Of a DNA stretch of 64,000 bases, positions 1-64,000 are shown in pieces. The notes under the pieces were generated by a model, which did not search any database, was not told where the DNA came from, and saw only the letters and a list, made by a program, of their open reading frames with translations. Both the position numbers and the translations under genes were made by a program. The stretch's first letter is position 1. Every line of letters starts with the position of its first letter. This stretch comes from Marinitoga lauensis. Lineage in GTDB: Bacteria; Thermotogota; Thermotogae; Petrotogales; Petrotogaceae. Location: the NCBI RefSeq assembly GCF_004135675.1, contig NZ_QHLX01000001.1, positions 1 to 64,000 on the forward strand. Reading direction: 5' to 3'.

Positions 1-551
1 CACCACGCAGCATTATTTAATCCAGAACACATCATTGTAGGATGAGGAAATTCTTTAGCTAAAATATATCCTTCAATAGCCTTCTTATATGCTTCATCAT
101 ATTTCTTTTCATCTCTAAACTTCCTTGCTTCAGAATATTTTAGTAATGACATCTGAACATAACTTTCATTATATTTATTACTGCATATATTTATATCACC
201 TAAATCATCATTATAAATGGAACTTAAATGTTTTAAACCTGGAAAATTAAATTTCTAACATACTCTGGAATAACAGAAAAATCAAAAAAGTATTCTTTTT
301 TAGCAAATAATAAGAATTTTATCTTTTCAAATCTTGTAAGTTCTTTTAGTATTGTTGTTGTTGTTGAAATAATAATATTTGCATATTTAAGAGCAATATT
401 ATGTTTTTTTCCATTTAGCTTTTAATAATTCAATATATAAATTTAAATGACTTTTTTTATCTAAAATTCCCATAACATAATTAAGGATAGGAAGAGAATA
501 TTTACCGTATTCAACAATACTAATAATTTTTTTTAAAGAAATTGCTTCCAT
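1..551 (-). pseudogene. Module A helix-rich regulator-like protein, N-terminal part, broken
   Basis: Reads from an ATG at 551 as a protein opening MEAISLKKIISIVEYG and continues past the left edge. It aligns along its length with the minus-strand protein at 15067-16511 (shared I-x-EYG-x-(F/Y)S-x-PI start, LLKYSEAR, FPHPTM-CSGLNNAAW). Two frameshifts break it, one in a 7-A run near 410 and one in a T run near 250. It is divergent from the small secreted peptide at 844, the same arrangement as the two other copies. I infer a peptide-responsive regulator of the alpha-helical repeat type; no named family is recognised. Whether the frameshifts are real cannot be decided here, because similar indels affect housekeeping genes in this window. 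Confidence 0.6.
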
Positions 552-781
552 TTTAATCACCTTGTATAACTATCTTAATATGATTGTTTCATAAAAATTC
601 AAAATAAGTTAAAATTAAAAACCAAGGAAAAATCCAAAATGAAAAAACATGAAAAAATTTTTTGAATTTATTAATATAAGAGAAATACAAAAAATATTAC
701 ATAAATGTAAAAGAAAACGAATTAATTAAAAATTAAAAAATTGCAGTTTCTAAAGCATTGATAAATAGCGGATTTTTATTT

Positions 782-802
782 TGGTTTTGTTTAACAAAAC
801 CA
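782..802. promoter_or_regulatory. Inverted repeat upstream of secreted peptide A
   Basis: GGTTTTG and CAAAACC form a 7-8 bp stem around a TTTAA loop, 42 bases before the GTG start at 844. A TAAAAT at 817-822 could be the -10 element; the -35 region would fall inside the repeat, so an operator role is plausible. Function is inferred only. Confidence 0.35.
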
Positions 803-843
803 TAAAATTTCATTGATAAAATGAAAATTGTGGAGGTGAAAAA

Positions 844-975
844 GTGAAAAAAATCATATTATTAATATTAATAATGTTTTTGTTTTCTATAATTATTTTC
901 AGTGATGAAAATAATGAAGATATTTATTCTACCGATTCAACCAATCCTCAAATTCAAACTGAAGTTTCTGAATAA
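844..975 (+). CDS. Small secreted peptide A (putative signalling pheromone)
   Basis: A 43-residue peptide starting with GTG after a strong GGAGGTG site. Residues 1-20 are a Sec-type signal: KK, then a run of I/L/M/F, then FS. The remainder is short and acidic and ends TDSTNPQIQTEVSE. Two paralogues in this window (12722 and 16792) share the signal-plus-STNPQ-QTEVSE design, and each is divergent from a copy of the same regulator. This is the usual layout of a secreted peptide signal and its receptor. It has no Cys residues, unlike the precursors downstream. No name is assigned; the pheromone role is inference from architecture. Confidence 0.7.
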   Translation: MKKIILLILIMFLFSIIIFSDENNEDIYSTDSTNPQIQTEVSE

Positions 976-1078
976 AAAACAGCTCTATGCTCAATTGTTT
1001 CATTAATATTATAACATATGATACTTTTGTAATACAATGTGGTTTTATAAACTAAAATCAAAATTTTTCAGCCGGCTG
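976..1078 (+). promoter_or_regulatory. Conserved leader block after secreted peptide A, ending in a perfect palindrome
   Basis: The stretch after the stop codon is almost identical to that after the module C secreted peptide (16922-17029): shared segments include GCTCTATGCTCAATTG and ACTTTTGTAATACAATGT. A candidate promoter inside is TTGTTT with a 16-base spacer and TATGAT. The block closes with CAGCCGGCTG at 1069-1078, a perfect 10-bp palindrome; module C has CAACCGGTTG, also perfect. Conservation of noncoding sequence with paired changes suggests an operator or RNA stem controlling the precursor/maturase genes. Confidence 0.55.
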
Positions 1079-1142
1079 ATTTTTCTTTAGTGCTAAAAAT
1101 TATGGGTAAATTTTTATAGGTAAATTAGAAAGGGGAAGATGA

Positions 1143-1289
1143 ATGGTATGGATTGAAAAAATCGAAGAAAAGAAAAAAACTGAATTTTGGTGCCCTTGCA
1201 AAGGACCTATATGTTTATTGGATTGCTGGTGGTTATGTACTTGTAATGGTCCAGGAGGATGTTATGAAGCATGTACAATAGTTCAATAA
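1143..1289 (+). CDS. Cys-rich precursor peptide A1 (WIEK family)
   Basis: A 48-residue peptide, ATG at 1143 after AGGGGAAG. The N-terminus MVWIEKIEEKKK is charged and Cys-free, as expected of a leader. The second half holds seven Cys, including WCPCKGP, a CWW segment, CTCNG and a late Cys. It is one of four peptides in module A sharing M-x-WIEK and the C-x-C-x-G element. It sits immediately upstream of radical SAM/SPASM and export genes. I infer a substrate for radical SAM modification (thioether-type peptide); the chemistry cannot be deduced from sequence. An earlier ATG at 1139 gives only five codons. Confidence 0.65.
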   Translation: MVWIEKIEEKKKTEFWCPCKGPICLLDCWWLCTCNGPGGCYEACTIVQ

Positions 1290-1423
1290 CTAAATGTTTT
1301 AAAGAATAAGAAATAAAATCCTAGGAATATGAAAAAAGATAGTTATTTTATAAAATTTAAAATTATCATAAAATGGATTAATAATACTAATTTCAGAAAT
1401 AAAAAACTTTGGGAGGTGAATGT

Positions 1424-1570
1424 ATGCAATGGATCGAAAAAAATAATGATTATATGCTTGAATTTGAATTTTCTTGTGCAATTTTAAGACTTATATGCCC
1501 GTGTTTTGGAGAAAGTTGTTTGTTTAAATGTAATTGTCAAGGAGATAATTCATGTCATGAACGAAGGTAG
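1424..1570 (+). CDS. Cys-rich precursor peptide A2 (WIEK family)
   Basis: A 48-residue peptide beginning MQWIEKN, ATG 1424 preceded by GGGAGGTGA. The Cys-rich half contains CPC, a spaced FGESC and FKCNCQGDNSC near the end. The CNC-x-G-x-x-x-C ending matches A3 and A4 closely. Its stop codon abuts the reading frame of the truncated radical SAM gene, so its last codons may have been altered by the deletion that removed that gene's 5' part. A precursor role is inferred from family resemblance and context. Confidence 0.65.
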   Translation: MQWIEKNNDYMLEFEFSCAILRLICPCFGESCLFKCNCQGDNSCHERR

Positions 1571-2511
1571 AGAATGAAATAAATTATTTATCGGTATCTT
1601 GGTATGGTGGAGAACCGCTATTAGATTTAAAAACAATAAAAGAATTATCAAAAGAATTTATAAAACTTTGTGAAAATAATAGTATAAAATATAATGCATC
1701 AATAGTCACAAACGGATATTTGTTAAATGCAAAAATAGCAAAGGAATTAAAAAAATTAAAGGTAAAAACAGTTCAAATAACAATAGATGGGCCAAAAGAA
1801 ATTCATGATAAAAGAAGACCTTTGATCAATGGAAAAGGTAGTTTTGATACAATAATAAACAATGTAAAAGAAGTAAAAGATTATTTTGAACATATAAGTA
1901 TAAGGATAAACATAGATAAAACAAATGAAGATAAAATAATTGAATTATTAAAATATCTAAAAAATGAAAGGTTAACAGAAGGAAATTGCAGTCCGTATCT
2001 TGCATTTGTAGATGTATCAACAGAAGTATGTAGAGATATAGAAATAAACTGTATTGATATAAAAAATCGTTCAAAATACATGGAAGAAAAAGTAAAAGAA
2101 GCATATGAAGAAGGTATAAATATTATAAAATATCCAACTCCAATGTATTCACAATGTGGGGCAGTAAAACCAAATAGTTTTGTAATAGATCCAGAAGGAT
2201 ACATGTATAAATGTTGGCATGAAGTAGGAATAAAAACATTAGCAATAGGAAATATAAAAGGAAATGAAAAAAATAAAAATTTTGATAGATATTTAAAATG
2301 GAATACATTTAATCCTTTAAATTATGAAGAATGTAAAAATTGTAAGTTTTTACCATTATGTATGGGTGGTTGTCCTGATAAGACATTGTTTAAATATAGA
2401 GGAATAAATGAAGAAAGCTGTACAATGTACAAATATAATCTTGAAGAGATGCTAAAAATGCATCTAAAAGCAAAATTGAAAAAAGGTTTTTTACCAATAC
2501 CAGTAAAATAA
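1571..2511 (+). pseudogene. Radical SAM/SPASM maturase A, N-terminus missing
   Basis: The open frame begins directly after a stop at 1558-1560 and has no credible start until an internal ATG at 1720. The readable part carries WYGGEP (radical SAM GGE motif), an SIVTNG strand, ITIDGP, and a full SPASM C-terminus: CGA...KCWHE and C-x2-C-x5-C-x3-C in CKNCKFLPLCMGGC. By comparison with the intact paralogue at 19535, about 130 N-terminal residues are lost, including the CxxxCxxC that binds the catalytic iron-sulfur cluster. As read it cannot be an active radical SAM enzyme. It lies between precursor genes A2 and A3. A real deletion is more likely than a base-calling error because no remnant of the missing part is present upstream. 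Confidence 0.75.
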
Positions 2512-2523
2512 GGAGGGATTTCT

Positions 2524-2673
2524 ATGTCATGGATAGAAAAACCAAAAAATCCAGAAGAAAAGATTTGTTGGTTCAAATGGTTAGAAGGCTTCTTTGATTG
2601 GTTTAGACACACTTTTCATATTTTTGAATGTAATTGTGAAGGTGAAGGTGTTTGTTTAGAAGTAAAGGAGTGA
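2524..2673 (+). CDS. Cys-rich precursor peptide A3 (WIEK family)
   Basis: A 49-residue peptide with AGGAGGG just before ATG 2524. It begins MSWIEKPKNPEEK, has an aromatic middle (several W and F), and ends ECNCEGEGVCLEVKE. It has fewer Cys (four) than A1 but the same C-x-C-x-G-x3-C ending. Thirteen bases separate it from the truncated maturase and five from A4, so they are probably co-transcribed. Confidence 0.65.
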   Translation: MSWIEKPKNPEEKICWFKWLEGFFDWFRHTFHIFECNCEGEGVCLEVKE

Positions 2674-2677
2674 AATA

Positions 2678-2823
2678 ATGAAGTGGATTGAAAAAATGAA
2701 GAATATTCAGAGGAATTCTGGTGTCCTTGTAAAGGACCTGATTGTTTAATACACTGGTGTAATTTATGTATAATTTTATGTGATTGTAAAGGCGAAAATT
2801 TTTGTAAAAGGAATTTTAATTAA
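2678..2823 (+). pseudogene. Cys-rich precursor peptide A4 (WIEK family), frameshifted
   Basis: From ATG 2678 the frame reads MKWIEKMKN and stops early. In the neighbouring frame the sequence continues as EEYSEEFWCPCKGPDC and ends CDCKGENFCKRNFN, closely matching A1 (FWCPCKGP) and the family ending. One extra A in the GAAAAAATG run near 2690-2696 would join the two into a 48-residue precursor. It may be a true frameshift, transcriptional slippage on the A run, or a sequencing error. Confidence 0.6.
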
Positions 2824-2835
2824 ACTGGTGAAATT

Positions 2836-3647
2836 ATGAAAATAATAAAAAAGTTTTTGTATTTTCTTGCAAGAGACATATTAATATGGAAAAGCTATAA
2901 AACACAGGCAGTGTTGGGAATACTGAGTGGATTTCTGGATTATTACAATTTGGATTCATGGGCAGGTTTATAGCTCAAGGTAATTACTTCCCCATGATTG
3001 AACAGTATGGCGGAAACATACTTGCATATTTCATATCTGGAAGTGTATTCATGAGTTATACCACTCTCTCCCTGACAACATTTAAGAATGTAATAAGACA
3101 GGAGCAGGTAATGGGAACAATAGAATATCTGCTTCTGTCTGAAACGCCATTATGGGAAGTGTTTATATACACCATATTTTCAAAATTGGTATTTACAATA
3201 TTAAACACAGGAATAGTCTTTATATTTTTAATATATACATTTGACGTGGAAATAAAAATGAATATAATAGCTTCAATAATACTATTAATAATAACAATGA
3301 TAAGTCTAAGCGGAATAGGACTATTAAGTGCTGGATTCATTGTAATAACCAAAAAGGGAGATCCAGTAAGCTGGATATATTCATTTCTAACAGGAATGTT
3401 TTCAGGAATATATTATCCTGTAGAAATACTTCCAAAATGGTTAAGAGGAATATCCTATATATTACCAACAACATATGCAATGGATGGATTAAGAAAAACA
3501 CTCATAAAAGGATATAGTTTATATCAAATAAAAGAAGATATAATAATATTAATAATAATGACAATAATAATATTACCAATAGGAATATACTGGTTTAAAA
3601 ATAGTTTTGATAAAGCCAGGAAATATGGCACAATATCGCAATATTAG
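2836..3647 (+). CDS. ABC-2 type permease, frameshifted near its N-terminus
   Basis: ATG 2836 opens MKIIKKFLYFLARDILIWKSYK and stops at about 2971. The rest of the protein is in another frame (clear from about 2930, ATG 2958 internal) and runs to 3647. Joined it is about 270 residues with six hydrophobic segments and the FSGIYYPVEILPKWLR segment typical of ABC-2 (drug or polysaccharide exporter) permeases. Eleven bases separate it from the ATPase at 3659, so the two form one transporter. Its role in this operon is probably export of, or immunity to, the modified peptides (inference). Confidence 0.75.
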
Positions 3648-3658
3648 GAAGTGAAAAA

Positions 3659-4381
3659 ATGGAAACAATAATAGAAATAAAAAATCTGACAAAAATATAC
3701 AAAAATAGAATAAAAGCATTAAAAAACATAAATCTTACAATAAACAGAGGAGAAAAAATAACAATATTTGGACCTAACGGAGCAGGAAAAACAACATTAA
3801 TAAAAACAATAGGAATGTTTATAATACCCGATGAAGGAGAAATAAAAATAAAGGGATATGACATAAAAAAAGAAGTAAAACAAATAAAAAAATTAATATC
3901 GATAGCAACATCAAATGAAAGGTCATTTTACTACAGATTGAGTTTAGAAGAAAATCTAAACTTCTTTGGAATGTTAAATAACCTAACAGGAAAAGAATTA
4001 AAAAAGAAAGTGGAAAAAGGATTAAAAGAGATGGGACTATACGAAAACAGAAAGATTAAATATATGGAAGCATCAACAGGAATGAAGAGGAGATTAAATT
4101 TAGCAAGAGCATTAATAAAAGAAGCGGAAATATATTTATTGGATGAACCGACAAATGGAGTGGATATAGAAACAAAGATAAAGATATATGAAATAATGGA
4201 AGAATTATCCAAAAATGGAAAAACGATAATATTGGCGAGTCATGATGTTAGTGAAATAGAAAAAACGGATAGAATAGTGGTATTAAAAAAAGGAGAAATA
4301 ATAACAGACAGAAAAACAGGAGAATTACTGGAAAAAACAACAAGAAAGAATGAAGAGCGGTTACTGGAATTAATAAAATAA
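3659..4381 (+). CDS. ABC transporter ATPase of the ABC-2 pair
   Basis: A complete 240-residue nucleotide-binding subunit. Walker A is GPNGAGKTT near residue 40, the signature is STGMKRRLNLARAL near 140, Walker B with catalytic Glu is YLLDEPTNGVD, and the H-loop is ASHD. The STGM rather than LSGG signature is usual for DrrA/CcmA-like exporters working with ABC-2 permeases. It follows the permease at 2836 with GGAAGTG before the ATG. Confidence 0.88.
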   Translation: METIIEIKNLTKIYKNRIKALKNINLTINRGEKITIFGPNGAGKTTLIKTIGMFIIPDEGEIKIKGYDIKKEVKQIKKLISIATSNERSFYYRLSLEENLNFFGMLNNLTGKELKKKVEKGLKEMGLYENRKIKYMEASTGMKRRLNLARALIKEAEIYLLDEPTNGVDIETKIKIYEIMEELSKNGKTIILASHDVSEIEKTDRIVVLKKGEIITDRKTGELLEKTTRKNEERLLELIK

Positions 4382-4458
4382 GGCGAATGCCTATGCTTCA
4401 CTAATATTCTTCGCATCTAAAATAGATTTTAAGTATCTCTCAATGAAAGGAGTTGAAT

Positions 4459-4806
4459 ATGGGTAAAATAAAAATTATTTTTAAATTTGTATCTTCAAGA
4501 TTTGGAAAGAAAATAAAACGAAATGTGCTTTTTATAATGTTAATTTCAATTATAGTGAATATTCTCACTATAATATTGCCATTACTTCAAAAGAATATAA
4601 TAGATGCAATTATTAAAAATAATATTGAAAACGGATTAATTCTTGTTTTTCTTGTATCAGGATTAACCATTTCTATAATATATATAATAGAATCATTATT
4701 GTTAGAAAATCTATTCCTGAGTTTGACAGCAAATTCAAGATTTTTGAAAAATCGAAACGGTAGAATGCGGGTTTGCGACGATGAAAAGGGTGAAAATTGG
4801 GGTTGA
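4459..4806 (+). pseudogene. ABC exporter A, 5' fragment cut by IS insertion
   Basis: ATG 4459 is preferred over an upstream TTG because AAAGGAG lies six bases before it. The protein opens MGKIKIIFKF, has two hydrophobic helices typical of an ABC exporter transmembrane domain, then runs into the IS at 4716 and picks up foreign residues until a stop at 4804. The true continuation resumes at 6631, where the last 127 bases before the IS are repeated. Confidence 0.75.
4589..4715. repeat. Left 127-bp target duplication of the first IS1634-type element
   Basis: Identical to 6631-6757 and flanking the element exactly outside its terminal inverted repeats. Long, variable target duplications are a known property of IS1634 and relatives. 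It duplicates part of the exporter transmembrane coding region. Confidence 0.9.
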
Positions 4807-6630
4807 AAAATTTTTGTAGTGACACAAATATTTTTAACAATAGCGTTATATTCTTGATTTCATAATATTTTTGTGGTATAATAAGTAATGGTATTATGAA
4901 ATCAAGAGGTGATTTTTGTGTTTTTGAGAGTAGTTAAAAATAACAAAGGTGTTGAATATTTAAGAATTGTTGAAAGTTATAGGGAAAATGGTAAGATAAA
5001 GCAAAGAACTGTTGCAAACTTAGGAAGGATTGACTCTTTTAGTGAAAATGAAGCGAAAAATATAGTAAATAAACTCATACAAATATTTGATTTAAAAAAT
5101 TATATTGATACGGAAGATATAAAAAAAGCACCAGATAAAAGAAATTACGGAGCCAAAGTAATAGTAAATAAGATATTTGAAAGATATGAGATGAAAAGAT
5201 ATTTTGAAAGACTGGATAAAGAAATAAAATACAATGCAGAAGAGATGCTAAAAATAATGGTGATGAATAGAATAGTAGAACCGAAAAGTAAATTGGGAAT
5301 ATTTAATAATTTAGAGTATTTTGGATATAACAAAGTGGAAGTTAAAAAAGAAAAAGACCTGGAAGAAAAAGATGTAATGCTGCACTGGTTATACAGAACA
5401 TTGGATATATTGGCAGATAATAAAGAGTCGATAGAAAAACATATGTATAATCAAAGGATAAGTTTGTTTAATACAACGGTAGATTTAGTATTTTACGATG
5501 TAACGACATTAGCGTTTGAAACACAACAAACAAATGAAATATTACAAATGGGATATTCAAAAGATAAGAAATTTAATGAATCACAAATAGTATTAGGGAT
5601 GTCAATAGATCAGGATAGAATGCCAGTTAGTTTTGATATATATGCAGGAAATACATTTGAAGGGCATACATTTAAAGATTCAATAGAAAAAATGAAAAAA
5701 GAATATCAATTAGGAAAAGTAATAGTAGTAGCAGATAGAGGAATGATGAGTAAAAAAAATATAGAAGTAGTAGAAAATTCTAATTATGAATTCATAGTAG
5801 GAAAATCAATAAAACAAATAAAAAAAGTAAATATATTTGAAGGAGAATTCATAGAACTAGCAAAAGGAATAAAATATAGAGAAGTAGAATATGAAAATAA
5901 AAGATTACTCATAATATATTCAGAAGAAAGAGCCAAAAAAGACAGAGCAGATAGACTACGATTAATAGAAAAAGCGAAAAAAATGTTAGAAGAAGGAAAT
6001 ATAGATTCAAAAAGTAAAAGAGGAGCGAAAAAATATTTAAAAGAACAGAATAAACAAAATTATATACTGGACATAGAAAAAATAGAAAATGATGAAAAAT
6101 ACGATGGATACTATGGAATAATAACAAACACAAAACTATCTCCAAAAGAAATATTAGAACAATATCATACATTATGGAAAGTAGAAGAAACATTTAGAAC
6201 ATTAAAAAATTATCTTGAAACAAGACCGGTATTTCATTGGACACCAAAAAGAATAAAAGGACATATTGTAATGAGTTTCATATCTTACATAATTCAAAGA
6301 ACACTAGAATTAGAACTGGAAAAAAATAATGTTGAATACTCTCATGAAAAAATAAGAGAAGCTATTAAAAATATGGAATACATTGAATTTAAAACACAAA
6401 AGCAACATCTTGTAGCGAGAATGAATTTAAATAAATTAGGACAAAGAATATTAAATACATTAAATATTCCTGTACCAAAAATAATTTCACCCTATACAGA
6501 ATTCAAAGAAAAATATAAAATTTAGGGGTGTAATGACACTTTTGTATTTAATAAAAAATTAACAATAACTGTTTTTTAGAATAATACAGCTTTTCCAAAT
6601 TTTATTGAAATAAATACTGTCAAACTCAGG
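4716..6630 (+). mobile_element. IS1634-family insertion sequence, copy 1
   Basis: A 1,915-bp element with perfect 14-bp terminal inverted repeats CCTGAGTTTGACAG and CTGTCAAACTCAGG. It encodes one transposase and lies between 127-bp direct repeats inside an ABC exporter gene. Copy 2 at 17364-19294 shares a near-identical central coding segment but diverged ends. Confidence 0.92.
4918..6525 (+). CDS. IS1634-family transposase, copy 1
   Basis: About 535 residues; GTG 4918 is preferred over GTG 4909 because AGAGGTGA lies immediately upstream at normal spacing. An N-terminal domain (Y-LRIVES-RENGK) is followed by a DDE-type catalytic core: FYDVTTL, VVADRGMMSKK and the WKVEETFRTLK segment with the catalytic Glu. 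Intact. Residues from about 80 to 480 are nearly identical to copy 2, but the first 75 and last 60 residues differ strongly, indicating recombination between related elements. Confidence 0.9.
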   Translation: MFLRVVKNNKGVEYLRIVESYRENGKIKQRTVANLGRIDSFSENEAKNIVNKLIQIFDLKNYIDTEDIKKAPDKRNYGAKVIVNKIFERYEMKRYFERLDKEIKYNAEEMLKIMVMNRIVEPKSKLGIFNNLEYFGYNKVEVKKEKDLEEKDVMLHWLYRTLDILADNKESIEKHMYNQRISLFNTTVDLVFYDVTTLAFETQQTNEILQMGYSKDKKFNESQIVLGMSIDQDRMPVSFDIYAGNTFEGHTFKDSIEKMKKEYQLGKVIVVADRGMMSKKNIEVVENSNYEFIVGKSIKQIKKVNIFEGEFIELAKGIKYREVEYENKRLLIIYSEERAKKDRADRLRLIEKAKKMLEEGNIDSKSKRGAKKYLKEQNKQNYILDIEKIENDEKYDGYYGIITNTKLSPKEILEQYHTLWKVEETFRTLKNYLETRPVFHWTPKRIKGHIVMSFISYIIQRTLELELEKNNVEYSHEKIREAIKNMEYIEFKTQKQHLVARMNLNKLGQRILNTLNIPVPKIISPYTEFKEKYKI

Positions 6631-6757
6631 AAAAGAATATAATAGATGCAATTATTAAAAATAATATTGAAAACGGATTAATTCTTGTTTTTCTTGTATC
6701 AGGATTAACCATTTCTATAATATATATAATAGAATCATTATTGTTAGAAAATCTATT
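6631..6757. repeat. Right 127-bp target duplication of the first IS1634-type element
   Basis: Exact copy of 4589-4715. It starts directly after the terminal inverted repeat and rejoins unique exporter sequence at 6758. Confidence 0.9.
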
Positions 6758-8449
6758 TAGAAGTTTAAAGGGCCGAATACAATATGAACTATTGTCTTCC
6801 ATAACGAGACAGGATAATAAAATTATTGATCAAAGAGGACCCGGGCATATATGACAGGCCTTTTTGGGAATTCTGAACAAATATCAATGTTGTTAAAAAA
6901 GAATTACTTTTCCATGATTATAGGTGTTATGGTAAGTTTAGTTGCGTTAATAATCTCGGCAAAATGGACATTGATTTTTCCGGCATTAATTATAGTTTCT
7001 TATATATTAATATTTACTATAATAAAGATAACAAATAAAATACATATAAATAACTTTACAAAAGCACGGGAACTGGTATTTGAAACAAATCCAAAAGTGT
7101 TAGAGTTTATTGAAAACAAAAGAAGTATAAGTGGATATGGTAATATATTAAAACTTGAAAATATGGTATATGAACTATTTAAAAAAAGAGATAATTACTT
7201 TAAAAAAGCATCATACGCATCTATATTTGGTAATTCAGCGATAACCGCCATAAAAAATATAGTATTGACGTTATTTTTTATATTTGCAATGTTTCAAATA
7301 CAGAAAGAGAAGTTGGAATTATCAGCATTTATTGCAATATTATCCTACTTTCCTATTGTATTTAAACCTATAGATTCAATTCAGGAAATATATTCTAATA
7401 TAAATAAATTCGAAATGTTTTATAAGCGAATAGAAGATAATCTTTTAAAAAAGCCAAAATTATATTTACCTGAAAATAATACAATAAAAATAAACAATTG
7501 TTCATTTTCATATTCCAATGCGGAGATAATAGAAAACCTTAATCTGGAAATAAATAAAAAAATAGGTCTTGTGGGTTTATCTGGAGAAGGAAAAAGTACA
7601 ATATTAAAAATGATTTTTGGAGAAATATCTCCTCTTAAAGGATATGTGGAATTAGGAAATATTGATGTAAGAAAAATACATAAACCTTTTATTTATTCCA
7701 GTATAAAGTATTATTCACAGGAAATGGAAATATTTGATGAAGATTTGAATTTTAATGTGACTCTTGGAAAAATTGGATTACCTGAGAATGAATACATGGA
7801 AAAGTTGAAAAATTACAAAAATCAATTATTTAAATTTATGGAAGAAATAAAAAAAATGAAAGAGCCTTTGAATATTAAAACACTAAACAATGAATATATA
7901 GAAATGATATATGAAATATATAATATTAATGACTGTTATACAGAAAAGGAGAAAATCCTGTATGAAATAACAGAAAAAATTAGAAACAATAAAATTAATA
8001 TATCATTTATAGCTGAAGTACTATTTTCACGGAATTACTACATACGGGAAAAATATGAAAATATAATATCGGAATTGGAACTTGAAAAATTGGAAAATAG
8101 AAAGTTAGGTCAAAGAGGTAAAAAAATATCTGGTGGAGAAAAGAATAGAGTGTGTATGGCAAGATTTTTATTGCCAGAACATAATGGACCATTTATAATA
8201 GATGAACCATTTACAAGTCTTGATGCAATATCAGAAGAAAAAAATCTCAAAATATTGAAAAAATATATTGAAAATAAAAATGGCATAATAATATCGCATA
8301 AAATAAATGTCATAAAAGAATTGGCAGATGAAATAATAGTTATTGATAAAGGAAAAATAATAGAAAAAGGGAAACACGATGAATTAGTCAAAAATCAAAA
8401 ATTATACAGTAAAATCTACAGGAACTTTGTGAAAATGAAAAATGTATAA
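6631..8449 (+). pseudogene. ABC exporter A, main part after the IS
   Basis: The frame resumes in the right target duplication and continues into RSLKGRIQYELL, then shifts in a G run near 6842-6845 (one more G gives GPGAYMTGLFGNSEQIS); the long open part is 6851-8449. Remaining transmembrane helices are followed by a nucleotide-binding domain: Walker A GLSGEGKST, signature ISGGEKNRVCMARFLL, Walker B FIIDEPFTSLD and H-loop ISHK. Between Walker A and signature there is an unusual extra helical stretch of about 90 residues rich in E and K. No C39 peptidase domain is present, so the leader protease would have to be elsewhere. Removing the IS with one repeat would restore a gene of about 600 codons from 4459. 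Confidence 0.75.
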
Positions 8450-8464
8450 GCTCATATTAAAAAT

Positions 8465-8490
8465 AAATGAGGCAAAAGCCTCATTTTATT
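8465..8490 (+). terminator. Intrinsic terminator after exporter A
   Basis: AAATGAGGC, AAAA loop, GCCTCATTT then a T-rich tail; a 9-bp stem 15 bases after the stop of the exporter. It closes the module A operon. Confidence 0.85.
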
Positions 8491-8526
8491 ATTGATATGA
8501 TATAATTGAATCAGGAGGTGGAATCG

Positions 8527-10086
8527 ATGAAAAAATTGCCAATAGGGGTACAGGATTATAAAAAGATAATAGAAGGAAATTATGTATATGTAGATAAAAC
8601 AAAATATATATATGACCTGATAAGTTCAGAAGTACCAATATTTTTATCTCGCCCAAGAAGATTTGGAAAGAGTTTAACAGTATCAACATTATATTATATA
8701 TTCAAAGGAGAAAAAGAATTATTTAAGGATACATATATATATGATAGATGGGAATTTAAAGAATATCCAATAATAAAACTGGATATGTCTGATAATAATC
8801 TGAACTCATATGAAGAATTTATTAAATCATTATATGATAAAATTAATGAATTATATAAAGAACAGGAAATAGAACCAACAACAGATGATTTACCAACGAT
8901 GTTTGGAAACTTAATAACTGGATTAAGCAAAAAACATAAAAAAAGAGTGGTAATATTAATAGACGAATATGAAGCACCAATATTAGAACATCTAAACAAC
9001 AAAAAAGAAGCAGAAAAAGTAAGAAGATTTCTAAGGGAGTTTTATAAAAAAATAAAAACAAAAGATGAATACATAAAGTTCGTATTCATAACCGGAATAA
9101 CGAAATTCACAAAAACAGGAGTATTCTCTGCATTAAATAATTTAAACGATATATCATTAAACAAAAAATACTCACAGATGTTAGGATATACACAGGAAGA
9201 ATTAGAATTTTATTTCAAAGACCATATAAAAGAAACATCAGAAGAAATGGGAATAAGTGAAGAAGAATTATTAAAAGGATTAAAAGAGTATTATAATGGA
9301 TTTTCATTTGATGGAGAACATTATGTATATAATCCATTTTCAATATTAAAATTTTTTGAAGAAAAGAAATTTCAAAATTACTGGTTTGAAAGTGGATCTC
9401 CATCATTCTTATACGAATACATAAAAAACAGAAAGATAACCTATGAGGATTTAGTAAAGGAAACAGTAAGTGCAATGGATTTCTCAACAAGAGAAATAGA
9501 AGATGCAAATGCAAATATATTCTTCACACAGGCAGGATATTTAACCTTTAAAGGAATAAAAAAATTGGGATTAAAAGAAAAATATATACTCGACTATCCA
9601 AACATAGAAGTAAAAAGCAGTTTCTCAAGATTAATATTAGAAGCAAACTATGGATTAAAAGGATTAGATGAAGCAGAAAATATAATATATGAAAAAATAT
9701 ATGACAATGATATAGAAGGATTAATAGAAGAAATAAAAAAAGTAATAAGTTCAATACCGTATAATCTACATGAAAAAGAAGAAAGATATTATCACTCATT
9801 AATATTTGCAATACTGGCAATAGCCGGATTAAATGTAAGAGCAGAAGAAATGACAAATATTGGGAGAAGTGATGTGGTATTAGAATTTAATGAAAGGGTA
9901 TATATAATTGAAGCAAAATTAGATAAAAGTGCAGAAGAGGCGATAAAACAGATAAAAGAGAAGAAATACTATGAAAAATACAGAGGAAAAGAGATATATC
10001 TCATAGGAATAAACATAAGTTCAGAAAAAAGAAATATTGAGGATTATATTATTGAAAAAGACACTTCGCTACGTGAAGGATTTTAG
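8527..10086 (+). CDS. AAA-ATPase-like / PD-(D/E)XK nuclease-like protein
   Basis: A 519-residue intact protein; ATG 8527 follows AGGAGGTGG. It opens MKKLPIGVQDYKKI and contains YVDKTKYIYDLI, LSRPRRFGKSL (P-loop-like) and VVILIDEYEAPI (Walker B). These are hallmarks of the predicted AAA-ATPase family common in Thermotogota, Bacteroidota and Clostridia. The C-terminal region has VVLEFNERVYIIEAKLDK, matching the PD-(D/E)XK-like domain usually fused to it. Function is unknown; members are often multi-copy and possibly mobile or defence-linked. It is flanked by the module A terminator and an IS256-type element, so it looks like a separate insertion into the island. Confidence 0.85.
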   Translation: MKKLPIGVQDYKKIIEGNYVYVDKTKYIYDLISSEVPIFLSRPRRFGKSLTVSTLYYIFKGEKELFKDTYIYDRWEFKEYPIIKLDMSDNNLNSYEEFIKSLYDKINELYKEQEIEPTTDDLPTMFGNLITGLSKKHKKRVVILIDEYEAPILEHLNNKKEAEKVRRFLREFYKKIKTKDEYIKFVFITGITKFTKTGVFSALNNLNDISLNKKYSQMLGYTQEELEFYFKDHIKETSEEMGISEEELLKGLKEYYNGFSFDGEHYVYNPFSILKFFEEKKFQNYWFESGSPSFLYEYIKNRKITYEDLVKETVSAMDFSTREIEDANANIFFTQAGYLTFKGIKKLGLKEKYILDYPNIEVKSSFSRLILEANYGLKGLDEAENIIYEKIYDNDIEGLIEEIKKVISSIPYNLHEKEERYYHSLIFAILAIAGLNVRAEEMTNIGRSDVVLEFNERVYIIEAKLDKSAEEAIKQIKEKKYYEKYRGKEIYLIGINISSEKRNIEDYIIEKDTSLREGF

Positions 10087-10132
10087 GAATAATTATTATA
10101 TAAAAAATAGAAAAAATAATTTTGCTTGGTAG

Positions 10133-11688
10133 CCTGTAAAATTTTGTGTAAATCCTCTTCTTGGATGGTAATAAAATAATAAAAAATTGATTGTTATTTT
10201 TTGATTTTTTCATATGAATAATCGACTGCATTCTAATAAGCTTTAATAGTTATTTTTAGTAATTTTTGATGGTGGTTTTTGGAATAAAAACCCTTTTGCA
10301 ATTTCTACTGCAAGATTTAACATTATTAATTTTTATATTTTTTAGTATTATTTGTTATTGTATTTTAGCTATATTAACTGTTGTATATGTATTTTGTAAT
10401 TCTGTTTTTGAAAAAGATGGATAGTTCGTTTAGGACTTTACTCCAGTCTCTATATCGAGCTGTCCATCTTTTTGTTGCGTTTATTGTTGCTAAATATAGT
10501 ATTTTCATTAATGCATCGTCATTTGGGAATGAGGTTTTGTTCTTAGTTGCTTTTCTATATTGTCTATTCAATGATTCTATTACATTGGTTGTATACATTA
10601 TTTTTCTTACTGGTTCTCCATAATCAAAATATGGCGATATTGTTTCCCAGTGTTTTTCCCAACTTTCTAATGCTAATCTGTATTTTGACCATCTATTATC
10701 TTTTAAATCCTGTAAATTAGCAAAAGCTACATCTTTATTTGGTGCTTTATATACTTTTTTTAAGTCATTTACAAATTCTTTCCTATCTTTGTAATTAACG
10801 TATTTTAATGTATTTCTTATTTGATGTATTATACATCTTTGCACTACTGTATCTGGGAATGCTGCTTTTATTGCTTGAGGAAATCCTGTTAATCCATCTA
10901 CTGAAGCTATTAATATATCTTTTACCCCTCTATTTTTTAAATCATTTAATACCCTTAACCAGAATTTTGCTGATTCTATCTCACCTATGTATATTCCAAG
11001 CACTTCTTTAAATCCATCTATATTTACACCTATTACAACATATGCCGTCTTTTTTATTATTTCTCCATCTTCTTTTACTTTAAATACTATTCCATCCATG
11101 AATACGAATGTATATATTTCTTCTAATGGTCTGCTTTGCCATTCTCGTATTTCTGGTAATATTTTATTTGTTATTTTACTTATCATCTCTGCTGATGGTT
11201 CTACACCATATATATCATCTATATTTTTAGCTATATCTTTTGTACTTAATCCTAATCCGTACATCCCTATTATTCTGCTTTCTATATCTGATATATCTCT
11301 TTTATATTTCGGTATTAATCTTGGTTCATATTCCCCTTTCCTATCCCTTGGTATTTTTAATTCCATTTCTCCCATACTTGTTTTTACTGTTTTTGAACTA
11401 TATCCGTTTCTGGAATTATCTGTCATCTTGTTTTCTTTATCGTATTTCTCATATCCTAACTCTTCTTCTAATTCCGCTTCCAATATTTCCTGTATTATTG
11501 GTCCCATCAATTCTTTTAATTTTTCATGCACATCTTTCATTGTTTTTACTTCTGGATCCCTTGCTATTAACTTTGCTAATTTTTCTATGTTACTTTCTTC
11601 TCTCTTTTTTCTCTTTGCCATTTTAAAAACCCCCTTCTTGGTTTTATTTTACCATACCAAGAAGAGGGTATTTTTTCCATTTACATAA
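10133..11688 (-). mobile_element. IS256-family insertion sequence (ends approximate)
   Basis: A single transposase gene is bracketed by imperfect inverted repeats. The left side reads TGTAAAATTTTGTGTAAAT then CCTCTTCTTGG-TGGTAA; the right side reads the complement of AATTTTATGTAAAT then CCCTCTTCTTGGTATGGTAA. The exact ends and the short target duplication cannot be fixed by eye. It lies between the AAA-ATPase gene and the decayed regulator of module B. Confidence 0.75.
10374..11621 (-). CDS. IS256-family (mutator-type) transposase
   Basis: A 415-residue intact protein opening MAKRKKREESNIEK. Family hallmarks: an N-terminal SRNGY-KTVKT-MGEMELKIPRDR segment, FVFMDGIVFKV (first catalytic Asp), LIASVDGLTGFPQAI (second Asp), VVQRCIIHQIRNTLKYV and TTNVIESLNRQYRK (catalytic Glu). 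The start is supported by an AAGGGGGTT site upstream. Full length for the family, so it could be active. Confidence 0.95.
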   Translation of the reverse strand: MAKRKKREESNIEKLAKLIARDPEVKTMKDVHEKLKELMGPIIQEILEAELEEELGYEKYDKENKMTDNSRNGYSSKTVKTSMGEMELKIPRDRKGEYEPRLIPKYKRDISDIESRIIGMYGLGLSTKDIAKNIDDIYGVEPSAEMISKITNKILPEIREWQSRPLEEIYTFVFMDGIVFKVKEDGEIIKKTAYVVIGVNIDGFKEVLGIYIGEIESAKFWLRVLNDLKNRGVKDILIASVDGLTGFPQAIKAAFPDTVVQRCIIHQIRNTLKYVNYKDRKEFVNDLKKVYKAPNKDVAFANLQDLKDNRWSKYRLALESWEKHWETISPYFDYGEPVRKIMYTTNVIESLNRQYRKATKNKTSFPNDDALMKILYLATINATKRWTARYRDWSKVLNELSIFFKNRITKYIYNS

Positions 11689-11738
11689 AATTATTTAAGG
11701 TCTCTTTTGCTTTGCAAAAAGAGACCTTAAATAATTTT
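11687..11738. terminator. Long perfect hairpin between IS256 and regulator B
   Basis: AAAATTATTTAAGGTCTC at 11687-11704 pairs perfectly with 11721-11738, and the intervening TTTTGC/GCAAAA extends the stem. The T-rich flanks on both strands suit a bidirectional terminator. The stem is unusually long and could instead be a small palindromic mobile repeat. Confidence 0.55.
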
Positions 11739-11746
11739 TATGGCCT

Positions 11747-12450
11747 CTAAAATTTTTCAATAATAGAATCAAGAAAAGCTCTTTCATTATCTTCAAAAGA
11801 ATAATAGCCTAAAGCAACCATTTTTTGAGTAATGTTATACTTCAAAGCAAAAGATTTCAAATTACCATCAACTTTTGGAATAATAGCCCATTTTATATCA
11901 TACCTAACAGCATTCCTTAAAAACACATCGAAAATATTTTTTTTCATTATCAGATAAATTAAAATAATTAACAATAAATTCTTTTTTGTTTTTCATATTC
12001 TTTAATAACTTCAAAATTAAATTTTTTCTAGCAATATAAAATAAACTGGCTTTGGCAGGAAGTATATCTTCAGTGAAATGAAAATTATTATAAAGATTAT
12101 TTATCAGATTTTCTTCATGAAAATCTGATAACATCAAGTTAAAAAAATACATCTTCTCATAATCCCTTGAAAAGTATTTAATGATTTTATCTTTATTTCC
12201 TTCAAAAATCAATCTTAAAACATGACTTTTTGTAAAATGTGGTTTTTCTATTAATGCTGTATATGTTGCAAAAAACAATTTTGGTATCTTTCTTTCATTT
12301 TCTTTTTTAATTTGATTATATTATCCTTAAAGATTTTATTTATATGCATTTTATATAATTCATTTTTTATTTCATACGGATTGGTTTTGAAAAACTTCCG
12401 TACTCGACTATATCTATGATATTTTTAAGAAACATTTTATTAATCTTCAT
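11747..12450 (-). pseudogene. Module B regulator-like protein, internally deleted and frameshifted
   Basis: The N-terminus (ATG at 12450) reads MKINKMFLKNIIDIVEYGSFSKPI, matching the start of the module C copy, and stops after a few codons. Sequence homologous to the middle 250 or so residues is absent. It resumes near 12290 and runs as FFATYTALI...RLIFEGNKDKIIKYFSRDYEKMYF to the C-terminus, with another frameshift in an 8-T run near 11937-11944 (module C has 7 T). The C-terminal 470 bp is almost identical to 15091-15558, implying recent duplication or gene conversion. It is clearly non-functional as read. Confidence 0.7.
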
Positions 12451-12674
12451 ATATTATCACCAACCAAAATGTTACATAATTTACTAAAATTTAAAATCGA
12501 AATTCTCGCTATTTTTTAAAAAGTGAAATAAAAAGAATTATTATATAAAATATACTACTAAAACACATTATATAATTCACAAAATAATGTTACATAAACC
12601 TTATAACAGAAATGTAATTTTATTGCAAAATTAAAATCCTGATAAATAGAGACTTATTAACATTGTAGTAATAG

Positions 12675-12702
12675 TTGAAAACCATGTTAGAATTGCTAAA
12701 AT
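12675..12702 (+). promoter_or_regulatory. Promoter of secreted peptide B
   Basis: TTGAAA (12675-12680), 16-base spacer, TAAAAT (12697-12702), followed by GGAGGTGA and the ATG at 12722. The spacing and downstream layout match the module C promoter at 16746-16773. Confidence 0.6.
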
Positions 12703-12721
12703 AACAATTGGAGGTGATGGG

Positions 12722-12835
12722 ATGAAAAAAATAGTGCTTTTATTTATTACTCTTTTATTAATTTCAACAAATATTATTTTTGCAGGCGATAATGAGGATA
12801 AATATAAAACCGATTCAACCAATACTCATATTTAA
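12722..12835 (+). CDS. Small secreted peptide B, C-terminally truncated paralogue
   Basis: A 37-residue peptide with ATG after GGAGGTGAT. The signal sequence MKKIVLLFITLLLIS is followed by NIIFAGDNEDKYKTDSTNTHI and TAA. Where peptides A and C have a CAA (Gln) codon the sequence has TAA. The bases after it still read NDITE then TAA, recalling the QTEVSE ending. A nonsense change in a former pheromone gene is therefore likely. It is divergent from the decayed regulator B. Confidence 0.65.
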   Translation: MKKIVLLFITLLLISTNIIFAGDNEDKYKTDSTNTHI

Positions 12836-12984
12836 AATGATATTACTGAGTAAAAAACAAAAAATATAAATAGCAAAAAGGTTTATACCAAATTTTATTT
12901 GTGGAATATACTTAAATTATAGCATATGAGGTTTTATAAGACAAATATATTTATATATAAAAATTGGATTAGCGAGGTGACATT

Positions 12985-13374
12985 ATGGATAAGATAAAAA
13001 ATAAATCTCAAAAATATAAAAATTCAAGATTTAATGTTGAAATAAAAAAAGATGATGCCTGGATTATTTTTAATACATTCACCCATGGAATGCTTGAATT
13101 AAATGAGAAGTATTATAAAATTTATAAAAATTTTTATATTGAAAATCCAAAAATAGAGGAAAAAAATGAAAAGAATTATTATAAAAAAATATTAAGAAAT
13201 CCATTCTCGGGAGAACGTTTAAATTGTAAAGTATTACCATGGTGTATGGGAGGATGTTTTTTGCTCGAAACAAAAAAACTTGAAAAATGTATACCAGAAA
13301 AATATATTTTGAATGACTTGATAAAACTATATTATGAGGAGGCAACAATTAATGAAAAAAATTCTAGAGTTTAG
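12985..13374 (+). pseudogene. Radical SAM/SPASM maturase B remnant lacking the radical SAM core
   Basis: A 129-residue open frame. Residues 1-60 (DDAWIIFNTFTHGMLELNEKYYK) resemble the N-terminus of the intact maturase at 19535 (DDKIILFNTLYHS). Residues 75-125 are the end of a SPASM domain: CKVLPWCMGGCFLLE, then CIPEKYILNDLIKLYYEE, aligning with CFGGC...CIPEKYYLKEAI in the intact protein. The roughly 270 intervening residues, including CxxxCxxC and GGEP, are gone. The simplest reading is an in-frame internal deletion. It is followed with overlap by an ABC exporter, as in module C. Confidence 0.7.
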
Positions 13375-14985
13375 AGAAAAAAAGAATTTAGTAAAAATAA
13401 TAGAATTGATATTATTTTCATTTATAGGAATATGTTTATATTATGTATTACCGCTATTTACTAAATATTTAATTGATGATATTATAAGCACTAATAGTAT
13501 TAAAGGATTAAAAATCTGGTTATTTCTGGGATTGGGATTTTCAGTATTTTTGCATATATATATTTTTTATTTTTTAAAATATCAATGGGATAAAATACCA
13601 TTATATTTTTCTGTGAAATTAAAAAAAATAATACTGAAAAAAATATTTAAAATAAAAAAATATAATTACAAAAATTTTGACAAAGGACAATTATTAAATT
13701 ATCTTATTTCAGATAGTGGAACATATGCTAATGTAATGATTACTTATTTAGGAACTTTAACTATTGGGATATTAAGGGTAATTACAGGATATATAATCTT
13801 ATTTATAATAAATCCAATTTTATCTTTAATAAGTGCGATATTTATTCCTTTATATGTATTTTCTATGGAATAAATAAGAAAAAACTGGAACAATATTCAA
13901 AATTAGAACGAATTAAAGCTGATGAGTTTATTACAAATGCAAATAAGAATATAGAAGGAAAGATTCATATTAATTTATATCAGAAAGAAAAATATTTTGA
14001 AAAGATATTTGAAAAAAAATTAGAAGAATGGAGAAGTATTAGATTAAAATATTCATATTGGTATAATTTTGGAAAAGAAGTACCTATGTTTGTAAATACA
14101 TTATCTTCTTTTATAATAATGAGCATTGGTGGATATTATGTAATTTCACAAAAAATGACATTGGGAAGTTTAATAATGTTCTCACAATATTTAAGTATGC
14201 TTTTTGAACCATTAAGTCAAATTGCTCAGGCAATTGTAGAAAAACATTCAAATAAAGGAATATTAAATAGAATAGATGAATTTTATAATTATAATGAAGG
14301 AAAAAATTTAATCTTAGAAAGTAATAATAAAGATAACATTATAGAAATAAAGGATTGTACAATATATACGGAAAATAAAGAAAAATTATTAGAAATAGAA
14401 AATTTTATAATGAATAAAGATAATGGATTATATATTATAAAAGGAAAAAATGGAAGCGGAAAAACAACCATTTTAAATTTATTAACGCAAATATCCTCAC
14501 CTGAAATAATCAAAAAAAATAAAAAGAATTCTGTATTTTCTTTTTCTAAAGACTTTATTGAAAGTTGTTCATATTTATATAATCCTGTATATCTTTTTGA
14601 AGGCGATGTGAAAACAAATATTACATTTAACAATACAGAAAATCCACAATATCTAAAAGAGATAATTTCTATGCTAAATATAAATAATTTAGATAAAAAA
14701 ATAAATTTCCAAAATTTGAATATTTCATTAGGTGAAAAACAAAAAATACATCTGGCAAGAGTTTTATATTTTTCAAAAGAAAAAAATATTTTATTATTAG
14801 ATGAACCCCTTTCAAATCTTGATTATAAGACCAAGGAAAATATTAAAAACTACTTGAGTAAATTAAAAAAGGAAAAGATAATATTAGTTGTATCCCATGA
14901 AAATCTATTTGATGATATTGCTGATAAAATTTATAACATAATTGATAATAAAATTTTTGAGGAAAGGAAGGAGGTGGTAGAATGA
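13352..14985 (+). CDS. ABC exporter B (transmembrane plus ATPase), one frameshift
   Basis: ATG 13352 is preferred (GAGGAGG ten bases upstream); the gene overlaps the end of the maturase remnant. The frame breaks at about 13865-13870, where one extra G turns SME-stop into an uninterrupted GINKKKLEQYSK continuation to 14985. The combined product is about 544 residues: six-helix transmembrane domain, then Walker A GKNGSGKTT, a degenerate signature SLGEKQKIHLARVL, Walker [13 protein letters not shown] and H-loop VSHE. No peptidase domain. Probable role: export of the module B peptide product. Confidence 0.75.
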
Positions 14986-15012
14986 AGGGTTCGCCCTTCT
15001 ACTTTTTTACAA
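14980..15012 (+). terminator. Terminator after exporter B
   Basis: GAAGGG, TTCG loop, CCCTTC followed by TACTTTTTT; the flanking GTA/TAC can extend the stem. It overlaps the stop codon of the exporter and ends module B transcription. Confidence 0.8.
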
Positions 15013-15051
15013 TGTATCACGGAATATGTTAATTTGTATAAATTCTCAATT

Positions 15052-15073
15052 GGATTTACACAAAATTTACATG
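15052..15073 (-). repeat. Sequence resembling an IS256 end, possible scar
   Basis: On the minus strand it reads TGTAAATTTTGTGTAAATCC, very close to the left end of the IS256 element near 10135. No transposase is attached. It lies exactly between module B and the end of regulator C. Confidence 0.35.
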
Positions 15074-16511
15074 TTACCCGATAAAAACTTCTCAATAATA
15101 GAATCAAGAAAAGTTCTTTCCTCATCTTCAAAAGAGTAATAGCCTAAAGCAACCCTTTTTTGAGTAATGTTATACTTCAAAGCAAAAGATTTCAAATTAC
15201 CATCAACTTTTGGAATAATAGCCCATTTTATATCATACCTAACAGCATTCCTTAAAAACACATCGAAAATATTTTTTTCATTATCAGATAAATTAAAATA
15301 ATTAACAATAAATTCTTTTTTGTTTTTCATATTCTTTAATAACTTCAAAATTAAATTTTTTCTAGCAATATAAAATAAACTGGCTTTGGCAGAAAGTATA
15401 TCTTCAGTGAAATGAAAATTATTATAAAGATTATTTATCAGATTTTCTTCATGAAAATCTGATAACATCAAGTTAAAAAAATACATCTTCTCATAATCTC
15501 TTGAAAAATATTTGATGATTTTATCTTTATCTCCTTCAAAAATCAATCTTAAAATATTATTTTTGGTAAAAAATGTTTTTTTTATTAATGATGAATATGT
15601 AGCAAAAAATACAATTGAGAAATTAGAATCAAATATAGTCGTAATTTGATTAATGTTATTTTTAAATAAAAAACTAATATGTTTTTTATTAGAACTATCA
15701 TAAAAATCTTTATTAAATTTATTATCAATACTTATATTCAAAGAATTTTCTTTCAATTCATTCGTAATTCTTGAAATATCATATAAACCAATATAATTAT
15801 TAATTGAATAAACATCAAAAATAGTATCGAACTAATTATAAATTTTAAATAAATCTTCAAAATAATAACCGATATAATACTCCAGTAAATTTGCTACATA
15901 TAAAGCTTCCCTTTTATCAATATTCCTTATCCACCATGCAGCATTATTTAATCCAGAACAGATCATGGTAGGATGTGGAAACTTTTTTGCAAGGTTAAAA
16001 CCTTCAATAAACAAATCAAAAGCTTTAAAAAATCTTTATTATTTAAATATTTTCTTGCTTCAGAATATTTTAATAATGATTTCTGTGCATAACTACTTTC
16101 ATACTCTTCACTCCAATATCTAATAAGTTTATCATCAATTGAATTTGAAAATCTTATCTCCATAAATCTTAAAGCAGGAATAATAATTTTTCTTGCTTTT
16201 TTATTAAGAGATTGAATATTATTTTTAATCTTTCTTAGTTCAATATTAGCTTTTTTAATTTTATTATTATTGAATAAAATACTAATCTTTTCAAGGGTAG
16301 CAAGTTCATTTAAAATTTTAGTAGTAGTAGTAACGAGTTCAGCATATTTAAAAGCTTCTCTGTATTTGTTTTTCCATATGGATTTTAAGCATAAAAGATA
16401 ATAAACCAACCCTTCATCTTCAGTATTAGTTATAATATAATTCACAATAGGTTTAGAAAAAGCTCCATATTCTATAATATCAATTAGCTTATTTAAGGAA
16501 TAATGTTTCAT
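15067..16511 (-). pseudogene. Module C helix-rich regulator-like protein, frameshift plus in-frame stop
   Basis: The most complete of three copies, about 480 residues when joined. ATG 16511 (MKHYSLNKLIDIIEYGAFS) follows an AGGTG site; an upstream in-frame ATG at 16529 is less likely. The protein is almost all helical, with repeated K/E/L segments as in TPR-type peptide receptors. Near the C-terminus, LKSFALKYNITQKRVALGYY resembles a helix-turn-helix. Two lesions: a T-run frameshift near 16030 (DFFKAFDLF is restored by one T) and an in-frame TAG near 15833 after FKIYN; the remainder 15067-15756 is open. Divergent from secreted peptide C. Role as a peptide-sensing transcription regulator is inferred. 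Confidence 0.65.
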
Positions 16512-16745
16512 AAAACACCTCTTAAACAAAAAATTATAAATATCGAAACAAAAACTTAAAATAAGCAGTTCGATTAAGATTGAGTTACGGATTATTACAA
16601 AATAATTACTTCAAAATATGAAAATATCAAAAACAAAGAATTTCAGAAGTTGAAGTTATATGTCTAAAATATTACCATCGATTAAAAACGATGTTACGGT
16701 TTAGAATATTTATAAAAAGCTAATTTCAGGCTACAAAAGAAACAC

Positions 16746-16773
16746 TTGACAGTCATATGAGAAATGCTAAGAT
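16746..16773 (+). promoter_or_regulatory. Promoter of secreted peptide C
   Basis: TTGACA (16746-16751), 16-base spacer, TAAGAT (16768-16773), then GGGGGTG and the ATG at 16792. A strong match to a housekeeping promoter, in the same position as the module B promoter. Confidence 0.7.
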
Positions 16774-16791
16774 AAATGCGGGGGTGAAAAA

Positions 16792-16921
16792 ATGAAAAAA
16801 AATAATTATATTAATAATGACAATCATAATATTATCTTCAACGATGGTATATGGTGGTGATAAAAATAATTCAACTACTCATTCAACCAATCCTCAAACT
16901 CAAACTGAAGTTTCTGAATAA
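16792..16921 (+). pseudogene. Small secreted peptide C, frameshifted in an 8-A run
   Basis: ATG 16792 is followed by eight A residues. Removing one gives a signal sequence KKIIILIMTIIILSSTMVYG and the tail GDKNNSTTHSTNPQTQTEVSE; as written the frame ends early. The tail matches peptide A at STNPQ-QTEVSE. The second frame has no start codon of its own before an internal ATG. Slippage on the A run, genuine mutation and sequencing error are all possible. Confidence 0.65.
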
Positions 16922-17029
16922 AAAGCAGCTCTATGCTCAATTGGTTCATTAATATTATAGCATATGACACTTTTGTAATACAATGTTGTTTTGTAAAATA
17001 AAATTAAATAAAAATTTTTCAACCGGTTG
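16922..17029 (+). promoter_or_regulatory. Conserved leader block after secreted peptide C, ending in a perfect palindrome
   Basis: Counterpart of 976-1078, with GCTCTATGCTCAATTGG, TTCATTAATATTATAGCA and CTTTTGTAATACAATG conserved. Candidate promoter TTGGTT, 16-base spacer, TATGAC. It ends with CAACCGGTTG (17020-17029), the paired-change variant of CAGCCGGCTG in module A. Confidence 0.55.
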
Positions 17030-17049
17030 TTAAAATCCAGTACTGGAAG

Positions 17050-17363
17050 AAAATATAATTGAAAGGAGGGATAAAATGCAAGGTGTAAAAGTAATAAAAA
17101 AACCTAGACCAAAATTATCAAGTATTTTCACTAATAATGATGGATGTACAAATACAAATTGTAATTGCAATGGCAAATAAAATTTTTAATAGGAGGAGTA
17201 TTCCCTCCATGCTAGTTAGAATGATATAGAACAAACTACATAGTTAAAACCAATTAAAATTAATATTTAGTTTTTTAGAGGTGATCTTATGAAAAAATCA
17301 AAATATACAATATATAAAAAAATAGATGACAAAATAATATTATTTAATACATTATACCATTCT
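17050..17363. repeat. Left 314-bp target duplication of the second IS1634-type element
   Basis: Matches 19295-19609 except for one G in a G run (GGAGGAG against GGAGGGAG). It contains the whole precursor peptide C1 gene and the first 25 codons of the maturase. Confidence 0.9.
17076..17180 (+). CDS. Cys-rich precursor peptide C1, left copy
   Basis: A 34-residue peptide, AAAGGAGGG before ATG 17076. The leader-like part is basic (VKVIKKPRPK); the tail is NDGCTNTNCNCNGK with three Cys and the CNC-x-G element shared with the WIEK precursors of module A. Identical to the copy at 19321; this copy is left of the IS, cut off from the maturase but next to the module C promoter block. Confidence 0.7.
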   Translation: MQGVKVIKKPRPKLSSIFTNNDGCTNTNCNCNGK

Positions 17364-17435
17364 CCTGAGTTTGACACTATTATTATCAACAAAATTCTAA
17401 AAAGTAGAATTATTCAAAAAAATAGCTATTGTTAA
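17289..17435 (+). pseudogene. Maturase C 5' fragment running into the IS
   Basis: The first 25 codons (MKKSKYTIYKKIDDKIILFN...) are identical to the intact maturase at 19535; the frame then enters the IS at 17364 and stops at 17433. It is the by-product of the long target duplication. Confidence 0.85.
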
Positions 17436-19294
17436 CTTTTTATAAAAAGAGAAATTAGCCACACACCTCCTCCTTTTTGGCTTTTCATGCGTGTTTTAGG
17501 AGATTATTTTTTTAAATTCATCTAATTCCATCATTTTTTTCGGTTTTTCTATTTTTAATGTTTTTAATATGGCTTTTTGAAAATCGTTTAAATTGGCTCT
17601 TAATGCAAATAATTTGTCTTTTAATCTTATTTCAGAGTATTCCATTTTTTTTATAGCTTCTCTTATTTTTTCATGAGAGTATTCAATATTATTTTTTTCC
17701 AGTTCTAATTCTAATGTTCTTTGAATTATGTAAGATATGAAACTCATTACAATATGTCCTTTTATTCTTTTCGGTGTCCAATGAAATACCGGTCTTGTTT
17801 CAAGATAATTTTTTAATGTTCTGAATGTTTCTTCTACTTTCCATAATGTATGATATTGTTCTAATATTTCTTTTGGCGATAGTTTTGTGTTTGTTATTAT
17901 TCCATAGTATCCATCGTATTTTTCATCATTTTCTATTTTTTCTATGTCCAATATATAATTTTGTTTGTTCTGTTCTTTTAAATATTTTTTCGCTCCTCTT
18001 TTACTTTTTGAATCTATATTTCCTTCTTCTAACATTTTTTTCGCTTTTTCTATTAATCGTAGTCTATCTGCTCTGTCTTTTTTGGCTCTTTCTTCTGAAT
18101 ATATTATGAGTAATCTTTTATTTTCATATTCTACTTCTCTATATTTTATTCCTTTTGCTATTTCTATGAATTCTCCTTCAAATATATTTACTTTTTTTAA
18201 CTGTTTTATTGATTTTCCTACTATGAATTCATAATTAGAATTTTCTACTACTTCTATATTTTTTTTACTCATCATTCCTCTATCTGCTACTACTATTACT
18301 TTTCCTAATTGATATTCTTTTTTCATTTTTTCTATTGAATCTTTAAATGTATGCCCTTCAAATGTATTTCCTGCATATATATCAAAACTAACTGGCATTC
18401 TATCCTGATCTATTGACATCCCTAATACTACTTGCGACTCATTAAATTTCTTATCCTTTGAATATCCCATTTGTAATATTTCATTTGTTTGTTGTGTTTC
18501 AAACGCTAATGTTGTTACATCGTAAAATACTAAATCTACCGTTGTATTAAACAAACTTATCCTTTGATTATACATATGTTTTTCTATCGACTCTTTATTA
18601 TCTGCTAATATATCCAATGTTCTGTATAACCAGTGCAACATTACATCTTTTTCTTCCAGGTCTTTTTCTTTTTTAACTTCCACTTTGTTATATCCAAAAT
18701 ACTCTAAATTATTAAATATTCCCAATTTACTCTTCGGTTCTACTATTCTATTCATCACCATTATTTTTAACATTTCTTCTGCATTGTATTTTATTTCTTT
18801 ATCCAGTCTTTCAAAATATCTTTTCATCTCATATCTTTCAAATATCTTATTTACTATTACTTTGGCTCCGTAATTTCTTCTTGCTATTTCTTCCATTAAA
18901 TCATCTTCTATTTTTTCATATTCATCTATTTCAAATATTTTAAAAAGACTATCTACAAGTTTTGTTATATCTTTTTTACTATACTTATCTATATTTCCAA
19001 AATTTATTACTGTATGCTGTTTCACTTTTCCATTTTCTCTTTTGCTTTCCATTATCCTTAAATATCTTTTTCCTTTCACTTTTGATATTTTAGGATACAT
19101 TTTAAAACATCTCCTTTCAGTGGTTGTCATATATATTATACCACCAAAAGGACTAATATATTACTAATTATAGTTAATTCTCTGTAACAAAAGTTAGCCA
19201 CACAATTTTTCGACTTCCTGAAAAATACACGCCTCAAACCCGCATTCTACCGTTCCATTTCCCTTAAAATCGCCAAATTGCTGTCAAAGGCAGG
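17364..19294 (-). mobile_element. IS1634-family insertion sequence, copy 2
   Basis: A 1,931-bp element ending CCTGAGTTTGACA on the left and CTGTCAAAGGCAGG on the right (imperfect inverted repeats), with the transposase on the minus strand. It lies between 314/315-bp direct repeats in module C, upstream of the intact maturase. Confidence 0.9.
17496..19100 (-). CDS. IS1634-family transposase, copy 2
   Basis: 534 residues from ATG 19100 (MYPKISKVKGKRYLRIMES), which follows AAGGAGATG; an upstream start at 19130 lacks a site. Catalytic motifs FYDVTTL, VVADRGMMSKK and WKVEETFRTLK are as in copy 1. The central 400 residues are virtually identical to copy 1 while both ends are different, for example the C-terminal KPKKMMELDEFKKIIS. 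Intact. Confidence 0.9.
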   Translation of the reverse strand: MYPKISKVKGKRYLRIMESKRENGKVKQHTVINFGNIDKYSKKDITKLVDSLFKIFEIDEYEKIEDDLMEEIARRNYGAKVIVNKIFERYEMKRYFERLDKEIKYNAEEMLKIMVMNRIVEPKSKLGIFNNLEYFGYNKVEVKKEKDLEEKDVMLHWLYRTLDILADNKESIEKHMYNQRISLFNTTVDLVFYDVTTLAFETQQTNEILQMGYSKDKKFNESQVVLGMSIDQDRMPVSFDIYAGNTFEGHTFKDSIEKMKKEYQLGKVIVVADRGMMSKKNIEVVENSNYEFIVGKSIKQLKKVNIFEGEFIEIAKGIKYREVEYENKRLLIIYSEERAKKDRADRLRLIEKAKKMLEEGNIDSKSKRGAKKYLKEQNKQNYILDIEKIENDEKYDGYYGIITNTKLSPKEILEQYHTLWKVEETFRTLKNYLETRPVFHWTPKRIKGHIVMSFISYIIQRTLELELEKNNIEYSHEKIREAIKKMEYSEIRLKDKLFALRANLNDFQKAILKTLKIEKPKKMMELDEFKKIIS

Positions 19295-19609
19295 AAAATA
19301 TAATTGAAAGGAGGGATAAAATGCAAGGTGTAAAAGTAATAAAAAAACCTAGACCAAAATTATCAAGTATTTTCACTAATAATGATGGATGTACAAATAC
19401 AAATTGTAATTGCAATGGCAAATAAAATTTTTAATAGGAGGGAGTATTCCCTCCATGCTAGTTAGAATGATATAGAACAAACTACATAGTTAAAACCAAT
19501 TAAAATTAATATTTAGTTTTTTAGAGGTGATCTTATGAAAAAATCAAAATATACAATATATAAAAAAATAGATGACAAAATAATATTATTTAATACATTA
19601 TACCATTCT
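19295..19609. repeat. Right 315-bp target duplication of the second IS1634-type element
   Basis: Copy of 17050-17363 with one additional G. It restores the precursor gene and the 5' end of the maturase downstream of the IS, so the maturase operon stays readable. Confidence 0.9.
19321..19425 (+). CDS. Cys-rich precursor peptide C1, right copy
   Basis: Identical 34-residue peptide to that at 17076 with the same AAAGGAGGG site. It lies 109 bases upstream of the intact maturase, the usual place for its substrate gene. A GGAGGGAGTATTCCCTCC hairpin at about 19435-19453 between the two could attenuate the maturase relative to the precursor. Confidence 0.72.
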   Translation: MQGVKVIKKPRPKLSSIFTNNDGCTNTNCNCNGK

Positions 19610-20809
19610 CTTGTTATATTTGATAATTACTATGAAAAAGAACTAATGAAATTATTGATTTCTCCTAATGAATTTCTAAAAAATACTAATAAAAATTTTT
19701 ATAAATTATTAATAGAAAATAAATTTTTAGTAGAGGATGATATAAACGAATTAGATTTATTAAAAAAATATTACGAATCATTTATTAATGAAAATTTAAT
19801 AATTAAAATATTTCTAACCCATTATTGTAATTTTAATTGTTCATATTGCTATCAAAATCATCAAAGAATTCATATATCGGATATTTATGAAAATGCTATA
19901 ATTAATTTTATAAAAAACAAAATAAATTCAAACATTAAGTCGGTTGTCTTGACGTTTTTCGGTGGAGAACCTATGTTATTAAAGGATAAAATTTTTAAAA
20001 TTTCAGAATCTGTATATAACATAATAAATAATAAAAATATAAAATTAATTGCGAATATAGTAACAAATGGTTCGATCTTCGATGAGAAATTTTATACAAA
20101 ACTATCAAAAGTTTCTGAACATATTAATATTCAAATAACACAGGATGGTTCAAAAAAGCGACATAATAAAAAGAGACCTTTTAAATCGGGTAATGGTTCA
20201 TATGAGATTATAATAAAAAATTTAAAAAAGTTAGATAATTTAAAAATTAAAAATATTAACGTCGTTTATAGATTAAATATTGATGAAGATTTTACAAAAA
20301 AAGATTTTGATGATTTGTACAAATTCAAAAATATAAATTATTTTCTTTCTATTGTAGGAATATTTAATAATCCAGAACAAGAAAAAAATGCAAATAACGA
20401 TAAATATGTATATGATTTGTTAAAAAAAGCGAAAGAAAAAGGTTTTGAAATTTCTAGCTTTTTTAAAAATCCATTATATAGTTGCAGTGCAGGATTACCA
20501 AATACTTTTACATTTACACCAGATGGTAAGATTACAATATGTACGGGAATAGAACCACTTAATAATGAAAATAATATGGGATATCTTGATCTAAAAGGTA
20601 ATTTAATAATAACAAATAAAAAATTATATAATAAATTATATAGCAGAAATAGAGATGTTTTTGAATTTGAAGAGTGTAGAAAATGTAACTTACTTCCTAT
20701 TTGTTTTGGTGGTTGTGCCTATGCAAGAAAAATAAAAGAGAAAAATGATTTTTGTATTCCAGAAAAATATTATCTTAAAGAAGCGATAGAAGTGGAATTA
20801 GAGGTGTAA
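19535..20809 (+). CDS. Radical SAM/SPASM peptide maturase C (complete)
   Basis: 424 residues, ATG after AGAGGTGAT. Residues 1-80 form a small N-terminal domain that could bind the precursor leader (inference). The radical SAM core has CNFNCSYC (CxxxCxxC) near residue 92, FFGGEP near 143 and IVTNGSIF. The SPASM region has CSAGLPNTFTFTPDGKITIC and C-x2-C-x5-C-x3-C in CRKCNLLPICFGGC, then a late CIPEK. This set is typical of enzymes that build thioether or C-C crosslinks in Cys-rich ribosomal peptides. It is the only complete maturase of the three modules, so it may serve all precursors. Two bases separate it from the exporter at 20812. Confidence 0.88.
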   Translation: MKKSKYTIYKKIDDKIILFNTLYHSLVIFDNYYEKELMKLLISPNEFLKNTNKNFYKLLIENKFLVEDDINELDLLKKYYESFINENLIIKIFLTHYCNFNCSYCYQNHQRIHISDIYENAIINFIKNKINSNIKSVVLTFFGGEPMLLKDKIFKISESVYNIINNKNIKLIANIVTNGSIFDEKFYTKLSKVSEHINIQITQDGSKKRHNKKRPFKSGNGSYEIIIKNLKKLDNLKIKNINVVYRLNIDEDFTKKDFDDLYKFKNINYFLSIVGIFNNPEQEKNANNDKYVYDLLKKAKEKGFEISSFFKNPLYSCSAGLPNTFTFTPDGKITICTGIEPLNNENNMGYLDLKGNLIITNKKLYNKLYSRNRDVFEFEECRKCNLLPICFGGCAYARKIKEKNDFCIPEKYYLKEAIEVELEV

Positions 20810-20811
20810 AA

Positions 20812-22376
20812 ATGGATTTGAAGTTAAAAAATAGATTATTGTTTTTATTTGAAATATTATTAAGAGTTGTGAAAGCTGTATTATTACCATTATTACTTAA
20901 ATGGATAATAGATATGATTACACAAAATCCTCAAATGTCGTTATATGGAGCATATTTGTATTCAATAATATTAATTATTGAATTAACTCTATTATTATAT
21001 TTTGGAGTTGCAAATAGACATATATGGCCTATATTTTATAAAGAAAAAATAAAATTATACTTATTTAAATCATTACATGACAAGAAAAAACTTTTTGATA
21101 ATGGGACATTGCTAAACATGATATTTGATGATACATATAATGACGTTGAACCAAATCAAATATTTTTTGCTATGTTTTATGGAAGACTGATAATAAGTAT
21201 AATATCGCTTGGCCTTATAGGATATATTGCAGGAGAAAAATATTTTATATTATCCTTAATTTATATAATCTTAATAGCTTTAAATTTACAATTACACCAT
21301 AAGATAAAATATGACAAAGTTAATGAAAAATATAAAAAACTTGTAGATAATCAAATGGATTTTATTTCTGGATATAAATCAATTTCTCAATATAATGTAT
21401 TTGATAAATTTTATAAAATGAAAGAACGATATGAGAATGAAAATATAAAAGAACATATGAAATATTATATAAAATATGCCTTTTTGAATCAAATCAATAC
21501 TTTAATAATGATTTTTTTTAATGTAATTATGATTTATATGCTATTAACGGATATAAAAAATGGTTTGATAACATTAGGAACATATTTTATGATATTTGAA
21601 CTCAAAGAAAATGTTGTGGATCCAATAGAAGTTTTTAAATTTCTAATAAATGAATATAAAAGAATAAAGGTTAGTAGAAATAAGTTGAAAGAAATAGATA
21701 AAATTGAAGAAATAGAATTAAATGAAAATATTGAAAGGATATTAGAAATAACAGAAAATCCTCAAATAGAATTAAAAAATATAAATTTTCAATATAATGA
21801 CAAAAAAACAATATTTGAAAATTTAAATCTAAAATTATCCGGTAAAGGATTGTATGTAATAAAAGGAGAAAGCGGTAGAGGAAAAAGTACATTGATAAAA
21901 ATGATATTAAGAATTATAGAACCACAATCTGGTGAAATAAAATTAAATGGAATAAATATAAAAAAGCAGAATATTAATTATATAAAAAATAATATAAAAG
22001 TATTAATGCAAGATAGTTCTTCTGTATATGGTTCTATAAAAGAAAATATAGATTTTGGAAGAAATTATGGAAGGGAGCAAATAATTGAGACACTTGACAG
22101 AATAGCCTTAAATAAATTCAAGGAAAATATTGATTATATAATTGATTTTAATGGTGAAAATATTTCTGGAGGACAATTAAAAAGAATATTAATAGGAAGA
22201 ACAATAATTGACAATTCAAAAATAGTAATATTTGATGAACATTTACAAATTTAGATGAATACAATAAGAATTTAATAATAAAAATAATAGAGGAAATAAA
22301 AGAAAAAAAGATGTGTATAGTAATAAGCCATGAAAACATTCTTGACAAAATAGCGGATAAAATCATAAATTTATAA
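20812..22376 (+). CDS. ABC exporter C1, frameshifted near the C-terminus
   Basis: ATG 20812 is two bases after the maturase stop. A six-helix transmembrane domain (residues 1-300) is followed by Walker A GESGRGKST and signature ISGGQLKRILIGR. In Walker B the frame breaks at 22240: IVIFDEHLQI-stop is read where one more C would give FDEPFTNLDEYN, and the other frame continues to VISHENILDKIADK and a stop at 22376. Joined length about 521 residues. Likely exports the matured peptide; no peptidase domain. Confidence 0.8.
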
Positions 22377-22385
22377 GGTGAGACT

Positions 22386-23986
22386 ATGTGGAAATTATTA
22401 AAAAATGTCGGATATAAAAATTTGATTATTTTCTTTTTAGCTGTAATATTTGGAGTGTTATCAATGGTATTTCAAATTGGAATACCATTACAAATAAGAG
22501 AGATACTTGATTATACTATTAATAATAAAGATATAAAAATTCAAATGATTATAACACTATTTTTGATATATATAATATCAGAAATTACTGAATTAATAAG
22601 TGGAATATTATCAACATATACAGAAATTTCTTCAGAAAAAGAATTAAGAAAAAAATTATTAAAAAATATAATAAATAACAAGAGCGAAAAAATATCCGAA
22701 AAAGGGGTAGGATATATTCAGACATTAATATTTGATGATATAGAAACATTTTTATCCATAATGCAACCAAGGATAGTAATAACATCATTATATACATTAT
22801 ATATACTTATTTCAGGATATATAATGTTCAAGATAAATATATTATATACAGTAATAATAATTTTTTATCTCATAAGCATATTTTTTTACTTTAAAATAGC
22901 TTTTAAAAAAATTCAAAAGGATTTCAGGAAGTTCAAAATAGTAAAAGAGAATTAAAAGCAAAAATCGAAAATCTATTAAAAGCACGTATAGATTTATATT
23001 TATATAATAAAATCAAATATTTTTTTGAAAAACAAAATAAAGGCTTTGATGAATTTACAGAAAAAAATACAAGAGCATATTCGATTAACCATATATATAT
23101 TAATATGATGCCAGAATATATAAGAACAATATCTTTTTCAATGATATTGATAATATCTATATATCAATTAATTTCTGGAATAATTACAATTGGAACATTT
23201 CAGATGATATTAAATTATTCTGGAACAATATTTATTATAGCTCAACAATTATCAATAATTACATCAGATATATCAAGAGCTCTCTCAACCAAAAATATTT
23301 TATTAGAATATATTGAAGATAATAAAAGAAAATCCTATAAAAAACCTAAAGAAGAAATAAATAATATTTTAGTTAAAAACTTATCATATGGATATAATGG
23401 ATCTAATTTAATTGAAAATCTTTCATTTTCTGCATATAAAAATGAAATTATAATAATAAAAGGACAAAGTGGAATAGGAAAAACAACTTTATTGGATATT
23501 TTAAGTGGAAGAAAAGAAATAGGAAAAGGTGAAATAAAAATAAACAATAATAATGATATAGGTATTAAAGATATAACTGACAAAATATCTTATATGACAC
23601 AAAATGATTATATATTTAATGAGAGTGTATATGAAAATATATCCTTGGGAAGAAATATAGATAAAGAAAAAATAAGGGAAATACTTGACTTTCTTAAATT
23701 AAAAGATATCCCTCTTGATTATAATTTAGAAAAAAATGGAAATAATATATCTGGAGGACAAAAATCAAGAATTTTACTTGCACGAGCATTAATAGCTAAA
23801 GAAAAAGAAATAATATTACTTGATGAACCTTTAAATGGTGTTGATAAAAAAACTAAGAAGAAGATTCTTGATGGATTAAATAAGTTTTTAAAAAATAAAA
23901 TTGTAATAATATCAACGCATGATAAAGATATAAGCAAAATAGGAAAAATTGTAGACATTGAAAAATATTCAAACTATTCTATTTAA
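22386..23986 (+). CDS. ABC exporter C2, frameshifted in the middle
   Basis: ATG 22386 nine bases after exporter C1. Transmembrane part 22386 to about 22940, then a shift (near AAAAGGATTTCAGG) into the frame that runs FQEVQNSKRELKAKI to 23986. The nucleotide-binding domain has Walker A GQSGIGKTT, signature ISGGQKSRILLARAL, Walker B ILLDEPLNGVD and H-loop STHD. With C1 it may form a heterodimeric exporter, since they are tandem, similar in size and divergent in sequence. Confidence 0.8.
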
Positions 23987-24283
23987 AAAGTTATTAGGAT
24001 TAATAAAAATTCTTCATTCAACAACATCGCCTGATCTTAAATTTCAATGTTCTGAACCAGAATATTAGTTCGGATTTATAAAATTGAACACAAACCAGTT
24101 TTTCAGAAATCTTCAATATAAATCTTAATGATCAACAACACAATACGCCACAATAAAATAAAAAATTAACAATATAAATAAATCAGTCGATATAATAAAA
24201 ATGTAAATTTATTAAAATTAATAAAATAAAAATTCACACAGAATTTATATTAATGTTATTGTTTTTTTGATAAAATTATTGTA
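23987..24283. other. AT-rich intergenic stretch
   Basis: About 300 bases between exporter C2 and the promoter region at 24284. No open frame with a ribosome site, no convincing hairpin terminator and no RNA gene seen. Confidence 0.5.
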
Positions 24284-24424
24284 AATTGAAAATAAAAACA
24301 ATATTTATTGTAATATGATAAAAATCATTAAGAGTTTTAAGTTCTTAACTGAATATTATTAGCAATAAGAAGCTAAAAAATACTTTAAATTTAAAAATAT
24401 AATCAAATTCGAAAGGGGGACAAC
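24284..24424 (+). promoter_or_regulatory. Duplicated promoter/leader region, copy 1
   Basis: TTGAAA (24286-24291), 17-base spacer, TGTAAT (24309-24314), then ATGATAAAAATCAT (an inverted repeat), AAGAGTTTTAAGTT and a roughly 110-base leader ending ATCAAATTCGAAAGGGGG before the ATG at 24425. The whole region is closely similar to 28124-28261 ahead of another transporter operon, so both are probably co-regulated. Confidence 0.65.
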
Positions 24425-25151
24425 ATGAAAATAATAGAAGCAAAAAATATAAAGAAAAAATTTAAAGATTTAGAAGTTTTGAAAAATATAAATTTTTCAA
24501 TTAATAAAGGTGACTTTGCGGTAATCATTGGAAAAAATGGAAGTGGGAAAAGTACATTATTAAAAATTGCAATAGGTTTATTATTACCTGATGAAGGTGA
24601 TATAAAAGTGCTTAATCGTGATGTAAAAAAGAATGGAAAAAATTATCAAAAGAAATAGGAGTGGTTCTTACCAACGAAAGAAGCTTATATTGGAAATTAA
24701 CTGCTTATGAAAATTTAGATATTTTTGGTGGTATATATGGAGTAAAAAGAAATTGAGAAAGGAAAAAATTAATTTTTTACTTGACAAATTCAATCTCTCT
24801 CAATTTAAAGATAGACCAGTTGAGAATTTTTCAACAGGAATGAGAAAGAAATTAATGTTATGTAAAGCACTTATTCATGAGCCGAAAGTATTATTTTTAG
24901 ATGAAATACTAAATGGCCTTGATCCAGAAGCAACATATGAAATGATAGAATATTTAAATGAATTAAATAATAACGGATTAACCATCTTTATGATCAGTCA
25001 TATTCTTCATGTTTTTTCAGAAGATACAAATATATATTTATTAAAAGAAGGAACATTTAAATTAAAAACAAGATTTGGAGATATAAAAGAAGAGAACGAT
25101 AATATTTATGAATATTTTAAAGATATAGTAAAAAGCGAGGAATTAGCATGA
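24425..25151 (+). CDS. ABC transporter ATPase (ABC-2 type), two frameshifts
   Basis: ATG 24425 after GAAAGGGGGAC. The N-terminal part has Walker [10 protein letters not shown] and breaks at 24656; the sequence goes on in another frame as [32 protein letters not shown], then a second shift in an A run near 24746 leads to the open part 24753-25151 with signature [15 protein letters not shown] and Walker [13 protein letters not shown] (DEI in place of the usual DEP) and H-loop SH. About 240 residues when joined. It is followed with overlap by its permeases. Confidence 0.75.
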
Positions 25152-25909
25152 AAGAATTAATGACTCTGGTAAAGAAAGACTGGCTTATAAGAAAAAAATA
25201 TAAATTCATATGGATAAATATGGCATTAACTCCATTTTTCATGATAGGACCGTATATATTCACATCTAAATTATTTAATAAAATTGACTTTTCTGAAAGC
25301 ATATTAATTGGAACATTATTATGGTATTGGTTAAATCAATACTTTTGGGGGTTGGAGATGGTTTTGGAGAAGAAAGGCTGAAGGTACATTAATTTCTATA
25401 ATAATATCCCTATATCTTCGTTAAAATTTTTATTTTCAAAAAGCATTGATACTTTTCTCACAAATATTTATTTAACTATATTTACATTAATATTCTTTTC
25501 AATATCTGGAATAACAATAAAAATAAGTATATGGATATTTATTCTATTATTGATGAGCGGTATATACATAACCTTTTTTTCAATATTCTTTGCCGCATTA
25601 GCTTTATGGAAAAAGAAAATAGGAAGTATTAATTATACACTTCAGTATTTTATAGGGCTTCTTTCTGGAATGACCAGTCCTGTAAATTATTATCCTATAT
25701 ATATAAAAGCGATATCATATATAATCCCACTAACTTACTTAATATCTATAGGAAGAAATATTATTCAAAATGGAAGTGTCGATAATAAAAGTATATATAT
25801 GCTTTTAATATTAACAATAATAAGTTTTTTATATTTGATTATAGGAATATTAATGTTGAAAAAAGTGGAAAGATATACACGTGAAAAAGGTGAGTGGGAA
25901 TCATGGTAA
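25148..25909 (+). pseudogene. ABC-2 type permease, several frameshifts
   Basis: ATG 25148 overlaps the ATPase stop. The open part to 25381 has one helix; the continuation (GDGFGEER, GTLISIII, SSLKFLFSKSIDTFL) changes frame about three times between 25346 and 25430, starting in a GGGGG run. From about 25440 to 25909 it is open with membrane helices and a TSPVNYYPIYIKAISYIIP segment typical of ABC-2 permeases. At least three indels within 90 bases argue for real decay or a bad stretch of assembly. Confidence 0.65.
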
Positions 25910-26707
25910 ATAGCCTATATCTTGCAAAAGCAAACTTTTTAACAGCAAGAAAATATAAAATAGATTGGTATGGAGCTTTTTTTACACCGCTATTGACAAT
26001 AATACCGGTTTTTTTATTATATATTTTTGGTGAAAAAAGCGGGTTAGCACAATTTTTTTATGGAAATACAAATACGAAAAACATATTTGGATATGTTTTA
26101 ATTGGTGCAGCATATTGGAATTATATAGAAATATTATGGGGAGTAATATTCACATTAAGGCATTATATGAAAATAGGACAATTAGAAGAAATATTTCTGA
26201 TGCCTGTAAGTCCATTGGGTTATATATTCGGATGGTCAGTATTAGGAATATTAAAAGTTACTTTAGAATCAATACCAATAATAATATTAGCAATAATCTC
26301 AAATATAACAACAATTAATATTTTTAATTTTTGGGAGCAATTGTTGTATTTATAATTTCTATGCTGGCATCATTTGGCTTTGTTTTTTTCTTTTTTGGTG
26401 TTACATTATTATTCAAAGATGGAGATGAACTGGTTAGTTTAATGGGAAACGCTGCACCTTTAATAGGAGGAATGTTTTTCCCAATAACGATTTTACCGGC
26501 ATTTTTGAGGGAATATCATATATATTTCCTTTTAGCTGGGGATTGGATATAATGCGACACTTATTAATGAACACAAATACTATTACAGATATAAAATTGG
26601 AATATATGATATTAATAATATTATCTTTTAGCTATTTGTTAATCGGAATAATTTCTTTCAAAATATTGGAGAAAAAATCCAGAAAACAGGGAATTCAAGG
26701 TTTTTAA
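25903..26707 (+). CDS. Second ABC-2 type permease, two frameshifts
   Basis: ATG 25903 (MVNSLYLAKANFLTARKYKI) overlaps the end of the preceding permease. Frame changes occur near 26330 (after IFNFWG) and near 26508 in a GAGGGA run (LRGISYIFPFSWGLD is restored). The end at 26707 follows FKILEKKSRKQG. About 268 residues when joined, six helices, with the FFPITILPAFLRGISY segment found in ABC-2 permeases. Two permeases behind one ATPase suggest a heterodimeric exporter. Confidence 0.72.
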
Positions 26708-26844
26708 CATTATGAAAATAGTTGAAAATCATAAAATATAATTCCTGTATATTTATAGATTAATTTTAAATGAAAATTGAAGATTTTTTATATTGTTTAT
26801 TTAAAATCAGATATAATAATGTTTTTTCATTAAGAGGTGTATAT

Positions 26845-28039
26845 ATGTTAGAAAAAATAATAAATAAAAGAAACTATTTTATGCATATAAATAAAATTAC
26901 CATTTCTATAAATATGCTTTTCTTTTTTTATTTTATGATTCATGATAGTTTAGAGATTACGATGCCATTGTTTTTTGAAAAATATAAAATAAACATAGTT
27001 TATTTAGGAATATTAATATCAATTAGTAAAATATTGAGATCTATTATTATTATACCAATTTCAAATATAAGAATGGATAAAAAGATAAAAATATTATATT
27101 TTGTATTATTTACCAATATTTTATTAAATGTTTTCTCAATCATATTAAGGAATGTGTATCTTATCCTCTTTTATTTTTTATTTTTTCTTATTTCTACAAG
27201 TGTTTTTAATGTAATTATAAATCCTATCCTGGCAATAAACACACCAGAAGATAAATTAGGAATCACTTTTGGTATAAGGACGTATTTTTATATATTGGGT
27301 GTTTCACAGGATTATTAATTACAGGAAAAATTATTGATATAAGCAATAATTATAATAATCTTTCTTTTATGTATATTATTCTATTTGTTTTCTTAATATT
27401 GAATTTAAAGAGTATACAAAAATTAAATGGAGTTAATTTATCATATTCGGAGAATAAAAAAATAAACACTCAGCAAATAAATTAGTAAATATATTTAAGA
27501 TCGAAAAAAGATTTCTTTATTATATTGTTGTTAGTACAATAATAATTCTTGGAACAAGTAGCCTGACATACATGCCATTAATTGGAAAAGAATATGGAAT
27601 AAGTGATAGTGGAATATATTATATATTTTCATCTTCAATATTTTTTTCTGCTTTTATGTCTTTAATAGGTGGAATAATAATAGATAAATTCAATAAGAAA
27701 AAATATATATAATAAACACATTTTTATATTTAATAGTATTATATTTGTTTAGTATAAATAACAAAATTCTGTTTGTTATAGGTATTTTAATTACTTCAGT
27801 TCAAATGGCATTTGCAAATATCAATAGCACATATCTTTTGAAACGTTTTCAAATGAAAAAATTGAAAAATATTGGGGAATAATAAGTGTAGTTTCTTTAA
27901 TCTCTTCAAGTATGGGATATTTTTATCTGGATATTTATGGGAAATAAATCCATCGATTATGTTATTATTTTCTTTTCTAACAACTTTTTTAGGATTTATT
28001 TTAACGTTTAAATTACCAGTAAAAAATGATAGGATGTGA
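26845..28039 (+). pseudogene. MFS-type transporter, multiple frameshifts
   Basis: ATG 26845 follows AAGAGGTG. The first 158 residues have four or five helices (SISKILRSIIIIPISNIRMDKK is MFS-like). Then the frame changes near 27303, 27475, 27710, 27840 and 27920, with recognisable membrane segments throughout (TSSLTYMPLIGKEYGI, SLIGGIIIDKFNKKKY) up to a stop at 28039. A probable drug or peptide efflux protein now broken. At least five lesions in 1.2 kb is denser than the window average. Confidence 0.6.
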
Positions 28040-28123
28040 TTTAGAAAGTTATACAGATAGAAATATTGAAAAATTTTTATTGATACATATTTATCCGAAC
28101 TAGTAGAAAAATATTAGAAATGA

Positions 28124-28261
28124 ATTTGAAAATAAAAACAATATTTATTATAATATGATAAAAATCATTAAGAGTTTTAAGTCTTTAACTGAATATTAAT
28201 GACAATGAAAAGTGAAAATATTTTAAATTTAAAAATATAATCAAATTCGAAAGGGGATAAT
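28124..28261 (+). promoter_or_regulatory. Duplicated promoter/leader region, copy 2
   Basis: TTGAAA (28126-28131), 17-base spacer, TATAAT (28149-28154), then the same ATGATAAAAATCAT repeat, AAGAGTTTTAAG and ATCAAATTCGAAAGGGG ribosome site as copy 1. The -10 is a better consensus match than copy 1. Confidence 0.68.
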
Positions 28262-29794
28262 ATGAAAAAATATTTGAAGATAATAAAAAATAAAAGATTA
28301 GAGTTTATTATCCTTTTAATTTTCACATCAGCATTAAGTTTTTTTGAGGGATTAATACAACCATTAATGGTTAAATGGTTGTTTGACGAAGCAATATTGA
28401 AAATGAATTTCAAAAAATTTGTATTACTCAGTATTATTTATCTTGGTTTGGGAATAACATTTGTAATATTGTTCTATATACACAGTCTCTGGAAGAAAAA
28501 GTTTGAAAATAAAATAGTGCTTAATCTGGAATCTGAATTATTAGAAAAAACTTTAAACCATGATTTGAAAGAATATAAAGAAAAGGGTTTTGGATATTTT
28601 GTAAATTCAATACATAAAGATGTTCAAGAAGGAATAGTTCCATATATTGAAATGATTTTAACTATAGTATCAATGATAATATCGGAAATAGCATTATTAA
28701 TTGCCATGTTTTATATATCCTGGAAAGCATCATTGATATTATTTATAATAGTTCCACCATTAATGTATATATCGACTATTGTCAGTCAAAAAGTAAGAGA
28801 TAAGACGGCAATAGAAAGGGAAAAAGAAGGAGAATATATTAATTATTTAACCAATACATTAAAAGCTTTCAAAATATTAAAAACATTTATCAGGATATTT
28901 GAAAAAAGCGCATTCAAACATAGAAAGTATTTAGAAGAATATTTAAATAGTAGTTATGAAAGTCATAAAGCAATAAAATCGGCACAGGTATTAGGAGATA
29001 TAATAAGGAACTCAGCAGATGCAACTTCATTAATTGTTGCAGGATACTTTGTATTAATAGGAAAATTAAGTTTTGGTGGATTTGTAGCAATAATAAACTC
29101 ATTCTGGAGAGCAGTTTCATCACTATTTGGAATAATACAGTCAGTACCGGAATTACAAAGGTTTTCAGAAATACTTGAAAGAATAACGAAATTATTAGAA
29201 TTAAAAGATAAAAGATATTATGAAATAGACAATAAAATAAAACTGGAAAATATCAAGTTGTCATATAAAAATAAAAAAATACTGGACATAAAAGATTTAA
29301 ATATAGAACTAAATAAAAAAATGTTAATAGTAGGACCTAATGGAAGTGGAAAAACAACAATATTGGATATAATATCAGGGCATCTAGCTCCAGATAATGG
29401 AAAAATAATAAGACCGAAAGAAGTATTGTCATTAACCGCACCATTAGAATTACCTGAATTAAAAGTAACTGAATTAATAGAAAATGAAGAAATAATAAAA
29501 AAATTAGGATTGGAAAAATTAAAGGAAAAAGAAGCATCAAAATTATCAGCAGGTGAAAAACAAAAAGTTGGAATAGGATTAACTCTTGAAAATGAAAGTG
29601 TAGCATATATTTTTGATGAACCACTCACAAACATAGATGAAAATAGTAAAAAGAAGATAATAGATTTAATATTGGAAAAAACAAAAAATAAGACTTTAAT
29701 AATGGTCTTACACGGAGAAAAAGAATTCCACAAACTATTTGATGAAAAATTACGTATAGATACAATTAACAATGTAGAAAGTGAAACACTATAA
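28262..29794 (+). CDS. ABC exporter (intact)
   Basis: 510 residues, ATG after GAAAGGGGAT. The N-terminal transmembrane domain has six helices (about residues 15-290). The compact C-terminal ATPase has Walker A GPNGSGKTT, signature LSAGEKQKVGIG, Walker B YIFDEPLTNIDEN and H-loop LHG in place of SH. The nucleotide-binding domain is short (about 180 residues). One of the few unbroken exporters here; first gene of a three-exporter operon under the duplicated promoter. Confidence 0.88.
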   Translation: MKKYLKIIKNKRLEFIILLIFTSALSFFEGLIQPLMVKWLFDEAILKMNFKKFVLLSIIYLGLGITFVILFYIHSLWKKKFENKIVLNLESELLEKTLNHDLKEYKEKGFGYFVNSIHKDVQEGIVPYIEMILTIVSMIISEIALLIAMFYISWKASLILFIIVPPLMYISTIVSQKVRDKTAIEREKEGEYINYLTNTLKAFKILKTFIRIFEKSAFKHRKYLEEYLNSSYESHKAIKSAQVLGDIIRNSADATSLIVAGYFVLIGKLSFGGFVAIINSFWRAVSSLFGIIQSVPELQRFSEILERITKLLELKDKRYYEIDNKIKLENIKLSYKNKKILDIKDLNIELNKKMLIVGPNGSGKTTILDIISGHLAPDNGKIIRPKEVLSLTAPLELPELKVTELIENEEIIKKLGLEKLKEKEASKLSAGEKQKVGIGLTLENESVAYIFDEPLTNIDENSKKKIIDLILEKTKNKTLIMVLHGEKEFHKLFDEKLRIDTINNVESETL

Positions 29795-29919
29795 GCTCAT
29801 AAATCTTCTATACTGTTTTTGCAATTTAGAATTAATATAATGAAACCTTTTAAATCCTCACTATAGATTTTTGATAAAACATATAAAAAATAGTGAATAT
29901 TCAAAATAGGAGATATAAA

Positions 29920-31700
29920 ATGAAAAGTTTAAAATTATTGTTTAAATACATTATAATATATTCTTTTAAAAAAGCACCATTTCTATCAATAGCATATTTT
30001 ATTATAGAAATACTAAGTTATGCTATTCCGGGAATAAAAATAATAATTGCTGCATTATTTATCGATGCAGTTCAAATTGTTATTAATAACGGGAATTTAA
30101 ATAAAAATTTCTTACTAATATCTTTTTTATTTTTTATAATGTTTTTAATAAATCATATTATAAATCTAATATCAAAACATATTTACATTAAACTATCTAA
30201 AAAAGTTGATAGTCAAATTGAAGGAGAAATTTTAAGGAAAAATGCCAGATTGAAATATGATATATTAGAAAATCATGAAAATTATGAATTAATTGAAAGA
30301 ATATATGATAATTCCGAAAATGCAATAACAATGGGATTAAACGAAATAAGTTCATTTATGAAAATTATAGTGGAAATATTATCAATATCAGCAATAATAA
30401 TGAAAAACAGCATATTAATAGGAATAATAGTATTTGCATTATTAATACTTATGGCAATAATAGGTTATTATAGTGGAGAGCAGGAATATGAATCATATAC
30501 AAAGTCTATGAAGTATTTTCGCAAAGCAAAAGTTTATGATTTGATGTTAAATGCAGGTGAAATGGCAGATGAACGAATATTATTTGATTATGGAGATAAT
30601 ATAGCAAATAAATTTGAGGAACTATATGAAAAAGGTAGAAGAATAGATATAAAAATAACAAAGAAAAATATAATAAGAATCAAACTTTTAAGTATATTAA
30701 TGTCTGGGTTGGCTTTTGGCATTTCTGCAAGTTTATTACTAGTTTTAAAATCTGGAAAAATAACCTCAGGAATGTTTATCAGTATAACAGGTGCAGTATT
30801 CAACTTAATACATCCCATGTCCTGGACATTTTCAAATATAGTAAAGGACTTAATAAGGCGTATAAATTATATAAAAGATTATAAGGAGTTTATGAAATTA
30901 TCAGAAATAGAAAGAGATATACATGAAACAATAAAAAATATTGAAGATGTTGAAATAATAGAATTAAAAAATATTTCATTTAAATACCCAAAATCAAATA
31001 AATGGATATATAATAATCTTAATCTAAAATTAGAAAAAGGAAAAACATATGCATTTGTAGGTGAAAATGGAGCGGGAAAAACAACAATAATAAAATTATT
31101 ACTTGGATTATATGAGGATTATAAAGGAGAAATATATATTAATAACAAGAGACAAAAAATACGAATTTAGAAGATTGGTATAAATATTTTTCAGTTGTTT
31201 ATCAGGACTATGTAAAATATTCATTATCTTTAGAGAAGAATATAAAAATAGGAGACATAAAAAAGAATAATAATGAATTATATAATAATATACTTAAATT
31301 AACTGATATTGAGAAAATAATTGAAAATCTACCTGAAAAAGAAAAAACAAAACTTGGATATATTAATGGGAATGGTCATAATTTATCAGAAGGCCAATGG
31401 CAAAAAGTAATTATGGCAAGAGCTTTATACAGAGATGCTCCAATACAAATACTTGATGAACCAACAGCATCACTTGATCCTATAGCTGAAAGAGAAGTAT
31501 TTGAAAAATTTTTTTCTATTCCATATAAATCGATAAAGATTTTAATTACACATAGATTGGGCGGAATAAGATATACAGATGAGATAATAGTTTTTTCAGA
31601 TGGAAAAATCATCGAAAGAGGAAGCCATGATGAATTAATTAGAAAAAAGGGTGTATATTATGAAATGTTTGAAAAACAAAGAAGATGGTATGGTGAATAA
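29920..31700 (+). CDS. ABC exporter, first half of a probable heterodimer, one frameshift
   Basis: ATG 29920 after AGGAGATAT. The transmembrane domain is followed by Walker A GENGAGKTT; the frame breaks near 31157 and continues (EDWYKYFSVVYQDYVKYSLSL...) to 31700 with signature LSEGQWQKVIMARAL, Walker B IQILDEPTASLDP and H-loop THR. About 594 residues joined. The stop overlaps the start of the next exporter, and both share the unusual SxGQWQKV signature and DEPTASLDPIAE, so they are close paralogues likely to pair. Confidence 0.82.
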
Positions 31701-33482
31701 CACAACAAAACTGTTTGATGTATTTATCGATATTGCAAAAATATCACCTATAAGATTTTCTTTGCAATACGTATTTTCAATAATTGATGCAATATCATTA
31801 GGTATGGTTACAGTTCAAATGCAAAAGGTGTTTGATAATGCTATCAATTATTTTAATAATAATGGTGAATACAAAATAATATTAATAAATCTTATATATT
31901 TAATGGTGTTTGCGATACTATCAGAAGTTTCAAGTGGAATATCAGAATATTTTGGAGAGTATTATCATGACATCACATTAAAAACAGTATTAAAAAATTT
32001 AAATTTAAAAATTTCAAAAATATCACCAAATTATTTTAATGTTCCAGAAAATAGAAATATGATTAATTCTGCAATAATAGGTGCTAAATCAGTAAGAGGA
32101 TTATTAAATATAATTATGGATATATTATTTTTGTATATTCCGTACTATATATTTATAGAGTTGTATCTGATATATTTAAGCCCATTATTGGGAATAAGTA
32201 TATTATTAATATTTATTCCAACATTGATTTCACAAATTATAAAAAGAAATATTATGAAAAAATTGAAGAAGCACATGCTCCTTTGCGAAGAGAAAAGGAA
32301 ACATATTCAGCTTATATAAAAAATAAAAATTATTTAAAAGAAACACGTACATTAGGTGCAACAGAATTTATATTTAATTTATTTAAAACAACTACGTATA
32401 ATTACTATGACTTAAAATTGCTTTATCAAAAAAAATTAAACAAAATAGAGGCAATATCAAAATTAATAAATATAATCGGTTACATGAGCATTTTGGGATT
32501 AAGCATATATTTAATAATAGATAATAAAATAACTGTTGGAGCATTCGCTGCTGTATATGCATCTATTTCAAATTTATTTGGATTATTTGAAGAAATATTT
32601 GAATACAGACTCCATGATGTAGTAGAAATATTTGTGAAAGTAAAAAAATACATAAACTTTTTAAATTTTGAGGAAAACTCAAATGGTGGAAAAAATATTA
32701 TAGATGAAATAACAAACATAGAATTAAAAAATGTATATTTTACATATCCATCAGGAAAAGCTGCAATTAAAAATGTCAATTTGAAAATAAAAAAAGGAGA
32801 TCGAATAGCGATTATAGGAAAAAATGGTGCAGGAAAGACAACATTATCGAAATTAATATTGGGATTATATAAACCGGAAAAAGGAGAAATATATTATAAT
32901 GGAATAGCCTCTTCTTTATTATCCTCAGAAACAATAATAAAAAAAGGAACAGCAGTATTTCAGAATTTTAATAAATATAAGATTACCTTAAGAGAAAATA
33001 TTGCTATTAGTAATATGAAAGATGAAAATAATGAAGAAAAAATAAAAAATACGTTGAACTATATAGGAATAAATTATAACGATAAAAAATTTATTAACAG
33101 CATAAATACAATATTATCAAAGGAATTTGAAGGTATCGAACTTTCAGGAGGACAATGGCAAAAAGTAGCAATAGGAAGAGGAATATTCAAAGATTACGAT
33201 ATTATAATCCTTGATGAACCAACAGCATCACTTGATCCTATAGCTGAAAATGAATTATATGAAAAATTTGAAGAAATAAGCAGAGAAAAAATAGCGATAA
33301 TAATAACTCATAGATTAGCCTCTATAAAATATTGCAACAAAATAGCGATTATGGACAATGGAAAAATAATTGATATAGGAACTCATGAGGAATTGATTAA
33401 TAGGTCAGAATATTATAGAAACTTATGGTATGCTCAGGCGGAATTATATATTAATGACTCAAAAAATAAGATCCCTTCCTGA
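31690..33482 (+). CDS. ABC exporter, second half of the probable heterodimer, one frameshift
   Basis: ATG 31690 (MVNNTTKLFDVFIDIAKISP) overlaps the preceding gene by 11 bases. The frame shifts near 32250 in an A run (YYEKIEEAHAPLRREKETYS is restored). Walker A GKNGAGKTT, signature LSGGQWQKVAIGRG, Walker B IIILDEPTASLDP, H-loop THR. About 598 residues. A good terminator follows at 33470. Confidence 0.84.
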
Positions 33483-33519
33483 CTTTATAAAATAAAAACA
33501 GGAAGGGATTTTTCTTTTT
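33470..33519 (+). terminator. Terminator of the exporter operon
   Basis: ATCCCTTCCTG at 33470 pairs with CAGGAAGGGAT and is followed by TTTTTCTTTTT. The left arm overlaps the end of the exporter gene; the loop is about 22 bases. Confidence 0.85.
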
Positions 33520-33551
33520 ATAATCCTTTATTTATGCTATGTTTGATAAAT

Positions 33552-33583
33552 TTACTTCAGTAAATCTACGTTTACCGAAGTAA
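33552..33583. repeat. Inverted repeat, left member
   Basis: TTACTTCAGTAAA, loop TCTACG, TTTACCGAAGTAA: a 13-bp stem with one mismatch. Its arms match those of the repeat at 34168. Confidence 0.75.
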
Positions 33584-34167
33584 AAAAACATTATTTAGTT
33601 TAATTAAAATCCAATAATAATGCTTCTTTAGTATTTTTACTCTACTGATTTTTCTTTTCTCATAATTTTTGTTTCCTATAATTTTTCTTTTATATTATAT
33701 ATAATAAAATGGATTATATGATATTTACTGCTGTATACATTATATATAATATATACAATGCATAATATCATACAATTTAAATATTTTGTTTTATAAAGAA
33801 TGGGATTGTTTATATTTTATATTATATAATACATTTTATTATATACAATGCATTTAATATTGGGCGTTATAAAATAACTTTTTCTTGTATAAATAATATA
33901 AAATTTATAACGATGTATATAATATATATTGTATTTGTATATTCTATAAAAACAAACAAAAGACTATTTGGTCATAAGTGTATTTTATATTTTGTTTAAA
34001 AATAATAAACAAAATATATAATGCATATATGATATATATTATATATTTTCATTAGAAGAAATAACAGATTTTTTCTTTTTTCTCTTTAAGATATATTTGC
34101 TAATATCAATATTTCATCTTTTAAAAAACAATATATAAGCTATTTTATGCTTTATTAAAGGCTTTTT

Positions 34168-34203
34168 ATTAACTTCGGTAAATTTCGATTTACCGAAGTT
34201 AAT
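34168..34203. repeat. Perfect inverted repeat with TTCG loop, right member
   Basis: ATTAACTTCGGTAAAT, loop TTCG, and its exact complement: a perfect 16-bp stem. As RNA it would form a very stable UUCG-capped hairpin. No T run follows on the plus strand, so it is not a standard terminator. Confidence 0.8.
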
Positions 34204-34452
34204 AATTAAAAATTTTATCAAAAAATATATCTATTAAAAATTTGCGATTTTAAGAGTATATTTTTCAGAAAATATATAATTTATTATAGAAAATTTTTAT
34301 CAACTCTTATAGCTCAAAATTCTTTTTAAGATAAAGTAACGGAAATATTATTAAATAATTATGGATGTTTATTGTTTTAAAAAAATTGGTTTGACAATTT
34401 GATATTAAATATATATAATTATATTAGATAAACTTCAAGTGGGTGAAAGATT

Positions 34453-35906
34453 ATGGGATTGCTTGATGAGATAAAAAAAGGAGAAAATAAAAAATTAGAA
34501 TTTAAAGAAAAATTATCGTCAGATTATAATACTTTCTTAAAAACAGTTGTAGCATTTGCTAATGGAAGTGGTGGTAAAATTGTTTTTGGTATTAATGATA
34601 AAACAAAAAGAATAATTGGCATTTCTGATGATGAACTTTTTAGTCTTTCAGATAAGATTTCAAATTTAATATCTGAAAAATGTTATCCTATGATAATTCC
34701 GGAAATATATGTTCAAAACATTGATGGAAAAAATTTATTAATAGTGGAGATTTATCCAGGACAATCAAAACCATATTTTTTAAAACATAAAGGAAATATT
34801 ATGAAATCTTATATAAGAGTTGGAGCAACAACAAGGGTTGCCGATGAAAATATTATAAAATCACTGGAGAGAGAAAAATTAAATATTTCTTATGATGAAG
34901 AAATACTTTTTTCTTATGAACCTGATGAGAAAGATTTTAATGAATTAAAAAAGGATTTTTATAATTTTACTAAAAAAGAACTATCAAAAAATAAGATGTT
35001 AAATCTTAAAATTTTGAGAATGTATAATAAAAAAAGCTTTTTGTCTATTGGTGGCGCTTTAATTATTGGGAAAAACGATATTTTTGAATTTTCTGGTATT
35101 AAATGTGCTCGATTCAAAGGAAATGATGTTTCAGAATTTATAGATAGTAAAGATTATTATGGACCTTTATATAAAATTGCAGATGAAGCTATGACTTTTG
35201 CAAAAACACACATTGAAAAAAGGATTATAATAAAAGATTTACAACATGAAGAAAATTTTATTATACCGATTCCGGTAATAAGAGAAGCAATAATTAATGC
35301 AATTGTACATCGGGATTATACAATTAATTCTGATATTAAGTTTGCGATTTTTGATAATCGAATTGAAATAACTTCACCTGGAGGATTACCTGGAAATCTT
35401 GATGTCGATGCAATTAAAGATGGACGCTCTGAAATCAGGAATAAGGTTATTGCAAGATTTTTTAAAGAAATTGGTTATATTGAACAGTGGGGACAGGTAT
35501 AAAAAGAATTATTGAATTATGTAAAAAAAATGGTTTAAAAGAACCAGAATTTGTAGATGATGGAAGATATTTTAAAGTTATTATATATAAGGTAACCAAA
35601 GATAATCTCAAACCAGAAATAAATTATTTTTCGGAAACTGCCGGAAAAGTGCCGGAAACTGCCGGAAAAGTGCCGGAAACTGCCGGAAAAGTGCCGGAAA
35701 CTGCCGGAATATTATCAAAAAATATAGATTTTAATGAAAAAATAAAAGAATTTTTATTGCTTAATAATAAGATAACTCGAAAGGATGTTGAAGCCATTCT
35801 TAATGTAAAGGAGCGAAGAGCTAGAGATATTTTGAAAAAATATGTTGAAAAAGGATTTTTACAAAAATATGGGCAGGGAAGAAATACTTATTATAAATTA
35901 AAATAA
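34453..35906 (+). CDS. AlbA_2/Schlafen-type DNA-binding protein with HATPase_c_4 domain, one frameshift
   Basis: ATG 34453. The N-terminal AlbA_2 domain reads EFKEKLSSDY and FANGSGGKIVFGINDKTK. The middle has IPVIREAIINAIVHRDY and ITSPGGLPG, as in the RecG-like regulator family. The frame breaks at 35496 (EQWGQV-stop; one A restores EQWGTGIKRIIE) and continues to 35906 with a linker of 7-residue repeats ETAGKVP and a C-terminal winged-helix-like end (ILNVKERRARDILKKYVEKG). About 484 residues. Predicted transcription regulator; its ligand is unknown. Confidence 0.8.
35632..35708 (+). repeat. Tandem 21-bp repeat encoding ETAGKVP
   Basis: Three full copies plus a partial of a 21-base unit (GGAAACTGCCGGAAAAGTGC and so on), keeping the reading frame. 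It forms the linker between the ATPase-like and winged-helix parts. The GC content is clearly higher than the surroundings. Confidence 0.9.
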
Positions 35907-35926
35907 TATATCGAAAGGAGATAAAT

Positions 35927-36837
35927 ATGGAACTTCACAAAATTAAAGAAAATATATACTATATTGGTGATACTACAAATATTGGAGTAATAGTAGTAAA
36001 TGAAGGTAATGATGTATTAATTATAGATAGTGGAAGTGATGATTCAAAAGGAAGAAGGATATTAAAAACATTAGAAGACAATGGTTTTAAGATTAAATAT
36101 ATAATAAATACTCATATGCATGCAGATCACATTGGAGGAAATCATTATATTCAGAAACATAGACCAGATGTAAATATCTTAACTACAAGAGCAGAACTAA
36201 GTATGATAGAAAATCCTATATATATGCCATATTTTCTATATTCTGGAGCATACCCGATAAAGGAATTGCGACATAAATTTCTTCTTGCTAAGCCATCTCA
36301 TGTAACACAAATTATTGATAATGAAAATACATCAATAAAATTAGATGATATTGAAATTAATTTAATTCCCCTTGATGGACATACGGAATATCAAAAAGGA
36401 ATATTATACGATAATGTTTTGTTTTGCGGAGATTCTTTAATTTCCAAGGAATTGTTGGAAAAACATAAAATCCCTGTTAATGTTAATATAGAAAAGACTA
36501 AAGAAACACTTTTGAAATTACAAAATTCCAAATACGATTATTATATTCCTTCTCATGGCCTTTATTAACTAATGTTGAAATTAAAGATTTGGCTCAGTTA
36601 AATTATCAACGTATTGAAGAAATTGAAATAAAGATATTAAAATATTTGGAAGAAGATAAATCAACAGAAAAAATTGTTTCCTACTTACTTTACTCATATG
36701 GTTTAGAAATAAACAATGCAACATTATATTATTTATACAATACTACAATTTTAGCCTTTTTACAATATTTAAGGGAAAATAAAAAAATTGAATTTAAGAT
36801 AAAAAATAACATTCCATATTGGCATAACTTAATATAA
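35927..36837 (+). CDS. MBL-fold metallohydrolase with C-terminal extension, one frameshift
   Basis: ATG after GAAAGGAG. The zinc motif THMHADHIGG is near residue 65, with later ligands in LDGHTEYQKG, LFCGDSL and IPSHG. The frame breaks at 36565 (a C run; PLLTNVE follows when restored) and continues 36589-36837 as a helical extension ending PYWHNLI. About 303 residues. A generic hydrolase; the C-terminal part resembles a small winged helix, as in some RNase Z/glyoxalase-like relatives. Substrate unknown. Confidence 0.8.
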
Positions 36838-36876
36838 TATATGCCCCTAAAAGTAATTTAGGGGTATATTTTTTAG
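36838..36876. terminator. Bidirectional terminator
   Basis: ATATGCCCCTAAA and TTTAGGGGTATAT pair around a short loop, followed by TTTTTT; it lies between convergent genes. Confidence 0.85.
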
Positions 36877-37115
36877 ATTGTCTTACCTTTTTCCTCATTG
36901 CTGTTGGAATCTATATATAAGTAAGTTCCTGAGATATCCTTTAAATAAATTTTTCCTTCATTAGTATAATATATTTGATATTTATTATTATCAGCAAATG
37001 CAAGAATTGAATTTTTATTCAATTCTAACTCTGAAGCTTTTTTTAATTTTTTGTAATATTTAAGTTCATCAATATCATTATAAAATAACTCTTTTACTTT
37101 TTTTCTATAGTCCAT
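36873..37115 (-). CDS. Small protein of unknown function
   Basis: 80 residues, Lys/Tyr-rich, no signal peptide or membrane segment. The second half has a beta-hairpin-like pattern (KYQIYYTNEGKIYLKDI, then TYLYID). The ribosome site is weak (GTGGG). Convergent with the MBL gene and downstream of the methyltransferase. No family recognised; it may be real because of the shared terminator. Confidence 0.5.
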   Translation of the reverse strand: MDYRKKVKELFYNDIDELKYYKKLKKASELELNKNSILAFADNNKYQIYYTNEGKIYLKDISGTYLYIDSNSNEEKGKTI

Positions 37116-37169
37116 AATCCCACATCCATAACCCTTATATAAATATTATATCATATAAACCCATTAATG

Positions 37170-37889
37170 TCAATAATTATTATAAAATTTAACATTTTTT
37201 CTAATTGATTTAATTATAATAAAGTGTGGTTTTTTAATTAATTTAATATAATTTTTCTTATCTACTTCTAAAAATTTTTTTGTTGGTTTGGGTTCAACAA
37301 CTTTTTCTACTAAGAAATGATTTTTATTTAATGCATCGAAAATATCGTTAAAAGATCTATGATAAAAATAAACAGGTACTTTATTTATATAATCTTCCAA
37401 CAAAACTTCTTCAAAATAATTATCTAAACTAAAATATAAATAAGTCATAATAGGATGATGTATTGAAAAAACGAGACGTCCTCCTTTTTTTAAAATTCTA
37501 CTGAATTCATTTAAAGTGAAACTTAAATTTTTTACATAATGCAAAGTTAAAGAAGAGATTATTAAGTCGAAATACTCATTTTTAAATGGAAGTTTCTTAT
37601 TTAAATTTGCTTCTATAATAGTAGCCTTATTTCCCACTCTTTTTTTTGCTGCGTCAATCATTTTATTTGAAAAATCAATTCCTGCAACTTTTTCTGCTTT
37701 ATTTTTTATTAACCATTCTAAATAATATCCAGCTCCACAACCTGCATCTAATACTTTTAGTCCTTTTACATTTCCAATAGTTTTTATCATAGCAGGTCTT
37801 TCATAATATGCATTAAAAGACTTTGTATCTACATCATTTTCATAATGTGAGGCTAATTTATTATAATTTATTTTCAATTTTTTTTCCAT
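37170..37889 (-). CDS. Class I SAM-dependent methyltransferase
   Basis: 239 residues. Motif I is LDAGCGAGYYLEWL near residue 47, motif II AGIDFSNKMI, then YFDLIISSLTLHYV and LKKGGRLVFSIHHPI. These place it in the small-molecule/ubiquinone-like methyltransferase group; the substrate is unknown. Intact, with an AGGT-type site before ATG 37889. Confidence 0.88.
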   Translation of the reverse strand: MEKKLKINYNKLASHYENDVDTKSFNAYYERPAMIKTIGNVKGLKVLDAGCGAGYYLEWLIKNKAEKVAGIDFSNKMIDAAKKRVGNKATIIEANLNKKLPFKNEYFDLIISSLTLHYVKNLSFTLNEFSRILKKGGRLVFSIHHPIMTYLYFSLDNYFEEVLLEDYINKVPVYFYHRSFNDIFDALNKNHFLVEKVVEPKPTKKFLEVDKKNYIKLIKKPHFIIIKSIRKNVKFYNNY

Positions 37890-37990
37890 GGAAAAACCTC
37901 GCTTTTATATTTTTTTTATTATATCATGTTATGTTTTCAATACTTTCTCTATGGTATAATAAAAATGAAAATATTATTATTTGGGGTGAA

Positions 37991-38919
37991 ATTATATATA
38001 AAAAAGATATTTCTAATATAAAATTAGATTTTAATATTATAGAAAAAATAAAAAAACATATATTAAATAAAAAAATCCTGCATACAACTCATTATCTCTC
38101 AGATTGCGACGGAATAGCTTCAGTATACTGGGTAAAAGTGTATTTGGTGGTAATTATTATATATCATATCCAGAGTTAAGAAGTGGTAGTGGATTGATTG
38201 ATTTTCTTGATTTACACAATAATTCAGCTGATGTTGATTCATATGATATATACTTTATATATGATACATCAAATTATGAAGATATTAATTTTATAAATTT
38301 AAAAAATAAAGAATATATTGTTTTTGACCATCATTCAAAAATTGATGAATATTTTATAGAAAAAGCTAATTTTCATTATATAAAAAAATCAAGTGCAAAT
38401 GTTATAAATTTATATGAATTGTCAGTAAAGAATTCTATAGTTTTAAAAAATGAAATATTATTATCTTTTGCTATTGCTTTATATACAGATACTTTAATGT
38501 TTAGAACGGCAAGGGAAAAAGAATTTTTTTATTTCTCAAAATTTCTGGGAAATAATAAATTTGAAACTATACTTAATATTATTTATTCTAAAAATATTGA
38601 TTTAAACGAATTTCTTCATTCATTGAATCAAATGAAATTGTATAATATAAATAGATTAAAAATTGCGGTTATCAAGTTTAATGATATTAACTTATATCAA
38701 GCTTTTTTAGATGGTTTGTTAGATGTTTTAGGAATAGATATAGTAATTGGTATATTGCCATTTGGAATTAAGATTCAAATGAAAAAGAAATATGTTCAAA
38801 AGATATATCATAAATTACTTATACCCATTCAAAAAAAATTTAATATAAAAAAAGTTCATGGAATATGGATTGATTTTTTTGATTATAAAATAATTCTAGA
38901 TATTTTGAAACATTATTAA
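37991..38919 (+). CDS. DHH-family phosphoesterase, frameshifted; start uncertain
   Basis: The frame with TTHYLSDCDGIAS (DHH motif I variant) opens near 37991 just after GGGGTGA, but no ATG/GTG/TTG is found at the right place, so the start codon may be mis-sequenced or non-standard (ATT/ATA). A G-run frameshift near 38132 restores YWGKSVFGGNYY and leads to the open part ending at 38919. It contains the DHH signature FDHHSKIDEYF and ALYTDTLMFRTA. About 310 residues. Likely an NrnA-type oligoribonuclease or pAp phosphatase relative. Confidence 0.68.
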
Positions 38920-39013
38920 ACAGATAAATTTTACTTTATCTTTATTTCTTTATCCTTTTTTAATGATATAATAAAAATAAATATGAATTTATTTTAAACC
39001 AGGAGGGATTATT

Positions 39014-40206
39014 ATGGATAATATTTTGAATATTACGGATTCTATTTATTATGTTGGATTAAATGATAGAGATACGCATTTATTTGAAAACATGTGGCCA
39101 TTACCAAAAGGAGTTACGTATAATTCCTATATAATAAAAGATGAAAAGAATGTACTTTTTGATACAGTAAAAGCAACAAAAACACATCTATTTATCGAGA
39201 AAATAAATAATATTTTAGATGGTGGAAAATTAGATTATCTTGTAATTAATCACATGGAACCAGATCATTCAGGATCTATTTCAGATATTTTAAGAGCATA
39301 TCCAGAAATTAAAATTGTAGGTAATAAAAAAACATTTGAATTTTTAAAAGCTTTATATGGAATAGAATCTAATTTATATGAAGTAAAAGATGGTGATGAG
39401 ATTAATCTTGGAAAACATAAGTTAAAATTCTATATGACTCCAATGGTTCATTGGCCAGAAACAATGATGACATATGAGGAAACAGAAAAAATATTATTTG
39501 CTGGTGATGCTTTTGGGGATTTGGAACTTTAGATGGTGGGGTATTTGATGATGAAGTTGATATAGAATACTATGAAAATGAAATACGAAGATATTATTCT
39601 AATATAGTCGGAAAATTTGGTCCTATGGTTCAAAGAGCTATGAAAAAATTATCAGGTTTAGATATTAAAATAATAGCTTCCACTCATGGACCTGTATGGA
39701 GAAAAAATCCTGAAAGAATTATTACATTATACGATAAATGGAGTAAATACGAAACTGAAGAAGGCGTAGTAATTGCATATGGTTCAATGTATGGTAACAC
39801 TGAAAAAATGGCAGATTTTATTGCAAGATGTTTAGCAGATGAGGGAATTAAAAACATCAGAGTTATGAATTCATCAGAAGTGCATGAATCATTTATTATA
39901 AATGAAATATGGAGATTTAAAGGGGTTCTCTTTGGTACAAATACGTATAATAATGGTATATTCCCAAGAATGGAAAATTTATTAATTAATTTAGAACATA
40001 AAGGAATTAAAAATAGAGTATTTGGAGTATTTGGTACATATGGTTGGAGTGGTGGTGGAGTTAAAGGTATTGTTGAATATATAAATAAAAACAAATGGGA
40101 AATGGTTTGTGATCCTGTTGAAGTTCAATTTTCTGCCCATGAAGAGCATTATGAAAAATTAAGACATTTAGCAAAAAAAATGGCGAAAAGAGTAAAAGAG
40201 AATTAA
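39014..40206 (+). CDS. fprA: Flavodiiron protein (A-type), one frameshift
   Basis: ATG after GGAGGG. The metallo-beta-lactamase-like diiron domain has NHMEPDHSGS (H-x-E-x-D-H ligands) near residue 80, MVHWPETMM and FAGDAFG. The frame breaks in a G run near 39515 (one G gives GDAFGGFGTLDGG) and continues to 40206 with STHGPVW and a flavodoxin domain starting AYGSMYGNTEKMA. About 397 residues, the normal length of the family. Such proteins reduce O2 or NO to protect anaerobes. The adjacent polyferredoxin is convergent, so co-function is not implied by operon structure. Confidence 0.9.
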
Positions 40207-40211
40207 TCATT

Positions 40212-40248
40212 AAAAATAACGTCTTGCTTTTGCAAGACGTTATTTTTT
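40212..40248. terminator. Bidirectional terminator
   Basis: AAATAACGTCTTGC, TTTT loop, GCAAGACGTTATTT with T runs; it lies between the convergent flavodiiron and ferredoxin genes. Confidence 0.92.
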
Positions 40249-40878
40249 AAAGGATATCGCCTCAACCGGACAAACTCTTTGGCATTCAAAACACATTAAA
40301 CATTCCTTATTAATAATTTTTCTTTTATTATTATCTAATGTAATTATTGTATTGTTTGGACAGACTGTTTGACATAAGCCACATCCAATACATTTATCTT
40401 CATCTATTTTTAATTTAAAAGAAGATATTCTTTCTCCAATATTCAAGATTGTTCCATATGGACATAGATTTTTATGCCAAAACGTTTCTTCAAAGAAAAG
40501 TGTTATTAAAAGTGCTAATCCTATTACATACAGTAATATATTTAGTTTTATTTTTAATATCTTAGTTGTAATAAACAATGATATGAATAGAAAAAGTAGT
40601 GCATATCTTAAAATATTAGATTTTAAAAACTCAGGAGTTTTGAATCGCTTTATGTTTAGCTTTTTATAAATGAAATTTATAGGTTTAAATAAAGTATTAA
40701 TAGGACACATCCAACCGCAATAAACCCTTCCCATAAATGTTGAAAGAAATAATCCAGCAATAAATACAAATATCCATCTTATTAATATGTGATTTTCTAA
40801 AAGCAGAAAAAATAATACAAAAAATATTATTTCAGATATATACATGAATATGATTTTTGAACTTATCTTTTTTTTCAT
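40240..40878 (-). CDS. Membrane 4Fe-4S polyferredoxin (NapH/RnfC-like electron carrier)
   Basis: 212 residues. Four to five membrane helices, with CGWMCP near residue 54 and NLCPYG as extra cysteine motifs; the C-terminus has two 4Fe-4S sets, CIGCGLCQTVCP and CLMCFECQRVCP. This fits NapH-like/4Fe-4S binding membrane proteins that pass electrons from quinol or ferredoxin to a partner. The partner is not evident nearby. ATG 40878 follows GGAGGTG. Confidence 0.88.
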   Translation of the reverse strand: MKKKISSKIIFMYISEIIFFVLFFLLLENHILIRWIFVFIAGLFLSTFMGRVYCGWMCPINTLFKPINFIYKKLNIKRFKTPEFLKSNILRYALLFLFISLFITTKILKIKLNILLYVIGLALLITLFFEETFWHKNLCPYGTILNIGERISSFKLKIDEDKCIGCGLCQTVCPNNTIITLDNNKRKIINKECLMCFECQRVCPVEAISFKK

Positions 40879-41050
40879 AAAACACCTCCTGGAATTCTTT
40901 CTATATTTATTATACTAAAATTATTTTTTAATGTACGTGATTAAAATTACACATATTCATTTCTAAGAAAATTTTAAGTATATTTCAAAATAATGGGAAT
41001 GAATTTATAAATAAAATAAGTTTGACTTATTATCTCTAATAATGAAAAAC

Positions 41051-41084
41051 TAAAAAATGGGTATTAGTTATTTACTAATACCCA
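41051..41084 (-). terminator. Terminator of the ABC importer operon
   Basis: GGGTATTAGT and ACTAATACCC pair around a short loop; on the minus strand the stem is followed by TTTTTTAG. It lies about 50 bases past the ATPase stop. Confidence 0.85.
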
Positions 41085-41132
41085 ATAATGTCATTCTTTT
41101 TATAAATTATATAAAGGAGAGGTGTAAAAATT

Positions 41133-42233
41133 TTATTCATCATCTTTTAACACTTTACATAATTCAGGAACAATATCAATAGATACCGATTCACCTTCTG
41201 CGTATACATGTTTTAAAGAAGGATTATCTATTTGAACCATTATTTCACCAAATTCCGTTTCAATAAATGACTCTACAGTATTTCCAAGATAAACATTAAT
41301 TTTTACTCTTCCTTTTATTAATCCTTTATCCTGATCTTTTAAAACTAATGATTCAGGTCTTGCCATTAAAATATTTCCTTTTCCCGTTTTAATATTAAAC
41401 TCATATTTCGGAATTTCTAATATTTTTCCTTGAAAGTCAATAATACATTTATTTTCTTTCTTTTCCTTAACTTCAATATCAAAGAATGCTACTTTTCCGA
41501 CAAAACCCGCAACAAATTTAGAATTTGGATTTTCATATATATCATTAGGAGTACCTATTTGTTTTATCTTACCATCTTTCATAACGATTATTCTATCAGA
41601 TAAACTCATTGCTTCTACTCTGTCATGAGTAACATATATAGCAGTTATTCCTAACGATTTTTGTATTCTTCTAATTTCTATTCTCATTTGTTCTCTTAAC
41701 AAAGCATCTAAATTTGATAATGGTTCATCCAATAATAATATTGATGGTTCTACAATAATAGATCTTGCTAACGCAACTCTTTGTTGTTGCCCACCTGATA
41801 ATCTTGATGGAGCTCTATTAGCAAGATCTTTTAAACCAACCATATCAAGAGTTTTTAAGACTTTTTCTTTTATTTTTTCTTTAGATAATTTTTTTAATTT
41901 AAGACCATATGCAACATTATCAAAAACTGTCATATGCGGAAAAAGACCATAACTTTGAAAAACTGTAGCTGTATCTCTTTTATTTGGTGGGAGATAAGTA
42001 ATATCTTCATTTCCAATATAAATTTTGCCTTTTGTAGGTAATTCAAACCCAGCTACCATTCTTAATGTGGTGGTTTTTCCACAACCAGATGGACCTAATA
42101 ATGTAATTAATTCTCCTGGTTGTATTTCAAAAGAAGAATTATTAACCGCAATTACTTCGGTATTGTACTTTTTATCATAAAAAATTTTAGTTACATTTTC
42201 TAATCTTAAAGAAACCTGTTTTTTTGTCATCAT
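41133..42233 (-). CDS. ABC importer ATPase 2 (iron/phosphonate/spermidine-type)
   Basis: 366 residues; start at ATG 42233 (or 42230) after GAGAGGTGG. Walker [12 protein letters not shown]-loop FQSYGLFPHM, signature [14 protein letters not shown], Walker [15 protein letters not shown]-loop VTHD, and a C-terminal TOBE-like domain (ILMARPESLVL). The sequence is of the FbpC/PotA class. It is the last gene of a minus-strand operon, almost overlapping the permease. Confidence 0.92.
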   Translation of the reverse strand: MMTKKQVSLRLENVTKIFYDKKYNTEVIAVNNSSFEIQPGELITLLGPSGCGKTTTLRMVAGFELPTKGKIYIGNEDITYLPPNKRDTATVFQSYGLFPHMTVFDNVAYGLKLKKLSKEKIKEKVLKTLDMVGLKDLANRAPSRLSGGQQQRVALARSIIVEPSILLLDEPLSNLDALLREQMRIEIRRIQKSLGITAIYVTHDRVEAMSLSDRIIVMKDGKIKQIGTPNDIYENPNSKFVAGFVGKVAFFDIEVKEKKENKCIIDFQGKILEIPKYEFNIKTGKGNILMARPESLVLKDQDKGLIKGRVKINVYLGNTVESFIETEFGEIMVQIDNPSLKHVYAEGESVSIDIVPELCKVLKDDE

Positions 42234-42241
42234 TCCACCTC

Positions 42242-43897
42242 TCACTGAGAAACTGTTTTTTCTAATGTTTCGCTTTCTCTAACTAGCAATCTCATTAATC
42301 CAAATGCTGCTAAAACAATAATTATTAATGTAGTAGCTAAAACACTAGCTAAACCAAATCTTAAATTTTCAGAAAAATTATATATAAGAACAGTAATATG
42401 ATACCATTTTGCTGAAATCAAAAATATTACAGCGCTAACAGCTGTCATAGATCTAACAAAAGTATAAGATAAACTCGAAATAAAAGCAGGACGTAATAAT
42501 GGTAGAACAATAGTTTTAAATACTGTAGGTACATCTGCACCTAAATCTTGAGCTGCTTCTTCAATAGAAGGGTCTACCTGTCTTAGTGCTGCAACTCCAC
42601 CTTCAACACCAACAGGAAGTTCTCTTATTATATAATTTATGACTATAATAGCACCTGTTCCAACGAGTATCAAAGGAGGTTTATTAAAAGCTAATATATA
42701 ACTAATACCAATTAAAGTTCCTGGAATAGCAAAAGGAGCCATAATTAATATCTCAAAAATTCTTTTTCCCGCAAATCTTTTTCTTACTAAAATTAAAGCT
42801 GTCATCATTGCTAAAATACCTGCAAGTGGTGTAGCTATAGAAGCAAGAGTTACAGTATCTGCAATTGCATCTCTTCCTCTTTGCAATGCTTCTTTTATAT
42901 TTTCTAAAGTAAATGTATAATCAATACCCCAGTTTTTTACAAAACATCCTGCTACAATTGTTCCATATAGGGATACCAAAAATACTATTATTAAAATCAT
43001 CAAAGTTACAAGAGTTACTTTAACAGGTTTAGATACAAGTTCAGTGATTCTCGGTGAAGGTTTTCCAGTAACAGTAACAAAAGATTTACGTGAAACCCAA
43101 AACCTTTGAACTAAAAAGGCTGTTATAGTTGGTAATAACAATAAAATAGATAATGCAGCACCATTTCCCAACCTATTCATACCTGTAACTTCCAAATATG
43201 CTTCAACAGATAAAACTCTATAATTACCTGATAATATTAAAGGATTTGCAAAATCTGCTAAAGAATTGGTAAAGACTAATAACCATGCGCTTAATATTCC
43301 AGGCATTGAAAGTGGTAATGTAACTTTTAAAAAGGTCTCTAATTTAGATGCATTTAAATCAAGTGAAGCGTCTTCAAGGGTTGAATCAATTGAATGTAAA
43401 ATACCAACCATAGTTAAATAAGCGATAGGAAACATTCCCATTGTTTGAACTAAAGTTAATCCTGTTAATCCATATATACTAAAGTGTTGTAATCCTAATA
43501 TTTTTTTCGTTATTAAACCGTTATTTCCAAAGAGAAGTAATATGGATAATGTTAAGGAAAAAGGAGGAGAAATAACGGGCAATGTTGCCATTGTACTGAA
43601 GAACTTTTTTCCCTTTATTTGAGTTCTTGTTAATACAAAAGCAAATAAAAATCCAACAAGCGTAGAAAATGTTGCTGTAGAAATTCCCAATTTAATACTT
43701 CCCCAGAATGCATTTAAATACTGTTTTGTTGTTAGTATTTTTCTCCATATTTCAATGGAAAATTCTCCATTTTTTATAAAGGTTAATCTAAAAGCTTCAA
43801 ATAATGGATATGCGGTAAATATTGCAACTATAACAAAAATCATAAGAATAATAAAACTCATTACAGGATCTCGTGTGAAATTTATTATTCCATACAT
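42242..43897 (-). CDS. ABC importer permease 2 (fused two-domain, iron/phosphonate type)
   Basis: 551 residues, intact, with about 12 membrane helices in two repeated halves. Each half carries an EAA loop: DSTLEDASLDLNASKLETF in the first and DPSIEEAAQDLGADVPTVF in the second. Such fused permeases are typical of Fe3+ (FbpB) and 2-aminoethylphosphonate transporters. ATG 43897 overlaps the stop of the preceding gene (TGATG), indicating translational coupling. Confidence 0.9.
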   Translation of the reverse strand: MYGIINFTRDPVMSFIILMIFVIVAIFTAYPLFEAFRLTFIKNGEFSIEIWRKILTTKQYLNAFWGSIKLGISTATFSTLVGFLFAFVLTRTQIKGKKFFSTMATLPVISPPFSLTLSILLLFGNNGLITKKILGLQHFSIYGLTGLTLVQTMGMFPIAYLTMVGILHSIDSTLEDASLDLNASKLETFLKVTLPLSMPGILSAWLLVFTNSLADFANPLILSGNYRVLSVEAYLEVTGMNRLGNGAALSILLLLPTITAFLVQRFWVSRKSFVTVTGKPSPRITELVSKPVKVTLVTLMILIIVFLVSLYGTIVAGCFVKNWGIDYTFTLENIKEALQRGRDAIADTVTLASIATPLAGILAMMTALILVRKRFAGKRIFEILIMAPFAIPGTLIGISYILAFNKPPLILVGTGAIIVINYIIRELPVGVEGGVAALRQVDPSIEEAAQDLGADVPTVFKTIVLPLLRPAFISSLSYTFVRSMTAVSAVIFLISAKWYHITVLIYNFSENLRFGLASVLATTLIIIVLAAFGLMRLLVRESETLEKTVSQ

Positions 43898-44439
43898 CAA
43901 AACAAAATTATTATAATTGAATACATAAAAACGTTAATTAATCTATAAAACTTTAAATATTCATCCATTTGAAAAAAGATAATAGCTATTCCTAATACAT
44001 CAAAATCATCATTTATTACAGGTGAAAAAATAATTCTATATTTAGAATTATTTATTTCATAATCATTTTTTGAAAAATAAACCTCACTATATTCCGCACT
44101 TTCAATGCCATCTTTAAAATCTTCAGAATTTAAATTATTTTTATAAAATTCATAAAGACTTTTATCACTATAAAAATCTTCCGTTTCAAAAAAACTTGGA
44201 AGACCATTAATATATATAATTTTTAAATCTTCATTTTCCTCTTCAGTTTTCTGAATCCAATCATTATATTTATCTTCAACTAAAGATACAGATTTAGACA
44301 ATATTTGACTTGTCTTTAAAAGATTATCATTTAGAACCTTATTAAAAGAGTTTTTTATACTGGAAAATATCCAAAAATCCAAACCACTTACGAAAATCAG
44401 CAAAATCAAAAAATATAAAACCTTTTTCTTTGTAAACAT
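43897..44439 (-). CDS. Bitopic membrane protein embedded in the importer operon
   Basis: About 180 residues. One N-terminal helix (residues 7-28), an extracytoplasmic stretch of about 120 acidic residues, and a C-terminal helix ending at the stop. The outer part looks like a small Cache/PAS-like sensor domain, but no family is recognised. ATG 44439 is preferred, with AGGAG nine bases upstream. It sits between the binding protein and permease, where no extra gene is usual, so it may be an accessory or regulatory subunit (inference). The abrupt C-terminus could also be a truncated sensor. Confidence 0.6.
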   Translation of the reverse strand: MFTKKKVLYFLILLIFVSGLDFWIFSSIKNSFNKVLNDNLLKTSQILSKSVSLVEDKYNDWIQKTEEENEDLKIIYINGLPSFFETEDFYSDKSLYEFYKNNLNSEDFKDGIESAEYSEVYFSKNDYEINNSKYRIIFSPVINDDFDVLGIAIIFFQMDEYLKFYRLINVFMYSIIIILF

Positions 44440-44469
44440 ATAATTCAACTCCTGTTTGAATTTTAAGAG

Positions 44470-44488
44470 AGGCGGCTATACGCCGCCT
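44470..44488 (-). promoter_or_regulatory. GC-rich hairpin after binding protein 2
   Basis: AGGCGGC, TATAC loop, GCCGCCT just after the binding-protein stop. It has only a weak T tail. A typical mRNA-stabilising or partial-termination hairpin that raises binding-protein output over the downstream membrane genes. Confidence 0.7.
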
Positions 44489-44498
44489 TATAAATTTA

Positions 44499-45491
44499 TT
44501 ATTTTGCACCAATTTCTCTATTCCATCTTTCAACTAATCTTTCTCTATTAGCAGCGTCCCAAACAAAATTTTGATTTACTATTCTTAATTCATCAATATT
44601 TAATGGTGCTTTATCTTTCGGAGCTAATTTTGAAACAGGTAATACAAACCATTCTGCAATCATTGCTTGTGCTTCTTTTCCTAACATCCAATTATATAAT
44701 TTTTTAGCATTAACAGGATTTGGACCATTTTTAATCAATGACATTGAAGCTAATTCAAATCCAGTTCCTTCCATTGGTACAGTAACTTCTAATGGAGCTC
44801 CATTAGCTATTAATTTGAATAAATCATGAGCATATCCTATAGCAAATGGAATTTCACCTATAGCTGCTTGTTTTCCACCAGCAGAACCTGATTTTGTATA
44901 TTGATCAATACTCTCATCTAATTGATGTAAAAACATAAAGGTTAACTCTTCATCTTCATGGAACATATGAAGAATAGTTGTTATAACATTATAAGCAGTT
45001 CCAGATGTATTTGGATTAGCAACCCTAACAAGGCCTTTATATTTTGAATCAATAATATCGAACCAGCCTTTTGGTGCTTCTAATCCTAATTCTTTTGCTC
45101 TATCTTTATTAGTAGCAAAAGCCAATACACCAATATATAATCCAATCCAATAATTTTCTGGATCTCTAAATTGTGCAGGTGTATATTGGGCTAAAGGTGA
45201 TTTATAAGGAGTAGTTAATCCCTTTTGTTTTGCTTCAACATGTCCTAAACCAACACCACCAACCCAGATTGAAGCTTGAGGATTTTCCCTTTCTGCTTCT
45301 AATCTTGCAACTGTTTCACCTGTTGATAATCTAACCCATTCAACTTTAATTCCTGTTTCTTCTTCAAACTTGTCAAATAATTCTTTTGCTAAAGGCTCTT
45401 CAAGTGTTGTGTAAGCCTTTACAACATCTCCTGCTGAAAAAGCAAAAATACCAACTAACAATACTGTTAACACAAATACTAACTTTTTCAT
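44499..45491 (-). CDS. ABC importer substrate-binding protein 2 (iron/phosphonate type)
   Basis: 330 residues, ATG 45491 after GGGGGTG. Signal peptide MKKLVFVLTVLLVGIFAFSAG, then VVKAYTTLEEPLAKELFDKF-EETGIKVEWVR and ARLEAERENPQASIWVGG, characteristic of extracellular solute-binding family 1 Fe3+/2-aminoethylphosphonate proteins. No lipobox Cys. Substrate not certain. Confidence 0.9.
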   Translation of the reverse strand: MKKLVFVLTVLLVGIFAFSAGDVVKAYTTLEEPLAKELFDKFEEETGIKVEWVRLSTGETVARLEAERENPQASIWVGGVGLGHVEAKQKGLTTPYKSPLAQYTPAQFRDPENYWIGLYIGVLAFATNKDRAKELGLEAPKGWFDIIDSKYKGLVRVANPNTSGTAYNVITTILHMFHEDEELTFMFLHQLDESIDQYTKSGSAGGKQAAIGEIPFAIGYAHDLFKLIANGAPLEVTVPMEGTGFELASMSLIKNGPNPVNAKKLYNWMLGKEAQAMIAEWFVLPVSKLAPKDKAPLNIDELRIVNQNFVWDAANRERLVERWNREIGAK

Positions 45492-45516
45492 AAATAACAC
45501 CCCCATATTTAAAGTA

Positions 45517-46595
45517 TCAATCTTCTTTTTTTATAATCCATGTAGCTTTATCGCTGAAATACAACCTTACAACTTCTCCATTTTTAACGATCTTATTCTC
45601 AATCGGATTATATAAAACACCATTTATAATCTGATTATTTTTTAATATAATTTCGTATTCAATATGTGAGCCTAAAAATACAGATTTATTTAATTTTCCT
45701 TCTAAATAATTAGTTTTTTCGTTATAATCTAAAGATTCAGGTCTAATCACAATTAAAACTTCATCACCAATATTAAAAGAAGATTTACTAGTTCCATAAA
45801 ATTTTTGTTTTAAATCCTTATTAAATACAACATAATTATTATTTTCTACTTCTATTATTTCACCTGCAATAAAATTCACTTTACCTATGAAATCAGCTAC
45901 AAATTTATTTGTAGGATGTGCATAAATCTCAAATGGAGAACCAACTTGCATAATTTTTCCTTTATTCATTACCACAATGACATCTGAAATACTCATGGCT
46001 TCTATTTGATCATGTGTAACATAAACACTGGTAATTTTTAATTCCTGTTGAACCTTTCTAATTTCAGTACGCATAGATTCTCTTAACTTAGCATCTAAAT
46101 TAGATAATGGTTCATCAAATAGTAAAACTTTAGGCTCCATTATTAAACTTCTGGCTAATGCAACACGTTGTTGCTGCCCCCAGAAATTTGATCTGGTCTT
46201 CGATCTTCTAATCCTTCTAATCCTGTTAAATTAATTATCTTAGAGACTTTTTCTTTAATTTCTTTTTTGCTTAATTTTTTTAATTTTAATCCAAATTCTA
46301 TATTTTCTTTTATTGTCATATGTGGGAATAGAGCATAACTTTGAAACATCATGGATATATCTCTTTTATTTGGTGGATCATTGGTTATATCTTTTCCTTC
46401 AAGATAAATTTTCCCATTAGTTGGAGTTTCAAAACCTGCAATCATCCTCAAGGTTGTAGTTTTTCCACATCCTGAAGGCCCCAGAAACGTAACTAATTGT
46501 CCTTTTTGGATATTTAAAGAAAAATTATTTACTGCTACTGTTTCAGTATTACCACTTTTGAATATTTTATAAATATTTTTAAGTTCTAAACTCAT
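45517..46595 (-). CDS. ABC importer ATPase 1, one frameshift
   Basis: About 359 residues joined. Walker [12 protein letters not shown]-loop [10 protein letters not shown] and the beginning of the signature (QISGG) are in 46595-46155; a missing G in a G run near 46176 disrupts [10 protein letters not shown]. The second part has [17 protein letters not shown] and a TOBE-like domain. Paralogue of the ATPase at 41133. Confidence 0.88.
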
Positions 46596-46604
46596 ATAAA
46601 CACC

Positions 46605-48293
46605 TCATTCAGAAGCAAAATTACTGTTTGATAACGATATTTTATTTTTCAAAAATAGTTTTACAATTAAAACAAAGGATAATATCAATAAAATTAAAAC
46701 CACAGAAAAAGCACATGCTTCAGATAATCTTCCGGAATCAGTCTGACTCAATATTTGAACAGTCATCAAATTCCAATTCGCTGAAACCAGAAAAATAGCC
46801 GCACTAATTGCAGTCATTGCTCTAACAAAAGAATAAACAAGAGCAGAAAAAAATGCAGGAACAATCAAGGGTAATGTGATCTTTGTGAATACAGTTCTAT
46901 CATCAGCACCTAAGGTATATGCCGCCTCTTCAATAGCAGGATCAACCTGATTTAAAAGGGCAACTCCTGACTGTATTCCAACAGGAATATACCTAAAAAT
47001 AAAATTTAATACTAAAATTGCAAATGTACCAGTTAATAACAAAGGTTTTGAATTAAAAGCAAGAATATAACCTATACCCACAACTGTCCCGGCACTGCAA
47101 AATTTAACAAAGAAATGAATTCAAGAGTCTTTTTCCCGGGAAATGTTTTTCTAACAATTAAGAATGCTATTATCATACCCAATACAGCAGAAATAGGTGT
47201 TGAGGTCAATGCAATTGTTAATGTATCTTTTATCGCTTCCTTACCAACATCAAAAACATATTTAAAATTATCCAGGGTAAATTCATTATTTAATCCCCAC
47301 AATTTAGTAAATGCTCCCAGAAAATCGTTGCATAGATTAAAAGAATAAATAAGGAAAAAATTAAAACTAAAGAAAATAACATCCATTTTGCAAATGTGTT
47401 TACACTTTTTATTTGTGAAGTACTTGGTTTTCCAGTAACAGTTATATATTTTTTCTTTCCAATCCAATATTTTTGAACTATAAAAGCTATTAAAGATGGT
47501 AAAAGAAGCCAAACCGCTAAAGCAGCACCACTTCTTAAATCAAACATTCCAGTAATTTGCAAATAAGCTTGAACTGATAAAATCGGGAATCTTGAACCTG
47601 CTAAAATTAAAGGATTACCGAAATCTGCTAATGACTCTATAAATAAAACCAACATAGTGCTTGCAATACCTGGAACGGATAAAGGTAATATAATTTTTGT
47701 AAATACTTGCCATCTATTAGCTTTTAGATTAAAAGCGGCATCTTCTAATGTTGGAGAAATTGTTGAAATTACACCATCGAGAGTAATAAAAGCAACAGGG
47801 AAAAAAGTAACTATTTGTGCAATCATTAATCCCATAAACCATAAACAGGAAATGTTCTAATACCAAATAATTTAGCAGTTAATAAACCATTAAATCCAAA
47901 TAGCATTATAATTGCCATTGCACCTATAAATGGTGGAAAAACCATAGGTATAATAGCTATTGTTCTAAAAAATTTTTTAAATGGGATATTAGCCCTATTT
48001 AATGTATATGCGTATAAAAAACCTACAAAAGTTCCAATAACAGAGGTTAAAATGGCTATTAAAATACTATTTTTAAAACCCTGTCTCATATAATCATTTG
48101 CTAAAGCATTTTTATATGTTTCGAGAGAAAAATGATTTTCAGAGTTTGTGAAACTAACGAGAAAAACTTTATATAATGGAAAAATTATAAATATAAACAT
48201 TGAAATAAATATTAATATAATTAAAATAAGTAAAGAAGGATTTTTCATCATTTTTTTGAATTTATTAGAAAGTTCTTTATTAGTTATATCCAT
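46605..48293 (-). CDS. ABC importer permease 1 (fused two-domain), three frameshifts
   Basis: Four overlapping open segments join into about 562 residues. Breaks lie near 47830 (GGG for GGGG at YGLWGLM), near 47325 (YATIF to FLGAF) and near 47093 (VPGTVVGIG). Both EAA loops are present: SPTLEDAAFNLKANRWQVF and DPAIEEAAYTLGADDRTVF. Same architecture as permease 2 at 42242. All three breaks are single-base, two in G or A runs, and the protein is otherwise well conserved, so sequencing error is likely. Confidence 0.82.
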
Positions 48294-48307
48294 AATTTCA
48301 TTCCTCC

Positions 48308-48332
48308 AAAAAAAGGGGATAACCCCCTTTTT
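48308..48332 (-). promoter_or_regulatory. Attenuator-like hairpin after binding protein 1
   Basis: On the minus strand AAAAAGGGGG, short loop, CCCCTTTTTTT, directly after the binding-protein stop and just before the GGAGG of the permease. It has the form of an intrinsic terminator, so most transcripts may end here. Confidence 0.75.
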
Positions 48333-48333
48333 A

Positions 48334-49317
48334 TTATTTAACTGGCAATACTTCTTTAATCCATCTATCTACAATTCTCTTTTTATTTTGTGCTGCCCAA
48401 TTTTCATCAACAGTAATTAATTTAATTGTAGATAATGGTTGTAATGTACCAAAATCAACATCGCTTCTTACTGGATAGAAGAAGGTCTTTTCATCAACTA
48501 TAGTTTGTTGCCCTTTCTTTGATAATAACCAATCAACTAAAACTTTAGCTTCATATTTATTCTTTGCTCCCTTAACTATTGAAACACATGCAGCTTCATA
48601 AGGTACTCCTTCTTTTGGGAATACAACTTCTATAGGATATCCTTGTTCTTTAAATTGGAAAAATGCAGGAGTAAATTGAATACCCAATCCTGCTTGACCA
48701 ACACCAACTGATTTTGATGGACCTGTACCACTTTGTGTATAAGATTGAACATTCTTAGCTAATTTCTTTAAATAATCTATCATACCATCTTCACCATAAA
48801 TGGAGATTAATCCTGTAATAAATGCATATGCTGTACCAGAGGTTTGTGGACTTGGATATTGAATCATATTTCTGTATTCTGGTTTTAATAAATCCATCCA
48901 ACTTTTTGGTAAATCTGCTTTAATTTGTTCTAAAACTTTTAAGTTTACCCCAATACCAAGAGGATTCATATAAAATGCATGGAAATAACCATCAACATCG
49001 TAAAAATTTGGAGCAATACCATATACACTTAATGTTTTATATGGTTCAGTTAATCCTTTTTCTTTTGCAATAATATGATTTGGCATTGGAGCTCCAAACC
49101 AAACATCTGCTTGAGGATTATTTTTTTCCGCCTCTAATCTGGCTAAAGCAGGTCCTGAGGAAAGAAAGACATACTTAACTGTAATACCTGTTTCCTTTGA
49201 AAAAGCATTTAAAATTTTTCTGGCATTTGCTTCATCTACACTACTATAAATAATCAATTCAGCAAATGAAAATACTAATACTGTTAGCATCAATCCTACC
49301 AAAATAAGTTTTTTCAC
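48334..49317 (-). CDS. ABC importer substrate-binding protein 1 (iron/phosphonate type)
   Basis: 327 residues. Signal peptide MKKLILVGLMLTVLVFSFA, then LIIYSSVDEANARKILNAF, ETGITVKYVF and ARLEAEKNNPQADVWFG. About a third of residues look shared with the binding protein at 44499, so the two transporters are old paralogues. First gene of the operon; start preceded by GAGGGGGAG. Confidence 0.9.
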   Translation of the reverse strand: MKKLILVGLMLTVLVFSFAELIIYSSVDEANARKILNAFSKETGITVKYVFLSSGPALARLEAEKNNPQADVWFGAPMPNHIIAKEKGLTEPYKTLSVYGIAPNFYDVDGYFHAFYMNPLGIGVNLKVLEQIKADLPKSWMDLLKPEYRNMIQYPSPQTSGTAYAFITGLISIYGEDGMIDYLKKLAKNVQSYTQSGTGPSKSVGVGQAGLGIQFTPAFFQFKEQGYPIEVVFPKEGVPYEAACVSIVKGAKNKYEAKVLVDWLLSKKGQQTIVDEKTFFYPVRSDVDFGTLQPLSTIKLITVDENWAAQNKKRIVDRWIKEVLPVK

Positions 49318-49425
49318 TATACTCCCCCTCTATTTAAGATATCAATATAATATTAATAAAAAAAGAAATAAAAATCATCATAAATGTATTAAAAAAGTAA
49401 CAAATTTAAATGGTGGGAAACATAA

Positions 49426-50183
49426 TTACAGAGGCTTTTTCAGGAAAGATAAAAGATTCCCCTTTAGCAGGTATAGGAAAGAATCAAGATAATAAACAGA
49501 AAAGTATTTTTCATTATAAATATTAATAGTCAAAAATTCTGAGTCATTATCAAAAACTCTTATAATATATAATGGAGTATTGTTACCTTCAAATAATGCA
49601 CTAATTTCTTTAGAAGAATCAACTTCTTTAGCATTTTTAAAGATATCATATAATTTTATTTTTTCCTTTTGATTTAATAAAAATCCTGTATTTTCATTAA
49701 AGGCTATAATTTTATCTTTTAATAGAACTTTAGAAATATTTGTTTTTGAAAAAATCAATCTTCTAATTAAACTTTTTGCATCTTCTAAATCCTTACTTTG
49801 ATTAATTCCATAAATAAAATCATCTATAATAAGATTATTATTTATTTCATAATAATATTTATTCCCATCTAAAAGATAAATATATCCATATATTTTATCT
49901 TCAGCATTATCGTTTGTGTTAATATATTTAAATTTAGGCATTTTATTTACTTTTTCCCATAATTTGAAAAGAATATCAGGATCAGTTAAAGTAACTGTAG
50001 GAAGATATTTTATATTAATCTCTAATTTTATAGGGTCGTCGAATAATATTCCTCTATAATTTTCTCATGGTCGTTTATAAAATGCACTTTATCAAGATCT
50101 TTATTTAAAATATAAGTTCCAATAAGAATTGTAAAAATAATACCAGAAATAAAAATTATAATATATTTTTTAGACTTATCCAT
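49426..50183 (-). CDS. Membrane-anchored protein of the two-component operon, one frameshift
   Basis: ATG 50183 overlaps the kinase stop by 8 bases. It opens MDKSKKYIIIFISGIIFTIL, a single membrane anchor, followed by an exported domain. The frame breaks near 50040 (YY-FDDPIKLEINIKYLP is restored by one T) and continues to 49426. About 252 residues. No family recognised; position suggests an accessory sensor or a YycH/YycI-like modulator of the kinase, which is inference only. Confidence 0.6.
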
Positions 50184-51579
50184 CTTTATACCCTCTTTTA
50201 AACTTTAAAATGAATTTCACTCTTTTATCTGTGTTAACCAGCAAATCCCCCTTATGCTTTTGCATAATTTCTTTTGAAATACATAATCCTAAACCATTTT
50301 TTCCTTTTTTATTTGATGTAAGAGGAGTAAAAATATTTTTTAATACATTTGGTTCAATAGGAACTCCATCGTTTTCTATTATTAGATAATAATTCATATA
50401 ATCACTTTTTGAATAAATAAAAATATTCTCACACTTTCCATGTTTAATAGCATTATCTAATATATTCAATATAACTTCTTTTATTCTTTCATAATCAAAA
50501 AATAATGTTTCAGAATCAATTTCATTTCTGACATTAATAGAAAATTTTTTAAATCGAGGTTTTAATGTATTAATAGAATCTATAACCAATGATTTGATAT
50601 CTGCATTTTTAAAATTAAACTCAAAGGAATTTTTATTTAACTTTGATACATATAATAACTCTTCTACCATTTTTAATAATCTATTGCCTTCAGATATTAT
50701 ATAGTTAATAGAAACATTTTTATCTTCATCATATTTCAATTTTTTTAAAAGTTCAGCATGACCTAAAATGGAAGTTATAGGGGTTTTAAATTCATGAGTC
50801 ATATTATCTATAAAATTTTTTTGTTTTTCTTTTTCTTCTTTTAACGATTTTATATAATGAATTAGTTTATCTTTCATAATATTAAAAGAATTAACTAAGG
50901 AATTAATATCTTCATTACTAACTATATTAATCTGAAAATCAAAATTTCCTTTTGCAATCTCTTCTGTCTCTTTCTTTAACTTTATTAACGGAGTAGTAAT
51001 AGAGTTTGCAAGAATATAATTTATAAATATAATAAAAAGTATAAAAACAATATCTACAATAAACAGCGTCATTTTTACCTTATTTATTATTTGAAATTCC
51101 TCAGTTAATGGATATATAAATCTTAAAACACCAATTGTTTCATTGTTATAAAAAATAGGACTGGAGAAAAAAAGAATATATTTATCATCGGTTTTTTTTA
51201 TAATATAATTTTTCATATTATTTGCAGCATAATGAATATCTTGATAAACGTAAAATTTTTCATTCGGCGATGTATCCGCTAATAAATTTTTTCTTATATC
51301 ATATATTTCAACATGAGCATTATATTTATTAGAAAAATATTCAGATACAAATGGTGCAATATTATTTAAATGAACAAAGGCATTTTCATATTTCTCATTA
51401 TTAAAAATCTTTAAAAAATATATTTGACTTTCCTGGCTATATTCAGTCAAATTTTTTATAGTATTATTAATGATATTCTTTTGAAAGGTAAAGATAGAAA
51501 TTATAAAAATAATAGTTAATATTAATAGTGTGGATGAAATATTTAAAAATAATATCTCATTTCTTATACTATTTTTCAT
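50176..51579 (-). CDS. Membrane histidine kinase
   Basis: 467 residues. An N-terminal helix, an extracellular sensor of about 130 residues and a second helix near 170-190, then a HAMP domain (NSITTPLIKLKKETEEIAKG). The H-box is MTHEFKTPITSILGHAELL, the N-box ILDNAIKHG, and the G-box KNGLGLCISKEIM. It overlaps the response regulator by 11 bases. The stimulus is unknown. Confidence 0.93.
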   Translation of the reverse strand: MKNSIRNEILFLNISSTLLILTIIFIISIFTFQKNIINNTIKNLTEYSQESQIYFLKIFNNEKYENAFVHLNNIAPFVSEYFSNKYNAHVEIYDIRKNLLADTSPNEKFYVYQDIHYAANNMKNYIIKKTDDKYILFFSSPIFYNNETIGVLRFIYPLTEEFQIINKVKMTLFIVDIVFILFIIFINYILANSITTPLIKLKKETEEIAKGNFDFQINIVSNEDINSLVNSFNIMKDKLIHYIKSLKEEKEKQKNFIDNMTHEFKTPITSILGHAELLKKLKYDEDKNVSINYIISEGNRLLKMVEELLYVSKLNKNSFEFNFKNADIKSLVIDSINTLKPRFKKFSINVRNEIDSETLFFDYERIKEVILNILDNAIKHGKCENIFIYSKSDYMNYYLIIENDGVPIEPNVLKNIFTPLTSNKKGKNGLGLCISKEIMQKHKGDLLVNTDKRVKFILKFKRGYKDG

Positions 51580-52249
51580 CCTTCACCTCTAATTTATATC
51601 CAATACCATACAAAGATCTTATTTGAACATTACTTTCTTTAATTTTCTTCCTCAATCTTTGTATTGCCATATCTACAGCTCTTGTATCTATTTCTGAATC
51701 AAAACCCCATATCTTTTCTAATAATATCTCTCGTTTAACAACCTGATTATAATTATTCATTAAAAATTCCATAACTTCAAATTCTTTTTTAGTTAAATAA
51801 ATTTCTTTCGATCTTAAATACATGGTTCTGGAATCTTTTTTTAACTTCAATTCACCGATAATTAATTCATTATTACTTAATCCTTGCTTTTTAATTCTCT
51901 TTAATATGTTTCTTATTCTCAAAATTAATTCTTTACTATCAAAAGGTTTGGTTATATAATCATCCGCTCCTAATTCTAGTCCTAAAAGTTTATCATTCTG
52001 ACTATTTTTAGCCGTTAAAATAATAATAGGTGTTTTATAACTAATTTCTTGAATTTTTTTCAAAACATCAAAACCATCAATATCAGGCAACATTAAATCC
52101 AGCACAACAAGATCAGGATTTTCTTTTTTAAAAACTTTTAATCCTTTTTCACCTGCTTCTGCCTCTACAACATCAAATCCTTCAAGTATTAAATTCATTT
52201 TTATAAGATCTAAAATACTTTTTTCATCTTCAATAACTAATATTTTCAT
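51569..52249 (-). CDS. OmpR/PhoB-type response regulator
   Basis: 226 residues. Receiver domain with acidic pocket VIEDE, phospho-acceptor VVLDLMLPDIDG, conserved LTAK and ITKPF; C-terminal winged helix with LTKKEFEVMEFL and RAVDMAIQRLRKKI, ending GIGYKLE. First gene of the two-component operon. Intact. Confidence 0.95.
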   Translation of the reverse strand: MKILVIEDEKSILDLIKMNLILEGFDVVEAEAGEKGLKVFKKENPDLVVLDLMLPDIDGFDVLKKIQEISYKTPIIILTAKNSQNDKLLGLELGADDYITKPFDSKELILRIRNILKRIKKQGLSNNELIIGELKLKKDSRTMYLRSKEIYLTKKEFEVMEFLMNNYNQVVKREILLEKIWGFDSEIDTRAVDMAIQRLRKKIKESNVQIRSLYGIGYKLEVKDEK

Positions 52250-52443
52250 AAGACCCCATTGTTTTATTTTATTTTATTTTGTTTTTATTTATTTTTATTA
52301 TATCATTAATCTTATTTTCTTTCAAACCTATATTTTCTAAGGAATTTCTAAGGAAAAACTAAGTTTCCTTTAAGTTTTGAATTTTATCATATATATGTCG
52401 AAAAAGAATAAATAAAGATAAAACTTATAAAGGGGTTGATAAA

Positions 52444-52734
52444 ATGAATAAAAATTTCTCTAAAAATTACAATAAAAGTAAAAAAGAATTGGATGAAGTT
52501 TTTGGAAAAATAGAAAAAATAGAAGCTATAAATAATTCTAAATATTTACGAAACGTCTATATCAAGGATAAAAAAGGATATCTTTATAAAACGCTTATAA
52601 ATATTAGACATATCGGTAATCTTGCATTAAATCAGGAAATATGTGTCAAAGGTGTTGCTATTAAAATCAACAATATTTATAAATTAATATCTTATAAAAT
52701 AGAATATAACAATAGTACTTTTAGTACAATGTAA
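52444..52734 (+). CDS. Small protein of unknown function
   Basis: 96 residues, ATG after AAAGGGGTTGAT, divergent from the response regulator. The N-terminus is Lys/Asn-rich and helical; residues 35-90 look like a beta-rich small domain (YLRNVYIKDKKGYLYKTLINI, then CVKGVAIKINN), possibly OB-like. No family recognised. Divergent location makes it a candidate target of the two-component system. Confidence 0.65.
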   Translation: MNKNFSKNYNKSKKELDEVFGKIEKIEAINNSKYLRNVYIKDKKGYLYKTLINIRHIGNLALNQEICVKGVAIKINNIYKLISYKIEYNNSTFSTM

Positions 52735-53883
52735 TTAAACTTTTTCATCAATTAACGATACAAAAAGTATTTCCAATATATTTAAGCCAATAATTATAAA
52801 AAAACCATATAATAAACCATACATACTACCAATCACTCCAATAAGATACGAAAATCCTCCAGAAATAATTGAAGTGCTTGCTGAAGCTACACTTAAGGCA
52901 ATTCCCTTATTATTCTTATATTTTTCTACAACAATTGCCTGAATTGTAGGATAAGTTGTTGAAAAACCAATACCTGTCAAAATGGTTCCTATGGAAGAAA
53001 TAACAATATTTTTTCCAAAAGCAACCGTAAAGATTGAAAATATCAATGAAAAAGGAACTACAATTAATAACCATTTTTTATAACCAAATTTTTCTGGAAA
53101 GTGCGATAAAAATGCTCTTCCTAAAAATAAACCTAACCATAAAAAGGAAGGGTATAATGCTGCTGTAGAAATATCAAAATTCCTAAATTCAAATAAAAAA
53201 GTGGATATCCATGATGAAAAGTTCATTTCATATCCTACATAAAAAGATAATGATAAAACAAGTATTACCAATGAAAAATTGAAAACACCTTTTAATGAAG
53301 ATTTTTCCTGTAATAAATAATTATTATGCAATGAGTCTACTTCTTTTTTTATCAAAATTAAAAATATAAAAGGTATTATATTCATCAACACAGCAATAAA
53401 AAAAGTCCCTTTCCAATAATTACTATATTTAAGAATTAAAGATGAAATAATAGGACTCGTTAAAGCTCCAACTGCAAAAGATGAATGTAAAAGATTCAGC
53501 TTTTTCCCTTTTTTTCCATTGCCTGATACACCGATTAAAAATGGAATGGAGATTTCCAGAGCTCCTCCACCAAAATTAATGAAAAATATTCCTAAAATCA
53601 TAAATATATATGAATTCATAAAAAGCATTAATAAATTACCAAAAAAGAAAAATATAATTCCAGATAATATCGTCTTAAAAGCATTATGCTTTTCCAATAA
53701 ATACCCATATATTACAGAAGATAATAAAAATCCTAAAGTTCCTAATGTAAATGCCAATCCAACTAAAGAATGATCTATATTATATGTTTTTTCTATCATC
53801 GGAATCAAAGAACTGGTCATTATTAAAGAATAACCAAAAAGAAAAAAACTGCTAAAACCAAAAATTAATTCATTTTTATTCAT
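52735..53883 (-). CDS. MFS transporter
   Basis: 382 residues, start at ATG 53883 (MNKNELIFGFSSFFLFGYS) after GGAGGTAG; an upstream extension is rejected. Twelve predicted helices; LGTLGFLLSSVIYGYLLEK between helices 2 and 3 and LGLFLGRAFLSHFPEKFG in the second half are MFS-like. Resembles fucose/sugar or drug permeases. Substrate unknown. Intact. Confidence 0.85.
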   Translation of the reverse strand: MNKNELIFGFSSFFLFGYSLIMTSSLIPMIEKTYNIDHSLVGLAFTLGTLGFLLSSVIYGYLLEKHNAFKTILSGIIFFFFGNLLMLFMNSYIFMILGIFFINFGGGALEISIPFLIGVSGNGKKGKKLNLLHSSFAVGALTSPIISSLILKYSNYWKGTFFIAVLMNIIPFIFLILIKKEVDSLHNNYLLQEKSSLKGVFNFSLVILVLSLSFYVGYEMNFSSWISTFLFEFRNFDISTAALYPSFLWLGLFLGRAFLSHFPEKFGYKKWLLIVVPFSLIFSIFTVAFGKNIVISSIGTILTGIGFSTTYPTIQAIVVEKYKNNKGIALSVASASTSIISGGFSYLIGVIGSMYGLLYGFFIIIGLNILEILFVSLIDEKV

Positions 53884-53903
53884 ATCTACCTCCAAAGTAA
53901 ATA

Positions 53904-53922
53904 AGGCGGAATTTTTCCGCCT
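53904..53922 (-). terminator. Hairpin after the oligopeptidase gene
   Basis: GGCGGAA, short T loop, TTCCGCC, immediately downstream of the peptidase stop on the minus strand and upstream of the MFS gene. Confidence 0.7.
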
Positions 53923-53929
53923 ATAATAA

Positions 53930-55642
53930 TTACAATGATTCAATTTCTGACATTATAAAATTAACAAGTTCAGAAATATATTTTTCAGAAAAATCAAATC
54001 TTATTCCTGCTATTTCATATAATTTTTTTACAGGATATTTAAAACCAGAACTTAAAAAATTCTTATATTGTTCAATAGCTTTTTTACCATTTTCCTTATA
54101 ATTCTTATATACTGCAATAGCACCAAGTTGAGACATAGCATATTCAATATAATAAAATGGCACTTCAAATATATGTAATTGCCTTAACCATCGGATTCTT
54201 TTTTCCTTCTCCAATCCATTCCAATCAATTCCTGTATTAAATCTATCCATTAATTCACCAAAATACGAATCTCTTTCTTCAATAGTATGGTCAGGATTAA
54301 GATAAATCCAGTGTTGAAATGCATCTACTATCATAACCCAGGGTAATATTTTTAATGTTCCTTCTAATTGTTCTCTTTTAGCTTTTTTTAAATCTTCTTC
54401 ATTATTATAATATTCATTTAAATATTCTAACGTTAATAACTCCATTGACATAGAAGCTAATTCTGCAATTTCACTTGGAAATTCTTTTAAATGTGATATT
54501 GAAATATCTTTTGAATAAAATGTATGTTGTGCATGTCCTGACTCATGCAATAATGTTCTAACATCTCTATGAATGCCAACTGCATTCATAAAAATAAATG
54601 CAGCTCCAGTTTCTCTTAGAGGATAATTATATCCTCCAGGGGCTTTACCTTTCCTATTTACTAAATCCAAATATCCTGAATTTCTCATCATTTCAAGATT
54701 TTTTGCAAAATCAATATCTATTTTTGAAAGAATTTTTATAGCTTTTTCTATAAATTCTTCTTCTTTTTCAAAAGGTTTTAATACTTTTCCATCTACGTCG
54801 ACCTCAGTATCCCATGGTTTCAAAGTGCTTAACCCCAATTTTTCTTTTCTTTCCTCATTTAATCTTTTCAAGGCAGGAACCACAGCTTTTTCTACTGCTT
54901 CATGAAATTTATACAAATCTTCCGGTGTGAAATCAAATCGTCTTTTAGCATCATGCATATAGTCCCTATAATTGTTATAACCCGCATTTTTAGCTATATT
55001 AATTCTGATGTTTTTTAATTCATCAAATAATTTTTCTAACTCTTCATGATGCTCTAATACTGCTTTATTTATTAATTTCCATGCATTTTCCCTGATATTT
55101 CTATCTGGATTTTTTAAATATATTCCCATTTGAGATAATGTTTTTTCTTCACCATCAAAGGATACTGTAATTTTTGAGATTATTTCACCATATTTTGAAG
55201 ATAATTCCTGTTCTTTAACCTGTAAAGGCAAATTTTCTTTTCTAAATATTTCAATATCTCTGGAAATTAGTTTATTCATATGTTCAAAACTTTCACCTTT
55301 TAATTCTTTTCTATATGGTGATTCATAGAATTTCTTTTTTAATAAAAAATCATATTCATTAGCGGGAGAAATAATATTTGCATAAAATTCATTAAAGGCT
55401 TTTGAGTTTTCTTCCTTTGTATCACATGTCATTCTTATATATCTCCATGCCATCTCTTCTGATAAAATACTATTTAATTCACTCCATTTTTCTAAAAAAT
55501 TCAATAGTTCTTCTGCAGATTTTATTTTTTCGTCTAATAAATTTTCAAATTCTTTTTTAACCTCATTCCAATCATTTAAATTGATATTTTTATTATAATA
55601 TTTTCTGGGTTTTTTTTCTATTTTTTCATCAGTTACTATCAT
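53930..55642 (-). CDS. pepF: M3-family oligoendopeptidase (PepF type)
   Basis: 570 residues, intact. Zinc motif LLHESGHAQHTFY (HExxH) near residue 365, with downstream SEIAELASMSMELL giving the third Glu ligand. The length and the GAAFIFMNAVG and KAPGGYNYPL segments are typical of M3B oligoendopeptidases. Cytosolic degradation of peptides. ATG 55642 follows GGAGG. Confidence 0.93.
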   Translation of the reverse strand: MIVTDEKIEKKPRKYYNKNINLNDWNEVKKEFENLLDEKIKSAEELLNFLEKWSELNSILSEEMAWRYIRMTCDTKEENSKAFNEFYANIISPANEYDFLLKKKFYESPYRKELKGESFEHMNKLISRDIEIFRKENLPLQVKEQELSSKYGEIISKITVSFDGEEKTLSQMGIYLKNPDRNIRENAWKLINKAVLEHHEELEKLFDELKNIRINIAKNAGYNNYRDYMHDAKRRFDFTPEDLYKFHEAVEKAVVPALKRLNEERKEKLGLSTLKPWDTEVDVDGKVLKPFEKEEEFIEKAIKILSKIDIDFAKNLEMMRNSGYLDLVNRKGKAPGGYNYPLRETGAAFIFMNAVGIHRDVRTLLHESGHAQHTFYSKDISISHLKEFPSEIAELASMSMELLTLEYLNEYYNNEEDLKKAKREQLEGTLKILPWVMIVDAFQHWIYLNPDHTIEERDSYFGELMDRFNTGIDWNGLEKEKRIRWLRQLHIFEVPFYYIEYAMSQLGAIAVYKNYKENGKKAIEQYKNFLSSGFKYPVKKLYEIAGIRFDFSEKYISELVNFIMSEIESL

Positions 55643-55707
55643 TGTTTTTCCTCCTTTAAATTTTGTTAGTTATACTAATTATACAATAATATTTTATTTT
55701 TACAAAA

Positions 55708-55737
55708 CAAAGTAGTCAGATTTTCATCTGACTACTT
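55708..55737 (-). terminator. Terminator of the tldD-pmbA pair
   Basis: AGTAGTCAGAT, TTTC loop, ATCTGACTACT; it overlaps the pmbA stop and has a T-rich tail on the minus strand. Confidence 0.85.
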
Positions 55738-56950
55738 TCATATCGATAACAGCTCCATAAACTTTATCTAAAGATAAAATTGAATTTCTACCAACACCTC
55801 TAAAAGCATCTCCAAACATTCTATATAGATCAGAATTTAATTTAAACTCTGGAACTCTACCTAAGATACGTTCTCCATCATACATGAATGCTAATTGCAC
55901 AGGTGTCCCAAACTTTCCTTCTGGTGTAAAATCTCCACCAGAAGCAACAAAAACTAATATTCCATTTTCTCCATTTAATAATTCTTTTATTGTTTTATCT
56001 GATTTTTTTATAATCAAAGGTACATATCCTATTGAAGGAACTGAATCATATTCTCCACCTGCTGCGCCAGTTAAAGGTAGATTAAACATCTTAGAAGTTT
56101 TTTTATCAGTATATGGTGATTTTAAAACACCATTTTCAATTAAACTACATCTATCATCTGTATTAGTAGTACCCTCAGCATCAAAAAAATCCCAAATTAT
56201 TCCATCATCATAATTTCTGCTTTGATATAAAGTAAAATTATCGGAAAACAATTTTTTATTTAATTTATCAGAAAAAATAGAACTTCCTCCTCCAAAAGAT
56301 AATCCGTTTAAATCAGTATAAAACTTTTTCAATAAGGTGAAGTCGCTTGACGTAAAAATAATTGGATACTCTCCTTCTTTAATGTCAATTATAGTATTAT
56401 ATGCATTACAGATTTCATCAATCATGTTTATAAATTTATCATATGAAAAATCAAAACTCTCATACCCAATAAATCCATCCAATATATTTATTGAATCTTT
56501 GTGCTTAAATCCTAATTCGAAAGAAAAATATTTGTTTTCAGAGTATAATCGTGTGTTTAAATCATTTTCCAACAATTTGATAGAATCTTTTAAAACTATT
56601 TTATTTGAGAATATAAAATCATTATGTTTTTCCTTTATTGTTTTTAACATCTTTTCAGTTTGATTGACAAATTCATTTTCAGATAATTCGGCTATTTTTA
56701 CTTCTTCTCTATTAACGTTTTTTGTTAGAGGATATTCATATGGTATGTTTAAATTCAAATTTTCTATTGCATCATGTTCTAACTTATTTTCATCATATTT
56801 CCCCAAACTACCTGCTACTCCTATTTTTCCGTCTTTATAAATTCTGATACCTGTTTTTAATATATCTTTTCTTCTTATAGAATTAATCTCGGTTTGAACG
56901 ATATTTATAGAAATTTCCTTTGTATGAAGTTGATATTTTTCCTTATTCAT
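55724..56950 (-). CDS. pmbA: TldE/PmbA-family metallopeptidase subunit
   Basis: 408 residues from ATG 56950 (MNKEKYQLHTKEI). No HExxxH motif, as expected of the TldE partner. Conserved segments: WDFFDAEGTTNTD, LPLTGAAGG, LVFVASGGDFTPEGKFGTPVQLAF. It follows the broken tldD and probably forms the TldD/TldE complex with it. Intact. Confidence 0.85.
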   Translation of the reverse strand: MNKEKYQLHTKEISINIVQTEINSIRRKDILKTGIRIYKDGKIGVAGSLGKYDENKLEHDAIENLNLNIPYEYPLTKNVNREEVKIAELSENEFVNQTEKMLKTIKEKHNDFIFSNKIVLKDSIKLLENDLNTRLYSENKYFSFELGFKHKDSINILDGFIGYESFDFSYDKFINMIDEICNAYNTIIDIKEGEYPIIFTSSDFTLLKKFYTDLNGLSFGGGSSIFSDKLNKKLFSDNFTLYQSRNYDDGIIWDFFDAEGTTNTDDRCSLIENGVLKSPYTDKKTSKMFNLPLTGAAGGEYDSVPSIGYVPLIIKKSDKTIKELLNGENGILVFVASGGDFTPEGKFGTPVQLAFMYDGERILGRVPEFKLNSDLYRMFGDAFRGVGRNSILSLDKVYGAVIDMKVVR

Positions 56951-56983
56951 CACTATCCCCCAATTATTGAACATTCATTTTTT

Positions 56984-58291
56984 TTACCCTAACATAGGAC
57001 CACCAAATCCAACAGGTAATGGATATTGTTCAAACTTGCCACATCCACCTATTGTAAACGATACTATTTTTAAATTATCCGATAAACCATCAATTTCATT
57101 CAACGTTTCAAATACTGTTCCGTAATAACGGAAACTTTTACAGGTTTATAAATCTTTCCATCTTTAATTCTATAAGCTAAATTTGGCGCAAGTGTGAACG
57201 TTGACATTCCTGACCCATGTTTTATAGTTTCAACGAGAATACCATCTTTTATTTCAGAAATTAACTCATCAAAAGATTTATTACCTGCTTCTATATAGGT
57301 TGTTGTCATTCTTACAATAGGTTCAAACTCAAAATTTAATGCTCTTGCATTACCGTTAACTCTTCATCTAAAGAAGCAGCCGTTATAGAATTATGTAATC
57401 TACCTGATAATATTCCATTTTTAATTAAATATGTTTTCTTTGTCTTTGTTCCTTCATCGTCAAAAGGGATGTATCCCATTCCTTCCTTATTACCGTTATC
57501 AACAATACTTAAAATATCAGCCCCACTTTTTTGCCTATTTGCCATTCTTCTTTCATCTTTTCATCACCAATCATAAAATCTGCTTCAGATTTATGTCCAA
57601 AGCTTTCATGCGCAAAAACGCCAGCAGCTTCTGGTGATAGCACAACTGTATATTCGCCAGGAGTAATATTTTCTGCATTGTTTAAAAAATCTATAGATTG
57701 TTCTAGCTTTTTTATAATATCATTCTCTAAATTCTCTAAATCATAATAATTAGATGCTATGTCAAATTTTTCACTAAATTTCTTTTCATTATTTCCAATT
57801 CAAAAAATATTCTAAATCCAACTCGTTGATAATCAAAAACAAAATCACTTCCTTTTGAAGAAATAATTCTTTTTTCAACTCTTTGATCAAGATAATTTGC
57901 CCTCCATACTTTAACATATTTATTTTTGAGACTAATGGAGAATATTTATTTAATAGTTTTAACTTCTCTTTTTTGGAAATTTTTTCCACAGATTTGTCAA
58001 CAAATGTAAGATAATTTCCATTATGAACTTCTAATTTTTTACAATAGGATGTTCGTTTATATTCTTATCGGGATTTGATAACGCATATAATCTGTTAATT
58101 TCATTTTGAATGGAATCTACATCTGTAATAGATGAATAATACCATTTCTTACCATCAAAAAGCCTTATAAAAGCACCTTTATATTTTCTTTCCTTTAATT
58201 CTTCCAATGTTCCAAGAGTATTTTGGATTTTTGTTTCAAAAACATTTTCAATTCTTATATCAACATATACTCCTTCTGGAAACTCAAACAT
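56984..58291 (-). CDS. tldD: TldD-family zinc metallopeptidase, at least five frameshifts
   Basis: The reading passes through open segments 58291-58031, 57989-57789, 57545-57336 and 57309-57100, with frame changes near 58030, 57800, 57545, 57355 and 57110. Recognisable TldD features include AHESFGHKSEADF (HExxxH zinc site, at about 57590-57610), LHNSITAASLDEELT and a C-terminal IGGCGKFEQYPLPVGFGGP. About 435 residues. Known TldD/TldE pairs trim peptides and remove leader peptides from some ribosomal natural products. The frameshift density is high; its intact partner suggests the gene is functional in the cell and poorly sequenced. Confidence 0.75.
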
Positions 58292-58302
58292 CTAATCCCC
58301 CT

Positions 58303-59437
58303 TTAACTTTTAAAATAAATTATTTTATTTACATTCCAAATTTCGTTTTCAAACTCTGAAACAACTGGTCCTGGAATAAAAATATCTCTTCCATCCTCAT
58401 TCCTTTTTACCTTTAAAAAATTTTTATGTAATAAAAGATTGTCTTTTCGTATAACATTCATTGGATCAAATCCAGATAAAGAAAAATTACCTTCTAATAT
58501 TTCCTTTTTATTTTTGATTTTAAAAAAATTTTCAAATTCATTATTTAAATAATTATAATAATTTTCACTTATCTTTTTTGCTAGCAGTTCAGTATCTTCT
58601 TTTATTTTATATTTTTAGGAGTAATATTTACAGTTTTCAAGAAATAATCATATAAATATAAATCAGATACTGAATATTCCTTTTTCCATTCAGGGTTAAA
58701 ATAATCAAGTAATATAGCAATATACATCCAGAAGAATAACAACTATGTCTAAAATTTTTGTATTCAAAAATGTCATTTAAATTTTTTCCGAATTGAGCTA
58801 ATAGAAATTGTTCTGGTAAATCAGAAATATCGGCTAGTGCTTTAAATTCCACATATGTTGCAGTTCCTTCAATACTTTCAAGTCCTAGTTCATAATTTAA
58901 AAAATCTTTTATTAATTCTCTCCTTTTTTCTCTATAGGAAATAAATTTCTTTATGTTTTCTTTTTTATTATTTTCAAAAACAGCTTTTAAAAGATATTTT
59001 CTTTCCTCCAAGCGTAATGCAATATTTTTTGTTTTAAATGGATATTGAAAAAATAAAAATTCATTAGCAAATCTTTTATCATTATTTGTTAATTGAAACC
59101 CGTGAAAAATTTCATGAACTATAAGAGAATAAAGTTTTTCAAATGTAGTATATTCATTTAATGTTGTTAAGTCAAAAATTGCAATATAAATATTATCATA
59201 TTTTATTGCACTATTACCTAAAAATTTACTATTCCACTTTCCAATAAAAATATCATTCTCTTTTTTAAAACCTTCTAGATTATTTGGAAATCCAATGATG
59301 TATACTTCTTTTTTATCGTATAATGCTACAGGTAAAGGTTTAAAATCATTCCAATAATCTTTTAAAACGTTTGAATTAATATTTTTATAAATCTTTCTTG
59401 CCAGTTGTTTTATTTGCTCTTTGTTATTAAAAATCAT
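58303..59437 (-). CDS. HExxH-motif protein of unknown family, one frameshift
   Basis: ATG 59437. Residues 100-130 include LIVHEIFHGFQL (HExxH) and later LESIEGTATYVEFKA, a plausible third zinc ligand region as in gluzincins. No signal peptide. The frame breaks near 58700 (YYLDYFNPEWKKEYSVSDLY is restored) and continues to 58303. About 378 residues. Probably a zinc peptidase, but I do not recognise the family. Divergent from the AraC-GGDEF regulator, so possibly its target. Confidence 0.65.
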
Positions 59438-59544
59438 AACATCCCCTCTCTTTATAAAAGAATATCATTTAATTTGAAAAATGTCAATATATTTATAAAA
59501 ATATATTGTATAAAAAAAATCATGAAAAAATTTATTATTTCTTG

Positions 59545-59568
59545 TATAATCATATTGTGGCGCCACAA
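59545..59568 (+). promoter_or_regulatory. Promoter -10 with a perfect 14-bp palindrome
   Basis: TATAAT at 59545-59550 is followed by TTGTGGCGCCACAA (59555-59568), a perfect palindrome overlapping the expected transcription start, and then AGGAGGGG and ATG 59582. Good operator candidate, possibly autoregulation. Confidence 0.6.
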
Positions 59569-59581
59569 AAAGGAGGGGATA

Positions 59582-60375
59582 ATGAAAAATTATTTATTAG
59601 AATGCATTCAAAAATCTTTAGACTATATTGAAGAAAACATTGAGAATGATTTTTCATTAGAAGATATTGCAAAATACACTAATTTTTCTTTGTCTTATTT
59701 ATACAAATTATTTAACATCATAATAGGGATATCAATTAAAGAATATGTAAGAAAAAGAAGGTTGTCACAATCTGTATATGATTTATTAAATTCTAATTTA
59801 AACATTTTGGAAATAGCGATTAAATATCAATATAATACGTATGAATCATATTCAAGAGCATTTAAAAAAGAGTTTGGAGTATGTCCGAGCGAAGTTAGAA
59901 AAAATAATATTAAATTGACACTATTTGAATCTATAAAAGTAAGGGGAGGCGATTTAATGGAAAAGAAAAATTATTTATTATTAATTGACATAGATAGATT
60001 TGCACATATAAATAAAACTTATGGTAGAAAATTTGGTGATTTTGTATTATTAAAAATACCCGAAAGAATAAAAGAAGTTTTAAATAATGAAAATATTGAT
60101 TATGAAAACAAGAAAAAAAGTAATTTAGAAAAAATGGGAGGAGATGAATTTATATTAGTTTTAAAAGATATTGATGAAAAAAAGCAAAAGAAATTTCTGA
60201 AAAGATATTAAAAAACATTAATAAACCAATAATATATGGAAGTACAGAAGCTCGAATTACTGTAAGCATAGGAATTACAGAATATTCATTATCAAATAAA
60301 GAATCTTATAACATGGCACTTAACGCTATGCTGAGCGCAAAAAAAGATGGAAGAAATAATTATAAAATAAACTAA
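59582..60375 (+). CDS. AraC-type DNA-binding domain fused to GGDEF, one frameshift
   Basis: ATG 59582 after AGGAGGGG. Residues 1-110 are an AraC/XylS double helix-turn-helix (FSLEDIAKYTNFSLSYLYKLFN, then ILEIAIKYQYNTYESYSRAFKKEFGVCPSEVRK). A second domain starts near residue 128 with LLLIDIDRFAHINKTYGRKFGD and has the GGDEF signature in KMGGDEFILVL. The frame breaks at an A run near 60180 and continues as KEISEKILKNI...VSIGITEYS to 60375. About 264 residues. A DNA-binding protein carrying a possible diguanylate cyclase domain is unusual. There is no separate ligand-binding domain. Confidence 0.82.
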
Positions 60376-60449
60376 ACACAGTATATTTTATTTTAACTGT
60401 GAGACCTGCAAATGCAGCAAAATTCCATTGTTTAACTTAGAAAATAAAT

Positions 60450-60480
60450 AAAGCATACCCTAAAAGGTATGCTTTATTTT
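60450..60480. terminator. Bidirectional terminator
   Basis: AAAGCATACC, CTAAAA loop, GGTATGCTTT followed by ATTTTG; between the convergent AraC-GGDEF and M20 genes. Confidence 0.88.
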
Positions 60481-61583
60481 GACAACAATCTGCTAAATAT
60501 TTTTATTCCTATATCAATAACATCATCATCTGGAAGAAAATCTGGAGAATGCAATCCTACTTTTTTATCTGTTCTAGTTCCTAACCAGAACATTAAAGCA
60601 GGATATTTCTTTGCAATAAATCCAAAATCTTCCCCTGTCATTTTATATCCACAATCAATTACTGTAAAATCATTTTTTATTTTATTTATAAACTCTTCAT
60701 AAATATTTTTATTATTAACTACTTCAACATATTGAGAACCAAGGGTAATTTTATAATCTACTCCAAAACTACTTTTTATTGATTCCAATATTTTTTCTAA
60801 ATAATTAATATAATCTTGGGTATAATCCAAACTTAGAGATCTAATACTTCCCTCTATTTTTGCATATGCAGGTATAACATTTCTAACCTCACCAGAATAA
60901 ACCTTACCTATTCCAAATACTAACGGTTTTACTGGATTACTTGGTATTTTTTCTATAGAATCTAAAAACATCCTCATTGCATTTAAAGCATTTTTTCCAT
61001 CTTGAGGAAAAGCAACATGAGCATTTTTTCCAAAAAATTCTATATCAATTTCAACTGCAGATGCAAAAAGAACTCCCTTAGATGTAGCTATAACTCCTTT
61101 TTCATACTCATCTGTTACATGTAAGGCGTAAGCCTTTTTTATTTTAAATTGATTGAATACGCCACTTTCTAAAACTTTTTTAGCTCCACCTCCACCTTCT
61201 TCTGCAGGTTGAAAAAGAAATAAAATATTTTTTTGAATTTTATTTCTAAATACATATTCCATAAATCCATATAAAATTGACATATGAAGATCATGTCCAC
61301 AGGCATGCATATTTTCATTTTGAGATTTAAAAGATACTTTATTTTGTTCTTTTATCGGCAAAGCATCAATATCCGATCTAAATAACAAATATTCATCATT
61401 TTTAAGTGGTGTATAATTAACAATTAACCCTGTTTTTAATGGTTTAATTATCTCTATTTCAATATTATATGTTTTTGATAAAGAAAGAATTGCATTTTCT
61501 AAAATCATAGTTGTTTTAATTTCTTCAAATCCTAATTCTGGATTTTGATGTAAAACATGCCTCAATTCAACAGGAGATATCAT
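60474..61583 (-). CDS. M20-family amidohydrolase, probable N-acetyl-diaminopimelate deacetylase
   Basis: 369 residues, intact. LRHVLHQNPELGFEE opens the protein, with LLFRSDIDALPI, MHACGHDLHMS (metal Cys/His), QPAEEGGGGAKK and GEDFG. These are the M20D (hippurate hydrolase/acetyl-DAP deacetylase) features. The start overlaps the aminotransferase stop, and aspartate kinase and a tetrahydrodipicolinate acetyltransferase-like gene lie upstream, so deacetylation of acetyl-diaminopimelate in lysine synthesis is the best guess. Confidence 0.82.
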   Translation of the reverse strand: MISPVELRHVLHQNPELGFEEIKTTMILENAILSLSKTYNIEIEIIKPLKTGLIVNYTPLKNDEYLLFRSDIDALPIKEQNKVSFKSQNENMHACGHDLHMSILYGFMEYVFRNKIQKNILFLFQPAEEGGGGAKKVLESGVFNQFKIKKAYALHVTDEYEKGVIATSKGVLFASAVEIDIEFFGKNAHVAFPQDGKNALNAMRMFLDSIEKIPSNPVKPLVFGIGKVYSGEVRNVIPAYAKIEGSIRSLSLDYTQDYINYLEKILESIKSSFGVDYKITLGSQYVEVVNNKNIYEEFINKIKNDFTVIDCGYKMTGEDFGFIAKKYPALMFWLGTRTDKKVGLHSPDFLPDDDVIDIGIKIFSRLLSK

Positions 61584-62713
61584 AATAATTCCTCCAATTT
61601 TTTAATAATTTCGTCAATTTCTTCATAAGAAATAGTTAAAGATGGCAATAATCTAATCACAGTATTTGAAGAAATCATATTCAATAATAAACCTTTTTCA
61701 AAAGCTCTTTCACGCAATTCCGGGAATGGTTCATCTAATTCAATTCCAATCATCAATCCTTTTCCACGTATATCAACAATTTTAAAAGTATTAATTTTTT
61801 CTAACTTTTCTTTTATATATTTACCTTTTTTCTTTATGTTTTCTAATTCCCCTGGTAAATGATCTACCAAATATCTTGCTCCGCCAATGCGACAGGATTC
61901 GGAGCAAATGTTGAACCGTGATCTCCAGGTTCTAATATATCCATAGTATTATTTAAAAATAATGTAGCTCCTAATGGTAAACCTCCCCTAAAGCTTTTCC
62001 AACAGTAATTATATCAGGATTTAAATTATAATGTTCATAAGAAAAGATTTTGCCTGTTCGACCTAATCCCGCTTGTATTTCATCACAAGCCAAAATAAAT
62101 TTTTTCTCATTATGATACTTATTTAATATTTCTGAAAATTCCTTTGTTAATGGCATTACACCACCAGAACCTTGAATTGGCTCAACGAAAACTGCTAAAA
62201 TTTCATCACCATGAAATTGCATATAATCATCAAAACCTTTTACATCATTAAATTCAAACTCCTGACAATTAGGAATCAATGGCCTAAAAGGTGCTTTTAA
62301 ATTTTCAAACCCATTTATCGATAATGCGCCTAAAGTTCTGCCGTGAAAACCATTTTTAAAATATATTATTTTTCTTTTATCTTTAGTAGATAACTTTTTT
62401 ACAGCTTTCAAAGCTGCTTCTGTAGCTTCTGTTCCAGAATTTGTAAAAAAAACTCTCCCTTCTTGCCCGTAAATTCTATCAATTTATTAGCAACATAAAC
62501 TGCATCCTCATCTAAATAAAAATTGGATATATGCATATATCTTTCCATTTTACTCTTCATTGCTTCTAATATTTCATTATTAGAATGACCAAATGCCATT
62601 ACGCCTATACCAGCAAAAGTATCGAGATACTTTTTCCCATCTTTTGAATATATGCATACTCCTTTTGCATAATCAATATCTAAATTAAAATAATCATATA
62701 TTTTCAAAATCAT
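61580..62713 (-). CDS. Class III PLP aminotransferase (acetyl-DAP or acetylornithine type), three frameshifts
   Basis: Joined about 378 residues. DTFAGIGVMAFGHSN, then a break in an 8-A run (62445-62452) before TNSGTEATEAALK; FHGRTLGALSINGF; AVFVEPIQGSGGV; CDEIQAGLGRTGK; VGKALGGGLPLGA after a break near 61976; and NPVALAGARYLVDHLPGE after a break near 61880. The K of VGKALG is the PLP lysine. In a lysine-pathway operon it is probably N-acetyl-LL-diaminopimelate aminotransferase. All lesions are one-base and the gene is essential-looking, so they are probably errors. Confidence 0.82.
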
Positions 62714-63900
62714 AATTCAAACTCCTTTATTAAAGCTTTGATGGCGTTATCTAAATACTTTTTATCTATTAAACATGAAATTTTTATTTCTGATGTAGTA
62801 ACCATTCTTAATGGAATGTCCTCTAATGCTTTAAAAAATCTGGATGCTACCCCTTTTTCGGTTTTCATTCCAATTCCAACTACAGAAACTTTAGCGTAAC
62901 CATGTTCATAAGTTACTTGAGATTCATTAAAAGCCGTTAAAGCATCTTTCAAATACTTATCAAAGTGTTCCATTTCTTCCTCAATAATAGTAAAAGAAAC
63001 ATTCAACTTTCCATTAATATTAATTATAGATATCATATCGACATTAAAACCTTTTTGTGCTATTTTTTCAAATATATTGTAAATAATTGCATGATTAAAT
63101 GGTAAATTTGTTATTGTTACTTGCGTTTGATTTTCCATAACACTCATTCCTGTAACAACGGGATTTTCAATATTATCTGTTACCACATATGTTCCCTCCT
63201 CATCAGAAAAAGTAGAAGCACAATAAACAGTGATATTGTATTTTTTTGCTACTTCCACTGCTCTACTATGTAAAACCTTTGCTCCAAGACTTGACATTTC
63301 TAACATTTCATCATAAGTAATATACTTTATTTTTTTTGCGTTTGAATACCTTCTTGGATCAAAAGTAAAAATACCAGGAAAATCACTGTATATTTCGCAT
63401 TTTGCATCTAAAGCAGCAGCAATTGCAACTGCAGAAGTATCAGAGCCACCTCTTCCAAGAGTTGTATAATCACCTTCTTCTGTTATTCCTTGAAATCCTG
63501 TAATAACCAAAATATCATATTCTTCCAATAACCTTTTTACTTTAGATGTTTTAAACTTTTGAATTCTTGCATTATTAAAATCTGATGTAGTGAAAATACC
63601 TGCTTGAAAAGCATTTAAAGATTTTGTTTTTACTTTTAGATCATTTAATGCCATCGACAATAAAGAAACTGAAATTTGTTCTCCAGTTGTTAATAACATA
63701 TCTAATTCTCTAGGATGTGGTTTTTTTGAGATTTCTCTTGCTAAATTAATTAAATTATCTGTAGTCTTTCCCATAGCAGAAACAATTACCACAACCTTAT
63801 ATCCCTCATCTACTTTATTTTTAATCTTTTTTGCAACATATTTTATTTTTTCTGTATCTGCAACAGATGAACCACCATATTTTTGAACTACTATATTCAT
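62710..63900 (-). CDS. lysC: Aspartate kinase
   Basis: 396 residues, intact. N-terminal VVQKYGGSSVADTEKI, VSAMGKTTDNLI, LTTGEQISV, FQGITEEGDYTTLGRGGSDTSAVA, YSDFPGIFTFDPR; the C-terminal part has paired ACT domains (VTITNLPFNHAII, VSVVGIGMKTEKG). The length fits a monofunctional, feedback-regulated enzyme starting the aspartate/lysine pathway. Overlaps the aminotransferase by 4 bases. Confidence 0.95.
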   Translation of the reverse strand: MNIVVQKYGGSSVADTEKIKYVAKKIKNKVDEGYKVVVIVSAMGKTTDNLINLAREISKKPHPRELDMLLTTGEQISVSLLSMALNDLKVKTKSLNAFQAGIFTTSDFNNARIQKFKTSKVKRLLEEYDILVITGFQGITEEGDYTTLGRGGSDTSAVAIAAALDAKCEIYSDFPGIFTFDPRRYSNAKKIKYITYDEMLEMSSLGAKVLHSRAVEVAKKYNITVYCASTFSDEEGTYVVTDNIENPVVTGMSVMENQTQVTITNLPFNHAIIYNIFEKIAQKGFNVDMISIININGKLNVSFTIIEEEMEHFDKYLKDALTAFNESQVTYEHGYAKVSVVGIGMKTEKGVASRFFKALEDIPLRMVTTSEIKISCLIDKKYLDNAIKALIKEFEL

Positions 63901-63908
63901 TATATCAC

Positions 63909-64000
63909 CTACAAATTTCTTAATTCATCTAATAATTTTGTCTTATCCTTTGTTTTTTCATCAACTTTTTTATTACTTTCGCTGGAACACCTGCTACAAC
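63909..64000 (-). CDS. dapH: Tetrahydrodipicolinate N-acetyltransferase-like, C-terminal end only
   Basis: The last 30 codons read VVAGVPAKVIKK, then (after a likely A-run shift near 63969) VDEKTKDKTKLLDELRNL and TAG. GVPAKVIK is the usual end of left-handed beta-helix acyltransferases such as DapH. It is cut by the right edge of the window. With aspartate kinase, aminotransferase and M20 deacetylase next to it, the acetylase branch of lysine synthesis is likely. Confidence 0.65.
   Translation of the reverse strand, partial: CSRCSSESNKKVDEKTKDKTKLLDELRNL

Follow-up and report, generated by a model that had tools for sequence, protein, structure and literature searches.

A divergently encoded regulator and small secreted peptide of Thermotogota as a predicted peptide-receptor switch, often ahead of modified-peptide export genes

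Signalling through intracellular receptors of peptides is documented in Bacillota and the mobile elements that they carry (PMC10075063, PMC12700828). RRNPP systems are treated as Firmicutes/Bacillota systems (PMC9765709, PMC12700828), and the five-criteria signature by which they are recognised, together with an N-terminal HTH, was described for Firmicutes (PMC10075063). The term "Thermotog" is absent from the main text of all three papers, and a literature search for RRNPP and Thermotoga found nothing; nor was a regulator-peptide pair of the kind presented here described in the literature searched. As for thermophiles, a survey from 2018 reports, in its available text, no complete two-component peptide system, and it cites an earlier report on peptide signalling of Thermotoga maritima in co-culture with a methanogen (PMC6022435). 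That case likewise concerns a peptide signal in Thermotogota, and the survey's available text names no receptor from the family presented here.

The window, a stretch of 64,000 nucleotides from Marinitoga lauensis, contains three modules. In each, pieces of a protein from one helical family lie on the minus strand and, divergently on the plus strand, a small ORF that has a Sec-type start and a tail related between the modules. The small ORFs (844-975, 12722-12835 and 16792-16921) all open with basic residues, continue with a hydrophobic stretch and end in a polar tail. The original prediction, that the same regulator/peptide pair occurs at three places, holds with regard to the pairing, but an intact regulator of ~480 residues is found at none of them, all copies being frame-broken or truncated. 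Of the peptides, A is intact, B stops before the conserved tail, and in C the start of the 34-aa version is internal and the frame broken. The maturase and exporter genes expected downstream do come next, in the form of radical SAM, Cys-rich and ABC genes.

Module A is cut by the contig end, as the window begins at contig base 1. Its regulator (3..551, minus strand) is an N-terminal fragment that covers roughly the first 183 codons and is split into three pieces in different frames, which have HMM matches and are 76.9, 63.1 and 92.5% identical to relative L046 in tblastn. Beyond a divergent intergenic control region (552..843), which was aligned with 22 same-genus places and with the other two window modules, lies secreted peptide A (844..975, plus strand), 43 aa long, starting with GTG and of the same type as peptides in relatives. 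The following genes, all on the plus strand, comprise two Cys-rich candidate modified-peptide precursors, A1 (1143..1289, close relative in L058) and A2 (1424..1570, relatives in L059), a radical SAM/SPASM maturase that lacks its 5' part (1573..2511; NCBIfam TIGR04463, E 3.9e-59, below the curated cut-off; 92.6% to the L059 protein from residue 131 on), a Cys-containing small ORF, A3, without a family match in Pfam or NCBIfam (2524..2673), a frame-broken Cys-rich precursor copy, A4, recognised by eye against the L058 precursor (2678..2821), an ABC-2 type permease and ATPase (2836..4381; relatives in L049 and L058 at 86-94%), and an ABC exporter gene (4459..8449) interrupted by a transposase-like gene (4909-6525), with pieces of the L049 protein at 4459-4689, 6630-6869 and 6845-8446. 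The names of these ABC genes, and of the transposase-like genes in modules A and C, were given by eye.

In module B, most of the N-terminal half of the regulator is missing (11750..12450, minus strand; HMM and tblastn matches, start codon read from the sequence). The early in-frame stop of peptide B (12722..12835, plus strand) contrasts with the intact peptide of this type in L053 of the same genome. Downstream on the plus strand, a radical SAM gene has kept both ends and lost its middle (12985..13374, corresponding to residues 1-60 and 356-439 of the L050 protein), and an ABC exporter has one frame break (13334..14985; 89.6 and 88.7% to the L050 protein). Regulator C (15070..16511, minus strand) is near full length and frame-broken, with 81-86% identity to L042, and its close relatives have no HTH segment. 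Peptide C (16792..16921, plus strand) is broken near its start, which was placed at 16792 by alignment with intact relatives. A Cys-containing precursor of 34 aa, C1 (17076..17180; relatives in L044 and L114), is followed by a 5' fragment of a radical SAM gene, identified by eye (17289..17435), beside a transposase-like gene (17496-19130, minus strand), by a second copy of C1 with identical protein sequence (19321..19425), by an intact radical SAM/SPASM maturase of 424 aa (19535..20809; Pfam PF04055, E 1.5e-16; NCBIfam CefB/Clo7bot-type below the cut-offs; 93.6% to the L044 protein), by two frame-broken ABC exporters (20812..23986; 89.3% and about 84% to the L044 proteins) and by a frame-broken ABC-2 type ATPase with permeases (24425..26355; relatives found, names by eye), all of these being on the plus strand except for the transposase-like gene.

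Much of this frame breakage is probably assembly error, because ordinary genes nearby are frameshifted too: between 38.9 and 49.4 kb, four out of seven are frameshifted against a same-genus genome. The assembly has a completeness of 87.9%, and small indels appear to be characteristic of it. Intact counterparts of regulator C are present in L042 and L044 (476 aa, about 81-86% identity). The sequence missing from within radical SAM gene B and regulator B may reflect genuine loss, and the transposase-like genes in modules A and C may be genuine, too.

The regulator family extends far beyond the window. A 229-aa C-terminal piece of copy C matched 36 of 61 genomes, including its own genome, in which 12 matches were obtained, some of them pieces of one gene. 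A full-length profile built from 24 sequences found the family in 61 of 103 Thermotogota genomes (47/82 high-quality genomes, 32/38 genera), and several copies per genome are frequent. No model in Pfam or NCBIfam covers the family, except for HTH and TPR models, whose scores do not exceed the cut-offs. The proteins have about 455-607 residues, those of the window type about 473-481 and many of the other clades more than 500. A confident AF2 model of one homologue consists of an N-terminal TPR superhelix of 12 helices (residues 2-269), then an internal HTH and then a helical C-domain. The best matches of this model among solved structures are TPR proteins including Rap and NprR, and a phage Rap-peptide complex is nearest to the TPR part in one of two structure comparisons. 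Pfam HTH_3 matches residues 291-340 of 524 in one regulator; the corresponding alignment segment, C-terminal of the TPR part, is occupied by at least 56 residues in 63 of 81 full-length regulators, and a full HTH is absent from most regulators of the window's genus.

We linked the regulators with their upstream neighbourhood. Besides the window, 100 regions were chosen by hand, 99 at regulator matches and one (L141) at none; together with the window they yielded 100 ORFs with a regulator N-terminus, 97 of which had at least 420 nt of upstream sequence and were counted. A peptide was scored as a divergent ORF of 28-90 aa with a ribosome-binding site and a Sec-type start, the latter defined by a script rule as a basic start and a hydrophobic core. 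Such an ORF is present at 67 of the 97 places and in at least one instance in 18 of 24 genera, and the same rule returned 0/97 on the codirectional strand, 8/425 for control genes, 0/74 for control genes with an open upstream gap and 0.2% for shuffled upstream sequences. By family, the paired places amount to 44/57, 3/9, 7/9, 0/3, 1/4, 10/12 and 2/3. Inspection of the 30 unpaired places and of two with almost no upstream sequence revealed a promoter with a broken or missing peptide in several cases and nothing in others. The hydrophobic part, as judged by eye, directly follows the basic start and precedes the polar tail, and its last residues are frequently A, G or S, as at a signal peptidase site; the tails vary widely from clade to clade. 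In four sets of peptides, pN/pS was 0.59 (15 sequences), 0.64 (9), 0.42 (3) and 0.07 (3). Thus, at most of the places examined the regulator is found beside a small secreted peptide, and the peptide frame is conserved at the protein level, the reverse of both patterns that the original prediction had named as speaking against it.

A set of aligned intergenic regions revealed a common -35/-10 promoter in front of the peptide genes, in which an additional block sits immediately downstream of the -35 hexamer. The element shared by many of these promoters reads TTGAMA-RY-CATAT-N9-TANNRT, its CATAT part, outside the two hexamers, is conserved across families, and a loose form precedes 46 of 68 peptides. 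A search with the exact pattern TTGAMARYCATAT-N9-TANNRT, which was built from these same loci, gave 84 matches in 32 of 103 genomes, as compared to a single one for the reversed pattern. Fifty-four of the 84 are divergent to a regulator match and within 700 nt of it. From the other 30, 24 were examined, and 5 of them precede a strict peptide; radical SAM or ABC genes follow within 3.5 kb in 15 and are absent in 9. Counted from the tables, the regulator is present in 31 of the 32 element-bearing genomes versus 30 of the 71 element-free ones (Fisher p 4.5e-8, which is no true probability as the genomes are related). The window has two putative promoter/operator sites on the plus strand, one before peptide B (12675..12702) with no mismatch to a looser CATRT pattern, in the CATGT form and hence outside the exact CATAT matches, and an exact one before peptide C (16746..16773); neither pattern matched before peptide A. 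The element is retained at several HTH-deficient regulators of the window's genus.

The genes behind the peptides vary. Among the 54 modules that had a peptide and for which 5 kb of sequence was available, a radical SAM gene is present within 5 kb in 25, an ABC gene in 35 and either in 39, and a small Cys-rich ORF within 3 kb in 21, all of these being raw counts without a control set. For the Thermotogae, one candidate sactipeptide cluster has been listed, in Thermosipho melanesiensis (PMC4289311). A peptide-sensing regulator beside radical SAM modified-peptide genes is likewise found in the streptococcal Rgg/SHP radical SAM loci; they differ in that SHPs leave the cell via PptAB (PMC10075063) and that Rgg has its HTH at the N-terminus.

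The regulators compare with the RRNPP signature as follows (criteria from PMC10075063). A propeptide of 10-100 aa is present at the 67 of 97 places with an ORF of 28-90 aa, the size range of our filter; its Sec type, assessed by SignalP in the signature, was assessed here by the script rule; the receptor length of 250-500 aa is matched by the window type and exceeded by many other clades; TPRs are apparent in the AF2 model of one homologue, the Pfam TPR score being below the cut-off; and the peptide starts 148-375 nt from the aligned regulator start, inside the adjacency range of -60 to 400 bp. Like the RRNPP/RRNPPA systems (Rap, NprR, PlcR, Rgg, AimR), the Thermotogota combine a small propeptide of predicted Sec type with an adjoining TPR protein, with an HTH in most members, HTH-less forms as in Rap and several paralogous pairs per genome. 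They differ in phylum, in an extra conserved helical C-domain, in a promoter element common to several families and in domain order, the HTH lying inside the chain after the TPR domain. In RRNPP regulators, Rgg among them, the HTH, where present, is N-terminal. The Thermotogota system most likely works like an RRNPP switch, yet it is placed outside RRNPP membership, given its different order of domains and a TPR domain that may or may not share its origin with those of Rap, NprR and PlcR.

TM1316 of T. maritima is, reportedly from work of Frock in 2013, a 31-aa stationary-phase peptide, and it is said to have been treated as the peptide of interest itself; we know of no regulator or divergent signal peptide described for its locus. 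In the T. maritima-like genome G093, a regulator (1333322-1334908) faces a secreted peptide of 57 aa, downstream of which come a Cys-rich ORF of 31 aa, then a radical SAM gene and then ABC genes; judged by gene order, we infer that this module corresponds to TM1314, TM1315, TM1316 and TM1317 onward. The suspected relation to this locus is thus borne out, as the TM1315-TM1319 locus has the same divergent regulator, secreted peptide (TM1315 position), 31-aa Cys-rich peptide, radical SAM and ABC genes, and TM1316 itself would be cargo and not signal. Two further G093 regulators (1340927-1342474 and 1350958-1352502) are TM1322 and TM1332 by published coordinates; deletions are reported for 10 of 50 isolates, and among them is one of 10 kb that arose through a crossover of repeats located within TM1322 and TM1332 (PMC4447916). 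Pairs that resemble hicAB (names by eye) lie beside the T. maritima modules.

The family, the pairing, the promoter element with its regulon-like sites and the TPR fold predicted for one homologue suggest that each module is probably a transcription switch with a peptide receptor, operating in the manner of the Bacillota RRNPP systems, and the peptide quorum-sensing reading originally proposed is supported on this comparative evidence. Secretion, maturation, re-uptake, binding, the sign of regulation and the reading of the element by the regulator are the steps that we infer. The small gene would give rise to a Sec-exported propeptide whose polar tail may be processed into the signal, which would re-enter the cell and bind the divergently encoded regulator at its N-terminal TPR domain. 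The peptide-bound regulator would then alter transcription from the peptide promoter, often carrying TTGAMA-RY-CATAT-N9-TANNRT, as well as from a small number of other promoters that have this element. This would switch the peptide gene together with the operon behind it, in which a Cys-rich precursor, a maturase of the radical SAM type and an ABC exporter are often encoded.

It is rather unlikely that the regulator senses something else, such as a nutrient, the envelope state, or the exporter or its product, and that the peptide is merely the first regulon gene with a role in, for example, immunity, the envelope or export. The position of the peptide as the first gene of the operon, the clade-to-clade differences of the tails and the promoters without a peptide at several regulator places would fit such a reading, and the reported stationary-phase and nutrient induction of the TM1316 locus fits nutrient sensing too; however, the pairing is kept while the cargo changes, and one of the two structure comparisons puts a known peptide receptor closest to the TPR domain. 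Highly improbable is a toxin-antitoxin-like pair carried with export genes, in which the peptide is a membrane toxin controlled by the divergent regulator: small size, a single hydrophobic stretch and the hicAB-like neighbours in T. maritima point in this direction, whereas the hydrophobic part right after a basic start, its signal peptidase-like end and the polar tail do not, and a 12-helix TPR regulator would be unusual as an antitoxin.

A different question is whether the divergent protein itself binds the element. That another factor, a sigma variant or another regulator, reads it instead appears quite unlikely to us. The element is in part an ordinary -35/-10 promoter and persists at several regulators of the window's genus, most of which lack a full HTH, and profile comparison lent no support to a relation of the C-domain to sigma region 4, all of which would fit such a factor; against this stand the CATAT block conserved outside the hexamers and the regulator family in all but one of the element-bearing genomes.

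With the regulator-peptide switch as the preferred reading, a candidate one-component peptide system, often multi-copy and with a promoter element that predicts its regulon, emerges for 61 of 103 Thermotogota genomes. The TM1316 locus gains a candidate regulator and signal, and the peptides, receptors and DNA sites are defined exactly enough for testing. If true, heat-loving Thermotogota would carry many copies of a switch for cell-to-cell peptide signalling, often ahead of modified-peptide export genes. The wider proposition, for and against which we see about equal weight, is that these diderm and often hyperthermophilic bacteria own an ancient, phylum-wide family of intracellular peptide receptors, built from a TPR sensor, an HTH within the chain and a C-domain that paralogues keep alike by homogenisation, which would connect many peptides to one shared promoter element and a common regulon for modified-peptide production and export, including the TM1316 locus. 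Outside the Thermotogota, the family was matched in 3 of 31 genomes, a Candidatus Psychracetigena MAG (phylum Candidatus Lithacetigenota) and two relatives, one of these matches being weak, and in one Dictyoglomaceae MAG.

Paralogous regulators of the Thermotoga maritima-like genome G093 (regions L105 and L106) share 85-87% identity in their C-terminal domains as compared with 33-34% in their N-terminal domains, a disparity that points to strong local homogenisation or gene conversion. Thermotoga modules carry the promoter element as a second copy with no obvious peptide behind it (L106, position 5972; L107, 6703; L110, 6547; L117, 7243; all on the matched strand). Lone C-terminal remnants of the regulator adjoin promoter elements in f1g3 genomes (L167, L168, L174 and L176), and some of these precede radical SAM or ABC operons.

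Within the window, modules A and C are each interrupted by a gene that we named transposase-like by eye (4909-6525 and 17496-19130, respectively), and the two genes are highly similar to each other. The gene in module C is flanked on both sides by the 34-residue candidate precursor, with the same protein sequence in each copy (17076-17180 and 19321-19425). Beyond module C, additional ABC exporter genes that are also split lie at 26770-33482, where reading by eye revealed neither a peptide nor a regulator. Four of seven ordinary genes in window positions 38900-49400 are frameshifted relative to a same-genus genome, and small indel errors seem to be numerous in the M. lauensis assembly.

Regulator homologues also occur outside the Thermotogota, on MAG contigs of Candidatus Psychracetigena (L157 and L185) and of a Dictyoglomaceae MAG (L158), which may reflect either transfer or misbinning.
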